From: Tetradesmus obliquus
Lineage: Eukaryota; Chlorophyta; Chlorophyceae; Sphaeropleales; Scenedesmaceae
Assembly: GCA_030272155.1 (NCBI GenBank)
Contig: CP126205.1
Coordinates: 1,228,501 to 1,292,500 of the forward strand
Direction: 5' to 3'
DNA: 64,000 nt
The stretch's first letter is position 1, and every line of letters begins with the position of its first letter. A program made the translations under genes and the position numbers. Below, piece after piece: positions 1 through 64,000 of the stretch. The notes below the pieces were generated by a model, which made no database searches, had not been told where the DNA came from, and saw only the letters and a program-made list of their open reading frames with translations.

Positions 1-78
1 TGGCAGCAGCACCTGTGCACTGCGGCATTGGCGCTGCATCTTCCCGCATCATTCAAGAATGGCAGCAGGGAGCATGGT

Positions 79-112
<34 letters not shown>

Positions 113-237
113 TGCAGCAGCTTGTTGCTGATGTGGCGGGTGATGTGCTGCTGCAGCAGCTGCTGGTGGCCGATGTGGGCTGCCTGCTGAGCAGCATAGG
201 CAGCTCTCAGCTGCTGGCTGCTTTGCTGGACTGCTGG

Positions 238-274
<37 letters not shown>

Positions 275-921
275 GATTCGACAGCGGCAATGGTGTTAGT
301 GAGGACGCTGCTTGGCAGCTGGCAGTGCGTGCTGGCACTCAGTGGTGGCAGCGCTTGCAGAAGCTAGCTGGGCATGCAGCAGGTGCTGTGCCACCACAGC
401 AGCAGCAGCAGCAGCAGCAGAAGCAGAAGCAGCACAGTGTTGGTGACTGGCTTGATCTGGCAGCGCCTCCTGCAGGGCTGCTGCCAGCACCAGCAGGTCA
501 CAGGTGGGCCTCAACAACCGCCACAACAGCAGCGGCAGCAGCAGCAGCAGCAGCAGCAAAGACAAGCCGGCAAGTTCAGCAGCAGCAGCAGCAGGGAGTG
601 CAAAACGGTTTATCACCTGCTAGCCTCATGTCCGACCCTGCACTGCTGCGGTCACTGCTGGATCACAGCTGTCAGCAGCAGCAGCAGCAGCAGCAGTCGA
701 TGCGTGTTCGGCAGTGCATGCTGCAGCAGCTGAGTAGAGATCATGGCTGGGTGTGGGGCTGCGTGGAGCGTGCGCCTACAGCAACACCAGCACGTGGACA
801 GCAGCAGCAGCGGCAGCAGCAGCTGCTGCCGGCGGCTGTTGGTGCTGCTGCTGCTGCCGGGTGGTGGGCTGGGCCAGTCATGCGCGGCTCTGCATTAGAG
901 GGCAGCGTGCTTGATCAGTAG
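1..921 (+). CDS. 3' part of a poly-Gln/Ala-rich protein of unknown function (partial)
   Basis: The reading frame is open from the first base to a TAG at the end, so this is the last exon, or part of it, of a gene entering from the left. No ATG can be assigned inside the window. The product alternates long CAG-encoded Gln and Ala runs with short ordered-looking stretches rich in Leu and Trp, such as AWQLAVRAGTQWWQRL and LMSDPALLRSLLDHS. I recognise no domain. Homopolymer tracts of this kind are common in proteins in this window, and the Leu/Trp segments suggest a real protein rather than a repeat shadow. The stop region is repeated twice more just downstream, the same terminal-edge duplication seen at other genes here. 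Confidence 0.5.
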
Positions 922-1320
922 GAGCCCCATGAACCATGCATCAATAGTTATCAGCGTAGGGGCTGCATGGTGTGCGAACAAATATGTGCAGCACCTGTTG
1001 CCAATTGGCGAGCGAGCAGCTCCAGGGGCACTAGAGGGCAGCGTGCTTGATCAGTAGGAGTCCCATGAGCAGTTTCATAGTAGGGACTGCATGGTTGGCA
1101 AAGAAGTACGCGCAGCACTTGTTGCCAAGTAGTTGTTCCGAGTCTACTGGCAGTGCTGAGGCCTTTGGGATGGATGCCTCCTGCGGGCAGCGTGCTTGAC
1201 AGTTCAAATCCCATGAATCCTGCATCAATACTTCTCAACGTAGCAGTAGCGGCTGCATGGTGTGCGAACAGATATGTGCAGCACCTTGTGGTAATTGGTA
1301 AGCAGGTGCTCAGCATGGCA
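893..1320 (+). repeat. Three tandem copies of the 3' end of the preceding gene
   Basis: The segment containing AGGGCAGCGTGCTTGATCAG, the stop codon and the following flank recurs at about 1029 and about 1186. Shared words include CCCATGA and GCATGGTGTGCGAACA. Spacing is about 135-160 bp. The third copy has lost the stop (GCTTGACAG). This is a terminal exon-edge echo array. Confidence 0.7.
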
Positions 1321-2380
1321 GAGCTGAGGCCCTCTGGGATGGTCCGTGGAGCTGCAGTTGGCCCAACAGCAGCTGATACAGCTCTAGCCTGCATTCAGCA
1401 GCATTGTTATGAAGTGTTGGTGGGTCGGGACTGTTCATGCACCTGTGCTGAGCAACACGCACAGCGTGGTAACCCGGGGTTGTTACACCTGATGTTCACA
1501 GAGAGTTTGCATATAGCATGAAAGCATGGAAGGATGATGTAACAAGCAGTGTTATGCTCACTTCCTTACAGCTTCCAGCAATGTGAGTGAGCAATGTGTT
1601 GCATTCAGCTATAGCAATGTATATCCTGCAAATCTTGATACTAACAGCCTGAGGGGTGTGCCACATCAGCCCTGGCAAGTCGGTAAAAGGCACGGGCTGA
1701 ACTGCTTGCACTGTTCAGAAGCCAGAGTTTTGACGTTTATGCCAACAATTACCTTGCTGATCACGCCTCCAAGCGATCAGGTTCACCAAAAGGCGAAGAG
1801 CAAGAGGCAGGGGTCGTCAAGGCTGTCTGTCCGTGGTTTGAGGCAGTTGATCGCTCGCACTTAACACAGCCGTGGGAGTGATCTCGAAAACAACACATGT
1901 CTTTCTACAGCACAGACGTGCTGCTCAAATAACGCTGTCCTTCATTGCAAGTCCTACTCCCACCCCATCAACAGTGATCGATCGACATAAACACGCACGC
2001 ATTGAGCGCACATACATGCTAAAGTAACCTGCGACGGTAGCAGCAAGCTGTAGCAAGCTGTGTGCTGACGCAGGGGATCTTGCTGCGGGTCTAGTAAGTA
2101 GCTGTGCTGTTGCTGCTTCTCATATATAGCATTGCATCGTGAAACACATCAGCATGTCCATAACGCGTATTGAACAATTCTATGAAGAAATGCAACACCC
2201 TGCCAAGTAGCTGGTACCTTGTGCCTCATCTGACAAGTTGCTGCTACTGCTGCTATTGCTGCTGTTTACCTTTCACACCACCTTGTTCATCCCAAGTGCA
2301 GCCAGCAGTGCACCTGGCAACAGCAGACCAGCCAGTAATCATCCACAGCAGTAGACGCTCTCACCAGCAGTGGCACCGGC
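1321..2380. other. Intergenic, no gene recognised
   Basis: Short open frames only, none with recognisable content. It should hold the 3' flank of the left gene and the promoter and 5' UTR of the OPR-RAP gene. A pyrimidine-rich stretch near 2240-2275 consists of CTGCTAC/CTGCTATTG words. I see no conserved site that I can name. Confidence 0.5.
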
Positions 2381-5300
2381 ATGCTGTTACATAGCTGCAG
2401 CCAGCGGCAGCAGCTGCGGCAAGCATGCAACACGCGTCTGCAGGCACCAGCGCTGCTGCACCAATGCAACAGCAGCAGTGTTGCATGTGTCCCTCTGCAC
2501 AGCTGTGTTGTTCTTCAGTGCAAAGCTGTAGTCAGCAGAGCTTCAGCTGCAGCTCTGGCAGCAGGCTCCTTTGAGGCAGCAGGGGGCAGCAGGCAGCTCA
2601 GCAGCGGCGGCAGCCCTTGGCTGCTGCAACGCAAGCAGCAGCAGCAGCGGCTTCATCCGCCTGCCGCTACTTCAGGCAGCAGCAGCAGCAGCAATGGTGA
2701 CAACGCCTCAGGCAGCAGCAGCAGGGGTGGCACCAGCAGCAGGGGTGGTAGGGGTGGCGGCCTGAGCAGAGGCAGAGGTGGCAGTGCAGGCAGTGAGCGC
2801 AGCTTGGATGACAGCAGCAGCAGCAGCAGCAACAGGGGTGTTGATGATGGTGCCAGCCATGAACCATGGCAAAGACAAACACAACAAGGCAGAGGAGGCA
2901 GCAGCAGCGGCAGCAGCAGCAGCAGCAGCTGGAGTTACAGTGGCAGCGGCCTCCGAGGCAGAGGCAGGCCCAGCTTCAGTGGCAGCAGTGACTCTGATGG
3001 TGACAGCAGCAGCAGAGGGGTCAGTGGCAGCAGCCCAGGCAGCGGCAGAGGCAGGGGCAGTAGCAGAGGCAGGGGCAGTGGCAGGCTCAGCTACAGCAGC
3101 AGCAGTGACACTGGCAGCAGCAGCAGCAGCAGCAGCAGGGGATACAGTGGCAGCAGTCTACGCGGCAGAGGTGGGGGCAGGCCCAGCTACAGCAGCAGCA
3201 GCAGCGGCATCGGTGGCGGCAGCAGTGGCAGCAGCAGCAGAGGTCGTGGCAGCGGCAGCGCTGACAGGGGCAGGAGTATGGAACAGCTTCAGCATGGCAG
3301 CGCGAGCCCTGGAGCGCAGGTGAGGCTGCACGCCTGGCAGGCAGCAGTATATGCTGATGAATGAGCACAAAAAGCATGTCACACGTTTGTGTACGTGCTG
3401 TGCTGGATACCGCTGAAAGCAATGGAACCTGAGTATTTCTTGTTCGAACGCACCCTGTAGCAGCTGACGCAATGCTGGTTTTTGCACTGCTCCTTGATTC
3501 ACTGCTGTGTATCGCTGCGCAGGTGTGGGATGCCCCGCAGATCACTGCAGCAATCAGCAACAGCAGCACAGTGCAGCAGCTGGCGGCGCTAATACAGCAG
3601 CACCTTGACAGCATGAATGCCATCAACCTGTCAGCAGCCATAATGAAGCTGACCAAGGTTGGATGTAACAACCCGCACCTCTATGCAGCCTGTGTGCAGC
3701 GCTACCTGCAGTTGGCACAGGCTGACAGTACTCGACACTTGTCCAATGTGATGTATGCACTGTGCACGGCACCCCCGGCAATTTTACGGCAGCAACAAGC
3801 AGCAATGCACCAACAGCTGATGTCGACTTTCATATCCAAGCTACCAGCAGCTAATGCGCAGGACATCAGCAATGTACTGTATGGCATGGCCCGTAGCAGG
3901 CAGCCTTTGCCGGAGCAACAATTGCAACAGTTGCTAACTGCTTTTGCAGAACAGCTGCAGCAAGCCAAACCACAGGCGGTGTCCAACACACTGTGGGCAG
4001 TGGCAACTTTGGAGCAGACAGTGCCAGCTGGGCAGCTGCAGCAGCTGCTAGATGCGTTTGTCAGCATGCTGCAGCAGGCCAAACCACAGGAGGTGTCCAA
4101 CACACTGTGGGCAGTGGCAACTTTGGAGCAGACAGTGCCAGCTGGGCAGCTGCAGCAGCTGCTGGGTGCGTTTGTCAGCATGCTGCAGCAAGCCAAACCA
4201 CAGGCGGTGTCCAACACGCTGTGGGCAGTGGCAACCATGGAGCAAACAGTGCCAGCTGGGCAGCTGCAGCAGCTGTTGGCTGCTTTTGTCAGCATGCTGC
4301 AGCAAGCCAAACCACAGGCGGTGTCCAACACGCTGTGGGCAGTGGCAACCATGGAGCAAACAGTGCCAGCTGGGCAGCTGCAGCAGCTGCTAGATGCGTT
4401 TGTCAGCATGCTGCAGCAAGCCAAACCACAGGCGGTGTCCAACACGCTGTGGGCAGTGGCAACCATGGAGCAAACAGTGCCAGCTGGGCAGCTGCAGCAG
4501 CTGCTAGATGCGTTTGTCAGCATGCTGCAGCAGGCCAAACCACAGGATGTGTCCAACACACTGTGGGCAGTGGCAACCATGGAGCAAACAGTGCCAGCTG
4601 GGCAGCTGCAGCAGCTGCTAGATGCGTTTGTCAGCATGCTGCAGCAAGCCAAACCACAGGCGGTGTCCAACACGCTGTGGGCAGTGGCAACCATGGAGCA
4701 AACAGTGCCAGCTGGGCAGCTGCAGCAGCTGTTGGCTGCTTTTGTCAGCATGCTGCAGCAAGCCAAACCACAGGCGGTGTCCAACACGCTGTGGGCAGTG
4801 GCAACCATGGAGCAAACAGTGCCAGCTGGGCAGCTGCAGCAGCTGTTGGCTGCTTTTGTCAGCATGCTGCAGCAAGCCAAACCACAGGCGGTGTCCAACA
4901 CACTGTGGGCAGTGGCAACTTTGGAGCAGACAGTGCCAGCTGGGCAGCTGCAGCAGCTGCTAGATGCGTTTGTCAGCATGCTGCAGCAGGCCAAACCACA
5001 GGAGGTGTCCAACACGCTGTGGGCAGTGGCAACTTTGGAGCAGACAGTGCCAGCTGGGCAGCTGCAGCAGCTGCTAGATGCGTTTGTCAGCATGCTGCAG
5101 CAGGCCAAACCACAGGAGGTGTCCAACACGCTGTGGGCTTGTGCCAAGCTGAGCTTCCTTCCTCAGCAGCTGCTGGCAGCGCCTGGGCTGGCAGGGCTAC
5201 TGCTAGCAGGCACCCCTCAGGGACTGGCCAATGCAGCCTGGGCTTGTGGCCAGCTGGGCCACACGGATGAGCAGCTTATGTCAGCGCTGTTGGAGCAAGT

Positions 5301-5997
5301 AATGCAGCGGATGAATGCAGAGACAGTCAAAAGCAAGCACAGCCGCAGCTGCAACAGCCAAGAGCTCTGCAATATGTGCTGGGCTGTGGCAGTGTTGGGC
5401 CTGCAGCAGCATGCTCAGCAGGTACAGCATCTGGCGCAGGCCTGCAGCAGCATGTGGAGCAGCACAGAAGAAACGGGCCACTGGCAGTTAAGGCAGGTGC
5501 ACACCTGGCTGCTGGACTTCCAGCTGGCAGGGGGCCAGGGCCTGCAGGGCAGCCTGACAGAGCAGCAGCTGCAGCAGTGCAGGACAGCATGGGAGCAGCA
5601 GATGCAGCACACATCAGAGCAGCAGCACACTGAGTTCCAGCGCTCTGTGTTTGCAGCAGTGCAGCAGCTGCCCATTTCCTGGCAGCAGCAGCCGCAGATG
5701 GAGCAGCTGAGTGTGGGCAGGGATGGTGTAACAGCTGATGGTGCCCTGCTGCTGGACATTGCTGGCAGGACAGCAGCTGGCGAGCTGGTGGCAGTAGAGG
5801 CAGATGGCCCCACCCACTTCAGGCAGCCTGATGGGGGGCTGAACGGCCCAACGCAGTACAGGAACAGGGCCCTGGCAGTGCGGGGTTACAGGCTGGTCAG
5901 TGTGCCTTGGCAGGACTGGGCCAAGCTGCGGGGCGATGCGCAGCGCCAGCAGCAGTACCTGATGCGGCTGTTTCAGGAGGCTGGAGTTGTGATGTGA
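2381..5997 (+). CDS. OPR-RAP organelle RNA-binding protein, two exons
   Basis: Predicted exons are 2381-3319 and 3523-5997, a phase-0 intron with GTGAGG donor and GCGCAG acceptor, giving about 1137 aa. The N-terminus is rich in Ala, Ser and Arg with few acids, like an organelle transit peptide. It is followed by a low-complexity Ser/Gly/Arg region with RGRG motifs (about 100-305). Next come divergent helical repeats and then eleven consecutive 38-residue units (about 450-852) with the core VSNTLWAVAT. Thirty-eight residues and the LWA core fit octotricopeptide repeats. The C-terminus (about 1056-1131) is a RAP domain: VEADGPTHF, LNGPTQYRNR, GYRLVSVPW. OPR and RAP proteins act in chloroplast or mitochondrial RNA stability, splicing or translation. 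The RNA target is unknown. The units are unusually similar to one another, implying recent amplification or gene conversion. Confidence 0.88.
3931..5140 (+). repeat. 114-bp in-frame tandem repeat encoding near-identical OPR units
   Basis: Eleven successive 114-bp units each encode 38 residues. Between the inner units, protein variation is almost confined to three columns: residue 2 (D, G or A), residue 15 (A, E or D, in KPQxVSN) and residue 26 (L or M, in VATxEQ). Column 15 reads A,E,A,A,A,D,A,A,A,E,E along the array. Because 114 is divisible by three, other frames also stay open across the array. Confidence 0.92.
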
Positions 5998-7387
5998 TCA
6001 AGCAGCCACGTAACAGCAGCAGCAGCAAGGCAGTGTGTTTCGTGCACAGCAAGCAAGTACAGCTGTTGCTCAAGTGCCACTGCAGCAGCAGGTGGACTCA
6101 GGGCAGTCACATTTTGGAAGTTACAAGTCAACAGGGTGTCTGGCTGTGATGGAGTGTGGGACAAGGGCTGATGCGTATGCGTGCCGCACGTCTGAGACAC
6201 AGTGCGTACACGCAGTCTGGAGTGTGCAAGAAATGGTACTGCCACCCACGTTGATGTTCTGGACGCCTGTTTACACGTGCTGCTACCAGCTCGATTGCAG
6301 AGCCTGGCAGTGAGTTCTGAGGCTCATTGAGCATACGCATGGAGCAGTTGATTACAGTCTGTTACAGCTGTAACCGTCTGCAGAGGTGTAAATTGACGAA
6401 TCATATACAAAGCCAGGATACCGAAGTACGCTGGTCATGCACGGCTGCGCACCTTCAAGCAATGCTGAGCCAGGGGTGTGTCTGAGGTTAACGAATAACA
6501 TCAGGTAGGCACGGCCATCACAGTCTGAGCCACATCACCATTTGTGTGTTACATCACTGGTTCCAGCCCGGCTGACAGGCACAGTGCTGGCAAGCAACAA
6601 AAGGTGCAACGCCTCACGCAAACTGTCAGTGCTTGTGAAGCCAATGATGACATGTTATAACAAGCCCAGCACTGAGCTCAAGCAATGCCCAGGGAACAGC
6701 AAAAGGCAGCAGCGTCCGCCTCGCTCTGAGCCGCTCATTTGCCGCTCGACTCGTGATGGGATGATGGCAACATGCTGCGCCTCATCATATGCGAGCTTTG
6801 CAGCACAAACAAAACGCCTGGGAGCGCACGCCTGCCACCCTGTACAAGGCAACACTGAATAGCACAGTCCGCACATGCGCGGCAAGGCATCCACAGACAG
6901 TGCCAGAGATATGATGCTCGCACTCTGCCACTCCTGCAGCAAGGTGCAACTGGCTGCTGGTTCCATCACAGCCTGCAGATTCAGGCCGGGTCAACACTTT
7001 GACCGCAGTTGAGTAAAGCAAACATCACCAAAACAAACCAGGAACTCCGCGGCTCTGATGTGATGGGAATGCCATGGACATACATAAGCACTGACAAAGC
7101 ACACACGTCCGCCTTCACGACCGGGTGCGCACGAGGCTAGGAACAGCCCTCAGATACAGCTGCTCTCAGATCCATCGTGCTGGCAGCACCAGCAGTGCGC
7201 ACCCTGCTACTGTACTCTCTCTGTAGTACGGGCGCCCGTAGTTCAGAGGAGGCAATGAAGCCTTGCCATGCTACAAATTAGGGACCTGCTGCTGCAGCAG
7301 CTGCTGCAATACGGCCTGCGCCTTTGCCTGCCGCTGAACATTTCATTACACAGCCCAGCTCAGGTCATCTGACGACTCACGGCTGTG
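5998..7387. other. Intergenic between convergent genes
   Basis: This holds the 3' flank of the OPR-RAP gene and, at its right end, the 3' flank of the minus-strand SRPBCC gene. Open frames around 6540-6970 exist on both strands but have no recognisable content. A sequence near 7225-7240 resembles a tRNA D-arm start but has no matching acceptor or T arm. Confidence 0.5.
6369..6373 (+). terminator. TGTAA polyadenylation-type signal
   Basis: TGTAA is the common chlorophyte polyadenylation element. Here it lies about 370 nt after the OPR-RAP stop, and a second TGTAA follows at 6387. Assignment rests on motif and position only. Confidence 0.35.
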
Positions 7388-7612
7388 CTACAACTTGGGA
7401 ACCTGCTGCTGCTGCTGTGATGATGCCTGCGCTTTTGCATATGCTGTCGCATAGTCCTTGAAGCGCAGCATGTCTTGCCCGATGATGCCCTCCACAACAG
7501 GAGTCAGCGCCTGCAGCAGCGGTGCACGGAGTACTCAGGCACCTTCTTGAGCATGTCAACACCAGTGCTGCAGCTGCAATGAATGCAGACTCTACCAGGC
7601 GCATGCAAGCAG

Positions 7613-7649
<37 letters not shown>

Positions 7650-8720
7650 AAATGCTGTTGTGACTTCAGATCACCCATGTTTGCACAGTGCACCAGCACC
7701 TCGAGCGCCTAATAGCTCATGCTGCTTCAAGTGCTGCTGCAACACCAAGTCCTTCTGTGTTGGTAGAAAGCAAGCAATGAACAAGTTGCTCAAATTCACA
7801 AAGGGCGCCAGCACCTCGGGCACCTCGTAGCTGATGCTTGTCTCAACCTCAAGTCATGCTGCTTCATCAGCACCTAAGCATCTTAGCGTCAATGATTGTA
7901 CTCACGTTTGAAAAGGGCGCCAGCACCTCGGGCACCTCATAGCTGATGCTGCTTTTACATGCTGTGACTGCAGGTCCTACTACAACAATGCATATATTTG
8001 TGCTGTACAATCACCACTCACATCTGCAAAGGGCGCCAGCACCTCGGCGCCAGCACCTCGTAGCTGATCCTGAATATTATAATGCTGCCGCCGCAAGCCC
8101 TACCCTTTACATGCGTTCTGATGGCTTGTGCAATCATGACTCACGTTTGCAAAGGGCGCCAGCACTTCAGGCACCTCCTAGCTGATGCAAAAACCAAATT
8201 CAAGTCCTACTACATCATCAGCAAGCAAGCAATCAAGCAACAAATACTTCAAATACTTCAAATCGTACTCACGTTTGCGAAGGGCGCCAGCACCTCGGGC
8301 ACCTCGTAGCTGATGCTGAGGCTCACGTTGCAGCCGCCAGCGCGCCGGATGAACCTGCACAACAACATACGTCGAGCAACATCCAGTTTCTCAGGAAATC
8401 ATCCTGCTGAACATCCTAAAAACGAGTGTGGGTGAGACCCACATTGCAGCTGCCAGCGCGCCGGATGAACCTGCACATGTGCAGCATGGCAGCAAGGCGG
8501 CATCCACTTGGAGCATGCAGGCATGACAGCTTTACTTGAGTGCAACCTAGAACTTGGTGTACAAGGGGCAGCTCAACCCCCACTGCAGATCAAAGCAACT
8601 GCCCGCATTACACCCCAGCTGCTTGCAGGCTCTTGTGCCACTCACGAACCGCAACCCATGCAGGCTGCAGCAGCTCCTCTACACAAACACATAGATAGAG
8701 GATGATCAGGTCAAGTAAAG

Positions 8721-8765
<45 letters not shown>

Positions 8766-9674
8766 CCTCATCGTATCTGGCCCCTGTTGTTGATGTTCAG
8801 CCCCATGTTGGCGCTGCCACTAACCTAAGATGCGATAATACAAAAGGCGCCAAGCCACAACCACGCACCGTATCTGGCCCCTGATGTTGATGTTGAGGCC
8901 CATGCTGGCGCTGCCTCTGTGCTGAACTGAGATTGAGATCAAGATCTATACACATATCAAGATGCATTAACACAGTATTCAAGATCAAGAGTGCCGCACC
9001 GTATCTGCCCCCTGTTATTGATGTTGAGGCCCATGCTGGCGCTGCCTGGCTCGCTGACCCAGTGGATCTTCTGGTTCTTGATGGGGGCAAGGTTGCGCGC
9101 CAGCCACGAAAACTCCCAGTCCCTGCGACACAGAAAGCACGTAGAAAGCAAAGCAAGGTGGATTACAGCAAACAACCCTTTTGTGGTGCTGATCCAGTGC
9201 ATCATTAATTTCTGCATGTAGCCAGGTTGCGCGCCAGCCACGAGAGCTCCCAGTCCTTATGCTAACCAGCAAACAAACAAAGGCAGCAGGGTCATGACTT
9301 TGGGGCAAACCATTGCTGTGTACGTCGTCTGGTCCCCGATTGGCGGCATGTTCCGCGCCAGCCGCATGCAAGCTCAGCAACATACCCAGCTTACCTGCCA
9401 AATTGGAGTGTGGAGAGTGTTCAGTGTGAGAGAGCAGGGTTGTCCTGCTGCACTGTCACAATTTTGATCCAAAGATTCACAGCAACATGCAAGACCAACC
9501 ATGCAGCAAGCACACCTGCCAAACTGGTGTGTGGAGAGTGTCCAGCGCGACAGTGCCGGGTTGTCTTGCTGCACCGTCACACTTTTGATCCATGGCATCC
9601 AGAGGGGGATCCGCTGCCGATCTTCCCACAGTGTCCAGCACACCTCTAGCGGCACCGCCACCTCCACGTCAGCC
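7388..9674 (-). CDS. SRPBCC (polyketide cyclase/dehydrase-like) protein, probably plastid
   Basis: Four exons join in phase on the minus strand: 9674-9516, 9122-9000, 8354-8273 and 7510-7388. They encode the core of an SRPBCC fold: VAVPLEVCWTLWEDRQRIP, then WMPWIKSVTV, SRWTLSTHQFG, DWEFSWLARN, SYEVPEVLAPF and LTPVVEGIIGQDMLRF, ending QVPKL before TAG. Plant and algal proteins of this type are usually plastid-targeted lipid or hydrophobic-ligand binders; the ligand is unknown. The start exon is unresolved. An open frame from an ATG at 10494 (minus strand, begins MLMQAGAAPARPG) looks like a transit peptide, but I found no donor in the required phase 2. Nearly every intron contains partial copies of the neighbouring exon edges. 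Confidence 0.82.
7801..8325 (-). repeat. Five tandem copies of the SRPBCC exon-3 3' edge
   Basis: The segment encoding SYEVPEVLAPF occurs at about 7801, 7914, 8029, 8153 and in the functional exon at 8273-8325. Spacing is about 113-125 bp. All copies have the same orientation, and most are followed by a potential donor such as GTGAGT. The four downstream copies lack the 5' half of the exon. Confidence 0.85.
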
Positions 9675-9800
9675 CTGCAAAAATCACACAGGAAAGCAAC
9701 ATGTTACATGACAATATGACATGTGATCGCAGCGGGATGCGCTCCCGGGCCTCCCACAGCGACCAGCAAACCTCCAGCGGCACCGCCACCTTCACGTTTG
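8776..9800 (-). repeat. Further exon-edge copies inside the SRPBCC gene
   Basis: Copies of the exon-2 donor end (NINNRGQIR-like) lie near 8776-8806 and 8881-8916. A copy of its acceptor end lies near 9228-9260. A copy of the exon-1 donor end near 9395-9480 carries an in-frame TGA. A copy of the exon-1 acceptor end (VAVPLEVCW) lies at about 9723-9800. Each contains only one edge of the exon. Confidence 0.75.
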
Positions 9801-12273
9801 CTGTGCAAAAGTAACATGCTACATATACTTGTTGCAACAACACCGTGCACAACACGTGATCGTGAGCAAGGATACATCTGCTTGAGCTGTAAAAAAATAG
9901 GTCTACAGCCAGCGAGTCAGCCACAACCCTTTTTGCTCTGCTGCAATCACTTGCTCGGCAGCTTTACTAGCCGCGTTGCATGGTTTAGATGCTACCGTCA
10001 GCATCACTCAGCGTCTTCATGTCCACAGCACCCAGCCACACCACAACATATAGCTGCTGCTTTCTGCCCTGCTGCAGCTTTAAGTGCTGTCAAACCAGGC
10101 CAACAACAGAAAGGCTGTCTGATTGCCGACTGCTGCACGATACATCCTTAGTTAACTTAGCTGTAGTCAAGAAGTACATCGCATGGTGCGATTTAGTCAC
10201 CATGCTATTAAACAAACTACACCAAGCAGCATCACGGTACTGCTGACAGTGCCGCACCTGTTGTCTAGCCACCTGCCCATGCTCCATCTGTAGCCATTGC
10301 TTGCATGCACAGGCAGCTGCCTGCCAAACGTGCTCGACTTTGCTGCTACACCTACAGCAGCAGCTGCTTGTGAGCGAGGAGGGCAGATCAGTCAGCTGGG
10401 CCTCCCTGCTGCTCTGAGACACACCTGCTCTGCTGCTGATTCGACAGTTTCGAAGCCCTGGCCGTGCGGGCGCTGCTCCCGCCTGCATCAGCATGTTAGG
10501 ACTACGTTGTTGATGTTTGTGGGATTGGAAACAACACGGAGTATAGAAAAGGTCGAGGCTTGTCCACCTGGCAAGTTATGGCGTGTGATCGTCTGCAGCC
10601 CAGCGCAGCACTCATGCCTAGAGGTCGTGGTTTTTGTATTTAGCTGAATAAAGAGCAGACAGAACGATGAACCTGCTGTGAGGCGGTCAAGTGGGCACTA
10701 CTGCTGGAACAAGGTTGGTGAAAGCTCGCAGGTAGTGCTTGCCGTGCAGCTGCGCATTCGCTTTTCAGGCAAGATTGGATTGACTGTAGAGACGAGCCGA
10801 TAACTCAGCTACAGGTGAGCTGGCTGTGCATGGCACAAGACCCAACACCTTGGCTGTTGGACTTCCATCTTCTGTGGCAGAGCGGGAGACACGGTCCAGT
10901 GCAGGACAGCAACACAAGAGCGCAGCCACTGTGGGTGCTTCAGTAGTCTAAGGAAAATATCAACTTTTACTTCTCTTCGCAGGTGATTGGGTTGGCCTGT
11001 TGCAACGAGATACAGCCTGGCCTGCAGCCCAGCCTTCAAGCCTGGCGAAGTTCGCCAATGAAGTCAGCATGTGCCAACCTGCGCAACCCGTATGTGCTGT
11101 TAAGCAGCGCATTTGTGGCATGACAGCAGGGACACGGAAATTGCATCGTTCCTGCTGCTGGTTTTTCCAGGGTGATGTTTGCTACGTCGCTGTTGTGCAG
11201 TCCAGCCTGCGGCACTGTTGAGGCTCTGCCACTGCACAACCAGTCCCCTGACATCCCCTGTGCTTAAACTGCGCTGCAAACGTTATGTTACAGGCAAAGA
11301 AGAACAAAACAACGCAAGAGCGCAGAATCAAGTAGCTGGCACACTACAGTGACAGCACATTTGAAACAGCGTGGACAATGCCATGTGGTTAATCAGCAAA
11401 GAAGCAGACATCTTTGATTTGAACAAATGTATCGGGAATCATCGTGCTTCTGACAAGTCAGAACTGCCCCGTTATGTCGGTCACTTCAAATCGTGGTGAG
11501 CCTGCAAATGGTTGCATGCATCGAAACCTGAGATTTTGCGGAGTCTTTTTATGTGGCTTTTTAGGGTGGGACACGGCCTCCAAAGCACTTGATGTCGACA
11601 TTCGGAGAAGGGCCTTGACGGTGGACTGCTGGCTTGTGCTCTTGCCATCAGGTAATCATTTCTGGCATTCTTATCGCAGCTTTTGTCAAGGATTTACAGG
11701 CGATCGCTGGGCTTGCTGCAAATAGCACTCTGTCGTCCTTCTCTGCAAAGGATTTGCACGAACAGCTCAGCACGAGCCCGTATGCCTGCAACATAAGCTA
11801 AGCAGGACAATCAATTAGACCTGCGCACCTGCTGGCCAGCGGGGTGTGCTCGTGCTTTCAACCTTACTGCACAGCAAAGCTGGGTCACCAGGCTATCACC
11901 CCGCTCGCTTTCACTTTTATATGCAGGCGCATCTGGCCTGGATGCCTTAGCAAATTGGTGAACACACAACTGGAAAAGCAGTGAAGACGGCACGCCTTCC
12001 ACAGCACCAGAAGGGAAAGCACTAGCAGCTCATCACAGGCCAAGGCAGCAAGCTGCAGCAACACCAGCATACAAAGCCACAGCTACAGCAGAATCTGGCA
12101 CTAGGCAAACCTGTTGTGAGCGGTATCTACACCTGCAGCCGCTCAGCTGCAGCCGACGGCAGCAGCAGCAGCAGCAGCAGCACGATCTGCAGCACTGGCA
12201 CACTCCAGTCACAGCTGCCACTGGCGCACCACAGCACAGCATATCACCACGCGCCAGGAGCCAGCTCAAGCCC
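9801..12273. other. Upstream region of SRPBCC gene and intergenic
   Basis: On the minus strand the open frame starting at 10494 may hold the SRPBCC transit-peptide exon. From about 10500 to 11950 I recognise nothing on either strand. From about 11960 a plus-strand frame without stops runs to a good donor (AT then GTAAGT at 12291). It may be the 5' part of the next gene, although no ATG is evident before 12274. Confidence 0.4.
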
Positions 12274-13305
12274 ATGAACCTGACTCCAATGTAAGTGTAT
12301 GCTTCCAGGTAACAGAGCACGCAGGGTACTCAGCCCATGCATGTCATCAACCTTTGATCCTAAGGTAAACATCTTTTCGACGCACACTGCAGTTCAATCC
12401 CTACATGACGATCTAAACTCTCTTTTAACAGCTCACGCCCAGCAGCACTGCATGCTCAGCACTGCATGCTCAGCACAGGTTACTCAATCACAGCTGTGCA
12501 ATGGCCGCCTCTGTCTGCACAGCTGTCATGTTTGCGCGTGCACACACGTCTGACAAGTGCATTGAGCTATGCAGTAAACATTAGAGGGGCGGTCCACCTC
12601 GCCTGCTGGGAAGGAAAGGTATCCTCACTACCTTTTTATGCTTGCATAACCTCCTGCCATGTACATTGGGAGAGGGTCTCCTGGTCTAGCTTTGCTTGAA
12701 AGTGCGCAGCTTTGCATTCACTGTGTAGGACTGTCCTGTTAGACGTTGGCACTGCTGTTCCTGCGGTGACCTCATCCACTGCTGTTGCTGCTGTGACCTC
12801 ACCTTCCCACCCGCTGCCGCTCACCTTGCATTGCTGGCACATGCAACTCATCCTCCTGCTGTCCAGCTCGCTGCTGTTCCTGCTGTGACCTTCTCGCCCG
12901 CTGCTGCTGACATTCCCACCCGCTGCCGCTGACTATCCTGCAGGTACGTGCTGGCCTTCATCTTCCTGCTGTCCTCCTCGCTGCTGTTCCTGCTGTGACC
13001 TTCTCACCCACTGCTGTGACCTTCTCACCCACTGCTGCTGACCTTCCCACCCGCTGCCGCTGACCTTCCTGCAGGTACGTGCTGGCCTTCATCTTCCTGC
13101 TGTCCTCCTCGCTGCTGTTCCTGCTGTGGCACTGCCGCAACGCAATCCTGTCGCGCATCCTCCCGCAAGATGAGTTTGATGTTGAAATCGGCAGGGCAAT
13201 GCATCTGCCCGGCGAGATCTATTCTGGCAGCTTCCACAGCACCTCAGCAGCGCCAGCTTTTGTGATCAGGCGGCTGCCGGTGTTCAGGTACCCAGAGGGC
13301 ATCAA

Positions 13306-13342
<37 letters not shown>

Positions 13343-14266
13343 GCAGATGGAGAGGCAGGTGCGGTTGGTGCAACAGACGCTGGCAAAGCTGAAGCAGCAG
13401 CAGCAGCAGCAGCAGCAGCAGTGGTGACAGGGCGGCAAGGCAAGGAGCAAGAGGCTGGCAGCTGCAGCAGCAGCCGCAGCAACATTACTAGCAGCAGCTG
13501 TGCAGTATGCGTGCGTGCTGTAGATAGCAGCCATGCTGCAGATGATGTGGCAGCAGTAGCAGAGGACTGTTGCAGGCCCGCTCTGCAGCAGCAGCAGCAG
13601 CAGCAGGGCAGTGATGTGCTGGCACAGAATGACCAGGCAGCACAGCAGCAGCAGCAGCAGCAGCAGCCCAGCAAGGATGGCCGTTGCAGCTGGATCACTC
13701 AGCTGATTGCCAGCAGCAAGCAGCAAGAGCCGCCACTGCAGCTGCTGCAGCAACAGGCTGGCAGCGAGCTGCTCTGCAGCAGCAGCAGAGAAGCTGGTAA
13801 CAATCTTAGCACAGTGATTGGCTGTCAACAGCTCAGCCAGCAACTGGGGCAGGAGCAGGATCCTCCACAGATGCCGCAGGAGCAACATCTAAACGAAACA
13901 GAGCAGCAGCAGCAGCAGCAGCAGCAGCAAAAGGTTGAGGCCGATGACGCATCCTCAGTACATGATGACTCCTGCATAATCTGCTTCTGCGATTACGCCC
14001 CTGGCGAGCTGCTCAAGCAGCTGCCCTGCCAGCACTACTACCACGCGCAGTGCATTGACCAGTGGTTGACCAGGAGTGGCAACTGCCCCCTGTGCAAGGC
14101 AGCTGTGTGGCAGCCCTGTGCAGGCAGGCTGACTACAAATGACAGCAGCCTGCAGCAGCAGCAGCAGCAGGACGATGTGGGGACAGTGCAGGGGCTGCAG
14201 CTGGGTGCTGTTGCTGACGCGAGCAGTGAGCCGCTTGCCAGCAGTCCTCGTGCTGCTGCTGTGTGA
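12274..14266 (+). CDS. Membrane RING-H2 E3 ubiquitin ligase (ATL-like)
   Basis: The minimal model joins 12274-12290 to 13075-14266 (phase 2, 402 aa, length divisible by three). The first codons MNLTPM run straight into a transmembrane segment, VLAFIFLLSSSLLFLLW. The open frame extends upstream without an ATG, so the true start may lie in an earlier exon. A long Gln/Ala/Ser-rich linker leads to a complete RING-H2 near residue 305: CIIC, 14 residues, CQH, YYH, then CIDQW, ten residues from Cys6 to Cys7, CPLC. One N-terminal helix plus a C-terminal RING-H2 is the ATL layout, in which the RING recruits an E2 enzyme at a membrane. The substrate is unknown. Two decayed copies of the main exon's 5' edge sit in the intron. 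Confidence 0.8.
12842..13074 (+). repeat. Two decayed copies of the RING-H2 exon 5' edge
   Basis: The acceptor and transmembrane-coding start of the exon (CAGGTACGTGCTGGCCTTCA and onward) are repeated near 12942. A more decayed copy begins near 12842. In both, the Trp codon of FLLW has become TGA, so use of these acceptors would truncate the protein. Confidence 0.8.
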
Positions 14267-16543
14267 TGTCTGGTTGTTGTTCACAGCTGGTGCACATATT
14301 GCTGTGTCTGTGCTTGCCTCAGCAGGATATTACTGTGTAGCAAGCGCGTGGCTGCGCAGCCTGAGGGTATGTATGCAGGGTTGATTGCAGCAGTTGCTGC
14401 CGAACAAACCCTTTTCACCATGCTGCTCAGCGTGATCTGTGACAAAGGCCATAATCTGTGTCTTCTTCTGCTTACTCCTTCGATCACATGCAGCAGTTTA
14501 ACAACACGCATTGCCCGGCGTTTAAGACTGCATATGGCTTAGTTGTGTCTCTCGGCAGAGCCTCTTGTGTTTGGCTCATCCACTTTGGCTGTCTGCGGCT
14601 GGGCTGCTGCTCTTTCGTGAGAGCGCAGCAAACCTGGTAGCTTAACCACGCATTGGCTTGAGCACACATAGGTTTTGACGTGCAAGGTTCCTCTTTCGTG
14701 AGAGCGCAGCAAGCCTGCTGGCTTCACCACGCATAGGCTTGACCTGCACGGTTGCGGCTGTAGATGTCACTGTCGTTCTTAACCTGTTTAGATCGCCTTC
14801 AGGGGCATGTGGTGCTGACTTGTCATGCCTGTGACCTCTTTCCCTCTTGTGTGCAATGCATCCCTGTGATTAGCATCCAATGTTGTGGGCGCATGGCTTC
14901 ATAGCAGCGTTATGACGTCATGCTGCTGCTGCGGCCCTGCTTGGCATGTTTCGTGTCCCTGTGCAGCCAGTGCTGCATGGCTGCTGTGCGTCGTACTAGA
15001 TTACGGGCAGATTCTTTTGTACTGTACTCGGCTGCAAGTTAGTCTGTGGTGCCGTTCGAGCGCGTGCTAGGGCAGGAGTGCTGTACAGTGCATTCGGGGG
15101 CGCAGCCATGCATTTACCATGCCGCAGGTTGAGGCGGCCTGAATCCGTCATTTGAGATCACAGTGTTCTGCATGCTGATCGTCGTCTGATGGTGTGGTCA
15201 TGTTTGTGTGGACACACACGTGATGTGGGTCTCTGACGTCACGGTGCCGCATAGCAGCTGCTGCTGCTGCTGTGCTAGGGCTGCCTGTGTTATGCCGGCT
15301 GGCGCCTGGCGGCCGCTGGCCAAGCGTTGACCCAACAGCCATAGAAGCGGTGGCCATGCGCGTTCTGCCGGTACCGTGGTGATAGCACGACGAGTTCCTG
15401 TCCTGAGGCTCGGCTTGGTGCACACACTGTTTGCACAATCTGATCATACCCTGGTTGACCATGTCGGAGTCCAAAGTTGCAGTGCAGACGTTGCTGCGCC
15501 AGCGTGTAACAGCTTCAACACAGCAACCGAATACTACGTATCCGTATAAAAGCAACAAACATGCCATTGGCCGATGCTAATTACAATGGAGGCTGGTGTT
15601 TCTTAGATGAGAAGCCTCTAAGGGGCCACCCATGCCTCATGTTCAACATGGGGCTGGTATGCACGTGTGCAAACACCCAACTGCTCAGTTACACTTTTTA
15701 TATATTTGTTTCTTTCAGTAGCGTTTTCTTTGCTTGGTGGGGACCCACACAGGCACAGGAGCTGAAGTTGACAGTGAAGAGGGCAGCTGCTGCAGGTGAG
15801 GCATGAGCGTGGACTCTAGTAAAGGCAGCGCAGCAGCAGCTGACATCAAAACCATGTTATTTGAGTCAAAATATCTGTTTAGTCTTGTTCACGCACATGC
15901 GGCAGCTCGAGCCTGCACTGCTGAATGACGGTGACAGGTGACAGGTGTTCTTGGCGATCACCTGTGCGCTGCAATATTGAGCCCAAGCGCATCAACAAGC
16001 GTGATAGCGCACGTGCTTCACAACCTGATGTCACTGTGTAGCAGGCCGACGAGTACAATTTACTTGCCACTCACGAACCCACTGGTCCAAACAGTTCCCG
16101 CAGACCACTGCAGAGCTCGACTCTTCAATTACAACGAGTTGAAGGTGAGTAGCTTTGTTGCAGTTGTACTGGTGCATACTGCTGCAAGGAATGGACAGTT
16201 CGATTGCCCTGAGGAAGCCTGTGTCAGCTGGCCATAAACTTGTCTCGATCCGCTTTTCATCTTACTTTTTCAAACATTGGTTGCTGTGTGACCGCGTTCA
16301 GGTTGTTGCTGGCCCTGCTACTGACAATTCGTGAGCGGAGCGTCCTCACCACCGGACGGAGGAATCTCCTACATTGCAGTACCAGCTAGCCAGAGCCCAA
16401 AGCAATCGCGAGGCAGATATAACTTCGTTTTGTCCTCTCCGCGGCAGCTGTGCACCGGGCCACGGGACCTATCTCCCAGCATTACCAGCAGCAGCAGGAC
16501 AGTAGCAGCAGCAGCACCCCGGCGCAGCTGCAAGCGCAGCAAG
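14267..16543. other. Intergenic and probable 5' UTR of the next gene
   Basis: No gene recognised. There are perfect TGACGTCA palindromes at 14913-14920 and 15234-15241. A plausible 5' UTR intron of the next gene runs from GTGAGT near 16145 to CAG near 16301. A short open frame at 15561-15806 ends in a Lys/Ala-rich tail and is not recognisable. Confidence 0.4.
14614..14750 (+). repeat. Tandem duplication of about 76 bp
   Basis: The block beginning CTTTCGTGAGAGCGCAGCAA and ending near CACGCATTGGCTTGA is followed directly by a diverged second copy (CTTTCGTGAGAGCGCAGCAA near 14691). No coding content is recognised. Confidence 0.7.
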
Positions 16544-17367
16544 ATGCGTGCCCGGCAACGAAGCTTCCTGGCTCTCCTTGCACTGGTTGCCCTGTGCTTG
16601 GGCTGCCTTGCACCAGCAATTGCAGCAGCGCACAACCGTGCAGCAGGCCAGCAGCAGCAGAAGTTTGCGAGGCTCAGTAGGCGTGCTTTACAGCAGCAGA
16701 CTGCTGAGCGCCCTGCTCAGGATATGTCCCAAGTATTCATCCAGCTAGAGCCAATGCCAGCAGCTACAGCCAACAACAAGACCGGCAGCAGCAGCAGCGG
16801 CAGCAGCAGCAGCGGCCAGGCTGGGCCCTCTCCCGCACGCAACAGCTCCACAAGTGCTGCTGCTGCTGCTGCCAACCCACCTGCCAACCAAGCCGCACCC
16901 TCAACAGCTGCTGATGCAGACGCCACAGCGGCAGCAGCAGCAGCAGCAGCAGCGACGACGAGGCCCCCTACAGCAGATGGCACCACTGGCAGCACCTCCA
17001 TCGACCCTAACAGCCCTCAGGCCCCGTGGCAGCAGCGGCGCACCCTGCAGCTGCCACCACACGTGTACCTCATCTCTTTTGTGATGCTGCTTGCCATTAT
17101 GGCTGGACTGCTGACCTGTCACTGCTACCGCATGTGCCGCATTGCTCGCCGCATGAGGCAGGCAGCCGAGCTGGGAGTGACAGTTACTGCTGCTGGCTCA
17201 ATGCTGAGTAAGAGGACACCCCAGAGTGTGATTGAGGCACTGCCAGTTGCCAAATACTCCAGCATCCACAGCCAGAGAATGGCCAGTGCAGCTTCACGTC
17301 ATAACAGCAGCAGCAAGCCGCAGCCTGCTGCTGCTGCTGCTGCTGCTGGCAGCGGCGAATGCAGCGC

Positions 17368-17399
<32 letters not shown>

Positions 17400-17737
17400 C
17401 GATGGGCTCTTTGCTGTATGCGGCTGCGCTGCAGCTGCGTGAGCAGATCGCACGACAGAGCGGCATCAGCAACTTGAGCTTTGTCCGCGGCAGCAGCAGC
17501 AGCCATGCAACAGCCACAGCTGACCCTGCAGCAGCAGCTGCTGCTGCTGCCGAACGGCGCTCTTTTGGTGATCTGCAGCAGCGGCGGGAGATTATTGCTA
17601 CGCCTGACAGCGGCTCCAGCAGCAGCTTACAGCCAGCAGCAGCAGCAGCAGCAGCAAGCCTGCAGCTGCCGCCAGCAGCAGTGCTGCAGGGTCCTGCTGC
17701 TGCTGCTGCTCTCTGTAGATCAGGCTCGAATGCATCC

Positions 17738-17772
<35 letters not shown>

Positions 17773-18213
17773 GCTGAGCAGCTCTAGCGGCGGCGAGCCG
17801 TGTGCGATTTGCTTTGAGGAGTTTACAGACAACGATGATGTGAAGCAGCTGCCCTGCCGGCACTTTTATCATTGCGGATGTATTGATGAGTGGCTGATCC
17901 GCGATGTGACATGCCCCCTGTGCAAAGCGCCAGTGCTAGGGGAGGAGCTGCTAGAGCAGCAGCGCGCTGCTGCTGCTGCTTTGGAGGCTAGCTTTGGCCG
18001 CCTGAATGCAGCCATGCGGCGGCAGCAGCAGCAGCAGCAGCAGCAGGGTGAGGCAGGGCAGCAGCAGCAGCAGCAGCGCGGGCGCAGGAGCCGGGGTGGG
18101 TTGCGGCTGTTAGGTGGGATTGGCGCTGCTGCGGATGCTGCGGCAGCAGCGCAGCAGCAGCGGCGGTTGCGGCGGCAGCAGCGGGAGGCGGCTGCTGCTG
18201 CTGCTGACAGCGG

Positions 18214-18248
<35 letters not shown>

Positions 18249-18445
18249 CAGTTTCTGGTCGGCGCAGGCGGCACAGTGAGCTGCTAGAGCTTGCAGCGTT
18301 CAGCATGCTGCACTTTTCTGGTGCAGGCTTGCGCGGCAACCGCAGCAGGGCCGGCAGCAGCAGCAGCAGCCAGCAGCAGCAGGGTGCTGCGGCTGCTGCT
18401 GCGCCGGCAGGGGATGTTGAGATGGGTGGGGCGGGGGCTGGGAGC

Positions 18446-18483
<38 letters not shown>

Positions 18484-18511
18484 TGGCAGCAGTGGTGTGC
18501 AGCGCAGTTAG
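16544..18511 (+). CDS. Single-pass membrane RING-H2 E3 ligase with signal peptide
   Basis: Single-exon frame of 655 aa. I chose the ATG at 16544 because it opens a clear signal peptide (MRARQRSFLALLALVALCLG, cut near AAA), although the frame is open upstream. A Ser/Thr/Ala-rich lumenal region (about 30-170) precedes a transmembrane helix (about 175-195, VYLISFVMLLAIMAGLLTC) and a basic CYRMCRIARRMR stop-transfer. The RING-H2 at about 420-462 is complete: CAIC, 14 residues, CRHFYH, CGC, ten residues, CPLC. Poly-Gln and poly-Ala tracts flank it and fill the C-terminus. Topology places the RING in the cytosol, as in membrane-trafficking RING ligases, but there is no protease-associated domain. 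Substrate unknown. Confidence 0.85.
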
Positions 18512-18525
18512 CGAGCTGTCTGCGG

Positions 18526-18530
18526 TGTAA
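18526..18530 (+). terminator. TGTAA polyadenylation-type signal
   Basis: TGTAA lies 15 nt after the stop of the RING-H2 gene. That is unusually close, so a later unrecognised signal may be the real one. Confidence 0.3.
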
Positions 18531-18717
18531 ATGGGGCTGTTGCTGCTGCATTTATTCGGTGATTTGGTGGAGCGGTAGATGAGGACCGCTGCCGTGCTGT
18601 TGGCTGCGGCAGTTCGATGCTACCTATCGGCTTCTGTGCTGTGGCTTTTTTGCGTTGGGAGCAAGGGTGATAGTCGGATCTGCTGAGGTTGCGGCGCAAG
18701 CATGGCGGCATGGCGGT

Positions 18718-19959
18718 ATGTTGTTGCTGCACCTGGCTGTGCTGGCTGCATTGAGTCTGGTGCATGCTGATGTGCCCTGGTCGAAGTATGAGGTGGATGA
18801 AGACCGATATCAAGTGCAGCAGCAGCAGCAGCAGCAGCTTCTGGTGTGCATGCCAGTGTGTTACCCGTGTACATGCACTATGTGCGTGCTATTAACTGCC
18901 AGATGTCTTGTGTTGCAGGCGGTTGCCTGCTCCTGTTGTTATGTTCATGACTGGGAGCGCAGTGCGGTTCACAGCTTGTTCACATTGAGCAACATGTCTT
19001 GCATGCTCTGCAGCTGGCGTGTAGTGCTGTTTGTTCCCTCATCTGTACAGCTATACACTGCCTGGGTGCATACTGCTGCTGCTGGGTTGGCAGGGATCTG
19101 GCACTTGCAGTCAGTGTATACGGGTGTGGTGGTCCTTGAGAATTTGCGGGTTGCCCCTCGCTCTGTTTTGCTGTAGCACTTCAGGACTTCTTGCTGCAGG
19201 CCCAGTGTTGTCCGGTATGACTCAGGACGCATTCTAAGTTGTAGGGCTGATGGCTCACACGTGTTGGAAAGGGTGAGGTTGACAGTAGCTTTGTCTGCTG
19301 TTGCTGTTTCAGGCAGCTTGTTTTGACAAGGCTTTTGGTCAAGGTCTGGACAAACTAGCAAGACAGCTGCTGCCATTGATTGATGCGGCTGTTTTATTGC
19401 AGTACATCCCAGCATTACTTGCATGCTTGTTTGCCTGCAGGTCTTGGTATCCTCTGAAGTGCTGCGCATGCCGTCTGGAGACTTGACACCATCAGCTGTT
19501 CATCATCGATGCACCAAAGGTGTTGACCATTGTTCCTTGCAAGCTTGCCTGACTCGGTTAGTGTATACTGCTGCAGCTCGCACGTGCGGCTGCGCAGACG
19601 GCTGCTGCTGCTGCTGCTGCTGCATGACACACGGTTGCTTGCGTCATGACAGCACTGCTGTTAGAGCCGCAGAGGCAGAGAGATTGGACCAGACACACAA
19701 CCGCAGCGTGCTGTCCCAACATTAGCGCATGTTGCTTCGTAGCAGCTGCCGCTTCTTGCATACAGGTGTGTATAGACGCTTGTTTCTGGTTGGGACTGAA
19801 AGGTTTGGTGGCTGTTGTTTGACCGTGACCAAAGCAATCCTGTCGGTTGTCGAATTGATGCAGGATCAGCCGTTTCTGCAGTATGACTTAGGCTTGTTGG
19901 CACCCCAGGATGCGTGTGTGGACTTGGGCTTGGCAATTTGGGCGCAGTTGTGGCATTGA
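18718..19959 (+). CDS. Possible small secreted protein, three exons, unknown
   Basis: An ATG opens a typical signal peptide, MLLLHLAVLAALSLVHA, followed by DVPWSKYEVDEDRYQ. A phase-0 donor (CAA then GTGCAG, 18813) can join an exon at 19441-19519 (SSEVLRMPSGDLTPS). A phase-1 junction then leads to 19766-19959 (GVYRRLFLVGTER to QLWH and stop). The sum is 369 nt, 122 aa. The first exon is convincing; the others rest only on splice consensus and phase. Another exon-like segment near 19313-19400 (ACFDKAFGQGLDKLARQ) could belong to the gene. No family recognised. Confidence 0.35.
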
Positions 19960-20960
19960 GTTGGGGCATTGAGTTGTGGTTTGGGAAGTGCATCAGGTAG
20001 GCTCTCTGCTGCTCATGCTGCCGTTTTGCAAGTGTGTAGCAGGGGTTAACTTGCCGCTGCTGAGCATCCAATCAGCTCTGGTATGCGGCTGACTGCAGCT
20101 GCGCACTGCTTTGGAGCAGCTGGAATGAAAGCTTGGGTGTGCCTGATGTGGCTTTGTGGGTGATGTTGTTGTGTGTGGATGGTAGAGCAGCTGCTTGGCA
20201 GGTGCAGTGTGGCTGGCCGGCCCAAACTCAAACCTTAGTAAGTGCATTGGTATGGCTGTTTCTGAGCAACGGGTTGGTTGGCAACGGCACCAAAACAGAA
20301 TCTTGTATTGCTCTGTCGCGCGTGCGCTGTAAACTTCCTACTAACATCAGTCGTACAAGAATGGCATGCGAGCAATGCGACTGGCGATTGATGCTGCACT
20401 GCCGTACATAGCCGGCACGATTGTAAGTCTGCTGGTCAGTCCTGCACAGGCACAACCGATCATTATCATGCTACCAGAGGCACGGCCCAGTGCCATCCAG
20501 CCTGCAACTGCAACCTGCAGGCTGCAATGACAACGATCCCTTTAAAAGCATAATACCATAAGAACCCTTTCCTGAATGCCATATCCGAGATACCATAGTG
20601 TATACACACTACGTAGGTCACACAGACAGGCACGCGTGTGAGCGCCGCCATGACAGCAAGCAGTGCTATGGCAGTTAAAACTGGGCCCTGGCAGTATCTC
20701 AGACGGCATCATGTTGAGCCACACAGCAGGCAGGCAAGCCGTTCCTGCTGCATAGTCTGAGGTCAGAGAGTAAGAAATTTCTTGCTCAATTTAAGTGAAC
20801 ACCGTGGAGCATGCTGCACACTCTTGCCCACCAAACGTCTCATGTATAATGTACAGGATCTGAAACCCTGATGAATTTAGAGAGCCACAGCTGCAAGGGC
20901 GTGGCTGCGGCGCTTCATGGCGCGAAAATCCTGTTCATGCAAAGCATAGCTTGTGGTGCC
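19960..20960. other. Intergenic, no gene recognised
   Basis: Short open frames only on both strands, none with recognisable content. The right end merges into a tandem array derived from the 3' end of the collagen-like gene. Confidence 0.5.
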
Positions 20961-21574
20961 TCATAGCCTAGAGTGGTCACGCTGCCGCTCACGCTCTCAG
21001 GCAGCAGAAAGGTATGGCTGTCACATGCAGCGCAATGGATACTTTTCGCGTGCATTTCTTCATAGCTTGCAATGCCTTGTGCCATGGCGTGCTCCCGCTG
21101 CCACTCACACCCTCAGCCGGCAGAAGGGCCGTATGGCCGGCAGGTTGCACATGCATATGGCCACCTTGAAGCACCAAATCGTATCACATGGGAGGCGTGG
21201 CCTTGCGCTGTCGAGCTGTGTCAAAGATTGCCTTGAAGCCTGCCATCCCCAGCTGCAGTTGCTGCTCATGCTCTTAGGCAGCAGAAGGGTATGGCCAGCA
21301 GGCTGCACATGGCCACCTTGAATTACCCAAAATGAATCACATGGTAGGCGTGGCCTTGTGCTGCCAAGCTGTGCCAAAGATCGCCTTGAAGCGTGCCAAA
21401 TCAAGCTGCAGTTGCTGCTTGTACTCTCAAGCAGCAGAAGAGCCGTATGGCCAGCAGGCTGCACATGGCCACCTTGAAGTGCAGAAAAAGAATCACATGG
21501 TAGGCGTGGCCTTGTGCTGCCAAGCTGTGCCGAAGATCGCCTTGAAGCGTGCCAAATCAAGCTGCAGTTGCAGC
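20961..21574 (-). repeat. Tandem copies of the collagen-like gene's terminal exon and 3' flank
   Basis: Read on the minus strand, the end of the last exon (CNLTAIPFCCLRV and stop) is followed by at least three copies of about 145 bp (near 21430, 21290 and 21130). More divergent traces occur near 21010 and 20990 (VTAIPFCCLRA). The unit includes a flank with GATTTGGCACGCTTCAAG and CTTGGCAGCACAAGGC. Copies retain AI.(P)FC.LRV-like coding. Confidence 0.75.
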
Positions 21575-22509
21575 TCATACTCTTAGGCAGCAGAAGGGTA
21601 TGGCTGTCAGGTTGCAAACACCTGAGAAGTTGCCTGCCCGGGGTGTGTACCTGCAGGCAGTACAAACAAGGAAGATGAAAATGTGTTTCAAGCTACTGCC
21701 AACGTGCAGGACTGTGTGTTTGGTGTTTAATACCTGCAGGCAGCGCAAAACCAAGAGGATGAAATGAGGCCAAGCTACTGACAACCGGCAGGACTGTGCA
21801 CTTTGTGTGTGACATTATACTTGGCCTGCACCTCTGCTAATTTCATTGCTAAAATCCGTTGGTATCACATACATTGCAATCGGTTGCTGCTGCCGCTTGT
21901 TGGGCGGCATATGAATGGAAGAGACACATGCTAGCTAGCTATAGTTTACACATGAAACCCTCAAGACACACAACAGCCTGCCGCCACACATACCATATGC
22001 CGCACTCCGCATTGCTGCTGGTGCTGGCGATGGTGCTGCTGTTGCTGCTTGTGGAAAAAAGACAGGTTCATCAACACCTGCTTTCAACCAAACACGGCGC
22101 CGTGAACAACAACAAACTGCCACACATTACCTTATGCCGCACTCCACAGCGCTCCCTGTTTACGGCAGGCCAAAGATTGTGGCGTTGCTGCTGTTGTACG
22201 GCACATTGCTGTGCACCACATTGCGATCTGTTGCAAGTGCTCAGCAGGTTGCTGGTGCTGCTGCTGCTGTTGCTGATGCTGCCGCTTGTCAAGCAACAAA
22301 AGAGCTAACACATGCTTTCACACAACAAAACACACACACAAAACCCTAAAGATGCTCGGCACACATTACCTTATGCCGCACTCCACAGCGCTCCCAGTCA
22401 ACGGCAGCCCAAAAAATGTTGCGTTGCTGCTGTTGTACGGCATGTTGCCTGGCACCACGTTCTGGCGAGTGATGAAGAGCCTCGCGTAGTCAGCCTCCGC
22501 GGTGCAGCT

Positions 22510-22587
<78 letters not shown>

Positions 22588-24031
22588 GGCATAACAAGTG
22601 GAACATGTTGCTGTCAGCGCAGCACATGCGATAAAAGGAGAGTGTGCTGTTATAAGTAGCCGCTGCAGTGCAACTGCAGTGGCAGCAACGTGTTCCAACA
22701 GAATATTGTAAGCGCTGTGCATGGGGAGGTGGACAAAGACTGTGCATGCACAGGACAATAGACACAGTGATGAAGAGCCTCGCGTAGTTAGCCTCTGCTG
22801 TGCAGCTGCAGCAACAAAGATGCCAACAGAACAATGCAGGCAGTCTTGAGTTGTCAAATGAGCTCTCCTTCAAGCATGTAGTGTCTGAAGCGATCAACGT
22901 ACTAATGTCAATGCATCACACATGGAGTGATCATCATGGTTGCCAATGAACCATTCAGATTTCGCAAAGCTTTCATCTACTCACTTGAGCTTGCAGTATT
23001 TGTAGTATTGGCCAGGCTGCTGTCCACCCAGCAGGCACTAGGCATCTGTCATGTAACATGTTATAACAACAAACAATAACATGATACTCACTTGAGGTTG
23101 CAGCCGCCGCCCACCAGCACCAGCCCTGCGGTTGTATTTGTAGTATTGGCCAAAGTGCTGTTCACCCAACAGGCACTCGGCATGTCTGCCACCACCAGTG
23201 CAGGGTTTGTCACATTTGTGCCATTTGTGAAGTTTTGACCCAGCCCCACGTTGACTGTTACATTTGTTCCAGGGAAGAGCTGGCGGCAGCGGTAACCTGC
23301 AAAACAGCAGCAGCACGCTGTGTGTCAGTGGCTGCAGTGACCAGCTGCCAGGCTGGTTATCTTTTGCCTGAGGCTCCCAGGTTGTTCATGAACGGACCCT
23401 GCCATGAAGTATACAAGCAGCATGCAAGGCAAGCTAAAAGCTTGCATGCATAACAGCTGGAGGGTGATGAGGACAGCAGCAGATGGCACTTACTCAGGAA
23501 AGAGTAGGAGTGGAGTTTGTGCTGTTGCTGAATTCGCGGCTTTGATGCAGGAGTTTGCAGGTACCTTATTGCGGCAAAGCTTGCACATACACAAGATGTG
23601 CAAACATACACAGGCATACACCGGTCCACACACGCAAGCAGGCACACAGCAGGCACGATGTTTAGCAGAGGCCACTCACTCAGGACCGAGTAGGTGGTTG
23701 AGTTTGTGCTGTTGCTGAAGTTGCGGCTTTGATGCAGGAGTATGCAGGGAGTACCTCAACGCGGCGCAGCATGCACATAACACCAAGATGTGCAAACATA
23801 CACAGGCATGCACGCACACGCGCAAGCAGGCACACAGCCGGCACAATGTTTATCGTTTGTAGAGGCCACTCACTCAGGACTGAGTAGGTGGTTGAGTTTG
23901 TGCTGTTGCTGAAATTGCCTCGTGCATCAACAACAGTGACGCCGTCCGTCACAAACACGGTGCCTCCTTTGGTTGCATTCACAGTGCCGTTCTGGCCAGC
24001 CGTGAAGGTGCCTACTGATGGGGCATCTGCT

Positions 24032-24079
<48 letters not shown>

Positions 24080-24856
24080 CAGTTGTCAGGCCAGCACAGG
24101 CTTCACAGTGCCGCCCGCAGCATAAACAACATACACACAGGTGATGCGAGTGGTTACAAGTGACGTCACTGGACCCATGACACATGCATGCTTGAAGGTC
24201 TCCTTGGCTCAGCTGCAGCAGACTCAGGTCATGCATCATCATGCTGCGTTGCACTGCGCCATGGAACTTGTAAGCCCAGACAACACACAATGGCTTGCTG
24301 TTTCCAAGAACTATGCGCTGGTTTGCAACAGAAACTGCCCCATAGTGCCTCACCTGCACCGTGTGGTCCACTTGGCCCCATAGCGCCTCACCTGCACCGT
24401 GTGGCCCACTTGGCCCAGTCTTGCCCTGTAAAGATTCAAACTGCCTTAAGATCAAACCACAGCACCCCTCATAAACCACAGCACCCCTCACCTGCGCCCC
24501 TGGGTCCTGTCGGCCCAGTGTTGCCCACTGCGCCGCTACCCGGGCCTGTGCCATTCAGTTGTGTGATAACCTGATCCACCAACGCCGTGGCGTTGCAGTT
24601 TGGGCAGCCGCCAGTGGTTCCTGTGGCAGCAGGGGGCGATGAGTGCAAACCTGCACGTGTGAGTGCTTGCAGCAGTATTGCACAAGCATGCACCAGGATA
24701 TGTGAGGCCATTGCAACTGCAAACTAGCAGGCTGTGCCTGGTTGCAAGCAGTGGAGCGGGCAAGATGCACATGGCGCACATGCCACCAGCATAGCAGCAC
24801 ATTGCACTGGGTATAGTATGTATGTACGCGTGTTACTTGCAAAGTTCAAAGCAAGA

Positions 24857-24893
<37 letters not shown>

Positions 24894-25016
24894 GTGCTGG
24901 TGCTGCTGCTGCTCACCGTTTGCCCCTGTCCGCCCTGCTGCCCCTTGGGGCCCTTGCAGCCCAATGGGGCCTTGGGCCCCTGCTGGCCCAATGTCCCCTT
25001 TAGCACCCTGCTCGTT

Positions 25017-25052
<36 letters not shown>

Positions 25053-26235
25053 GCAGCAAGGGCGGCAGCAGCAGCAGACGCAGCATGCATATCAACAACA
25101 ACAGCCAGCGCTGAAAGGCATTTGCTGAATCCACAACACTGGAGCGAGCAGGGTGGATAGCAGGGTAGATGTTGCTGGTGTGGTGCAGCGACAAATGGCA
25201 ATGACACTGCGCAACTGCATGTCCAGTTGGTGCGGCTTTGCATGTTATACATCAACGGTGCTGGCTTGCTAAACCTGGACTGAATCACACCTGGGGACCT
25301 GTAGGTCCTTTTGCCGGCCCCTGGGGACCGACGGGACCCTGCGCACGTAACAGTGTTGCGTTACAACAGCAGCAGCAACACAACACCCACCAGCCTGTCA
25401 GTGCGAAAGTTGGACAGGGTGGATTCCCGTGTACTAACTGCAGTGTGTAACTGAACCTTCACCAACCAACGCCGCAACTGTGGGCGGCCACAGTCACAAA
25501 GCTCTCAGTATGTGTGCAGGCTGCAGCTGCCACTGATTCATCATCTGCCATGGTGCAGTGACAGAGGTGCATCTTGCTGCTGTGTCACGAATTGTTACTC
25601 TGACTGTTACAACTTGATATTCTGGGTGTTACAAACTGCACTTGCCTGGGGTCCTGCTGGTCCTGCCGGCGCCCCTTTTCCTTTCTGCCCTGTCGGGCCC
25701 CGTGGCCCACCACCAATACGCCCTTTGGGGCCTGCATTTAACAAAAGTAACAACGTATGTAAAGTTGACATAGACATGAAAAATGCCATCGTAATGATCA
25801 AGTTGCTGCTGCTGCACACTGCAGTTTGACTGCATGCCTACCAAGCCATGAATAAAGCCAAGATGCAACTACACCTCCTGTGCCCACAGCATGCATGCCT
25901 GTCACTTGCTGCTGCATTCCTATCGCCTATCTTGTCTCCAACAGCTGAAAAAAACGGCTGCAGCAGTAGTTTCAATTTGGCTGCTGAGTCACCTGGTGGC
26001 CCTGCAGGCCCTCGCGGTCCTCTTGCGCCTGCATTTCAAAACAGCAGCAGCACAAGCTCAGTGAGCTGCAGGGAGGATTTGCAGCTGACAGCCCATGGCA
26101 CAAGTGAAGCTGGTCAAGGATATCAACTGCTGTGGTCAAAGAGCGCTGCTTGTACGTGAGCAGTTGGCATGGCAGATTCAACTGAAAAGAAGAGCCTCCA
26201 TGCACAGCAGCGCAGTGCATGGCTGGCTGACATTC

Positions 26236-26273
<38 letters not shown>

Positions 26274-26828
26274 ATCAGCGCACAGCTCGTGGCCTTTGGC
26301 CGTCACCCACCTACTATGCACTGGCACTGTTGCAGCAGCTGCCTTCCACCTGCAGCACCACAGCAATGCAGCGGACATGCATGTGCGCAAATAGCATTTA
26401 ACCGCAACGCAATCGTCACGGCTTTCCTCCCTGACAGGTGCCTCATGGTAAAGCATCCGCAGCAGCAATACAACAACTGCAAGTAGAGCACAGAGAGCAG
26501 CTGCTTGTCACCCCAAACAGCAGCAGCAGCAGCAGCAGCAGCATGGAAGCACTGTAACGCTCTGCAGAGAGCAGCAGCAGCATGGGAGCACCGGCTCACC
26601 CGAATAGAACGGTACCAGCACTGTATACGCTTCAGCTGGCTCGTCACAACCATCTGCACCGCTACGTTCAGCTACATCTGCAGCAACAACGCGGTCCGAA
26701 GCTGCTGCACGCCCAGGCCTGGAGTCCGAGAGCTGTGCCGGCCGTTCCTTAACACATACGCTAATCGTGACGCAAGAAAGGAGCGCTAGAAGCGTGACAG
26801 CTGCAGGAACGCTGCAGTGCCATGCCAT
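21575..26828 (-). CDS. Secreted collagen-like (Gly-X-Y) N-glycoprotein, ten exons
   Basis: Predicted exons: 26828-26600, 26028-25993, 25731-25646, 25338-25291, 25007-24917, 24620-24492, 24026-23874, 23296-23092, 22507-22370, 21650-21575. All phases match and the sum is 1191 nt, 396 aa. It opens with a signal peptide, MAWHCSVPAAVTLLALLSC. Residues about 77-164 are mainly Gly-X-Y triplets with a few interruptions (GARGPRGPAGPPG, GPVGPQGPA), then CPNCNATALVD, then another short triplet run (GNTGPTGPRG). The rest is Asn/Thr/Ser-rich with many sequons (NVT, NFT, NGT, NST, NCT) and paired Cys. Exon 3 uses a GC donor (CAG then GCAAGT). Exon 2 is 36 nt, four triplets, like metazoan collagen exons. 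A cell-wall or extracellular-matrix role is likely. Partial exon copies occur in introns 6-9 and after the stop. Confidence 0.82.
22005..23735 (-). repeat. Exon-edge copies in the introns of the collagen-like gene
   Basis: Copies on the minus strand include: the exon-10 donor end near 22130-22195 (VPYNSSNATIFGLP then an in-frame TAA) and a trace near 22005; the exon-10 acceptor end near 22760-22811 (AEANYARLFIT); the exon-9 donor end near 22985-23040 (MPSACWVDSSLANTTNT); and the exon-8 donor end near 23503-23545 and 23690-23735 (FSNSTNS). All share the gene's orientation. Confidence 0.8.
22508..22585 (-). repeat. (CTG)n tract at a 3' splice site
   Basis: On the gene strand about 25 CTG units end in CTGCAG, whose AG is the predicted acceptor of exon 10 of the collagen-like gene. 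The tract takes the place of the usual pyrimidine-rich region. Confidence 0.8.
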
Positions 26829-28708
26829 GAGGTGTCACCGCTCTTCCCCGTCCCTGCTGAGCTGTAAGCCCATCATGATCACGGACATGATTCGAATAAG
26901 TGATTATCACTTCGATTTGCCGAACAATTATCGCGCCGTTTTCGGTATCGAAGTGCTTGTAGATGAACTTGCAGCGTGGTGACACATGTGTCACACCGAA
27001 GTGGAGGAGAACCCTGCCTGATAGGACTTAGCCGGCTTGCTTTCCGTGTCAAGTGAGTTTATATACTTTGGTCTTTAGTACAATGAGGCACCGCATGTCG
27101 TGTTACTGCTGGCAGGAAGACAACAACAGCACTGTCGTGGCCAGAGCATCTCAGCAGCTGTGGGAATGCGGGCGCTGCCTGCTGCAGCTTCAGCAGAGAT
27201 GCCTGGTATTGCACCTCATGTTGCAAGGCACCACATCAACACTGGCATGCAGATTGACTGGAACTTTACAGCCGCGCGATGCGAAGGACAGCAGGCAACC
27301 TTGGACAACGGAACACGCTTGAGAGGGGAAACAAGCTTGAGCGCTGCAACAGAACAAAACACCGCCAAGCTGCCAGCAGCACGGAGTAGGCAAGTGAGCT
27401 GCAGCTCAGCAGGGCCGTCACACATCATGCTTGGTGCTCTGGCTATCCAGCAATGCATTGCTGCTGCGCAACGTGCGTGCTCATGAGCAGCAAGCATGAT
27501 TCAAGCACATTCTGCCGCAGATGCAGCATCATGCCAAACCCTGCTCACATGCAGGTTGGGCGCAGCCACTGTTACTGCGCTAGGCATATCACTCCCTGTC
27601 AACAGCTTATTACCATGCACACCCTGCACTGGCCAGCATATGTGGCTGTCAATCTGTATTTGGCTGCAGTCAACCTTCCTCTCTTTTCCTCCCCGAAAGA
27701 AGCCGCCACTCTTTGGCGGCCTGAGGACTGCTGCTGCACTGCTGATGATTACAACAACCATGTGCTAATGTCCCAGCACAAAATATGTACTGGAACGGCG
27801 GCAGTGCAACTGCTGCAGCAGCACTTCCCACACAGCAAAGATATGTCATTGCCGTGTGCATGATCCCAGCACCAAAGCAAGCTCAAGGCCCTTGCCGACC
27901 GTTGCTGACTCACCAGCACAACACCAAGAATACATGTTAACACGGCATACAGTATTCATCATGATGATAACGATGATCATGATGATTATGCATCATGCTA
28001 TATGTTGCAATGGTTGCACCCACACGGCTGCTGAAGCCTTGGTCATGTGCAACCACCAGCATGCATACTGCTAGGCAAGGCAAGCTGAGGCTGGTGTGGG
28101 AGTAAGGTATGGTACACTTGTACACTCTCTCACCATACTTGTACAATTACCCATACACACGCAATGTATGTTGATTCTGTCAGCGATGTCATGCAGGTCT
28201 GGTCAGGTGATGACAGCACGGTCAAAACTGCTGTTGACAGAACAATTGCAAACAAATGCACATGTTATGTGTGGCATGTACATCTGTACGCATGCGCATT
28301 TTATGTGCGCACTGCTGTACAGTAGGTCATTGGGTGAGGCCAGCAGAGGCTAACGGGTTGTGTGGTGATGCCTCTCACAACCGCCACGTGGCAACACACA
28401 GCATGCTGCTCGCCCGGCTGTAGAAGATTGAGTTGTCATGCATGCATTGAGTTATCATATGAGTCTTGTATCAAGTATAAGTGCATGCATGCAGAGAGGA
28501 ACACAATGCAGCACACTTTCATACCTTTGAACTCGTGCCTATAACGATAGACAGCTGCGTACATCTGCAGCAGCAGCAGCAGCAGCACGCCATTGTCAGC
28601 TGCAGGCACGCAGCTGCTGAGCAGCGAGAAGCTCTGCAAATTTCCCTCAAGCCCCATTGGCCATGGTAACAAGGAAAGACAGCACGGCTGCTAGCTGCTG
28701 CTGAATAG
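26829..28708. other. Intergenic between two minus-strand genes
   Basis: This is the promoter side of the collagen-like gene and the 3' flank of the RING-H2 gene. Open frames between 27050 and 27900 occur on both strands without recognisable content. A short ATGATG-rich low-complexity stretch lies at about 27958-27990. I see no named element. Confidence 0.5.
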
Positions 28709-28719
28709 CTAAGCGGGTG

Positions 28720-28753
<34 letters not shown>

Positions 28754-30319
28754 TGCTGCTGCAGGATGGATGGTCAGCACCACATGCTCTGCACCTGCTG
28801 ATCTAACGCCAGCCCTGCCACTGCCAGCACCATTGGCACTGCATTGCCGTGCTGCCAGCTGCCCTGCAGGCACATCACTTGCAGCCGCAGCTGCTGCTGG
28901 TGCCGCACCGTCAGCCACGCCACCATGCTGCTGCTGGTGCTGGCTGACTGCTGCTGGCGCGCTACCTGGCCGCACACCCGCTGCTGCAGCGTTAGCACCG
29001 CCACGCCCCGCTGCTGCTGCTGCTGCTGCTGGTGGTGGTGCTGGTGCTGCTTCGTGTGCTGTTTCATGGCGCGTAGCTCCTGAGACTGTGTTGACTGCTT
29101 CCATTGTGTGCACTGACCAGTCGGTGCCTATTGACAGGCCTGCTGCTAGGATGACGTCTGCCTGGCAGATGGGGCAGATGTGGTCCCTGCGCAGCCTGCA
29201 GGACAGCAGGAGAGCCAAGAGAAAGACGCAGTTGCAGCACTCAACAGCAGTGCAGCAAACTTTCTCGCATGTATAAACTGTGTCTGCACTCCAGGCAGCA
29301 GCAAAGCGGCTACTGAGCTCGAGTGCAGCTGTTCCTGCGCACGCTGCATATGCAGCTGCTGCTGCTGTATGTGAGGTGAGCTGCATTTTGCACTGCTGCT
29401 GCAAGCGAGCCAGGGGCGTGCTGCTGCATGATACCAGCTGGGACCCACCAAGCGTCGATGCACTCTTCATGATACCTGCACAGCACATGATGCACAGCGA
29501 AGGCAGCAGGATACAGACTGTTAAAGGAACTGCGATGATGGCAGCCTGGATCCGGTATGGGTGGTCTTGGGACAGTCTGCATGCAGAATTTGACTCCAGC
29601 ACAGCTCGCTGCATGTTTCAACAGTGCACTATATGCGTCACACACTTATTGTGTGTCGATGCAAGGCAGTACTGGGCAGCTTAAGAAGCAATATGCAACC
29701 AAAGCAGCTGCCAGCACACTGTGGTACTGCCGCAAGTCCATTTTCAACAGCACCTGGCGGCACCCGTGGTCACTGCTGCCAGCAGTGCATAATGCCGGGC
29801 CCACCAGATGTGGGCAGAGCTGCTGCAATGCATATTCATCAGCCACAAGCAGCAACTGTAACTGATGTAATGCCAAATGTTCCCCTGCAAAGCATTGCTG
29901 TCAGGCACTACCCCCACCACCCTGTGGGCTCACATGTGCAGGCAGGGCAGCAGCTTGACCTGCTCTTGCTCCTGGAAGGCACAGCAGCAGATGACACACT
30001 GCGGCAGCTCGTCTTCTGTCATTGTCTCCTTGCCATCGTTGCTGTTTTGGCTCGGGGCTTCATAATTCATGCAGGGCAGGTTCGCAATGATGGTGGGAGG
30101 CGTGGGTACCTTCCCGCTGTATCGGTTGTAGCGCTGATGCGGCCTTGTGATCACTAACGCTGGGGCAAATCCCCGCCTGCTGTACATTATTGCTGCTGCT
30201 TGCATGTCGGAAGGCTGCAGTGATGCGGGCGAGTCTGTGCGAGAGCGGTAGCAGATGAACACGATGGCAAATACTGCTATCATGACTATTAAAATTATAT
30301 ACAAAACTGTGTAAGCCAT
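28709..30319 (-). CDS. Membrane RING-H2 E3 ligase with RING split over three exons
   Basis: Exons 30319-29934, 29475-29449 and 29195-28709 join in phase (900 nt, 299 aa). I chose the ATG at 30319 because it begins a transmembrane segment, AYTVLYIILIVMIAVFAIV. The frame extends slightly upstream without an ATG. The RING-H2 spans residues 108-148 and is complete only after splicing. Exon 1 supplies CVIC, 14 residues and CLH. A 27-nt microexon supplies YHEECIDA. Exon 3 supplies LRRDHICPIC. The C-terminal third is low-complexity Ala/Gly/Gln. Layout (one helix, RING-H2) is ATL-like. I saw no exon-edge copies here, unlike most neighbours. Substrate unknown. Confidence 0.86.
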
Positions 30320-31698
30320 TTGGAGTCCCACTCTGGTCAAGGACGTGGATGCGTGGTTTGCTTTCGGAGCGAACTGGGCGGGCTACTGTCCAGTGCGTGT
30401 GAAGTCATGCATGTGGAGTTTCAGTGATGCGTAACGACAGTCTGTCGTGACCTGATGAAACTAATCTGATTGGTAGAATTCGGGCGAATGCCGCGTCAGC
30501 CACTGCTGACGTTCCAACTTCCAGAATTGCAGCAACCGAGGCTGGCTGTTCCGCAGTGGCGAGGCTCGGTCCTCAACTAGTCCAAAAATCAATATAACTT
30601 ATTCCAGGTACATTAGTTTCCAACTGCAGCAGTGGCACTGTCCCGCATGGCCCCTGCAAGCCTTGCCCATCACAGGTGACGCTGTGCGACACTACAGCAG
30701 CTGCAGCTGATGACGTCACCACTAGTGACCAGCTGGCCGCGGCCCAGCTGGAATGGCAGAGGCTGCCTTGCAACTGCCTGGAAATGATGGTTTTGGCATT
30801 GTTAAGAAGTCGCCAATGTTAAGAAAACGTGCCAGAGCCTGAGGGAACAGCCAGGGGGAGCTTGCTTTCTCCCAAGCCACCTTGAGTGGTGCCACTGGCA
30901 CGTGCTGGGAAGCGCAGCACTAGACTGCTCACATGCTGACAGCTATGCAGCGCATCAGCATGCACGGCCTTGATGGCTGCAGCAGCAAAGCACATTCCTG
31001 CAGTCAACTGCTGCTGTGGCGCCCTGCCAAGCAAGTCACCTCCAAACTGCCAACCATTTTTGGTGGCAGCCTGGACGCACTGCATTTGATTGCATATATC
31101 GCGTCCTGCATGTCATTTATGGCTGTTGTTGACCATTTCTGCCTCAACATGGCAGCACTGGCTTGTAGACCCTTCTTCTGCAACACCAAGGTATGTCACT
31201 TGGGCCCGCTGGCAAGTGCATATCATGCTGAGATCCGTGAGCGAAAGACATTCAAACTCCTTGGATCTCAAATACCCGCAAAGATTTGCGCCAGCAACAG
31301 GCCGGTGCGTGTGCGCGGCATATGAGATCTCAGCATCTTGCTCGCTGGGCCCATCAAGCTACTCTTAGACTGTTCAATTGCCTTGTTTTCGCTCACGAAG
31401 CTTGTTTACTTGCGCATCTCCAGCAGTAGCGAGGACGCTGGCGACAGCAACTCAAATATCAGAACAGAGCTATCTCGCTGCAGCAGTGCATGATCTCGCT
31501 CAATTGCTGCCCTTCCACCTCGTTTCGTTTAGCTATATACCTTCATGTCCTTGCACGGCTCGAAGCGGACACGTCTGGCAACTTCAGCAGCAGGCCCTAC
31601 CCTCCCACTGCACCTCTGCTGCCTCACTTTCGCCTCACTGGCTGCTTCTGCTGTCTCTGCCACACTGCACATGCAGGCCACTTGCACCCACAGCAGCA
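30320..31698. promoter_or_regulatory. Shared upstream region of two divergent genes
   Basis: The RING-H2 gene runs left and the rhodanese gene runs right from this region. It contains a perfect bZIP-type palindrome TGACGTCA at 30711-30718 in a run of TGACG/GTCAC half-sites. Promoter function is inferred from position only. No gene recognised, although short open frames exist at 30930-31330. Confidence 0.35.
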
Positions 31699-34473
31699 AT
31701 GGCTCTCGCACAGCGCATCTCCAGCAACGCAGCAGCAGCTGCCAGCGGCCGCAGCGCGGCAGCACCCGTACGCGCAGTGCGCTGCGTGCGTGTTGCAGCA
31801 CGTGCAGCAGCAGCGCCAGGCAGCAGCAGCAGCAGCCGCAGCAGTGCAGTGCTGGTGCGTGCAGCCAGCACTAGGCAGCAGGAGGCTGAGGCACGCTGGA
31901 CACAGCAGGTGAAGGATGGAGTGGTGATGAACGTCTCAAACAAGTCTGCAGGTGAGCGTGCTGCTGTTTTGTTTTCACAGCTAGCAGGGCAGGCGCATCA
32001 GAGGCTGTACATTGCTGTATAGCTTGCAGGAACTGGGTCAATGCAGTCAGCACAATCTTGTGCGGCTTCTGTAGCAGCCTGTGGTGCAATGACAGGCGTC
32101 TGCCAGTCAGCACAGCAGCTGAGGGCATCGGAAGTGCTGGGCGAAGGGCCTGGTGCTGGTGCTGGTGCTTTTGGCTGATGTCACGGCATGCAATTGCATG
32201 CTGCGTGCCGCCTGCTGTAGGCAATAGCTTGTCATCTTGCAGGAAAACTTGCAACGTACCGTAGCAGCTGCTACCTGCGCTGCAGCACATGGTGTTGTCT
32301 TTATACTGCGTGCCAGCCATGTGCAAGGAAACTGCAATAGCTTGTCACACAACATGTCCACGATTCTTGACACCTATCTTGCAGACGAGACGATGCAGCA
32401 GGGCTGGAAGCTGCTGGAATTCTGTCCCCCTGCTGAGACTGCCAAGGTCGGCATTATCCATCCATGTCATATATCGACACAATGTAACGTCATTTCCCTG
32501 CAGGCGAGATGATGCAGCAGGGCTGGAAGCTGCTGGACATCCGCCCGCCTGGCGAGACAGCCAAGGTTGGCATTGTGGGAGCTGTGGCTGTGCCGCTGTA
32601 TGTGGAGGACCCCTCAAACAGCATTGGAAGCCTGCTCAAGAAGTCTGCTACCATCGGCACCGGCGGCTGGTGGCTGGGCGGCACGCACATGATCCCCAAC
32701 AACGACTTCCTGGCGCAGGTGACTGTTACATTTGTGTTACTTTGTTATTTTGTTATTTTCTCTGCTGCTGCCGCTGTTGATCCTGCTTCAGCCTGTGCTG
32801 TGTTGAACTTCATCTGCTGCGTTCAATTTGCCAAGCTGCAACCAAGATCGCGTCCCTGATGCCGCTGACCGTCAACTAACATTCTTGTAACAACGTAACA
32901 TGTCATGTAACAGGTCCAGGCCCAGATCCCCAAGGACACCCCAGTGGTGGTGGCGTGCCAGAAGGGCCTTCGCAGCCTTGCTGCTGCAGAGCAGCTGAGC
33001 AGGGCCGGCTACAGTAAGCTTGCCTGGATCAACGGCGGCTTTGACACAGCTCGCCCAGGAGACCTGCCTACCACCGACAACAAGGACGTCAGGTGCGCTT
33101 GGCTGCAACAACAGTTAAATTCTTTTGTGAAAGAACAGCAGCCAAAGCAACTCAGTTTTGCAATCTAATGCAGAGACTGATGGCAGCAGGGGTGGCGGAG
33201 CTAGGCAAGAGTTGAGGTAGGTGGCTTGTGTGGTGCTTGGAAGCAAGGGCCAGCTACAGCAAGCTTGCCTGGATCAACGGAGGCTTTGACACAGCTCGCC
33301 CAGGAGACCTGCCTACCACCGACAACAAGGACGTCAGGTGCGCGCCTTTGCAACGACAGTTGGGATCGGTATGAAAGAACAGCAGCAGAAGCAACACAGT
33401 GTTGCAATCCAACGCAGAGACTGGTGGGGCTAGCTAAGGGTTTGGGTAGGTTGCGTGTGATGCTTGGAAGGGGCGGCTACAGTAAGCTTGCCTGGATCAG
33501 TGGAGGCTTTGATATGGCACGCCCCGGGGACCTGCCTACCACTGACAACAAGGACGTCAGGTGGGTCACTAACGGCTAATACTCAGCTAAACAGCTGTTG
33601 TCGATTTGATGTGTTGTGACAACAGCTATTGTTTTTGTGTATTGTGTTGGGGCTTTAACACTGCCAGAAGTCTTCAACATTTTCATTCATATGTTACGTA
33701 CTCACTGTTTTGTTGTCACTTTTTTCTTGTACCAGGTACGCGGGCATCGGCGGCGAGTAAGGCGCTGGGCTGGACAGCGGTGCAGCAGGAGTACCAGGAG
33801 GGCCACAACTCTGCCGAATTTCTTACACTCTGTTACTTTTCTGTTACATTGTTATTCTGCTGCCTGTAACAGGTACGCGGGCATCGGCGGCCTGAGCGAG
33901 GCGCTGGGCTGGACCAAGGTGCAGCAGGAGTACCGCCATGGACACAAAGCCGCCAACAACTCGTATTGTCACTTCTATGTTACATTGTTACTTTGTTACA
34001 TCTTTCTGCAGGTATGTCGGCATCGGCGGCCTGAGCGAGGCGCTGGGCCGGACCAAGGTGCAGCAGGAGTACCGTGAGGGCCACAACACGGCCATATGTT
34101 CTCACAATCTGTTACTTTTATGTTACATTGTTAATCTGCTGCCTGTAACAGGTACACGGGCATCGGCGGCTTGAGCGAGGCGCTGGGCTGGACCGAGGTG
34201 CAGCAGGAGTACCGTCAGGGCCACAACACTGCAATACGTTCTTACACTCTGTTACTTTTCTGTTATATTGTTACATGTGTCTGCAGGTATGCCGGCATCG
34301 GCGGCCTGAGCGAGGCGCTGGGCTGGACCGAGGTGCAGCAGGAGTACAACGAGGGTCAGTTCCTGGGCGGTGTTTCGGGCATCCTGTCGTTTGTGGCGCT
34401 CATCCTGGCTGCTGACCTGGCGCTGTTTGCGTACGAGCAAGTTACGTACATGACCAGCACCGCAGGACAGTGA
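31699..34473 (+). CDS. Chloroplast rhodanese-domain membrane protein (STR10/11-like)
   Basis: Exons 31699-31951, 32504-32718, 32914-33092 and 34287-34473 join in phase (834 nt, 277 aa). The start opens an Ala/Arg/Ser-rich transit peptide (MALAQRISSNAAAAA). A rhodanese domain covers about 85-237. It has WKLLDIRPPGETAKVG, GTHMIPNN and the active-site loop ACQKGLRS with the catalytic Cys near 171 and Arg five residues later, then GYSKLAWINGGFD. A C-terminal helix (about 243-264, ILSFVALILAADLALFAY) anchors it, most likely in the thylakoid or envelope. Plant homologues with this layout are poorly characterised sulfurtransferase-like proteins. Introns 1 and 3 and the 3' flank are packed with partial copies of the exons. 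Confidence 0.86.
32376..32450 (+). repeat. Copy of rhodanese exon-2 acceptor edge
   Basis: Immediately after a CTTGCAG the sequence encodes DETMQQGWKLLEF and PPAETAKVG, closely matching the start of exon 2 in the same phase. It then diverges into intron sequence. Confidence 0.85.
33248..33560 (+). repeat. Two copies of rhodanese exon-3 3' half with donors
   Basis: The copies cover about the last 90 nt of exon 3 plus the GT donor. The first (about 33252-33341) differs from the exon at three positions. The second (about 33470-33560) differs at several positions, most of them synonymous. Both can be read as phase-2 in, phase-2 out segments if an AAG or CAAG just upstream is used as acceptor. 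Confidence 0.85.
33736..34286 (+). repeat. Four copies of rhodanese exon-4 acceptor edge
   Basis: GCGGGCATCGGCGGC and the following ALGW.EVQQEY coding recur at about 33736, 33873, 34013 and 34153, before the functional exon at 34287. Spacing is about 135-140 bp. Each ends in an intron-like GTTACTTT/GTTACATTG tract. The first copy has an in-frame TAA (GGCGAGTAAG). Confidence 0.9.
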
Positions 34474-34504
34474 TCCCAAGGGTGGATTATGCCGGTTGGC
34501 GATG

Positions 34505-34660
34505 TCCAGTTTGTGGCGCTCATCCTGGCTGCTGACCTGGCGCTGTTTGCGTATGAGCAGATCACCTACATGACCAGCAACACGGGGCAGTAATCCTCGG
34601 GCTGGATTATGCCGGTGAAATGCCAGGTCTGCTGCTGACCTGGCGCTGTTTGCATACAAA
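34505..34660 (+). repeat. Copies of the rhodanese terminal coding end
   Basis: About 88 nt of the C-terminal coding end (FVALILAADLALFAYEQ) recurs after the stop. The copy keeps its own stop as TAA in place of TGA. A third fragment (CTGACCTGGCGCTGTTTGC) follows near 34633. Confidence 0.9.
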
Positions 34661-35780
34661 GGGGTTTTGTATATGGGAGGCAACCCGTTGCAGCAAACGG
34701 CTGAGTGCAAGCCGATATCAATATGGTGTGACCATGTGACGTGCAACATCCCTGTCACTGCAGGGCAGTCACCAGACCATGGCCAGCCAACCCATACATT
34801 TGTGGTTGCAGTTCAATTTGAACAGCAGCAAGGTGATGAGGAGGTGGATGTGTCTGGCTGTGCCTGGAGGTCACGCTGATGGGTGTGTGCATTGCGGCTC
34901 AGCTTTGTGGGGATACATCCCACCCACCATCAACCAGGCTTCTGGTGCACAGTAGGGTTCAGGGTTAGGGTGTGTGAGGGCATATGGCGTGACAGTGTCA
35001 GCGTGCAGAAGTAAGTGGCAATGTGGATTCTTGAGAAGCCATACAAGTGCTGCTGCTGGCTGTTGCCGGCGATGTGCACAAGTGTTTTTGGAGTAAGCAT
35101 TTGAAGTGCAGAATGTGGCCGCTTGCAGGAACAGTGCCGCACTCGCAAAACTGGCAACGCATGGATGTGTTTAGTGTTGAGGTTAGGTCGTACTATCACA
35201 GCACCTTGCATCACAGCAAGGTGCTGTGCTGTGATGCAGAGCTGCGTCAGTTGGCGTATGACCTTCATGAATTGTGAGCTGCGCTGCAATGCCAGGCAGT
35301 CACACATAGTGGCGTAATTTGAATTCAGTAAGGTCTGCCAGACAGATATTTGACGGCTTCAAAGCTGGTCCAGGTTGTTGCTGCATCGAGCATACTAGTG
35401 AGTGAACTGCAGGCGTTGTGATTGTACATGCTTCAGAAGCGTCAGACTATGCTGCAGCAGCGTAGCTGGGCCTCAGTGTGTGCTGTATGCCCGCATGTGC
35501 GTACTACACCTAGTAGGCCTAGCTGGCTTGTCTTGTAACTACTCTCTGTACAACCATGTCAGATTATGGCGGTGTGTGTGCGCTGGTGCATCTTGCTGTG
35601 CACGATGCGCTTAGTCAGGCATGCTGCTGCAGGGAGCAGTTGCCAACGGCGCCTGGGTTGCCAAGGTGAGTAGGCTGAGCACATTTAGTGTTCCGACATG
35701 TCAAGTGACAATTAAACCTGCGAGTTCCATCGCCTACGCTAGTGTGATCAGCCGAAATAGGCTACATATGCCACAGGCAA
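34661..35780. other. Intergenic, no gene recognised
   Basis: Small open frames only. There is a single AGGGTTAGGG-like word near 34970, too short to be telomeric. The right end merges into the LpxB terminal-exon array. Confidence 0.5.
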
Positions 35781-36259
35781 TGTCTTCAAACTACCGCTGC
35801 TGGCCGGCTGCTGCAGGCGCCTGCTGCACCTGCTCAGCCTCCTGCTATCAACAGCTGCATTGACAGCCTACGAGGGTTGCCTACATACTCAACTTCTGCT
35901 GCTGACTGGCCCCAGAAAGCGCCTGCTGCAGCTGCTCAGCCTCCTGCTGCTCACCGGCAGCAGCTGAGACAGCTGCGTTTGCCGCCTACGTACTCAACCT
36001 CTGCTGCTGGCCGGCTGCTGCAAGCACCTGCTGCAGCTGCTCAGCCTGCTGCTGCTTGCGCAGCGCAATGAGCTCCAGCAGACCACAAGTAGTACACCTG
36101 AAAAGGGTGCCAAGCAACAAGGCACAACCGCCACTAGCCCGATCTACTGCTGCTGGCCGACTCTTGCCAGCGCCTGCTGCAACTGTTCAACATGCTGCTG
36201 CGTGCGCAGCGCAAACGGCTCCAGCAGAGTCCCCCAGGGCCAGCCACGATCCTCCCCTA
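35781..36259 (-). repeat. Four tandem copies of the LpxB C-terminal coding end
   Basis: On the minus strand the end of LpxB (LLELIALRKQQQAEQ) is followed by copies near 36170-36235 (LLEPFALRTQQHVEQL), 36010-36080 (LLELIALRKQQQAEQ again, different codons), 35890-35960 and 35785-35850. Spacing is about 100-160 bp, with the words CTGCTCAGC and GCGCCTGCTGCAGCTGCT. Confidence 0.85.
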
Positions 36260-36508
36260 CTACTGCTGTCGGCTGGCCCCAGCGAAAACCTGCTGCTGCA
36301 GCTGCTGGCGCTGCTCAGCCTGCTGCTGTTTCCGCAGCGCAATCAGTTCCAGCAGCACCCCGGCAGCAGCCTCACTTGGAGACTGCACCTCGACACGGCC
36401 CACCCCTGCTGCTGCTGCTGCTGGCTGCGGCTGCCGCTGCGGCACCAGATCGAGCAGCACATCCTGCAGCGCTGCCCGCTGATCTTGCCAGTCCCCAGAT
36501 CCTCTTTC

Positions 36509-36559
<51 letters not shown>

Positions 36560-37183
36560 AGCTTGCAGAAGCTCCGCAACTGCTGCAATAGCCCCCTCGC
36601 GGCCGCCCCGCGCCCACAAGCTAAACTCCGGAACTGCCTTGCGGCCAAGCACCAGATTCGCCACACTGCCATATGGCAGAACCTCGCGCCTCCGCCAGCT
36701 CATTAGTCCATCTTTCAGCAGCGATCCGCCCCGCACACACACCATGGGCAGCCCTGCTGCTGCTGCCCGCAGGCTTTCAGGCCCTGGGTGGCTCAGCGCT
36801 GCTGCTGCTGCTGCCAGCGCATTCGTGCTGAGTGTACTGCTGCCAGGAAGCACTACAACTGGCAAGCTGAAGTTGTTTGTTGCTGCTACTGCTGCTTCTA
36901 CCAGCAGATCTGGCAGGATCATTGCGGCTACGAGGTTTGGGTGCTGCTGCTGCAGCTCCCGGGTTGTGTCGTCAAATGCAGGCATGCTATTGATAACCTC
37001 GGACTCGGTTGATCCCGGCAGCAGGCACAGCAGCAGCCGGTTGCCCCGCTGGGAGCTGGCAGCGCCTGGTGCTGCAGCAGTGGGACGGCCCTTGCGACTG
37101 CTGACACTAGCTGGCCCGCTGCTGCTGCTACTGCCGCCACTGCTGCCACTGCTGCCAGTTTGACTGCTGCTGCTGCTGCCGGA

Positions 37184-37221
<38 letters not shown>

Positions 37222-37306
37222 CATGTTGGGTATCATACAAGCTGTCAAACATGCGCCAGAAGGCACCTGCATCACCAACACCAAACAGCGCCTGCTGCCT
37301 CACCCC

Positions 37307-37342
<36 letters not shown>

Positions 37343-37980
37343 TACGCCGTCCTTATTCGCCGCTGCTGCTGCTGCTGCTGCCCGCTGCTGCACCAGCTGT
37401 GCCACCAGCCTCTGCCTGCTGCCAAACCCTCCCTGCTGCAGCAGCGGCTGCACCACTGGGTGTCCCACAAAAGAGGCGGGCCCGCCGGCTGCATGCAGCA
37501 GCCGGGGTTCGAACGGCAGACTGCACATGGTGTGGTCTGTCAGCTTGGCCCAGGCTGCTGCTGCTGCTGAGACCTGCTGGTAGTCCCATAGGCCGGGGAC
37601 CTGCAAGCAAAAAAAGCCACAAAACAGCAACAGCACAGCAAGAAAAGCAAGCAGGGCACAAAGGTTTGCATACAGGAGGGATTGAGGTAGTGTGGCAAGC
37701 GGCTGCTTGCAGGATTGTTAGGCAAACTATTTGTGTTCACTAGCAATTGCATTTGACTCCTGATATCTAACCAGCGTTGACCAGCGTCGACCAGCATTGA
37801 CCAGCATTGACTGGTGTTGACCAGCGTTGACCAGCTCACCATGTAGTGCACCACCACCGGCAGCCGCGCCTTTTTCGCCTCTTCAGCCTTCCGCAGAAAG
37901 AAGAGCACCTGCTGACTAGCTGTAGGGCTCCCAATTGTCAGCACAGCATCATAGTTCACAGCTGCAGGCAAGCCTGTCGG

Positions 37981-38020
<40 letters not shown>

Positions 38021-39100
38021 GGTGGCGTGGATGGTGGCTCTGCCTTGTTCCTGCAGCCGTCCCATGCTGCCTCATAGACTGTGTCTTTAAAGATCTTCAG
38101 GTAGGCGGACTTGCTGGCAGTACTGATGCCGTGCAACTGCAGCAGATGCAAGCAACAGCAAACAGCAAAGGCAGGCATGTTGCGGTGGAAATGCAGCACA
38201 AGTTCGCTGAAGCATGCATGCATGCATGCATGATGCGCCAGCCACTGTGCCTTGAGCCCCTGCTGCGGTTGAGATGCAAGTACTCGTCACAAGTAACGTG
38301 GTTGTGAGGCTTGACTAGGTGCATTTGAAATATATTCCACCGGCTGGAGGCTGCTCTAGCACCATATTCTGTCAATGCATGCGGCGCACAGCCCAATCAG
38401 CTGATGCATGTCACATAGCATGCAGGGGCGAAGTGCTGATGGCACAGCTGCTTGGTACAGCCAGCTGCTGCACTACAGCTGTGGAAACAGCTGTTGCAGC
38501 TCACCTTGTGCAGCCCGTATGCCTGCTGCACCACCTCTGCTGTGGCGAGCTGCTGGTACTGCTCCGCTGTCACAACACTGCGCAGGCCCTGCGCCTGCAG
38601 CAGCGGCCCACCCTGCCGCAAACAGCAGCAGCAGAAGCAGCAGCAGCACAGTGTGGCTTACTGTGTGTGCCAGACACATGTCGATCTGCTACTGGTGGCT
38701 TACTGTGTGTGCCAGACACACTGCATTCTTGCCTGCAAGGTAGTCAGCCTAGGTCGCTTTCCTGCAAGTTAATGACAGCTCAGCACCCTCTTTATCTCCT
38801 GTGTCCTGCAGGCTGGGCGCTTGAAGCACCTGACACAATATCATCATCGCATGCAGGCAACTGTTGACACGTTTGATAGCATAAGACGCTCACCACTCCA
38901 TACAGCTGCAGGCCTTGCTTATGCAGCTGCTTCAGGGATGCTATCAAAGCAGCACCGGCGCTGTCACTAGCTTCATCAGCAGCGCACACAAAGATGCTCA
39001 ACGGCCTGCTTAAGCTGCTGGCGCCAGTTGCGTAGCTGCATCGGCATATTGACGAGACGCTGAAGGCCGTTGCGACGATCTTTTCCGCCGATCGCAGCAT
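36260..39100 (-). CDS. LPXB: Lipid-A-disaccharide synthase, mitochondrial type
   Basis: Exons 39100-38894, 38612-38505, 38136-37840 and 37600-36260 join in phase 0 (1953 nt, 650 aa). LpxB (GT19) transfers a glucosamine unit from UDP-2,3-diacylglucosamine to lipid X to form the lipid A disaccharide. Plants keep a mitochondrial version. The start MLRSAEKIVATAFSVSSICR is targeting-like. Family segments are CAADEASDSAGAALI (compare bacterial AGE.SGD..GA), GGPLLQAQGLRS, CSLPFEP with FVGHPVVQPL, CLLPGSTESEV, STLSTNALAA and LPMVCVRGG with LPYGSVANLVLGR. Homopolymeric Gln and Ser inserts make it longer than the roughly 380-residue bacterial enzyme. A bidirectional promoter with bL35m lies upstream. 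Catalytic residues were not mapped individually. Confidence 0.86.
37771..37835 (-). repeat. 10-bp minisatellite abutting the LpxB exon-3 donor
   Basis: Six and a half units of exactly 10 bp (plus-strand consensus CCAGCGTTGA) lie directly after the donor of LpxB exon 3. The period is close to one DNA helical turn. Confidence 0.85.
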
Positions 39101-39504
39101 TAGGTGCTTGCTGTAGCACAGCAGTAATCAGCAGTCAGCTCAGCAGCAGTGTAGTCACTAGGCGCAATACAGCAACGCTTCAGCGGTGCAAACGTGACTA
39201 GTTGCCTCCATGAAAACAGCTGGAGCTTTTGTCTGTGCAACAGCGTCTGAAGAGGGGAGCTTGCGAAGATAACATTGCCCAACCCTTGCTTGTCACTTCG
39301 ACAGCAAGTGAACCCGTTGGACTGCAATACTCACTGAGAAGCAGTTGAGTGGCAGAGGACGTTGAAATGCTAGTAACGAAGTCTGATTTAAAGGGGATCA
39401 GCCGCGATCTCAAAGTGTACTGGCAAGCACTCAATCGATTGCAGCAAGCCTCGCAGTGGATAGTTACAACACGTGCGTAATACGTTGAAGAGTCGATAAC
39501 AACA
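39101..39504. promoter_or_regulatory. Short head-to-head intergenic region, LpxB and bL35m
   Basis: Only 404 bp separate the two start codons, so the promoters must overlap or be shared. Both products are predicted mitochondrial. I see no recognisable motif. Confidence 0.45.
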
Positions 39505-41486
39505 ATGCTACAGCGGCTTGCCAGCAGTCTGGCGCTAGCCGCTAGAAGGTTGCAGCCAGACCGGCTGAGGGTGCTGCTGCAGCTTGAAGCAGCACCACAG
39601 TTAGAAGGCAAGGCTGCAACATCTGCTCACACACTGGTGAGTTGTTTTGACCCATGCAAAGGTATAGCAAATGGCCATGCAGGGGACAGACCGGCTGAAG
39701 GTGCTGCTGCAGGCTCAGCAGCAGCACGTTGCTGCCACGTGCGCTGCTGCTGAGAACGTTGCAATGCATGCACATCTGAAAGCTCACTTGCCGCACTGCT
39801 CTTGCTGCTTCTCTGACAGCTGCAGTGGTCATCATTCAGCAGCAGCAGCACTGCTAGCAGCCGGTTGCTTGGCGGATGCCTGCAGCAGCAGGTGCTTCAG
39901 CCACTAGGTGCACAGCTATCACAAGCATCAGCAGTAGCACAGGTGAGGCCAGTTCAAATCAAATGGCGGGGTTGCATACCATCAGCTTACAATGTAGATG
40001 GTTGAAGTGTGTTGTTCATCATCGTGCTGAGTGTTTTCAAATGACAGTGCAGCGTTGGTGACAGTGCGTCTTTGGGGCACCCGATGAACAGCAGAGCTGT
40101 GGCACTGCTCCTTGTGCTGCAGCTATCAAGCAGCCACAAATATGCTACAGCCAGAAGCTCTAGTTGGTTATTTCACTGGTACATGAATAGGGCTTTGCTT
40201 AGTAGTAACACTTGACAGCAGGCGCTGTCAGCAGCAGCAAGTGCACAACCAATGACCGCACTGCACTTGACTGGTTTTCGGTCCATGCCGGCCTTCGGCT
40301 TGCCACTGCAGGTGCTGCGGCAACCTCTACCTCTAGCAGCAGCAGCAACAGCAGCAATGCAGCCAGCGCAGCAGCAGTTGCATTGGCAGCAGTGGCAGCA
40401 GCAGCGTGGCTTGCTGGGTGTCAGGAACATCATAAACTACCAGGACCACAACCAGAAGAAGCCGCCTAAGTACAAGATCAAGACAACCTCGTGAGTAGTG
40501 ATATTATCTGCAGCTGGCCAGTCCCTACGCCGCACAAGTTGCTGCTGTCGTGTTTGGTGCGCTGCACAATAAGCAACAGGTGCTCACTCTGCATGTCTGC
40601 TGCTTTGTTGGCAGTTCTGTTGGTGTTGCGCGTCGTTGGGATGAGGCCGGCAGCTGCTGCAGGGGATTGCCATCCCCATCTGCTCCTTATGTGTTGCTGC
40701 TGCGCGCATACTACATACATCGGACATCATATCACAGCCTTACTGCCGCAATGCTGCTGCTTTACCTTGATTCACAATCTTGCAGGTCTGTGAAGCGGCG
40801 GGTCATTGTTGGTGAAGATGGCACCATGTGGCGCATGCAGGTGGGTGGCTTGGACTGCTTGGGTTCGGTAATGATATCATTGCAATTACAGCACATGCTG
40901 TGGGGATGCTGTTGGGGTTTGGGTCTATTGGAGGATGGCACCATGTGGCGCATGCAGGAGGCATGCGCGAGCTGCTTCGGTTGCACAGTGATAACCGTGC
41001 AGTAACAGCACTGTTGTGCAGCTGTTGTTCGATATTAAGATTCTGGGAGCATGGCACCATGTTGCGCATGCAGGCGCGCTGCTTGGGCTTTGGGATGCGT
41101 ACTCTCAGTGTTGCATTGATGCAGAATGATACGTTTGACGCTCTGTGGGTGCGCTGGCATGTGTATTGGGTGAACCTTGTTGCAGGGTAGCTCTCTCTCC
41201 TGCATACAAACATGCACCTGTGATGTAAATATATTGCCCGGCTGTTGCCGCTAGCTGCCTCACCAGCTGCCACATGTTAGTCCAGAAGACACCCTTCCCT
41301 TGACAACCTGCCTGCTACCATCCTTGCTTGTACTTATTGCAGGCTGGCCGCCGCCACAAGCGCTACAAGAAGAGCAGGCAGAGGCTGCTGGGGCTGAAGG
41401 GCTTAGTGCCGCTGCACCATGCAGAGACAGCAAAGCTGCGCAAGCTGGGCTACAAGCGGCGCTGGTGGTTCGCGCAGAAGGCTTGA
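39505..41486 (+). CDS. Mitochondrial large-subunit ribosomal protein bL35m
   Basis: Exons 39505-39636, 40312-40490, 40786-40840 and 41343-41486 join in phase (510 nt, 169 aa). The N-terminus (MLQRLASSLALAARRLQ) is a basic amphipathic presequence, followed by a Gln/Ala-rich stretch. The bL35 signature begins at about residue 98: KYKIKTTSSVKRRVIV, then GTMWRMQAGRRHKRYKKS, the family's KxKTxSSxxKRF...G.......AGxxHxxxxKS pattern. A C-terminal extension, KLRKLGYKRRWWFAQKA, is beyond bacterial L35 and typical of mitochondrial forms. bL35 sits in the large subunit. Copies of exon 3 lie in intron 3, and a copy of part of exon 1 lies near 39687-39730. Confidence 0.85.
40925..41075 (+). repeat. Two copies of the bL35m exon-3 donor edge
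   Basis: GATGGCACCATGTGGCGCAT followed by GCAG recurs near 40932 and, with one changed Trp codon, near 41050. Spacing is about 115 bp. The first copy still encodes EDGTMWRMQ. Confidence 0.85.
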
Positions 41487-41502
41487 GCGTGTCAACGTTG
41501 TT

Positions 41503-41507
41503 TGTAA
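41503..41507 (+). terminator. TGTAA polyadenylation-type signal
   Basis: TGTAA lies 17 nt after the bL35m stop, and a second TGTAA occurs at 41834. The latter is more plausibly positioned before the next gene. Confidence 0.35.
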
Positions 41508-41933
41508 AAATGCTCTGCGTACTGGCGTACGTGTAGGTTTGCCGGTGAATGCTTAGTGTGAAGTTGGGTTGAGTGAGCTGGGTGCAGCTTGCTCGCAAGG
41601 CATTTTCGTCCAATGTTTGGTCCGCTCGCCAAGTCGTGTTGCAATACTTCATTTCCGATTCAGATGTACAACTGTCTGGGTAATTTCGTATGGCGTCTTG
41701 TCAAGCGACCGCGTTGTCCGCGGCGGGCTGTGTGCAGACGAACCGCCTCTCTTTCATCGGCCGCGCGAACAACCCCGAGCTGGCATTTAACACGTTTGCA
41801 CTTGCACACCAGACACCGATAATGTTATTCCGGTGTAAATGACTGCTCCTGTCGTACGTCAAACAGTCAAGCGAACGCAACAGCTTTTATAGCTTTGAAG
41901 AACTGTCAGAGCAGTACAGTACAGCAGCAGACC

Positions 41934-43385
41934 ATGGCTCAACTCAAGCTCACTGACGAGCCAATCAAGCAGCTGAAAGGCTTGCAGGAAGCGATGCGTA
42001 CTGTCAAGTGCAACAAGCAGAGCCGGCAGTACTACCAGATGCTGGATGAGCACCTGATTGTGCTCACACCCACCATGGAGAAGCAGATCAGCAGCATGAT
42101 TGATGCAGCCAGCTTTGGGGAGACGCTGAAGCAGGGCCAGCTCAAGGCTCTGCAGGTGAGATGCACTGCAGTGCAGCATGACGCACTTGCTTTGATTTGT
42201 GAAGGCCGAAGCTGCGCATCCGATGCGCAGAGAGTCCCCAAGGCCTTGTCAGCCTGATGGTTTGATCACATCCTGCAACTCTTTGCTGTGCTCTCAGCTG
42301 TCCTGCAGCCTGTGGCATGCACTCATGCTCTCTTGCACTGCTCCCACCTGCGACTGCTGTGCCTACACGTCACTGACAACTGCCACTGACGTATCGCACT
42401 GTCATGTTTGCTCAATGTTTTGCCAAATGCAGGAGTTCAGCGCAGCCATCGCATCAATCACAGCAGCGCTGACAGGCGTCAGCATGAGCGACGCTGGCTC
42501 GCCCAACAGCAGCCTGTCGGGCTCGGGTGTGCGCCCCTCCGCCAGCGGGCGCAAGCAGGTGCTGCCAACAGGTGTTAGCACACTCAACCCTGACAGCTTC
42601 TACCACACAAAAGTGAGGCTACGTATGCCTTGATTGTATATGTCGACTTCAACAGATACGTGTTGAGTTTTGCGGGGCTGCAGCAAATCAGCAGGTGCTG
42701 CCAACGGGTGCAAGTACAGCTTCTACCACACAAAGGTGGGCCAAGCCAATCATTGTTGGTGGGTTTCACACGATGTACGGCAAGGCTGCACAGTAAAAGC
42801 AGGTGCTGCCAACATGCTACGGGGTCAGCCATCACCTACCTGGGGCTGACACTCCCCAATCATCTCGATCTGGCTGCTGCCATTTCTTGCCGGATAGCAT
42901 GGAGGTGGCGTATGGGCGTACACGTTCCTTCAATGGTTGTTAGATACCTCACGGCTTGGTGGAAAACCTGTTAATGGTATTGTAACTGCCTGCAGGAGAG
43001 CCTGGTGGCAGCGCTAACTCAGCTGTACGGCCACCGTGAATGAGTCATTAGCTCCTTTCAAATGCCGCTGATCACGTTGCCAACACGGTGTCCTTGCCGC
43101 CGCCCCTGCGTGTAACCACTTGACCACTTTGTTAGCAGGAGAGCCTGGTGTTGGCGCTCACGCAGCTGCCTGCAAGACGCCAGCCTTGCTGCAGTGCGCA
43201 CATGTCATCGTTTGAGTTGGTCAAAGCCACTGATCGAACCTCGTATGCTGCTGTTGCAGGAGAGCCTGGTGGTGGCACTGACTCAGCTGTATGGCGCCTT
43301 CAAAGCCAGCCACCCTGCCATGGGCAAGGCTTTGTCGCTGGCCAAGAACGAGATCGAGGATGCCGGGCTGTTTGACAGCATGTGA
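41934..43385 (+). CDS. Unknown 175-aa helical protein, three exons
   Basis: Exons 41934-42155, 42433-42612 and 43260-43385 join in phase 0 (528 nt). The protein begins MAQLKLTDEPIKQLKGLQEA, is probably mostly alpha-helical, and has no signal peptide or membrane segment. The middle is a Ser/Gly-rich linker (SDAGSPNSSLSGSG) with RKQVLPTGVSTLNPDSFY, and the end is NEIEDAGLFDSM. I do not recognise the family. Clean reading frame, good splice sites and matching phases make it a real gene. Its introns hold partial copies of exons 2 and 3, and the 3' end is copied after the stop. A TGTAA lies at 43422-43426. Confidence 0.75.
42690..43170 (+). repeat. Exon-edge copies in intron 2 of the unknown 175-aa gene
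   Basis: The exon-2 donor end (CAGGTGCTGCCAAC ... TTCTACCACACAAA then GT) recurs near 42693-42738, with a fragment at 42799. The exon-3 acceptor edge (CAGGAGAGCCTGGTG) recurs near 42993 and 43137 before the functional copy at 43260. Spacing is about 120-145 bp. Confidence 0.85.
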
Positions 43386-43439
43386 CGCGCCATGTGATTG
43401 CGCCGTCATGATAGTCGCAACTGTAACAGCCGCACATGG

Positions 43440-43494
43440 CACTGTTTCTGGCAAAGAACGAGATTGCAGATGCAGGGATGTTTGACAGCATGTG
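43440..43494 (+). repeat. Copy of the unknown gene's terminal coding end
   Basis: After the stop, GGCAAAGAACGAGATTGCAG to GTTTGACAGCATGTGA repeats the last 17 or so codons (KNEIADAGMFDSM), with the TGA retained. Confidence 0.85.
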
Positions 43495-45084
43495 AGGCGC
43501 CTAGCTGCACCACAGCATGAAACATGTGCCAGACGACGTGCCGCTGGCAGCAGCGCTACATGTACAAACACTTTGGCTAGCGGCTTCATCATCAGATGTG
43601 ATTTGACCTCAAAAACCGTGTTTGGCTGCTTCGTGGGCGTGGACATGTGGCTCTGCTTTGGATTATCTGAGATGGACATCTGGGTGATCATCATCCCATC
43701 ATGATGATGGGGTGCATTGGCAGAGGAGTTGCGTGCCGCTACTCTCATACCACGGCAGTACAACGCTCAAGCAGCGCCTGAAGCATCCGGGTGTAGCTGC
43801 AACGCATAGTTGATCAAGGTTGCAAGGATGCAACTGATGCTCTCCAGTGGAGTCACAACCCTTGTCAGGTGTGGGCAGCCTACCAGTAGTTGGCAGCCAG
43901 CTGGTTATCTGGCATACAATGAATGGCATGTTGGCCATGCATCAAGTAACATCAAGTAAACATTTCACACCGCAAGCAGCACAGACGTAAGAACAGCCGA
44001 ATGCGAGGTAGACAGCAGCTTTGTGTATATAGACAACTGATTATGATTGTGAATTTTGAAGCACATGCAGTTGGGCGGCCCATTTGCGCAACAGCCCCTT
44101 GGCAGCAATGCACAGAAAGTCCCTCGCCTGAGTATGCGGCTATGCGGTCAAAGCTGCCTGCACACTCGGCTGCCAACACAATTCATGCGACGCATCCCAG
44201 AAAACTGCATCCACAGTTGCCAAAAGTAACATCCACATGCCTAGCTAGGCTTGGCTATAGCCAGCAAGAGCTCGACAGGCTGTCAGCTTTTTGAAAGGCG
44301 CCTGTGTCAGTGACAAATTGGCTGCTGATTGAGGCACACCTACCAACACAGCACCCTCATCAACATCAATCAATGCATTGACAAGTACACGTTGCATGCT
44401 CGCTACGGGATCATGGATTGCTGGTTGCTTTGCAGCAACATATCTCAACTTGTGGCACTGCAATACACTGCAAAACTCTGCAACACACAACAAGAGTAGG
44501 ATACAGCCTTTCAGCGCCAGAGCCAGCTTCAGCCCTGCTTACATGTTTGAAAGGAAAACTCTCAATAACAACAACCAAAGCAAGCGCACTGGGCAACTGT
44601 AGATGGTGTGCTGTTTCAGTGCGTAGTTGCACGAAACAACAAGACAACGAACAATTCATTGCATCACACGTGCATCCCAGTAACTACGCACTGAAACAGC
44701 ACGCCACCTACAACAAGCATACCTACACACATGAGCTTTCAAAACCTAGGAAACTTAAGCTTCCTGAACTCAATTAAGGGCAGCAGGGCATTGCTGGCCT
44801 TGCAATCAACAACACCAAACAAACACGCAGAAAGCCTGCAAGCCAACTACAAAAGCAACTGCTATATCGCTGCCACACCACCCCAATTTTTCTTCAGAAT
44901 ACACTCAAGCAGCATACCCCTCTCACTGTGTTGCTGGATGCATCCAAGCAATCACACAAACGTCTGTGTATTGTGTGACAAGTGACAAGGCATTCCTATA
45001 CACAACAGATCAATCTGACACAAGCGCTGCAGCTGTGGTGGAGTGCACTAGCCCACCTGCTGCTGCTCTGTTTGGCTGCCCGCT
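43495..45084. other. Intergenic between convergent genes
   Basis: No gene recognised. Open frames around 44000-44980 lack recognisable content. An inverted-repeat-like pair of GTTTCAGTGCGTAGTT and AACTACGCACTGAAAC lies near 44611 and 44681 and could form a hairpin. Confidence 0.5.
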
Positions 45085-47836
45085 TCATGCAGAACAGCTA
45101 GCTGGCAGCTTTGTGTGCCGTTGTGGCTGCTGCTGTTGCTGCTCGCCATCCGCAGGTGTATGGGCGTTTACAGCAGCACGGCTCCTGCAGACTGCTGCTA
45201 CTGCTGCTGCACCAGCAGCATCACCGCTGCATGCCTTTACAGCATCAGGAGCCGCGTCATCATCACTGCTGCTGCTGCTGCTGCTGCTGCTGGTGTGGTA
45301 GCTGCTGCTGCTGCCGCTTCTGCTGTTTGACATGCTGCTTTCAGGCGCCGGCAGAGCAAACAGCTGGCAGTTCAAGCAGTTGCAGCTGGTACAGGCCTGG
45401 CTTCCTGCAAGCCTGCCGCTGCAGCTGCCAAGGCTGTCAGGATGGTCCATCGCCTCCCAAGCTGAGTCATCCGTGTCAAAACTACTGCTAGATGCATCTG
45501 CGCTGGATGCCTCTGCAGCCGCGCTGGAAGCAGCACTGCTGCGGCCGTGCCGTGCCTGCTCAGCTCTGCTGCTGCTGCTGCTCTCATCAACAGCACTATC
45601 ACTGATGATGCCATGGTCCTGCTGCTGCTGCTGCTGCTGGGCTGCAGCTGCAGCACCCGCATCTGCTGCACCCTTTCCGCCGCATCTGCCCCCTTCACTC
45701 TGCTGCTGCTGCTGCACCGCTGCTGCTGCTGAAACAACGTCCTCAGCACTGCCGCCTGGCGCCTCTGCTGCTGCCACTGCTGCTGCTGCTGCCTTGGAGC
45801 CGCCTGGCCGTTTTATAACTTGCAGGAAAGCTTCAATCACTGTTGCCTGCCATGCGGTGTTGACCAGGATGCCGGCATGAGCCATGCCTGGCTTGTACAG
45901 CACCTGCAGCAGCAGCAGCGGCAGCAGCAGCAGCGGAGGGAGCATGAGGGTGGTGAGCATGTGGCAAATGATGCGCTGGCGCAGGTGCTTCTTCTGCTGT
46001 AATGCTGAGGGCTCACTGCTGACGTTATGTGCCATTCTTTCTGCATTTGTGGCTGCTACGGTTGCCGCCTTAACCACTGGCACCCCAGCTGCCTAGTGCC
46101 CACAACTGTGCTGGCTGCGTTATAGCTGGCACAAACCGGCTGTCACAGCTGGCATAATCTGCTCTTCACAGCTGGCATAGGCCTCCCATTGCAGGTTGCA
46201 CTGACCAGTCAACACAGGAGGCACTGGCACCTGAGACGACCAGCAGATGACCATTGGAAGAATGGTTGCCTAACATGGCACGCACCTGAGCAGGCGTGTG
46301 CTCTCGCAGCCAGGTGTGCATGTCATTGGTGGGCGACAGGATGTCCCGGCCAGACAGTACCACCAATGTCCGCGCTGGGACATGCTCGTCCCACAGGTTG
46401 ATGCCTGCAGGCAGCACACCAAGATGCACATAAACAATACGTCAGTGACAAACAAGCAGTGCTTTACACGTCGACAGGATGTCTCTGCCGCTGAGCACCA
46501 CCAGCGTGCGCTTTTGGACATGCTCGCCCCACAGGTTGATGCCTGCAGGCAGCCACAACAGGGTGACAGTTACTCAGAAGCATGACATCTCACAAGGATG
46601 TCTCAGAGACTCAGCACCTACGGGGTGCGCGCTGAGACATGCTCATCCCAGCGGTTGATGCCTGCAGGCAGCACACCAAGATACACATCAACACACATAT
46701 CAGTGACAAGCAAACAGTGCTTCACAGGGCAACAGGATGTCCCTGCCGCTAAGCACCACCAGTGTCAGCGCTGGGACATGCTCGTCCCACAGTTTGATGC
46801 CTGCAGGCGGTGAGGCAGCATAGCAAGGTGTGATGTTTGGCTCACATGGACCTTTGTGACGGTGGATTGTTGCCTTGAGCCCGCATGCTTTTGGAATCTC
46901 TACATGCAGCGAGGCAATAGTGTACAGCTGCGATAAGGATCCACAAACACTCACTGCTCCAAAAAATCTTGCAACTCAAGATGCTGGCGCAGTGCAGCTC
47001 CCCAGATCACGCATGCATGCATCAACAACCCTGTACATGCATGCAGCTCCGCCAAGCTGATTATGTACGTATCACAATGCACCGCAAACAAACCAGGCTG
47101 CCGCCACTCACTGGTCCAGAAGAACTTGCGGCTGAACGTGCTCGCGCAGTGCAGCTCGCTTGACACCAGCGCCATGATCACATCGATCAGCAGGCAGCCG
47201 CTGACGTGCCAGGCGTACATGAAGTTGCGGATGAGGTGCGGCATGAACATCGCAAAGCACACCTGGCAGCAGCAGCAGCAGCAGCAGCGTCGTGATCAAC
47301 TTGATTACTTGAAGTAAACAATGATATGCCAAGCGTACGTGAAGTTGCGGATGATGTGCGGCATGAAAATCGCAAAGCACTGTAAGCCATGTTGTACAGT
47401 CGGCCATGCCGTTGACAGCCATCGTACGAGCAGAGCAACAGGGACCCCGAACCCCCTACCAACACTGGAACACAGCATCCGACACACCACACCACAACAA
47501 TCTATCTGCCAACAACTCACTGGGTCCATCAGGCACAGGCTGTGCACCAAGCTTTCATATTTTAGCACCATTCTTGCAGCCACCATCGTGCCGTAGCTGT
47601 GCGCCACCACCAGCGCCCTATCCACACCATGCGCAGCCAGGATCGCAGCTGTGCCGTCCGCCATGTCATCAACAGTCGGCAGCCATTTCACGAGCCGCAT
47701 GCTGACGTGTTTTGATTCTGGCAATATCATCGGACGGCCGAGAGAGGCCAGGTGGAAGACCAGCGAGAGATATGGCAGCAGCCCGGCACCCACGCCGTGA
47801 AGGAACAGGATCGGCAAGCTGCCATCGTCCGCATCA

Positions 47837-47881
<45 letters not shown>

Positions 47882-50217
47882 AGGGGTGCGGCTTCGCTGC
47901 TACCTGCTGCAACTGCAGCTGTACTGCTGTCGCACTGCTGACTCCTGTGATGCTGCTGCTGCTGCTGCTGCTGCAGCCCATCACTGCCACCAGAAGGATC
48001 TGCGGCAGCAGCAGCGCTGCCGCCCTGCTGACTTCTGCGCTGCCGCTCTCGCTGCTGCTGCTGCTGCTGGCTGGCCAAAGGTTTGCTGAGCACCTGCAGC
48101 TGCTGCTGGCCCATGCGCAGTGTGTAGTAGCCGATGCCACCCAGCTGCTGCAGCTGAAAGCCTGCTGCTGCCAGCACCACGTGGCACAGCCCAGCCAGCA
48201 GCTCCATGACAACATAGAACAGCAGCGGCCTGCAGCAGCAGCAGCAGCAGCAGCAGCAGGGTCTTGATCTGGTTGCAGCCACGGCGAAGAAGCCTATCAG
48301 AGCAACATGTGGTTTGCAGCCGGAAGCCTGCTGCTGCCAGCACCACGTGGCACAGCCCGGCCAGTAGCTCCATGACAACATAGAACAGCAGCGGCCTGCA
48401 GGAAAGACGGGTATTTGCGAGGACATCGAAGCCAGCAGCAGCAGCAGCAGCAGGGTGGTCTGTTGCAGCTGCAACACAGAAACCTATCAGAGCAATAAGC
48501 GCAGGCTGCTGCTGTTGCCCTCAAGCGCAGCCCACCACAGCCACATGGCTTCCTCACATCGCAATCAACCTGTACACGTGGCGCAGCGGGTCCCACACGT
48601 GACTCATGAAGCGCAGGTCAGCGTTGTACCCTGCAGGCACCCTCAAGACTCAAAACCTCAAGACTCAAACTGCACACAAGAAAACATTTGTGTTCACACC
48701 GACCTGTACACGTGTCGCAGCGGGTCCCAGAGGTGGCTCATAAACCGCAGGTCAGCGTTGTACCCTGCAGGCACCTTGCGCCCCGCATGGCACTCCAGCT
48801 GGCACACCAGGTCCTCCAGCTCGCCCTCCAGCCCGCCAGCCGCCATCTGGTCCCTGCAGGGAAGTTTGCAGGAAAGCAGCTGACAGTGTTAGGTGCTTGC
48901 AGGAACGCGATCGTCACACCAGAATGAAACGAGAGACACAACCAGTGGCAACTCTGAAAATGCTACCGGAAGCATAACGCAGAAGCAATTGCACGGTGAA
49001 CAAAGCGCTGCTGTCTGTATCTGACGGACAGCTGCAAGTCGCTCAATGCTTCTGCTCGACTGTCCTAATCGTTAACAACCACAATGCGAAAGCTGAGCAG
49101 TGCCAGGCTGCTGAGCAGCCGCTGCTGCTGCTGCCTTGCCAGTGGCAGATAGCTGCATTGTTGGTGGCTGGGTCTGTTGACCCAACGTGCTTGCAGATGC
49201 AGCTGCAGCTGCAGCTCTGCCTGGCATTATGATAGCAGCAGCTGAGGGCTGTCCGATGCCAGAGTGACACCTGTAACAGCACAGCTGCTGGGACTGGCTG
49301 CAGGGCATGCACATGCAGGACGTGCAACATGCCGGAACAACTACTGCTGCTGCTGCTGCTGCTGCTGCATCTTTGGTGCGCCACACTTCCAACCTGGCTT
49401 GCAGCATCACCAGAGCATGCACATCAGCTGCAGCTGGCACGTGTTCACAGTGGGGCTGCATGATAAGACAAATGATGCAGCTCCCGCTACTAGCTCAATG
49501 ACAATTTATACATGAGCAGCTCCGTGGCAGCAAGTGCTGCTCCTGTGTGCTGGCAAGTGCTCCTGCTGCTGATCACTGCTACGCATGCCAGCATGCACTA
49601 GCAGCTGCCACCAGCAGCTGCCTGCTGCAGCTGCAATGAGGCCTTACTGCTCACATTGTTTTGTACCAGACAGCGTATGCAAAGAGCTTTTTAAAGTTGT
49701 CGCGCTTGATGTCCTCCCAGTGCTGTGCGTTCACAAACCAGTTCTTCATGCTGCCTTGGATGTCATCCACGCGCTTCAGGTGATGCAGCAGCTTACGCTT
49801 TATGACTATGGGGTCGTAATCATCATGATCGGGCAGCGCTTGCATCATAGCATCAATCCTCCTAGCCAGCACGACATAGTGCACTGCGAAAAGTGCCTCC
49901 GCAGTGCTCACAATCCACAGGCAGGTTTTGAACTGTAAAGGTAGAAGCGCTAGACTTGCGGCGAAGGCTAGCACAGAGAGGACACCGGCTGCCACGCCCC
50001 GCCAAACAGCCAGAGTTTCCATGTGCGAAGCAAGCGCCTTGTACGGCGCTGCTTGGTGATGTGACTGTCTCAGATGCCAAACAGCAGTCAAACGCCAGCA
50101 AGAACGCACATGTATCGATTGAGGTGAGCCAGCGAGCAGGGAACGCAAAGAAGGAGAAGAACTGTGCACGCTACACGGCGTTTGCAGCGTTCTTGCGGTG
50201 CAATATTGCACAAACAT
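45085..50217 (-). CDS. Membrane-associated alpha/beta hydrolase, six exons
   Basis: Exons 50217-49667, 48853-48704, 48229-47521, 47262-47112, 46404-46286 and 45903-45085 join in phase (832 aa from the first ATG, 767 from an in-frame ATG at 50022). From 50022 the start METLAVWRG leads into hydrophobic helices. A cap-like region follows (NWFVNAQHWEDIKRDN, RPLLFYVVMELLAG). The hydrolase core has LPILFLHGVGAG (oxyanion side), the nucleophile elbow VVAHSYGTMVA (Ser), TLVVLSGRDILSP (likely acid) and GMAHAGILVNTAW (likely catalytic His). The layout resembles membrane lipase-like hydrolases of fungi and algae, substrate unknown. Gln and Ala runs interrupt it, and the C-terminus is low-complexity Ser/Asp. 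A frame reading through exon 5 to a stop at 46166 would lose the His. Confidence 0.8.
46475..46815 (-). repeat. Three copies of the hydrolase exon-5 acceptor edge
   Basis: The functional edge (INLWDEHVPARTLVVLSGRD, ending at 46404) is preceded on the gene strand by copies at about 46545, 46670 and 46805. All begin with CTGCAGGCATCAA-like acceptors. Spacing is about 125-145 bp. The copies stay largely in frame (VPALTLVVLSGRDIL). Confidence 0.9.
47312..48640 (-). repeat. Other exon-edge copies in the hydrolase gene
   Basis: A copy of the exon-4 acceptor edge lies at about 47320-47390 (CFAIFMPHIIRNFTYAW). A copy of the exon-3 acceptor edge lies at about 48320-48397 (PLLFYVVMELLAGLCHVV). A copy of the exon-2 donor edge lies at about 48575-48640 (YNADLRFMSHVWDPLRHVY). 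The exon-4 donor end also recurs near 46955-47005 (ELHCASILS), outside this range. Confidence 0.8.
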
Positions 50218-50974
50218 GCGGGATCTTACCCCTTGTCCCTTTGCGGAGGGCGTAAAGGCCGTTGTTTGACCTGCCTGTCATGTTGTCATCAACAACTGCC
50301 ATCTCCGAACTGACAGTGCTCCGTGCGGCAGTCAGACCCAGCAACCTTTCTACAAGCAATTCTAAACACAAATTATACCAATGACAAGAGGCACTGTTTC
50401 GGTTCAACGGCACAATGCGGCAATATGCTCATGGTGTTGCATGTACATGCCATGCACACAGTGCACACATGTGTGCATGCACATGCATGTGCCATATGGC
50501 CCACAGATCCCTGCCGCTGTGCGCTCACACCCCGACTTCGCGCCAGAGAATACAAGAGCTTAGAACTCGCACAAACTTGTCACCTTGATTACAGTCACTG
50601 CAAAGGGCTGCGCGTAAGAACTGGGCGCCAACAGCAGTGGCTACAGGCTACCCCTGCCAACAATTGTGTAAATGTGTAAAAGGACGAATTTAAACAACAC
50701 GAAAAGTGTATAAAACTAGCAAGATTGGTCCAAAGCACTGCGAGCATGGTCCCAACCCCAGCCAAACTAGTATAAAACATGTCTGCAAGAGGCGCCCGCC
50801 AGCATGACTGCTCAACATGCACTAGGCGCCGGCGCCGGCCACCCTGCATGCCTTGCCTTGCATGCCGGCACCCTGCGCATGTGAGTATGCATCATGTTGC
50901 ATTGTGCTACTGCAAAGCGTGTTGACCTGCAAATCTTAATTTATCTGTAGTAAATATTACCAGCGGCCAGCTGC
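50218..50974. other. Intergenic between two minus-strand genes
   Basis: This holds the 5' side of the hydrolase gene and the 3' flank of the metal-binding gene. No gene recognised. A CATGCACATG-rich stretch near 50440-50495 is low-complexity, and a palindromic GGCGCCGGCGCCGGCC lies near 50825. Confidence 0.45.
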
Positions 50975-51439
50975 TCAGCGGCCACCCCTCATGCCTTGCA
51001 TGCGGGCTCCCTGGGCGCTGCTGCTGCCGCTGCACACAACATAAAACGGCAGCAAGATAAGCTCCTTCCCCCTAGACACCTGCCCAACAAACAGATACGT
51101 GCCTGCAGAGGGCAACACTACCCCTGCGGTTTCAAGAGTAGGACCGAAAGGCCCAACAGCACTTTGCTGCATAGTCCCCATGCCTCCTTGTCATTTGTAG
51201 CGGGGCTCTGTGAGTTGCTGCTGCTGCTGCTGCTGCTGCTGCTCATGTCCATGCCTGGCATGTTCATTGCTGCTGCAGCAGCACCTGCTGCTCGTGCTGC
51301 AAGAACCCCTCGGCCTGCAGCTGCAGCCATCACACGCCGGCGACCTTCGTGCTTGTGCGCACCAGCAGCAGCAGCAGCAGCAGCAGCGCTAGCAGGCTGC
51401 TGCTGCATTGTCGCGTGGCTGGTGCCAGCAGTGCCGCTT

Positions 51440-51476
<37 letters not shown>

Positions 51477-51681
51477 GTTGTGGCTCGCCGTGCTCATGTG
51501 CAACAAATCCCAAGTCGCTGCGCACCACTGCCAGATGCATTGCTGCTGCAAGGTAGGGTTTTAAATCAGTGACAGGTAAACCGCTGCTGGCGTGGTTCAG
51601 TGTCCACACATATGACAGCGGCTGACCTGGCACACACTGCTGCCCCTGAGGCCCGGCCAGGGTGGCTTGGTACACTGCTGC

Positions 51682-51744
<63 letters not shown>

Positions 51745-52604
51745 CTTCGCTGGCTTTTGCGTGATGAGGGATGCAAGGCTGACAGATGAGCGGGAGCTCG
51801 CATGGAGTGACGTGCTGCGCACGTAGACGGTTGTTGCGCCTAGCCGGCCGCTGCTTGCTGCGCTGCTGGCAGCCATGGTTGGGCTGCCGGTTACTTTGAG
51901 CTTTGTGTGATTTGCTGTTGGGCCTTGGGGTAGCAAGGCATCAAAGGCCAGTAGGTATTCTCCGGCTTTGGGTAAGACAGCATCACTGAAGAGAAAAGAT
52001 GTACCAGGGTTGACTTGTGTGGGGTGCCAGTGGGCAAAGGTGTCCAGGTCTGTAGTGAAAGCAGCATCAAAGTGAGTGAGTGAGTGACTATGCCGGGCAG
52101 CTCTGCAGCTCCTGGGTAAGTTGAGGCTAAGAGGGTGTGTGAGGCCAGGAGCGGCGCCCCTGGGCTCCACGCCCTCTACCTGAGCATCAAACATTAGCGC
52201 TGCAGCAGGACGTGTGCATTGCTGTACGGCGATGCTTGATTGACAGCGCATGCGCAGCTGCGCAGCTGCTGCTGTCACCGCTGTTGCTGCTGCTGCTGCT
52301 GCTGTTGCTGACAAGGCAAGGCACACAACGAACACACCGACCGCTCACCTGCTACGATCACTACAAGATGCAGCTTTGCATCGTGTGATACCTTGAAGGA
52401 GGAGGTGTGAATAGGCTGACGTGTGTTGGGCCATACGAAGCTAGCCGTGAGGTTTGCTTTCGCATTTGCGACAGGCTGCTTCGGTGCTGTGATCATGATC
52501 ACATTGAACAGTGTGGCAACGGTGTTTTCTGCGCAGCGCACTGAGCTTGTCGTCAGCAGGCAAGCGAGCAAAACCGTATACGTTTGCGTAAGCCAGTCAG
52601 CCAT
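50975..52604 (-). CDS. Secreted His/Met-rich putative metal-binding protein
   Basis: Exon 1 is 52604-52349 and exon 2 starts at 52049 (phase 1). The start opens a signal peptide, MADWLTQTYTVLLACLLTTS. Two related beta-rich modules follow. The first has LHLVVIVADLDTFAHWHP and AGEYLLAFDALLP. The second has AAAMHLAVVRSDLGFVAHEH. DL.TFAH.HP and the matching pG.Y strand occur in bacterial periplasmic proteins linked to copper or heavy-metal loci. Later AHKHEG and MNMPGMDM add His and Met ligands. Read straight, exon 2 stops at 51118, but the expected last strands (VGPFGPTLE, LPSAGTYLFVGQ, LLPFYVV) lie in another frame ending at 50975. So there is a third exon (phase-1 donor near G/GTCGCC or G/GTGCTG, acceptor GGAG/GC near 51183) or a frameshift. 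Metal binding is inferred. Confidence 0.62.
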
Positions 52605-53340
52605 GTTAACGAAGCACAGGCTGGTGCGAAAAGGTCCTGACACTATGATTAGGTACTTTATCAATTGCATCTTGAGCTTGAGCCGGCAGCAGGGGGGCAG
52701 CTCCGTGGAACCCCGTGTTCCGGAACACTAGGGTTCTTTCAAAGACACAGTGTGCCACTGCAAATGGCGTTGCCATTGACTGGACTGAGTGACTGCAGTT
52801 AATTTGTTGTAATCCGCGTATCATGCGATGTTTTTGTTTTCATCGAAGCCCTTTGGCACTCAGGCATCTGCCAGCACCAAGCCTCCTCATTTCGTGCAGG
52901 CACTCAGTGATTACAACTCCATCACCATTTCGGTTCATGCCTCTATACCCGCCCAAAAAAGGTGAGCAATACTTTAGCCACTGTACTGTAGCCAATGAGT
53001 TCAACGTACATGCAGGTACACCCCACTCAAGCTGTCCCTGATCATCAGCAGCATGATGCTGCAGGGCTGAGGACTCCTCATGGTGGCAGCATTCAAGGCC
53101 ACGGTTGCAACAGGAAAATGAAAACATCAAGTCAAGCACCCCCCCCCCCCACCCCCCGTGCCCGTTCTCCATACGTCTTGGTTTATATAGATCACCGAAA
53201 ACAGTACTTATGCAATAAGTTCAATACATGACTTTGAGATACGCTGCGTATGCCTGCGCCTGAGGACCCCCCACCCCCACCCCCAAAACCTGCTGTGCTA
53301 CTGTTCAGGATGCAAGTAGCAGCTGCCCCCTCCTTCCGAC
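52605..53340. other. Intergenic, no gene recognised
   Basis: This is the promoter side of the metal-binding gene. It contains a C-rich run (CCCCCCCC near 53141) and a second C/A-rich run near 53270. The right end merges into a terminal-exon array. Confidence 0.5.
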
Positions 53341-53790
53341 AGGTGCCACGACATACTTGCTCTACCTGGAACCTCCGCCTATTTCTTGTCAACAGCCAAG
53401 CTGGCCCTGTTGCTGTAGGGCCTGAACTGCTGGAGCCTTGCTGAACCCCGCAACTGCTCAGGATGCAAGCTGTGACAAAGCATGAGCTGCAGCAGCTGCT
53501 ACCTCCTCCCTGTGCTGTTCACAAATGCCTGCCGCCTGGCGCCTCCACCTTTTCCCTGTCAACACGCTGACCCTGATGCTGTAGGGCTTGAACTGCTGAA
53601 GCCTTGCAAGGCCCCGCCTGGCAGCTGCTCAGGCCTCCTAGGATGCAAGCATCAGCAAGCTGACAAAGCAGACATGAGCTGCAGCAGCTGCTGCCTGCTC
53701 CCTGCGATGCTCACAATGCCTGCCGCCTGTCGCCTCCACTTTTTTCTTGTCAACTGCCAAGCTGGCCCTGCTGTTGTAGGGCTGATGCAC
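53341..53790 (-). repeat. Tandem copies of the unknown secreted protein's 3' coding end
   Basis: On the minus strand the end of the gene (LAVNKNKVEVPGGRHL and stop) is followed by three copies near 53717-53785, 53530-53607 and 53341-53443. Spacing is about 185-190 bp. The nearest copy still reads LAVDKKKVEATGGRH in frame. Confidence 0.85.
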
Positions 53791-53946
53791 CATGCATGGC
53801 AACCATAAAGTTTCTCCAGAGGATGTGCATCCTGCGCAAGCAAGCCTTTCCTACACCTGCCAGGCCTTGCCAATGACGCCAGGTTGCAGCTGTTCCCTCT
53901 CCCTGCCCCCACCTCACGCTGCAGCTGTTCTTTTCTGCTGCAGCTA

Positions 53947-54834
53947 TCACAAATGCCTGCCGCCTGGCACCTCCACCTTGTTCTTGTTAACAGCCAAAGT
54001 GGCCCTGATGCTGTAGGGTTTGAACTGCTGCTCGCTGTCTTTTGGAGTGCAGCGGCCCAGGGCCTTCGAATAGCTTGGCATCACATGGAACAGCTCATCT
54101 GCTGCTGTGTCGCGTGCCTTGATGACAGCAGCAGCAACTGGATGGCAACAGGCAGCAGCAGCAACAGCAGCAGCAACAGCAGATCACACAGCATGCGGGT
54201 TGTGCCGCACAACTGGCAGTCTGTGCAGTTGCTTTACAAAGAGAGATGCATGTGGCTTTGTGCGCGATATGAAACAAACTTGTGTGTTGCTTGGCATCAC
54301 ATGGAACAGCTCGTCTGCTGCTGTGTCGCGCGCCTTGATGACAGCAGCAGCAACTGCATGGCAAGGCAGCAGGCAGCAGATCACAATGCATGCAGGTTGT
54401 GCAGTCTGAGCAGCTGTTGGACAGCAGTTGACAATAAGACTGTGTCTTGCTTGTAAACCTGCAAGCAGATCGATCAGCGAATGAAGCATCATGTATCTGC
54501 AATATGAAACAAGCTTGTGTGTTGCTTGGCATCACATGGAACAGCTCGTCTGCTGCTGTGTCCCGCGCCTTTGATGACAGCAGCAGCAACTGCATGGCAA
54601 GGCAGCAGGCAGCAGATCGCAATGCATGCAGGTTGTGTAGTGTGAGCAGCTGTTGGACAGCTGTTGACAATGATACTATGATTTGCTTGTAAACCGGCAA
54701 GCAGATTGATCGGCGAATGAAATATCCTGTATCTGCAATGTTCAACAAACTTTTCAGTGGCTTGGCATCCACTGAACCGCTCGTCTGCTGCTGTGTCCCG
54801 CGCCTTGATGACAGCAGCAGCAACTGCAGTGTAA

Positions 54835-54884
<50 letters not shown>

Positions 54885-56819
54885 GCAGCAGCAGGCGGTC
54901 TGTGCCTGTCGCTTTTGTGTAAGCACTTGTCAGGATGGCTGTTATGCCGAGTGACTCCACCAGCCCCCCAGCACTGCCCCTCACACAATTGTAACAGAGC
55001 TGCTGTATTAGGTCTGGCACCCCGCATCACGACAGTGCTGCCATTCCATTACCAAAACAGCCTTGCAACAAAGCGTCCACATGCATGTATCATATGGTTC
55101 CCGCCCTGTGGCAACTCACTGTCGAGTATTGCGTTCACGGCCTTGCAGCCGTCACCAGACTGCGCCGGCCCCTTCTTGTAAGCACTTTCCAGGATGGCTG
55201 TGATGCCGAGGGACTCTACCAGGCCCTCAGCATACACATAGGCAATGCCATAGCCCACACCTTCAGCAGCCATGCCACCCATGCTGCAAGCAGATGACAG
55301 CAGAGAAAGAAAGATGCAGACAAAAGGCAGGGGTAAGACACTAGCCCACACCCTCAGCAGTGCACAGCAGTAGTCAGAGATGAAATAATGAAGCTTGCAA
55401 TGCTTGAAACTGTGCTTGACTGAGTGTCAAGGTTCCACCAGCGCTTCAGCATACACGTAGGCGATGCCGTAGCCCACTCCCTCAGCAGCCATGCCACCCA
55501 TGCTGCAGGCAGAGTATAAAAACACACAAAGAATCTGGAGTGTCAATGTACGGATATGCATGACAAAGGCAGGGGTGATACAGTGGCCCACTCCCTCAGC
55601 AGCCATGCCACCAATACTGCAGGCAGAGAGTGAAAGATGCAAACAGATTGTGGAGTGTGGATGTTGGGACAGCATGACAAAGGCATGCGTAAAACAGTGC
55701 CCCACTCCCTCAGCAGCCATGCCGCCCATGCGGCAGGCAGATTGAGATGCAGTGGTTTAACACAAGTACAATGTTCCCGAGATATGGTACCAGGCGGTGC
55801 TGGTGCCCCTTTGTGTGCGCAGCAGTGCACAGCAACAGACAGCTGAGTAACACTGGTTATGGAGCTGGACTAGCTGCCACTCTCAGAGCATGCGAGTGTA
55901 CACCACATGCTCTACTAGCTGTACCGCTGCTGCTGCTGCTGCTGCTGCTGCGCACCTGTTGCACTTGGCGAAGACGTCACCCCACACGTCAATCACATCT
56001 TGCGAGTAGACGTACGCTGCTCGGCCCACATTTTCCATCATTGGCCACAGCGGCACTCCATCAATGAACATCCTGCTGCCTTGGGAGCTGGGATCTGGCA
56101 GGGTGGCGGGGAGCAGCGGCAGCAGCAGCAGGAACAAAAAAAGTATGAGCCGTTGAGGCATGTTGCGGAGTTGAGAGGAGCGGTGGCGGCAGCAGCAGCA
56201 ACAGCAGCTGTCATGCATTGGAGCGCAGTCCTTGCACGCCAGTTGCAGGAGAGGGGTTACAACGCAAGCTGGGCTCCTGTACGGCCCTACCTGGCCTTTA
56301 GCTGCATCTAGATGCTGCACGTTGCATATGCACATACACACAGAGCTGCTGTACAACTGTTTGTAAAAGTATGAGGGCAAGCTGTGCAGCATTTCAAGCA
56401 TCACCCAGCCAGCAAACAGCCAGGCTGGCAGCAGCATCTGGCCATACCTGCTATTGTCTTGCACTGCTGCTCGGCATACGCTTCGACCTTGTCATTCGCT
56501 ATGGCAGCTTTAGCACTCTCCGCTACGTTTGCAGGAAACTCTGCAGCACGGACCGTTGACAGCCAGTCAGCAGTAACCCAGGTGCAGTGCAGTAAAGCTG
56601 GTGAGCAGCAGTGAGTTTTGCAGCAGCAGCGAGATATGTGGGGATGCACCACTCAGAAGGTATCTTATTGTTTAGGACCTCACCGAAAGGGTATAGCATT
56701 GGTACTGGCCACGTTCGAAGCTTTCTCCCACTGTGAAAAGGTAAGCTTGCCCCATTCGCCTCGTAAAGCTGCAAGGCGCTGACTAAAACTGCCAGTAACA
56801 CGATTAAACACGGCTTCAT
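53947..56819 (-). CDS. Unknown secreted 235-aa protein, five exons
   Basis: Exons 56819-56684, 56540-56448, 56079-55956, 55283-55120 and 54137-53947 join in phase (708 nt). A signal peptide opens it (MKPCLIVLLAVLVSALQLYE), then FPANVAESAKAAIANDKVEA, MFIDGVPLWPMMENVGRAA, a Gly-rich helix-like GGMAAEGVGYGIAYVYAEG, LVESLGITAILESAYKK, and the terminal VIKARDTAADELFHVMPSYS and LAVNKNKVEVPGGRHL. Three Cys lie in the mature part. I recognise no family. Secretion or organelle-lumen location is inferred from the signal peptide. Phase agreement across four introns and synonymous differences in the echoes support a real coding gene. Every edge of exons 4 and 5 has partial copies nearby. Confidence 0.75.
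54285..54835 (-). repeat. Three copies of the terminal exon's acceptor edge
   Basis: The start of exon 5 (VIKARDTAADELFHVMPS) recurs at about 54285-54358, 54525-54598 and 54770-54835, spaced about 240 bp. Each sits beside CAGCAGCAAC-type sequence. The first two copies continue with NTQ in place of YSK; the third is more diverged. Confidence 0.88.
54900..54990 (-). repeat. Copy of exon-4 3' part
   Basis: On the minus strand GGLVESLGITAILTSAYTKA repeats the second half of exon 4, in the intron between exons 4 and 5. Confidence 0.8.
55431..55740 (-). repeat. Three copies of exon-4 acceptor edge
   Basis: CAG followed by MGGMAAEGVG-type coding recurs at about 55431-55503, 55575-55618 and 55690-55738, before the functional exon at 55283. 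The nearest copy keeps 23 of 24 residues while changing nine codons. Confidence 0.9.
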
Positions 56820-57445
56820 GATGACCCGTGCTGCAGCAGTGCTCGAAATACGCAGCGGTGACACCTTTCGCAGCCTGGACGAACAGCACTTGTACAACGC
56901 AGGAGCACCGGCATACGAACGCACGTCAGCTTTACTCAAATGGTATTGCGTGCTGTAACCTGATCAAGCGGAGCAGCTGGATGTAACCGATAGGGCTTGA
57001 ACCAGTGCAGTCACTGTCGGACGTGGCAAGTTACTGCTAAACAGCATGCAGCAAAGCACGGTCCGCAAGCCGTTTGAGCTGAACCCCGATGTTGCTTTTC
57101 GCACAATGGTGACCGCGCTACTGCCTTCCAACCTTGGACATGCGCTGTGCCCACGTTCACCATTCACAGTTTGGCATGGCTGTGCCTGTGACAACCAGCA
57201 ACGTGCAGCAGAAAGAGCTGCAGAAAAGGCCTTTTGCAATAGCTGAATGCAGCAGGTTGCCCACTCACAGGGAGGCAAAGCATGTCACGGCCAGGTTGCA
57301 AGCTATGCCTGTAGCACTCCAAGTCCTCGCCATCCTGTCCCGCTGCTGCCACAACCAACCAACACCACGTGCACACAGAAGTTTGGAGCGCATGCCGACA
57401 CGCCACGCACCAGCAAGGTGAGACCTCAACATCAGATGATCTGGC
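56820..57445. other. Intergenic, no gene recognised
   Basis: Promoter side of the 235-aa protein gene and 3' flank of the zinc-finger/Nudix gene. Open frames on both strands have no recognisable content. Confidence 0.5.
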
Positions 57446-57848
57446 TCAGCTGCTGCTGCTGTGCTGGCAGGGGAAGCCCTCAAACACACCTTCCGCCCAC
57501 TCCTTAGGCAACTCCAAACTATCAACCAGCGGCAGCTGCCCTTTCAAACCCTCCACTCCACCAGCCAGCAGCGGAAACCACCTCCCGGGCTCAGCCGCAC
57601 TGCGCAGCGGCAGCTGACCCAACTCATGTGCTGCCACCCAGCAGGCCCCGGCACTCTCCCAATCAGGCAGCGTCTTAGGGCTGCAGCAGGGGTAGGCAGC
57701 GTGGCCCGCCCTGCTATGCCACGGGTGGCTGCTGCTCCGTGGGTCCAGCCCCTGCTGCTGCTGTTGCTGCGGAGGACAGCCTTCTGCCAGCGAGTCAGGA
57801 GGAAGCTCCCTGCTGCTGCTGGGCATTTCAATGCCAGTCCTTGCACCA

Positions 57849-57887
<39 letters not shown>

Positions 57888-58059
57888 TCTGCCAAGAAGA
57901 TCACGCGCCGCCAGGCCCCGCCGTGGTGGCTCTCCAAACTCAGGATGCCCTTGATGTCTACTGCTACGCCCGCCTCCTCCCTGCACTCCCGCACTGCGCC
58001 CTCCACCAAGCTCTCTCCAGGGTCTACGCCGCCGCCAGGCACCCAGAAGCCTGCATTGG

Positions 58060-58116
<57 letters not shown>

Positions 58117-58458
58117 GCAGCTTTCAATACACTGCCTCCTCCCTGCACTCCCGCACTGCGCCCTCCGCCAGGCTCTCTCCTGGCTCCACACCACTACCTG
58201 GCACCCAGACGCCTGCAGCAGCAGCAGCAGCAGCAGCAGGCCGCTGTTTAGAACACTGCCTGCTTGCCAGCTGTCAGCCCTCCACCAAGCTCTCCCCAGG
58301 GTCTACGCCGCTACCCGGCACCCAGAAGCCTGCAGCGGCAGCAGCAGCAGTGGCGGCAGCAGCGGCAGGCCGCTGTTAGAACACTGCCTGCTCATCAGCT
58401 GTCAGCCCTCCACCAAGCTCTCCCTGGATCCACGCCACCACCCGGCACCCAGAAGCCT

Positions 58459-58536
<78 letters not shown>

Positions 58537-58832
58537 ACGAACTGTTGCTGACATGACGAGTTGATAATTGGAAACACCAACATCTGAAAGGACCTCAGGT
58601 AGCCAACACCCCGCTGCGGCAAGCTCATTTCGAGCTTATGCAGCTGGCCGCACCTGATCCTGCAAACTCCTGCGTAATCAGGAACTTGCCGTCTGACTGA
58701 AGTGGGGCAGAGGACATGACACTACATTTGTAAGTCTGCAGTAGACACTGTGCCGCACCTGATCCTGCAAACTCTTGCGTCATCAGGAACTTGCCGTCCG
58801 AGGGCCGCCTCACAATGGCCAGCGCAAACACA

Positions 58833-58863
<31 letters not shown>

Positions 58864-60780
58864 CCACCACCAGCAGCAGCAGCAGGTGCATGCAGTGACT
58901 GGTGCAAGCAGTGAACTGTTCATGCGTGTGGCGTCACCATGTCAGGGCATTGGTTGTCAAGAGGGCCTCACTGCGTATGGGGCGGACAGTTTGGCATACG
59001 TGATGCACAGCGACTGCTGTTGCATGTAGGCAACAGCCACATGTACGTGTCTTGCGTGCAGACATTGGACAAAAGGAAATAGCACGGCATGCATGCAAGT
59101 GCACCAGTATTTGCAGGGGTGCTGCACCTAGTGCATGGCTGTTGCAGCAAGACTGTACAAGTTTGCATGGCAGCATTTGCAAAGCCACTGGGGTCTGTGA
59201 CTGTGCACTGCTCCGCGGCCGTCAAGTAGGGCTGTAACTTTATGACGTGCTAGGACAACAACGCAACCATCAATGCAACTGTTCATGCTCAGCATGTGAG
59301 TCACACGTTTCCTACCTGTGCGCTGCTCCGGCAGCCTGCCTGTGGGGTCATGGCTGTCGTGCAGGTGCCTTGCCAGGTTGTGGCTGTACCTGTGATTCGG
59401 CAAGGTAACACTGTTACTCTTTCGACCTCAATACCTCGCTGTCTGCACTAGGATTTGACTCATATGAGCCAACTGACTTGGCATGCAGTGAAGTGCGCAT
59501 GAGCGGGCATGCCAGGTTGCTGCTGGAGCCAAACAGGCTGCCGGCAGCCGCCAAACACTGCATGGCACAGCACATGCCCAGCTCGAGCTGTACTGCTGTA
59601 CAATGGCTGTACTGCTGTACAGCGGCTGTACAATGGCTGTACTGTAATCCAGAGTGCCCTTCAGCACAAGCTGTAATTCCTTGCCGCACACTTGGCAGGT
59701 GCCTTGCATGTTTGTGTGGTTGATGTGGTACAGCAGCAGCCACATATTCAGGCAACACAACAAGCACATCCGTAGCACAGAGACACAGCTGCACTGCCCT
59801 GTAACAGACGGTACTCACTTGCCGCACAATTGGCAGGTGCCTTGCTTGTTTGTGTGGTTGATGTGGTACAGCTGCTGGTGGCTCCAGTAGCCTGCTGCAG
59901 ACAGCCCTGGAAGCCCACACCAGTCACATACACAGCTACACCCAGCAGCAGCAGCAGCAGCAGCAGCAGGAGGAGGAGATTCTTGTGCGTCCTGGTCAAC
60001 CTGCTGCTGCTGCTGCTGCTGCTGCTGTGAGACTGTGAGGAGAGCTTCCGCAAGAGCATGGCCGCAGTGTGTGACCATGTTAGCTCCTGCCTGGAAAGCC
60101 TGCCAGCGCATGGCAGCGTCCTCGGTTGCATTCGGGTGCCTGCAGCAGCGATGCAAGCGGCGCCTGGGTGAGTGACAAGTGCATGCATGAAGTTGTTCGA
60201 TGTTACAAAGCAGGTGCAGCAGCATCAGCTGCTGCTCTGCTGCTGCTGTGAATGTGTAGGAAAGATGGCAACAACCGGAGGAGAGCATACATTTTGTGAC
60301 AGCAGCGTTGCAGCACTGTGGGCAAGCCTCCGTGTGTGAACAGCGCGTTGTGGCTGTACACTGGTTCTCTTCAAGCTGCCATTTGTACGCGTGTGTGTGT
60401 GAACGATGCGTTGCTAGCCACGCAAGTGTAGCAGTACGCACCAGTACACAATGAACAACGTGGCACTTGCTGCGCGCAGCTGCTGTACAATCTGCAGCTG
60501 TTGCTGTACTGGGGCAACCACAGCAGCTGCAGCCCTTGCTTTTGACTCTTTCTCCACTGTAGAGTGAAGAGCTGCTGCTTGCTGTCCTGGCTGTGTGGCC
60601 ACTGGCAGGTGGATGAGCTGAAACTTGTCCTGCAAGCGGTGCCACCCTGTATGCTGTAGCAGCACTTCCGCTGCTACATCAGCAAAGCCAATGGCATACA
60701 GTATGGTTTTGGTGTGGCTGATGGCAGCCTGTTGCATCCTGATGGTTGCTGCTGCCGCTGGACTGAAGTGCCTATGTCGA

Positions 60781-60830
<50 letters not shown>

Positions 60831-60929
60831 GATTGGCGGTAAGCGGTTGCTGCCGCACAGCTGAAGGCGGCACAGACACGGCATCAGCTCTTGACGACTA
60901 ACAACACTCCGTGTGGCATGCGGCCGCAT
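57446..60929 (-). CDS. Predicted zinc-finger plus Nudix hydrolase protein, five exons
   Basis: Exons 60929-60442, 60139-59819, 59389-59316, 58833-58759 and 58050-57446 join in matching phases (2, 2, 1, 1; 1563 nt, 520 aa). The N-terminal part has an unrecognised segment, AISHTKTILYAIGFADVAAE. Exon 2 encodes a canonical C2H2 finger (CDWCGLPGL...YWSHQQLYH: C-x2-C-x12-H-x4-H) and the start of a second, CQLCGKYSHNLARHLHDSH, completed across the splice. Exons 4 and 5 encode a Nudix domain: VFALAIVRRPSDGKFLMTQE, then GGGVDPGESLVEGAVRE and CREEAGV, an exact Nudix box. Nudix enzymes cleave nucleoside diphosphate-linked substrates; the substrate here is unknown. Phases agree, but exon 3 to 4 could still join two separate genes; RNA evidence would decide. 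Confidence 0.62.
58185..58550 (-). repeat. Nudix-box exon acceptor copies separated by CTG tracts
   Basis: On the minus strand the exon-5 start (FWVPGGGVDPGE) is preceded by three copies near 58215, 58330 and 58460, each beginning GTCTGGGTG- or CTTCTGGGTGCC-like. CTG runs lie at 58066-58112, about 58214-58240 and 58460-58533. All copies share the gene's orientation. Confidence 0.85.
58641..58712 (-). repeat. Copy of Nudix exon-4 donor edge
   Basis: SDGKFLITQEFAGSG followed by GTGCGG repeats the end of exon 4, in the intron after it. Confidence 0.85.
59587..59646. repeat. Short palindromic tandem repeat of GGCTGTAC words
   Basis: GGCTGTACTGCTGTAC and GGCTGTACAAT alternate several times. GTAC is its own complement, so the segment has many self-pairing options. 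Confidence 0.7.
59690..59745 (-). repeat. Copy of zinc-finger exon-2 donor edge
   Basis: LYHINHTNMQGTCQVCGK repeats the end of exon 2 (LYHINHTNKQGTCQLCGK) in the following intron. The donor is changed. Confidence 0.88.
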
Positions 60930-61824
60930 AGCTTATCGAGCTTTCGGCAGGTAGGGTTGTTGTGTTTCGGGAATCGAAACAAACTCGATGACATCTGTCT
61001 GATAAAGACGCATGCCAACACAAGGTGGATGCCTAGGCATTTAAGCAACGTTTCACTTCCTATCGTACTGCATGGACCACGCTGTGGTGTATGGGGGCCT
61101 TGTGATGCTGTTCCAGCAGGCCTGCTGCAGGAGCACAAGAGGCCTGCAAGCTGTCAATACACGGGGTTTGCAGTATTTTGCTTAGTGTTGATTTACCCAG
61201 ATGCACTTCGTTATCCTTGATGGTGCTCACACACGTTTATACTGCAATCTTAGTTCTCTTACATCTGGCATCATTCAACTGAGCAGGAACAGGTGCCGTG
61301 TACCGTCATCGCACGGATGAAGTTCGCAAACAAGTTGTGACAGTTGATGCAGTTGTTTTTGTTGTGACTTGCCACTGCTGGCAAGGAGGGCATCTGTTGG
61401 TTGGTTACGCACCGGGGTTCATGGTCTATTATTAACAAGGAAAATGCATTGCGGCACTCAATCAACAGCAGATGGGAATCAACAGGAGAGCTTTGAATGC
61501 GTTGATAAGCCTGTTTGACTCTTGCAAGAAACACAATCGCGCCATACATCTACTTCACTCCACCAACACAGTCACTGCCAGCACATCACCCTCACCTGCC
61601 AGCTCACCCCATATACACTGTTCGTCACGATCAGCCGCTCAATAAGCCAGCAGAAACCGTTAGCTATGCATTGAGCGCTTTTGAACGGAACGATGGGGTT
61701 GCCGTAGTGCTGGATGCCCTCAGAGATGTACAACGCAGCAGCAAGCAACGGCGCAAACAAACCAAAGAAAGAACGCAAACTCACTGTCATCTTCAAGCAC
61801 ACTACCGCAGACCAGGTGTGAACG
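60930..61824. promoter_or_regulatory. Shared upstream region of two divergent genes
   Basis: The zinc-finger/Nudix gene runs left and the WD40 gene runs right. The 5' end of the WD40 gene may extend into the right part of this region. No motif recognised. Open frames at 61515-61979 have no recognisable content. Confidence 0.35.
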
Positions 61825-63028
61825 ATGCAGATGAGACATGGACTTGTTTGTGCGAGAGTTGCTGTTCCTGGCTCGCCAGCAAGCTGTTGCCTCGCGTCCG
61901 AGTGCCAGCATCTGACCGATCATCTTTCGTTGCGAATGCAGCATGTTGCGGGCGTGGAGGCACTAGCTGTTGCACCTGACAGCAGCAGCTTGTACACTGC
62001 TTCTCGGGATTCCCTTGTCAAGAGGTGAGCAGCAGGCCTGCAAAGCAGCACATACAGCAGTTGTGACTTAAACAAAGCGTTGACCGGGTGCAGGACGCCT
62101 GCTGGGGCCGATCTGCTAGTGAAGCATCGGCACTGCTTCTGGTTGTGGGGGTTGATAGCGATGCCCAGTACACGTTTGCCAGCCATGCTCGTGCCTAATC
62201 CAGCATCTCAAGCTTGGCATTGAGCATGATGAGGGTATCTACTGCAGTGTAACAGCAGCAAGCCAAGTGCAGTTTGCAGGAGCAGCAGACCCAACTCACG
62301 GACCTCTGCATGCCTGCTGCACATATACCTTTGATACTACAGCTCATGCCTGCCAAACCCTCACAACAGCAAACAGCAACCCTCTTCCTCCACTGATTTG
62401 CATATTCTCCCTCTGTTGTGATCGATCATCACATGGCTCTAGCAAATCATCCTTGTATCTGACATCAGGGCTCCCACCCAAAGCAGCCACACTCTGCACC
62501 ATGGATGGGCCAGCTGGGTTTTTCACTCCTGCGAACCTAACAACCCCTGACACTTCCTGCAAGCTTGAACACGCATCTCTCTCAATGCTGGTTTTGGCAT
62601 TTCATATATCTTTGTCTTGCAGGTGGCATGTGGGCGGCGCAGCAGCAGGCAGGCCCCAGTGCAGCGGCAGCTTTGAGAGGCACATCAACCGCAATCTAAT
62701 CAACTCACGCTCTGCTCTGATCACCTTACTTATGTGTCCTGCAGGTTGCATGTGGGCGGTGCAGCAGCAGGCAGGCCGCAGTGCAGCGGCAGCAATGAGG
62801 TACACATCGACTGCAAACCATCCAACTCACACAGTGACTTACTTCCTCATTTCATATTTCATATTTCCTGCAGGTGGCATGTGGGCAGCGCAGCAGGCAG
62901 CAGGCCGCAGTGCAGCGGCAGCTTTGAGGGGCACATTGACTGGGTCAACGATGTGCTGCTGTACCAGGACAAGCTGGTCAGCTGCTCCTCTGACAGGACT
63001 GTCAAGATCTGGCAGGCAGGAGAGGAAG
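61825..63028 (+). CDS. WDR48/LRS1-like WD40 protein, 5' exons (partial)
   Basis: Exons 61825-62024 (start uncertain; an ATG at 61936 is another choice) and 62874-63028 join in phase 2, and the second ends in phase 1 at GAAG/GTGAGC. The product reads HVAGVEALAVAPDSSSLYTA then SRDSLVKRWHVG, then FEGHIDWVNDVLLYQDKLVS and CSSDRTVKIWQAG. This matches the first two WD40 blades of WDR48 (UAF1, the partner that activates USP1-type deubiquitinases) and plant LRS1, including the diagnostic HxDWVND. Later exons lie beyond the window. Exon 2 is surrounded on both sides by partial copies. A role as a deubiquitinase cofactor is inferred from the family. Confidence 0.78.
62623..62812 (+). repeat. Two copies of the WD40 exon-2 acceptor edge
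   Basis: CAG followed by GTGGCATGTGGGC and AGGCC.CAGTGCAGCGGCAG recurs at 62623 and 62745 before the functional exon at 62874. Spacing is about 122-129 bp. The copies read WHVGGAAAGRPQCSGSF and LHVGGAAAGRPQCSGSN. Confidence 0.9.
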
Positions 63029-63122
63029 GTGAGCGGCAGCAGCAGCAGGTGATGCATGGGACCTGCAGCAGCAGTGGCAGTTGAACATTGAGACCTGCAG
63101 CAGCAGTAGCGCAGCAGCAGCA

Positions 63123-63488
63123 GTAGGCTGGTCAGCTGCTCCTCTTGACAGGGCGGTCAAGATTTGGCAGGCAGAGGAAGGTGAGTAACAAGCAGCAGCA
63201 GCAGCTGGTTGTTGGGACCTGCAGCAGCAGCAGCAGCGGGGTAGGCTGGTCAGCTGCTCCTCTGACAGGACCGTCAAGATCTGGCAAGCAGGAGAGGAAG
63301 GTGAGCAGCAACAGCAGCAGCAGCAGCAGCAACGACAGGTGATTGTTGGGACCTGCAGCAGCAGCAGCAGCAGCAGCAGCTGATTGTTGCGACCTGCAGC
63401 AGCAGTAGTGTAGCAGCAGCAGCCGGGTAGGCTGGTCAGCTGCTCCTCTGACAGGACTGTCAAGATCTGGCAGGCGGGAGAGGAAGGT
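63123..63488 (+). repeat. Three copies of the WD40 exon-2 donor edge
   Basis: CTGGTCAGCTGCTCCTCT to GAGGAAG plus GTGAG recurs near 63125-63183, 63244-63302 and 63430-63488. The first copy has a one-base insertion (CTCTTGACAG). CAG-rich sequence separates the copies. Confidence 0.9.
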
Positions 63489-64000
63489 GAGCGGCAGCAG
63501 CAGCAGCAGCAGCAAGAGGAGCAGCAGCAGCAGCAGTGGGTGGGTAGCGGCAGTGCAGCAGCATCAGAAGCGTCAGCAATGCCGTGCAGTGCAGCAGCGG
63601 CAATATACAAGCAGCGGCAGCAGTGGGAGGCCGGGCAGGCAGGCCAAACTGTCTAGCAGTGGCAGGGCAAGCCAAGCTGCGCAGGAGCTGCAATGACCGA
63701 GCAGCAGCAACAGTAGCAGCAGCGGCAGCAGCGACGGCGGCAGGAGGAGCACGAACAGAAGTAATCAAGTTGGCCCACACCATGCTGTAGCGATTGCAGC
63801 AGCAAGCAGCAGTCAAAACAGAGCACATAGCAGCCGCCAGCAGTGAACAACGCACACCAGCACTGGGCTGCTGCTGTGCTGAACGCGCTTCTATGCTGTA
63901 TTGCAAGGGTTGAGCTGCTGCTGGTCATGCTCGCGTTTTAAGTGTCCGCATCTGCCCTGCTGTGCACACCGCCTGCCTGCAGTGCGCTGCCTGCACACGG
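63489..64000. other. CAG-rich sequence at the right end, no exon recognised
   Basis: Probably the continuing intron of the WD40 gene. Several Gln/Ser/Ala open frames arise from CAG repeats. I could not identify a further WD40 blade. Confidence 0.45.

What the first reader, a model, noticed from the sequence alone, without database searches (positions are those of the whole stretch)
893..63488. Window-wide exon-edge echo arrays
About twelve of the sixteen genes carry head-to-tail partial copies of their own exon edges. Each copy spans one exon boundary (acceptor, donor or stop end) plus adjacent intron or 3' flank. It never contains a whole exon with both authentic boundaries, keeps gene orientation, and recurs every 100-240 bp. 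The pattern is too consistent across unrelated genes to be gene-specific. Tandem duplication as a source of new introns is an established idea; an ongoing genome-wide array at boundaries is not something I know described. Possible meanings: a replication or repair process that duplicates roughly nucleosome-sized segments near boundaries, or a source of decoy or alternative splice sites.
Basis: partly seen in the sequence, partly recalled or inferred. Interest (0 to 1): 0.88.

Follow-up and report, generated by a model that had tools for sequence, protein, structure and literature searches.

The report
Exon-edge duplicates padding algal introns
This green alga's genome carries many short head-to-tail duplications; those that include part of an exon mostly end up inside introns, so the 'exon-edge echo' pattern looks like random duplication filtered by splicing rather than a process aimed at exon edges.

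Summary
The arrays are real. In 264 kb (window plus 20 other 10-kb stretches of the same genome) there are 163 local direct repeat matches against 2 inverted, forming 66 arrays with steps of 102-785 bp, 26 of them 110-139. They are genome-wide: 15 of the 20 stretches have them.

Units spanning an exon boundary are more frequent than random placement gives: 19-28 of 66 against 11.8-14.8, by cut-off. Within genes, leaving out exon-internal placements, the excess shrinks to 0.56-0.71 against 0.47-0.49 (P 0.01-0.20). Among the youngest arrays (identity 85% or more) it is not significant (5 or 3 of 18 against 3.3). Echoes carry frameshifts and stops; in the one gene checked the known proteins lack them.

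Best reading: recurrent short tandem duplication placed near-randomly; copies spanning one exon edge survive because splicing hides them, and they lengthen introns. Unexplained: few unit lengths of 45-95 bp, and about half of echoes with unrelated spacers.

The parts
7795..8477 (-). Donor-edge copies of one exon (authentic exon about 8273-8354) of a gene with a Polyketide_cyc (SRPBCC) domain exon at 9503-9661
   Evidence: domain; only self match in the genome
8765..9955 (-). Further arrays of the same gene (edges of exon 9000-9122 and others)
   Evidence: one joined span at 59% identity, weak
12880..13138 (+). Acceptor-edge copies before the RING-gene exon that starts about 13073
   Evidence: RING domain; gene finder mis-called the strand here
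32378..32576 (+). Rhodanese-like gene: acceptor-edge echo, step 119, exon part 73 bp
32998..33565 (+). Rhodanese-like gene: donor-edge copies, authentic plus two echoes
33663..34358 (+). Rhodanese-like gene: acceptor-edge copies, four echoes plus authentic exon start 34287, step about 139
   Evidence: only self match in the genome
34389..34696 (+). Rhodanese-like gene: stop-end copy and a shorter remnant
   Evidence: echo keeps residues I and N of the T. obliquus entry
40814..41101 (+). Donor-edge copies of a short exon in a gene that reads like ribosomal protein bL35
   Evidence: gene name by eye, no Pfam match
42991..43501 (+). Acceptor-edge copies and a stop-end copy of the last exon (43260-43385) of an unnamed gene
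46331..46808 (-). Acceptor-edge copies, three echoes plus authentic exon (about 46286-46404)
   Evidence: genome search
48564..48775 (-). Donor-edge echo of exon 48704-48853, step 134, spacer unrelated
55253..55742 (-). Edge copies around exon 55156-55283, both edges
57977..58483 (-). NUDIX-like gene: acceptor-edge copies of exon 57490-58050
   Evidence: relatives carry PF00293
58644..58812 (-). NUDIX-like gene: donor-edge echo of exon 58759-58891, step 105
62598..62942 (+). WD40-domain gene: acceptor-edge copies, two echoes plus authentic exon start 62874
   Evidence: WD40
62968..63490 (+). WD40-domain gene: donor-edge copies, authentic plus three echoes
   Evidence: genome search
3954..5138 (+). 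Counter-example: coding array inside one exon of an OPR/RAP-type gene, period 114
   Evidence: RAP domain; OPR label recalled
21060..21616 (.). Counter-example: array with no predicted exon boundary, period about 156-161
   Evidence: only self match in the genome
53313..54030 (.). Counter-example: array with no predicted exon boundary, step 173

Best explanation
The genome (Tetradesmus obliquus) undergoes frequent local direct duplication of about 100-300 bp. SHOWN here: copies are head to tail, of many ages, present in random stretches, locus-specific in the arrays tested, and not significantly tied to exon edges among the youngest arrays. INFERRED: a duplication inside an exon, or around a whole exon, changes the protein and tends to be lost; one that spans a single exon edge leaves the original message available, because splicing can still use the outermost authentic donor or acceptor, so the extra exon fragment becomes intron (or 3' flank). 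Such copies persist, decay as non-coding DNA and can be re-duplicated by unequal exchange. They stay recognisable longer than pure-intron duplications because one partner, the real exon, is conserved. The result is the echo pattern and longer introns. Least certain and untested: the first duplication arises when a staggered break or offset nicks are filled in and end-joined, sometimes with filler sequence.
For: 163 direct against 2 inverted local matches; arrays in 15 of 20 other stretches and identities from below 60% to above 95%. Boundary excess absent in young arrays (5 or 3 of 18, 3.3 expected), present at 75-85% identity (12 or 10 of 21, 4.2 expected); units inside exons 7 against 14.1-14.8 expected within genes. 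Echo decay: 29 of 87 pairs with net frameshift, 18 stops. Divergence of spacer about twice that of exon part in authentic-echo pairs (0.383 against 0.195), as expected if the authentic exon is conserved and the rest drifts. T. obliquus and Scenedesmus proteins contain each rhodanese exon edge once. Introns with arrays have a median of about 690 bp against 257 bp without. Separate-looking event in a paralogue. Precedent for one boundary-crossing duplication turned into intron in potato (PMC4974935, abstract and passages).
Against: In 44 of 87 authentic-echo pairs the spacer is at shuffled-control level, in 8 of these although the exon part is above 0.9 identical; a plain tandem unit should show both. 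A boundary excess remains in older arrays and, within genes, at P 0.01-0.025 when arrays are collapsed from the left. The rarity of units of 45-95 bp (4 of 115 TRF arrays) is not predicted. Third-codon-position excess (565 of 1227 differences) is a little high for neutral decay and some single echoes show third-position changes only. Young-array test has 18 arrays and rests on my own gene models.
Confidence: 0.72

Rival explanations
1. A process aimed at exon edges (transcription- or splicing-coupled, for example breaks at splice-site R-loops, or copying from unspliced RNA) duplicates segments that straddle the boundary.
For: 19-28 of 66 units span a boundary against 11.8-14.8 by random placement; the excess is strongest at 75-85% identity; in about half of echoes only the exon part and a few intron bases are alike.
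Against: No significant excess in the youngest arrays; with the genic null most of the excess goes; arrays without any predicted exon are common (27-39 of 66) and have the same size range.
Confidence: 0.14
2. The echoes are kept by selection as decoy splice sites or as alternative or poison exon ends.
For: Splice dinucleotides of echoes are largely intact: acceptor AG sites 65 of 68 against 0.81-0.87 at nearby positions, donor GT sites 105 of 124 (0.847) against 0.775-0.857. Third-position excess in differences; some echoes with third-position changes only.
Against: Frameshifts in 29 of 87 pairs and 18 stops; pooled third-position share 0.43-0.47 in the two large classes (0.58 in the 13 intermediate pairs) is close to what a constrained authentic copy plus a free echo would give (my estimate about 0.44); not in the T. 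obliquus or Scenedesmus protein for the one gene checked. AG retention is biased because the match must run through the site.
Confidence: 0.07
3. The copies are introners or another mobile element, or a dispersed satellite.
For: Regular steps and intron location.
Against: Three of five arrays searched against the genome hit only themselves; one also hit a paralogue's same exon; one also had 71 short matches, all in two CAG-rich parts of the query. Each array copies its own gene's exon.
Confidence: 0.02
4. Assembly error.
For: Arrays are the kind of sequence that assemblers mishandle; no reads could be seen.
Against: Best matches differ by 5% or more in 63 of 66 arrays, far more than consensus error; the assembly is 104.7 Mb in 17 contigs.
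Confidence: 0.03

Closest known systems
Tandem duplication across an intron-exon boundary in a potato RdRp gene (PMC4974935; abstract and passages seen)
   Same: A direct duplication spans an acceptor boundary and a former exonic piece of the upstream copy becomes intron.
   Different: One two-copy case that created a new intron; here many genes, up to several copies, donor and stop edges too, and mostly existing introns made longer.
Internal gene duplication and intron gain by tandem duplication (Rogers 1989; Gao and Lynch 2009; known here only as cited in PMC4974935 and from recall)
   Same: Short duplications inside genes, splicing tolerates or exploits them.
   Different: Those accounts concern exon or whole-intron duplication and new introns; no new intron was shown here.
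Small tandem duplications from fill-in of staggered breaks (PMC8355091; abstract and passages seen; the plant paper of Schiml and others 2016 is not held)
   Same: Direct, locus-specific duplications, a demonstrated source in mammalian cells.
   Different: Typically under 100 bp there; here steps start at about 100 bp.
Long introns of core-Reinhardtinia green algae (PMC8226300; passages seen)
   Same: Green algal introns that are long and lack the usual 60-110 bp peak, with cause called unknown there.
   Different: Other lineage; no duplication mechanism is proposed in the passages I saw.

Membership tests
Local tandem (internal gene) duplication | Copies adjacent and in the same orientation | tested here: met
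   163 direct against 2 inverted within 1.5 kb
Local tandem (internal gene) duplication | Copies contiguous, whole unit repeated including spacer | tested here: inconclusive
   Spacer clearly related in 30 of 87 authentic-echo pairs, intermediate in 13, at control level in 44
Local tandem (internal gene) duplication | Unit is specific to its locus | tested here: met
   Five arrays searched:
Intron gain by tandem duplication | A new spliced intron lies within the duplicated segment | not testable with these tools
   No RNA; in the rhodanese-like gene the protein fits the old exons only
Introner or other mobile element | Similar sequence at many unrelated loci | tested here: not met
   only CAG-rich parts match elsewhere
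Tandem or mutually exclusive exon duplication | Whole exon with both splice sites copied | tested here: not met
   1-3 of 66 collapsed units contain a whole predicted exon, about chance
Tandem or mutually exclusive exon duplication | Copies kept open in frame | tested here: not met
   Net frameshift in 29 of 87 pairs, 18 stops
Break fill-in tandem duplication | Dependence on end-joining and fill-in polymerases; little homology at junctions | not tested
   Junctions were only looked at by eye in five arrays

The most novel reading that the evidence does not exclude
T. obliquus has a specific duplication machinery with a physical size floor near 100 bp (for example copying through a small DNA loop or circle, which stiff DNA forms poorly below about that length) that runs across genic and intergenic DNA. 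By repeatedly copying exon edges that splicing then hides, with donor edges better tolerated than acceptor edges because the authentic donor is transcribed first, it is a main engine of intron growth in this alga.
Probability: 0.2. Interest if true: 0.65.

Novelty: new variant of a known kind. Interest (0 to 1): 0.4.

Why it matters
If it holds genome-wide, a simple rule (random short duplication plus tolerance by splicing) would explain how introns of a green alga grow and would give a dated series of intron-lengthening events; for other green algae the cause of long introns is called unknown in PMC8226300 (passages). It also warns annotators: echo copies look like exons to gene finders, as they did to mine. 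Extrapolating 43 arrays per 200 kb gives very roughly 22,000 arrays in the genome.

Tried and rejected
Boundary-specific duplication: weakened by the genic null and the age split, not excluded. Coding constraint on echoes: suggested by single cases with changes only at third positions, and by the best pair per edge (third share 0.63 in the unrelated-spacer class, a selected subset), but not by the pooled counts (0.43-0.47; classes do not differ, P 0.25); one such case (L014 6800-6992) has a one-base deletion. Recursive AG|GT points: GT-starting exons 5 of 21 with acceptor arrays against 39 of 194 without. Introner or transposon. Known RNA family: none at gathering score in the window. Codon-bias exon finding and a first, drifting gene finder were dropped for that. 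Fractional TRF copy numbers looked meaningful at first but seem to reflect decay of the outer spacer (by eye). Donor edges carry echoes more often than acceptor edges (34 of 195 against 21 of 199, P 0.059; 33 against 18 after dropping exons that also have a whole-exon match, P 0.024): kept only as a hint. No paper on such arrays was seen in the listings of the ten searches run; the library lacks most subscription journals.

Dropped before counts: echo statistics use edge matches of at least 70% identity to exons up to 800 bp, that is 100 edge matches among 165 direct matches passing that filter, out of 350 direct and 66 inverted in all; 51 matches covering a whole predicted exon (many are echoes that were themselves predicted as exons) and 14 interior ones were left out; 87 edge pairs had a usable spacer. 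The TRF period table leaves out periods below 7 and CAG-like units. Arrays were made from matches of 30 or more columns. An earlier count gave 78 and 5 for the TRF table and another about 100 bp for the C14 exon part; recounted here as 76 and 4, and about 90.
Full report
WHAT WAS CHECKED. The finding says that most genes in the window carry head-to-tail partial copies of their own exon edges. Self-comparison of the window gives many direct local repeats and one short-range inverted pair, a CTG run. A stricter search over the window and 20 other 10-kb stretches of the same genome (fetched at round coordinates, not chosen by content) found 163 direct and 2 inverted matches closer than 1.5 kb, forming 66 arrays: 23 in the window and 43 in 15 of the 20 stretches. 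Arrays cover 21% of the window and 14% of the other stretches, so the window is somewhat rich but not special.

ORGANISM. The window lies in G000, 104,662,953 bases in 17 contigs. A protein spliced from window exons is 99% identical over the whole query to T. obliquus A0A383VI29, which has 24 more residues at its start. Table 1 of PMC12571836 lists T. obliquus GCA_030272155.1 with 104.70 Mb in 17 contigs (passages seen), so this is very likely that assembly. Two residues near the C-terminus differ from the protein entry, and there the stop-end echo carries the entry's residues (sequence); I read this as ancestral states kept in the echo.

WORKED EXAMPLE. The rhodanese-like gene (31.7-34.6 kb, plus strand; PF00581) has all types: an acceptor echo (32378-32576), donor-edge copies (32998-33565), acceptor-edge copies (33663-34358) and a stop-end copy (34389-34696). 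The T. obliquus and Scenedesmus proteins contain each edge once, so the extra copies are not in the known products.

GENE MODELS. No annotation was available, so I trained a small hidden Markov gene finder on exons read by eye and iterated it: 359 exons over 264 kb. On the rhodanese gene it finds the real exons, with one start at 32920 instead of 32914, but adds four echoes and one other piece as exons. It mis-calls the strand at 12803-13158 and misses the acceptor array seen by eye in L015. To limit the echo problem I cut each array down to one unit, from the left or from the right, and predicted again.

ARE EXON EDGES SPECIAL? With collapsed arrays, 28, 28 and 25 (left) or 25, 22 and 19 (right) of 66 units span one exon boundary at exon-score cut-offs 0, 3 and 6, against 14.7, 13.5, 11.8 or 14.8, 13.3, 11.8 for random placement (P from below 0.001 to 0.019). 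Restricting to genes and leaving out placements inside or around whole exons, geometry alone gives a boundary share of 0.47-0.49; observed 0.65 and 0.71 (left; P 0.025 and 0.011) or 0.56 and 0.58 (right; P 0.20 and 0.19). Split by age (cut-off 3), arrays of at least 85% identity show 5 (left) or 3 (right) boundary units of 18 against 3.3 expected; those of 75-85% show 12 or 10 of 21 against 4.2; those below 75% show 11 or 9 of 27 against 6.0 or 5.7. This is what random origin followed by filtering, and longer recognisability of exon-containing copies, predicts. The numbers are small and rest on my gene models.

WHAT HAPPENS TO THE COPIES. Over 100 edge matches, differences between echo and authentic exon by codon position are 319, 343 and 565. 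A net frameshift is present in 29 of 87 pairs and 18 stops occur. Mean identity of authentic-echo pairs is 0.805 in the exon part and 0.617 in the spacer (shuffled control 0.497; 87 pairs); echo-echo pairs give 0.800 and 0.656 (63 pairs). On average this fits copies that decay freely while the authentic exon is conserved and new copies are taken from it at different times. It does not fit every case: in 44 of 87 pairs the spacer is at control level, and in 8 of these the exon part is above 0.9. Duplication with filler sequence, or fast turnover of intron DNA, may explain these; I could not decide.

NOT A MOBILE ELEMENT. Of five arrays searched against the whole genome, three hit only themselves, one also a paralogue on C14, and one also 71 short places, all through two CAG-rich parts of the query. 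The C14 paralogue (L022) carries its own acceptor copy of the same exon, with a longer exon part (about 90 against 73 bp) and a step of 165 bp, so the two look like separate events (ends judged by eye).

SIZE. All 66 arrays have steps of 102 bp or more, in genic and non-genic DNA alike, and the TRF table shows 76 arrays below 45 bp, 4 from 45 to 95, 21 from 95 to 145 and 14 above, of 115. TRF periods of 79 and 86 exist, so the floor is not absolute. I have no tested explanation.

EFFECT ON INTRONS. Among 132 (left) or 130 (right) introns with confident neighbours, 15 or 14 hold an array; their median length is 693 or 690 bp against 257 bp without one, and 12% of all intron bases are surplus copies. 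The comparison is partly circular, since arrays add length; with arrays collapsed it is 408 against 257 (P 0.012, left) or 315 against 257 (P 0.25, right).

MECHANISM AND STANDING. Random short tandem duplication plus tolerance by splicing explains the pattern with known parts. A boundary-crossing tandem duplication that turned an exon fragment into intron is described for one potato gene (PMC4974935, abstract and passages). Fill-in of staggered breaks is a demonstrated source of small tandem duplications (PMC8355091, abstract and passages), described there for insertions under 100 bp. What I did not see in the listings of ten searches is the genome-wide scale in an alga, multi-copy edge arrays, or the size gap. 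I file it as a new variant of a known kind, of moderate interest.

Noticed in passing
window 3954-5138: Ten-copy, 96% identical 114-bp (38-residue) coding repeat in an OPR/RAP-type gene, the same size class as the non-coding arrays; the same duplication process may feed OPR repeat number (OPR label recalled; RAP domain).
   Followed up: partly
L022 700-1200 (G000:C14): Paralogue of the 46-kb window gene carries its own acceptor echo at the same exon, with a different exon-side end and a 165-bp step.
   Followed up: partly
whole sample of 264 kb: Few tandem arrays have unit lengths of 45-95 bp: 4 of 115 in TRF, against 76 below 45 and 21 in 95-145.
   Followed up: partly
L020 106-986: A higher-order step of 498 bp: a block of several donor-edge units of an alpha/beta-hydrolase-like gene (name by eye) is itself duplicated at 95% identity.
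   Followed up: no
L014 6800-7240: A donor-edge echo with six third-position differences and none at first or second positions over 110 bp, yet with a one-base deletion.
   Followed up: partly
L017 19-6013: Two long arrays (steps 279 and 351 bp, about 14 and 5.5 copies) without predicted exon boundaries, satellite-like.
   Followed up: no
window 36290-37069, minus: LpxB (lipid-A-disaccharide synthetase) domain in a green algal nuclear gene, with local repeats at one end (35747-36282).
   Followed up: no
window 24300-26000, minus: Short exons that read like collagen-type Gly-X-Y repeats (by eye).
   Followed up: no
whole window: Very frequent CAG/CTG runs, in exons as Gln/Ala/Leu stretches and in introns.
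   Followed up: no
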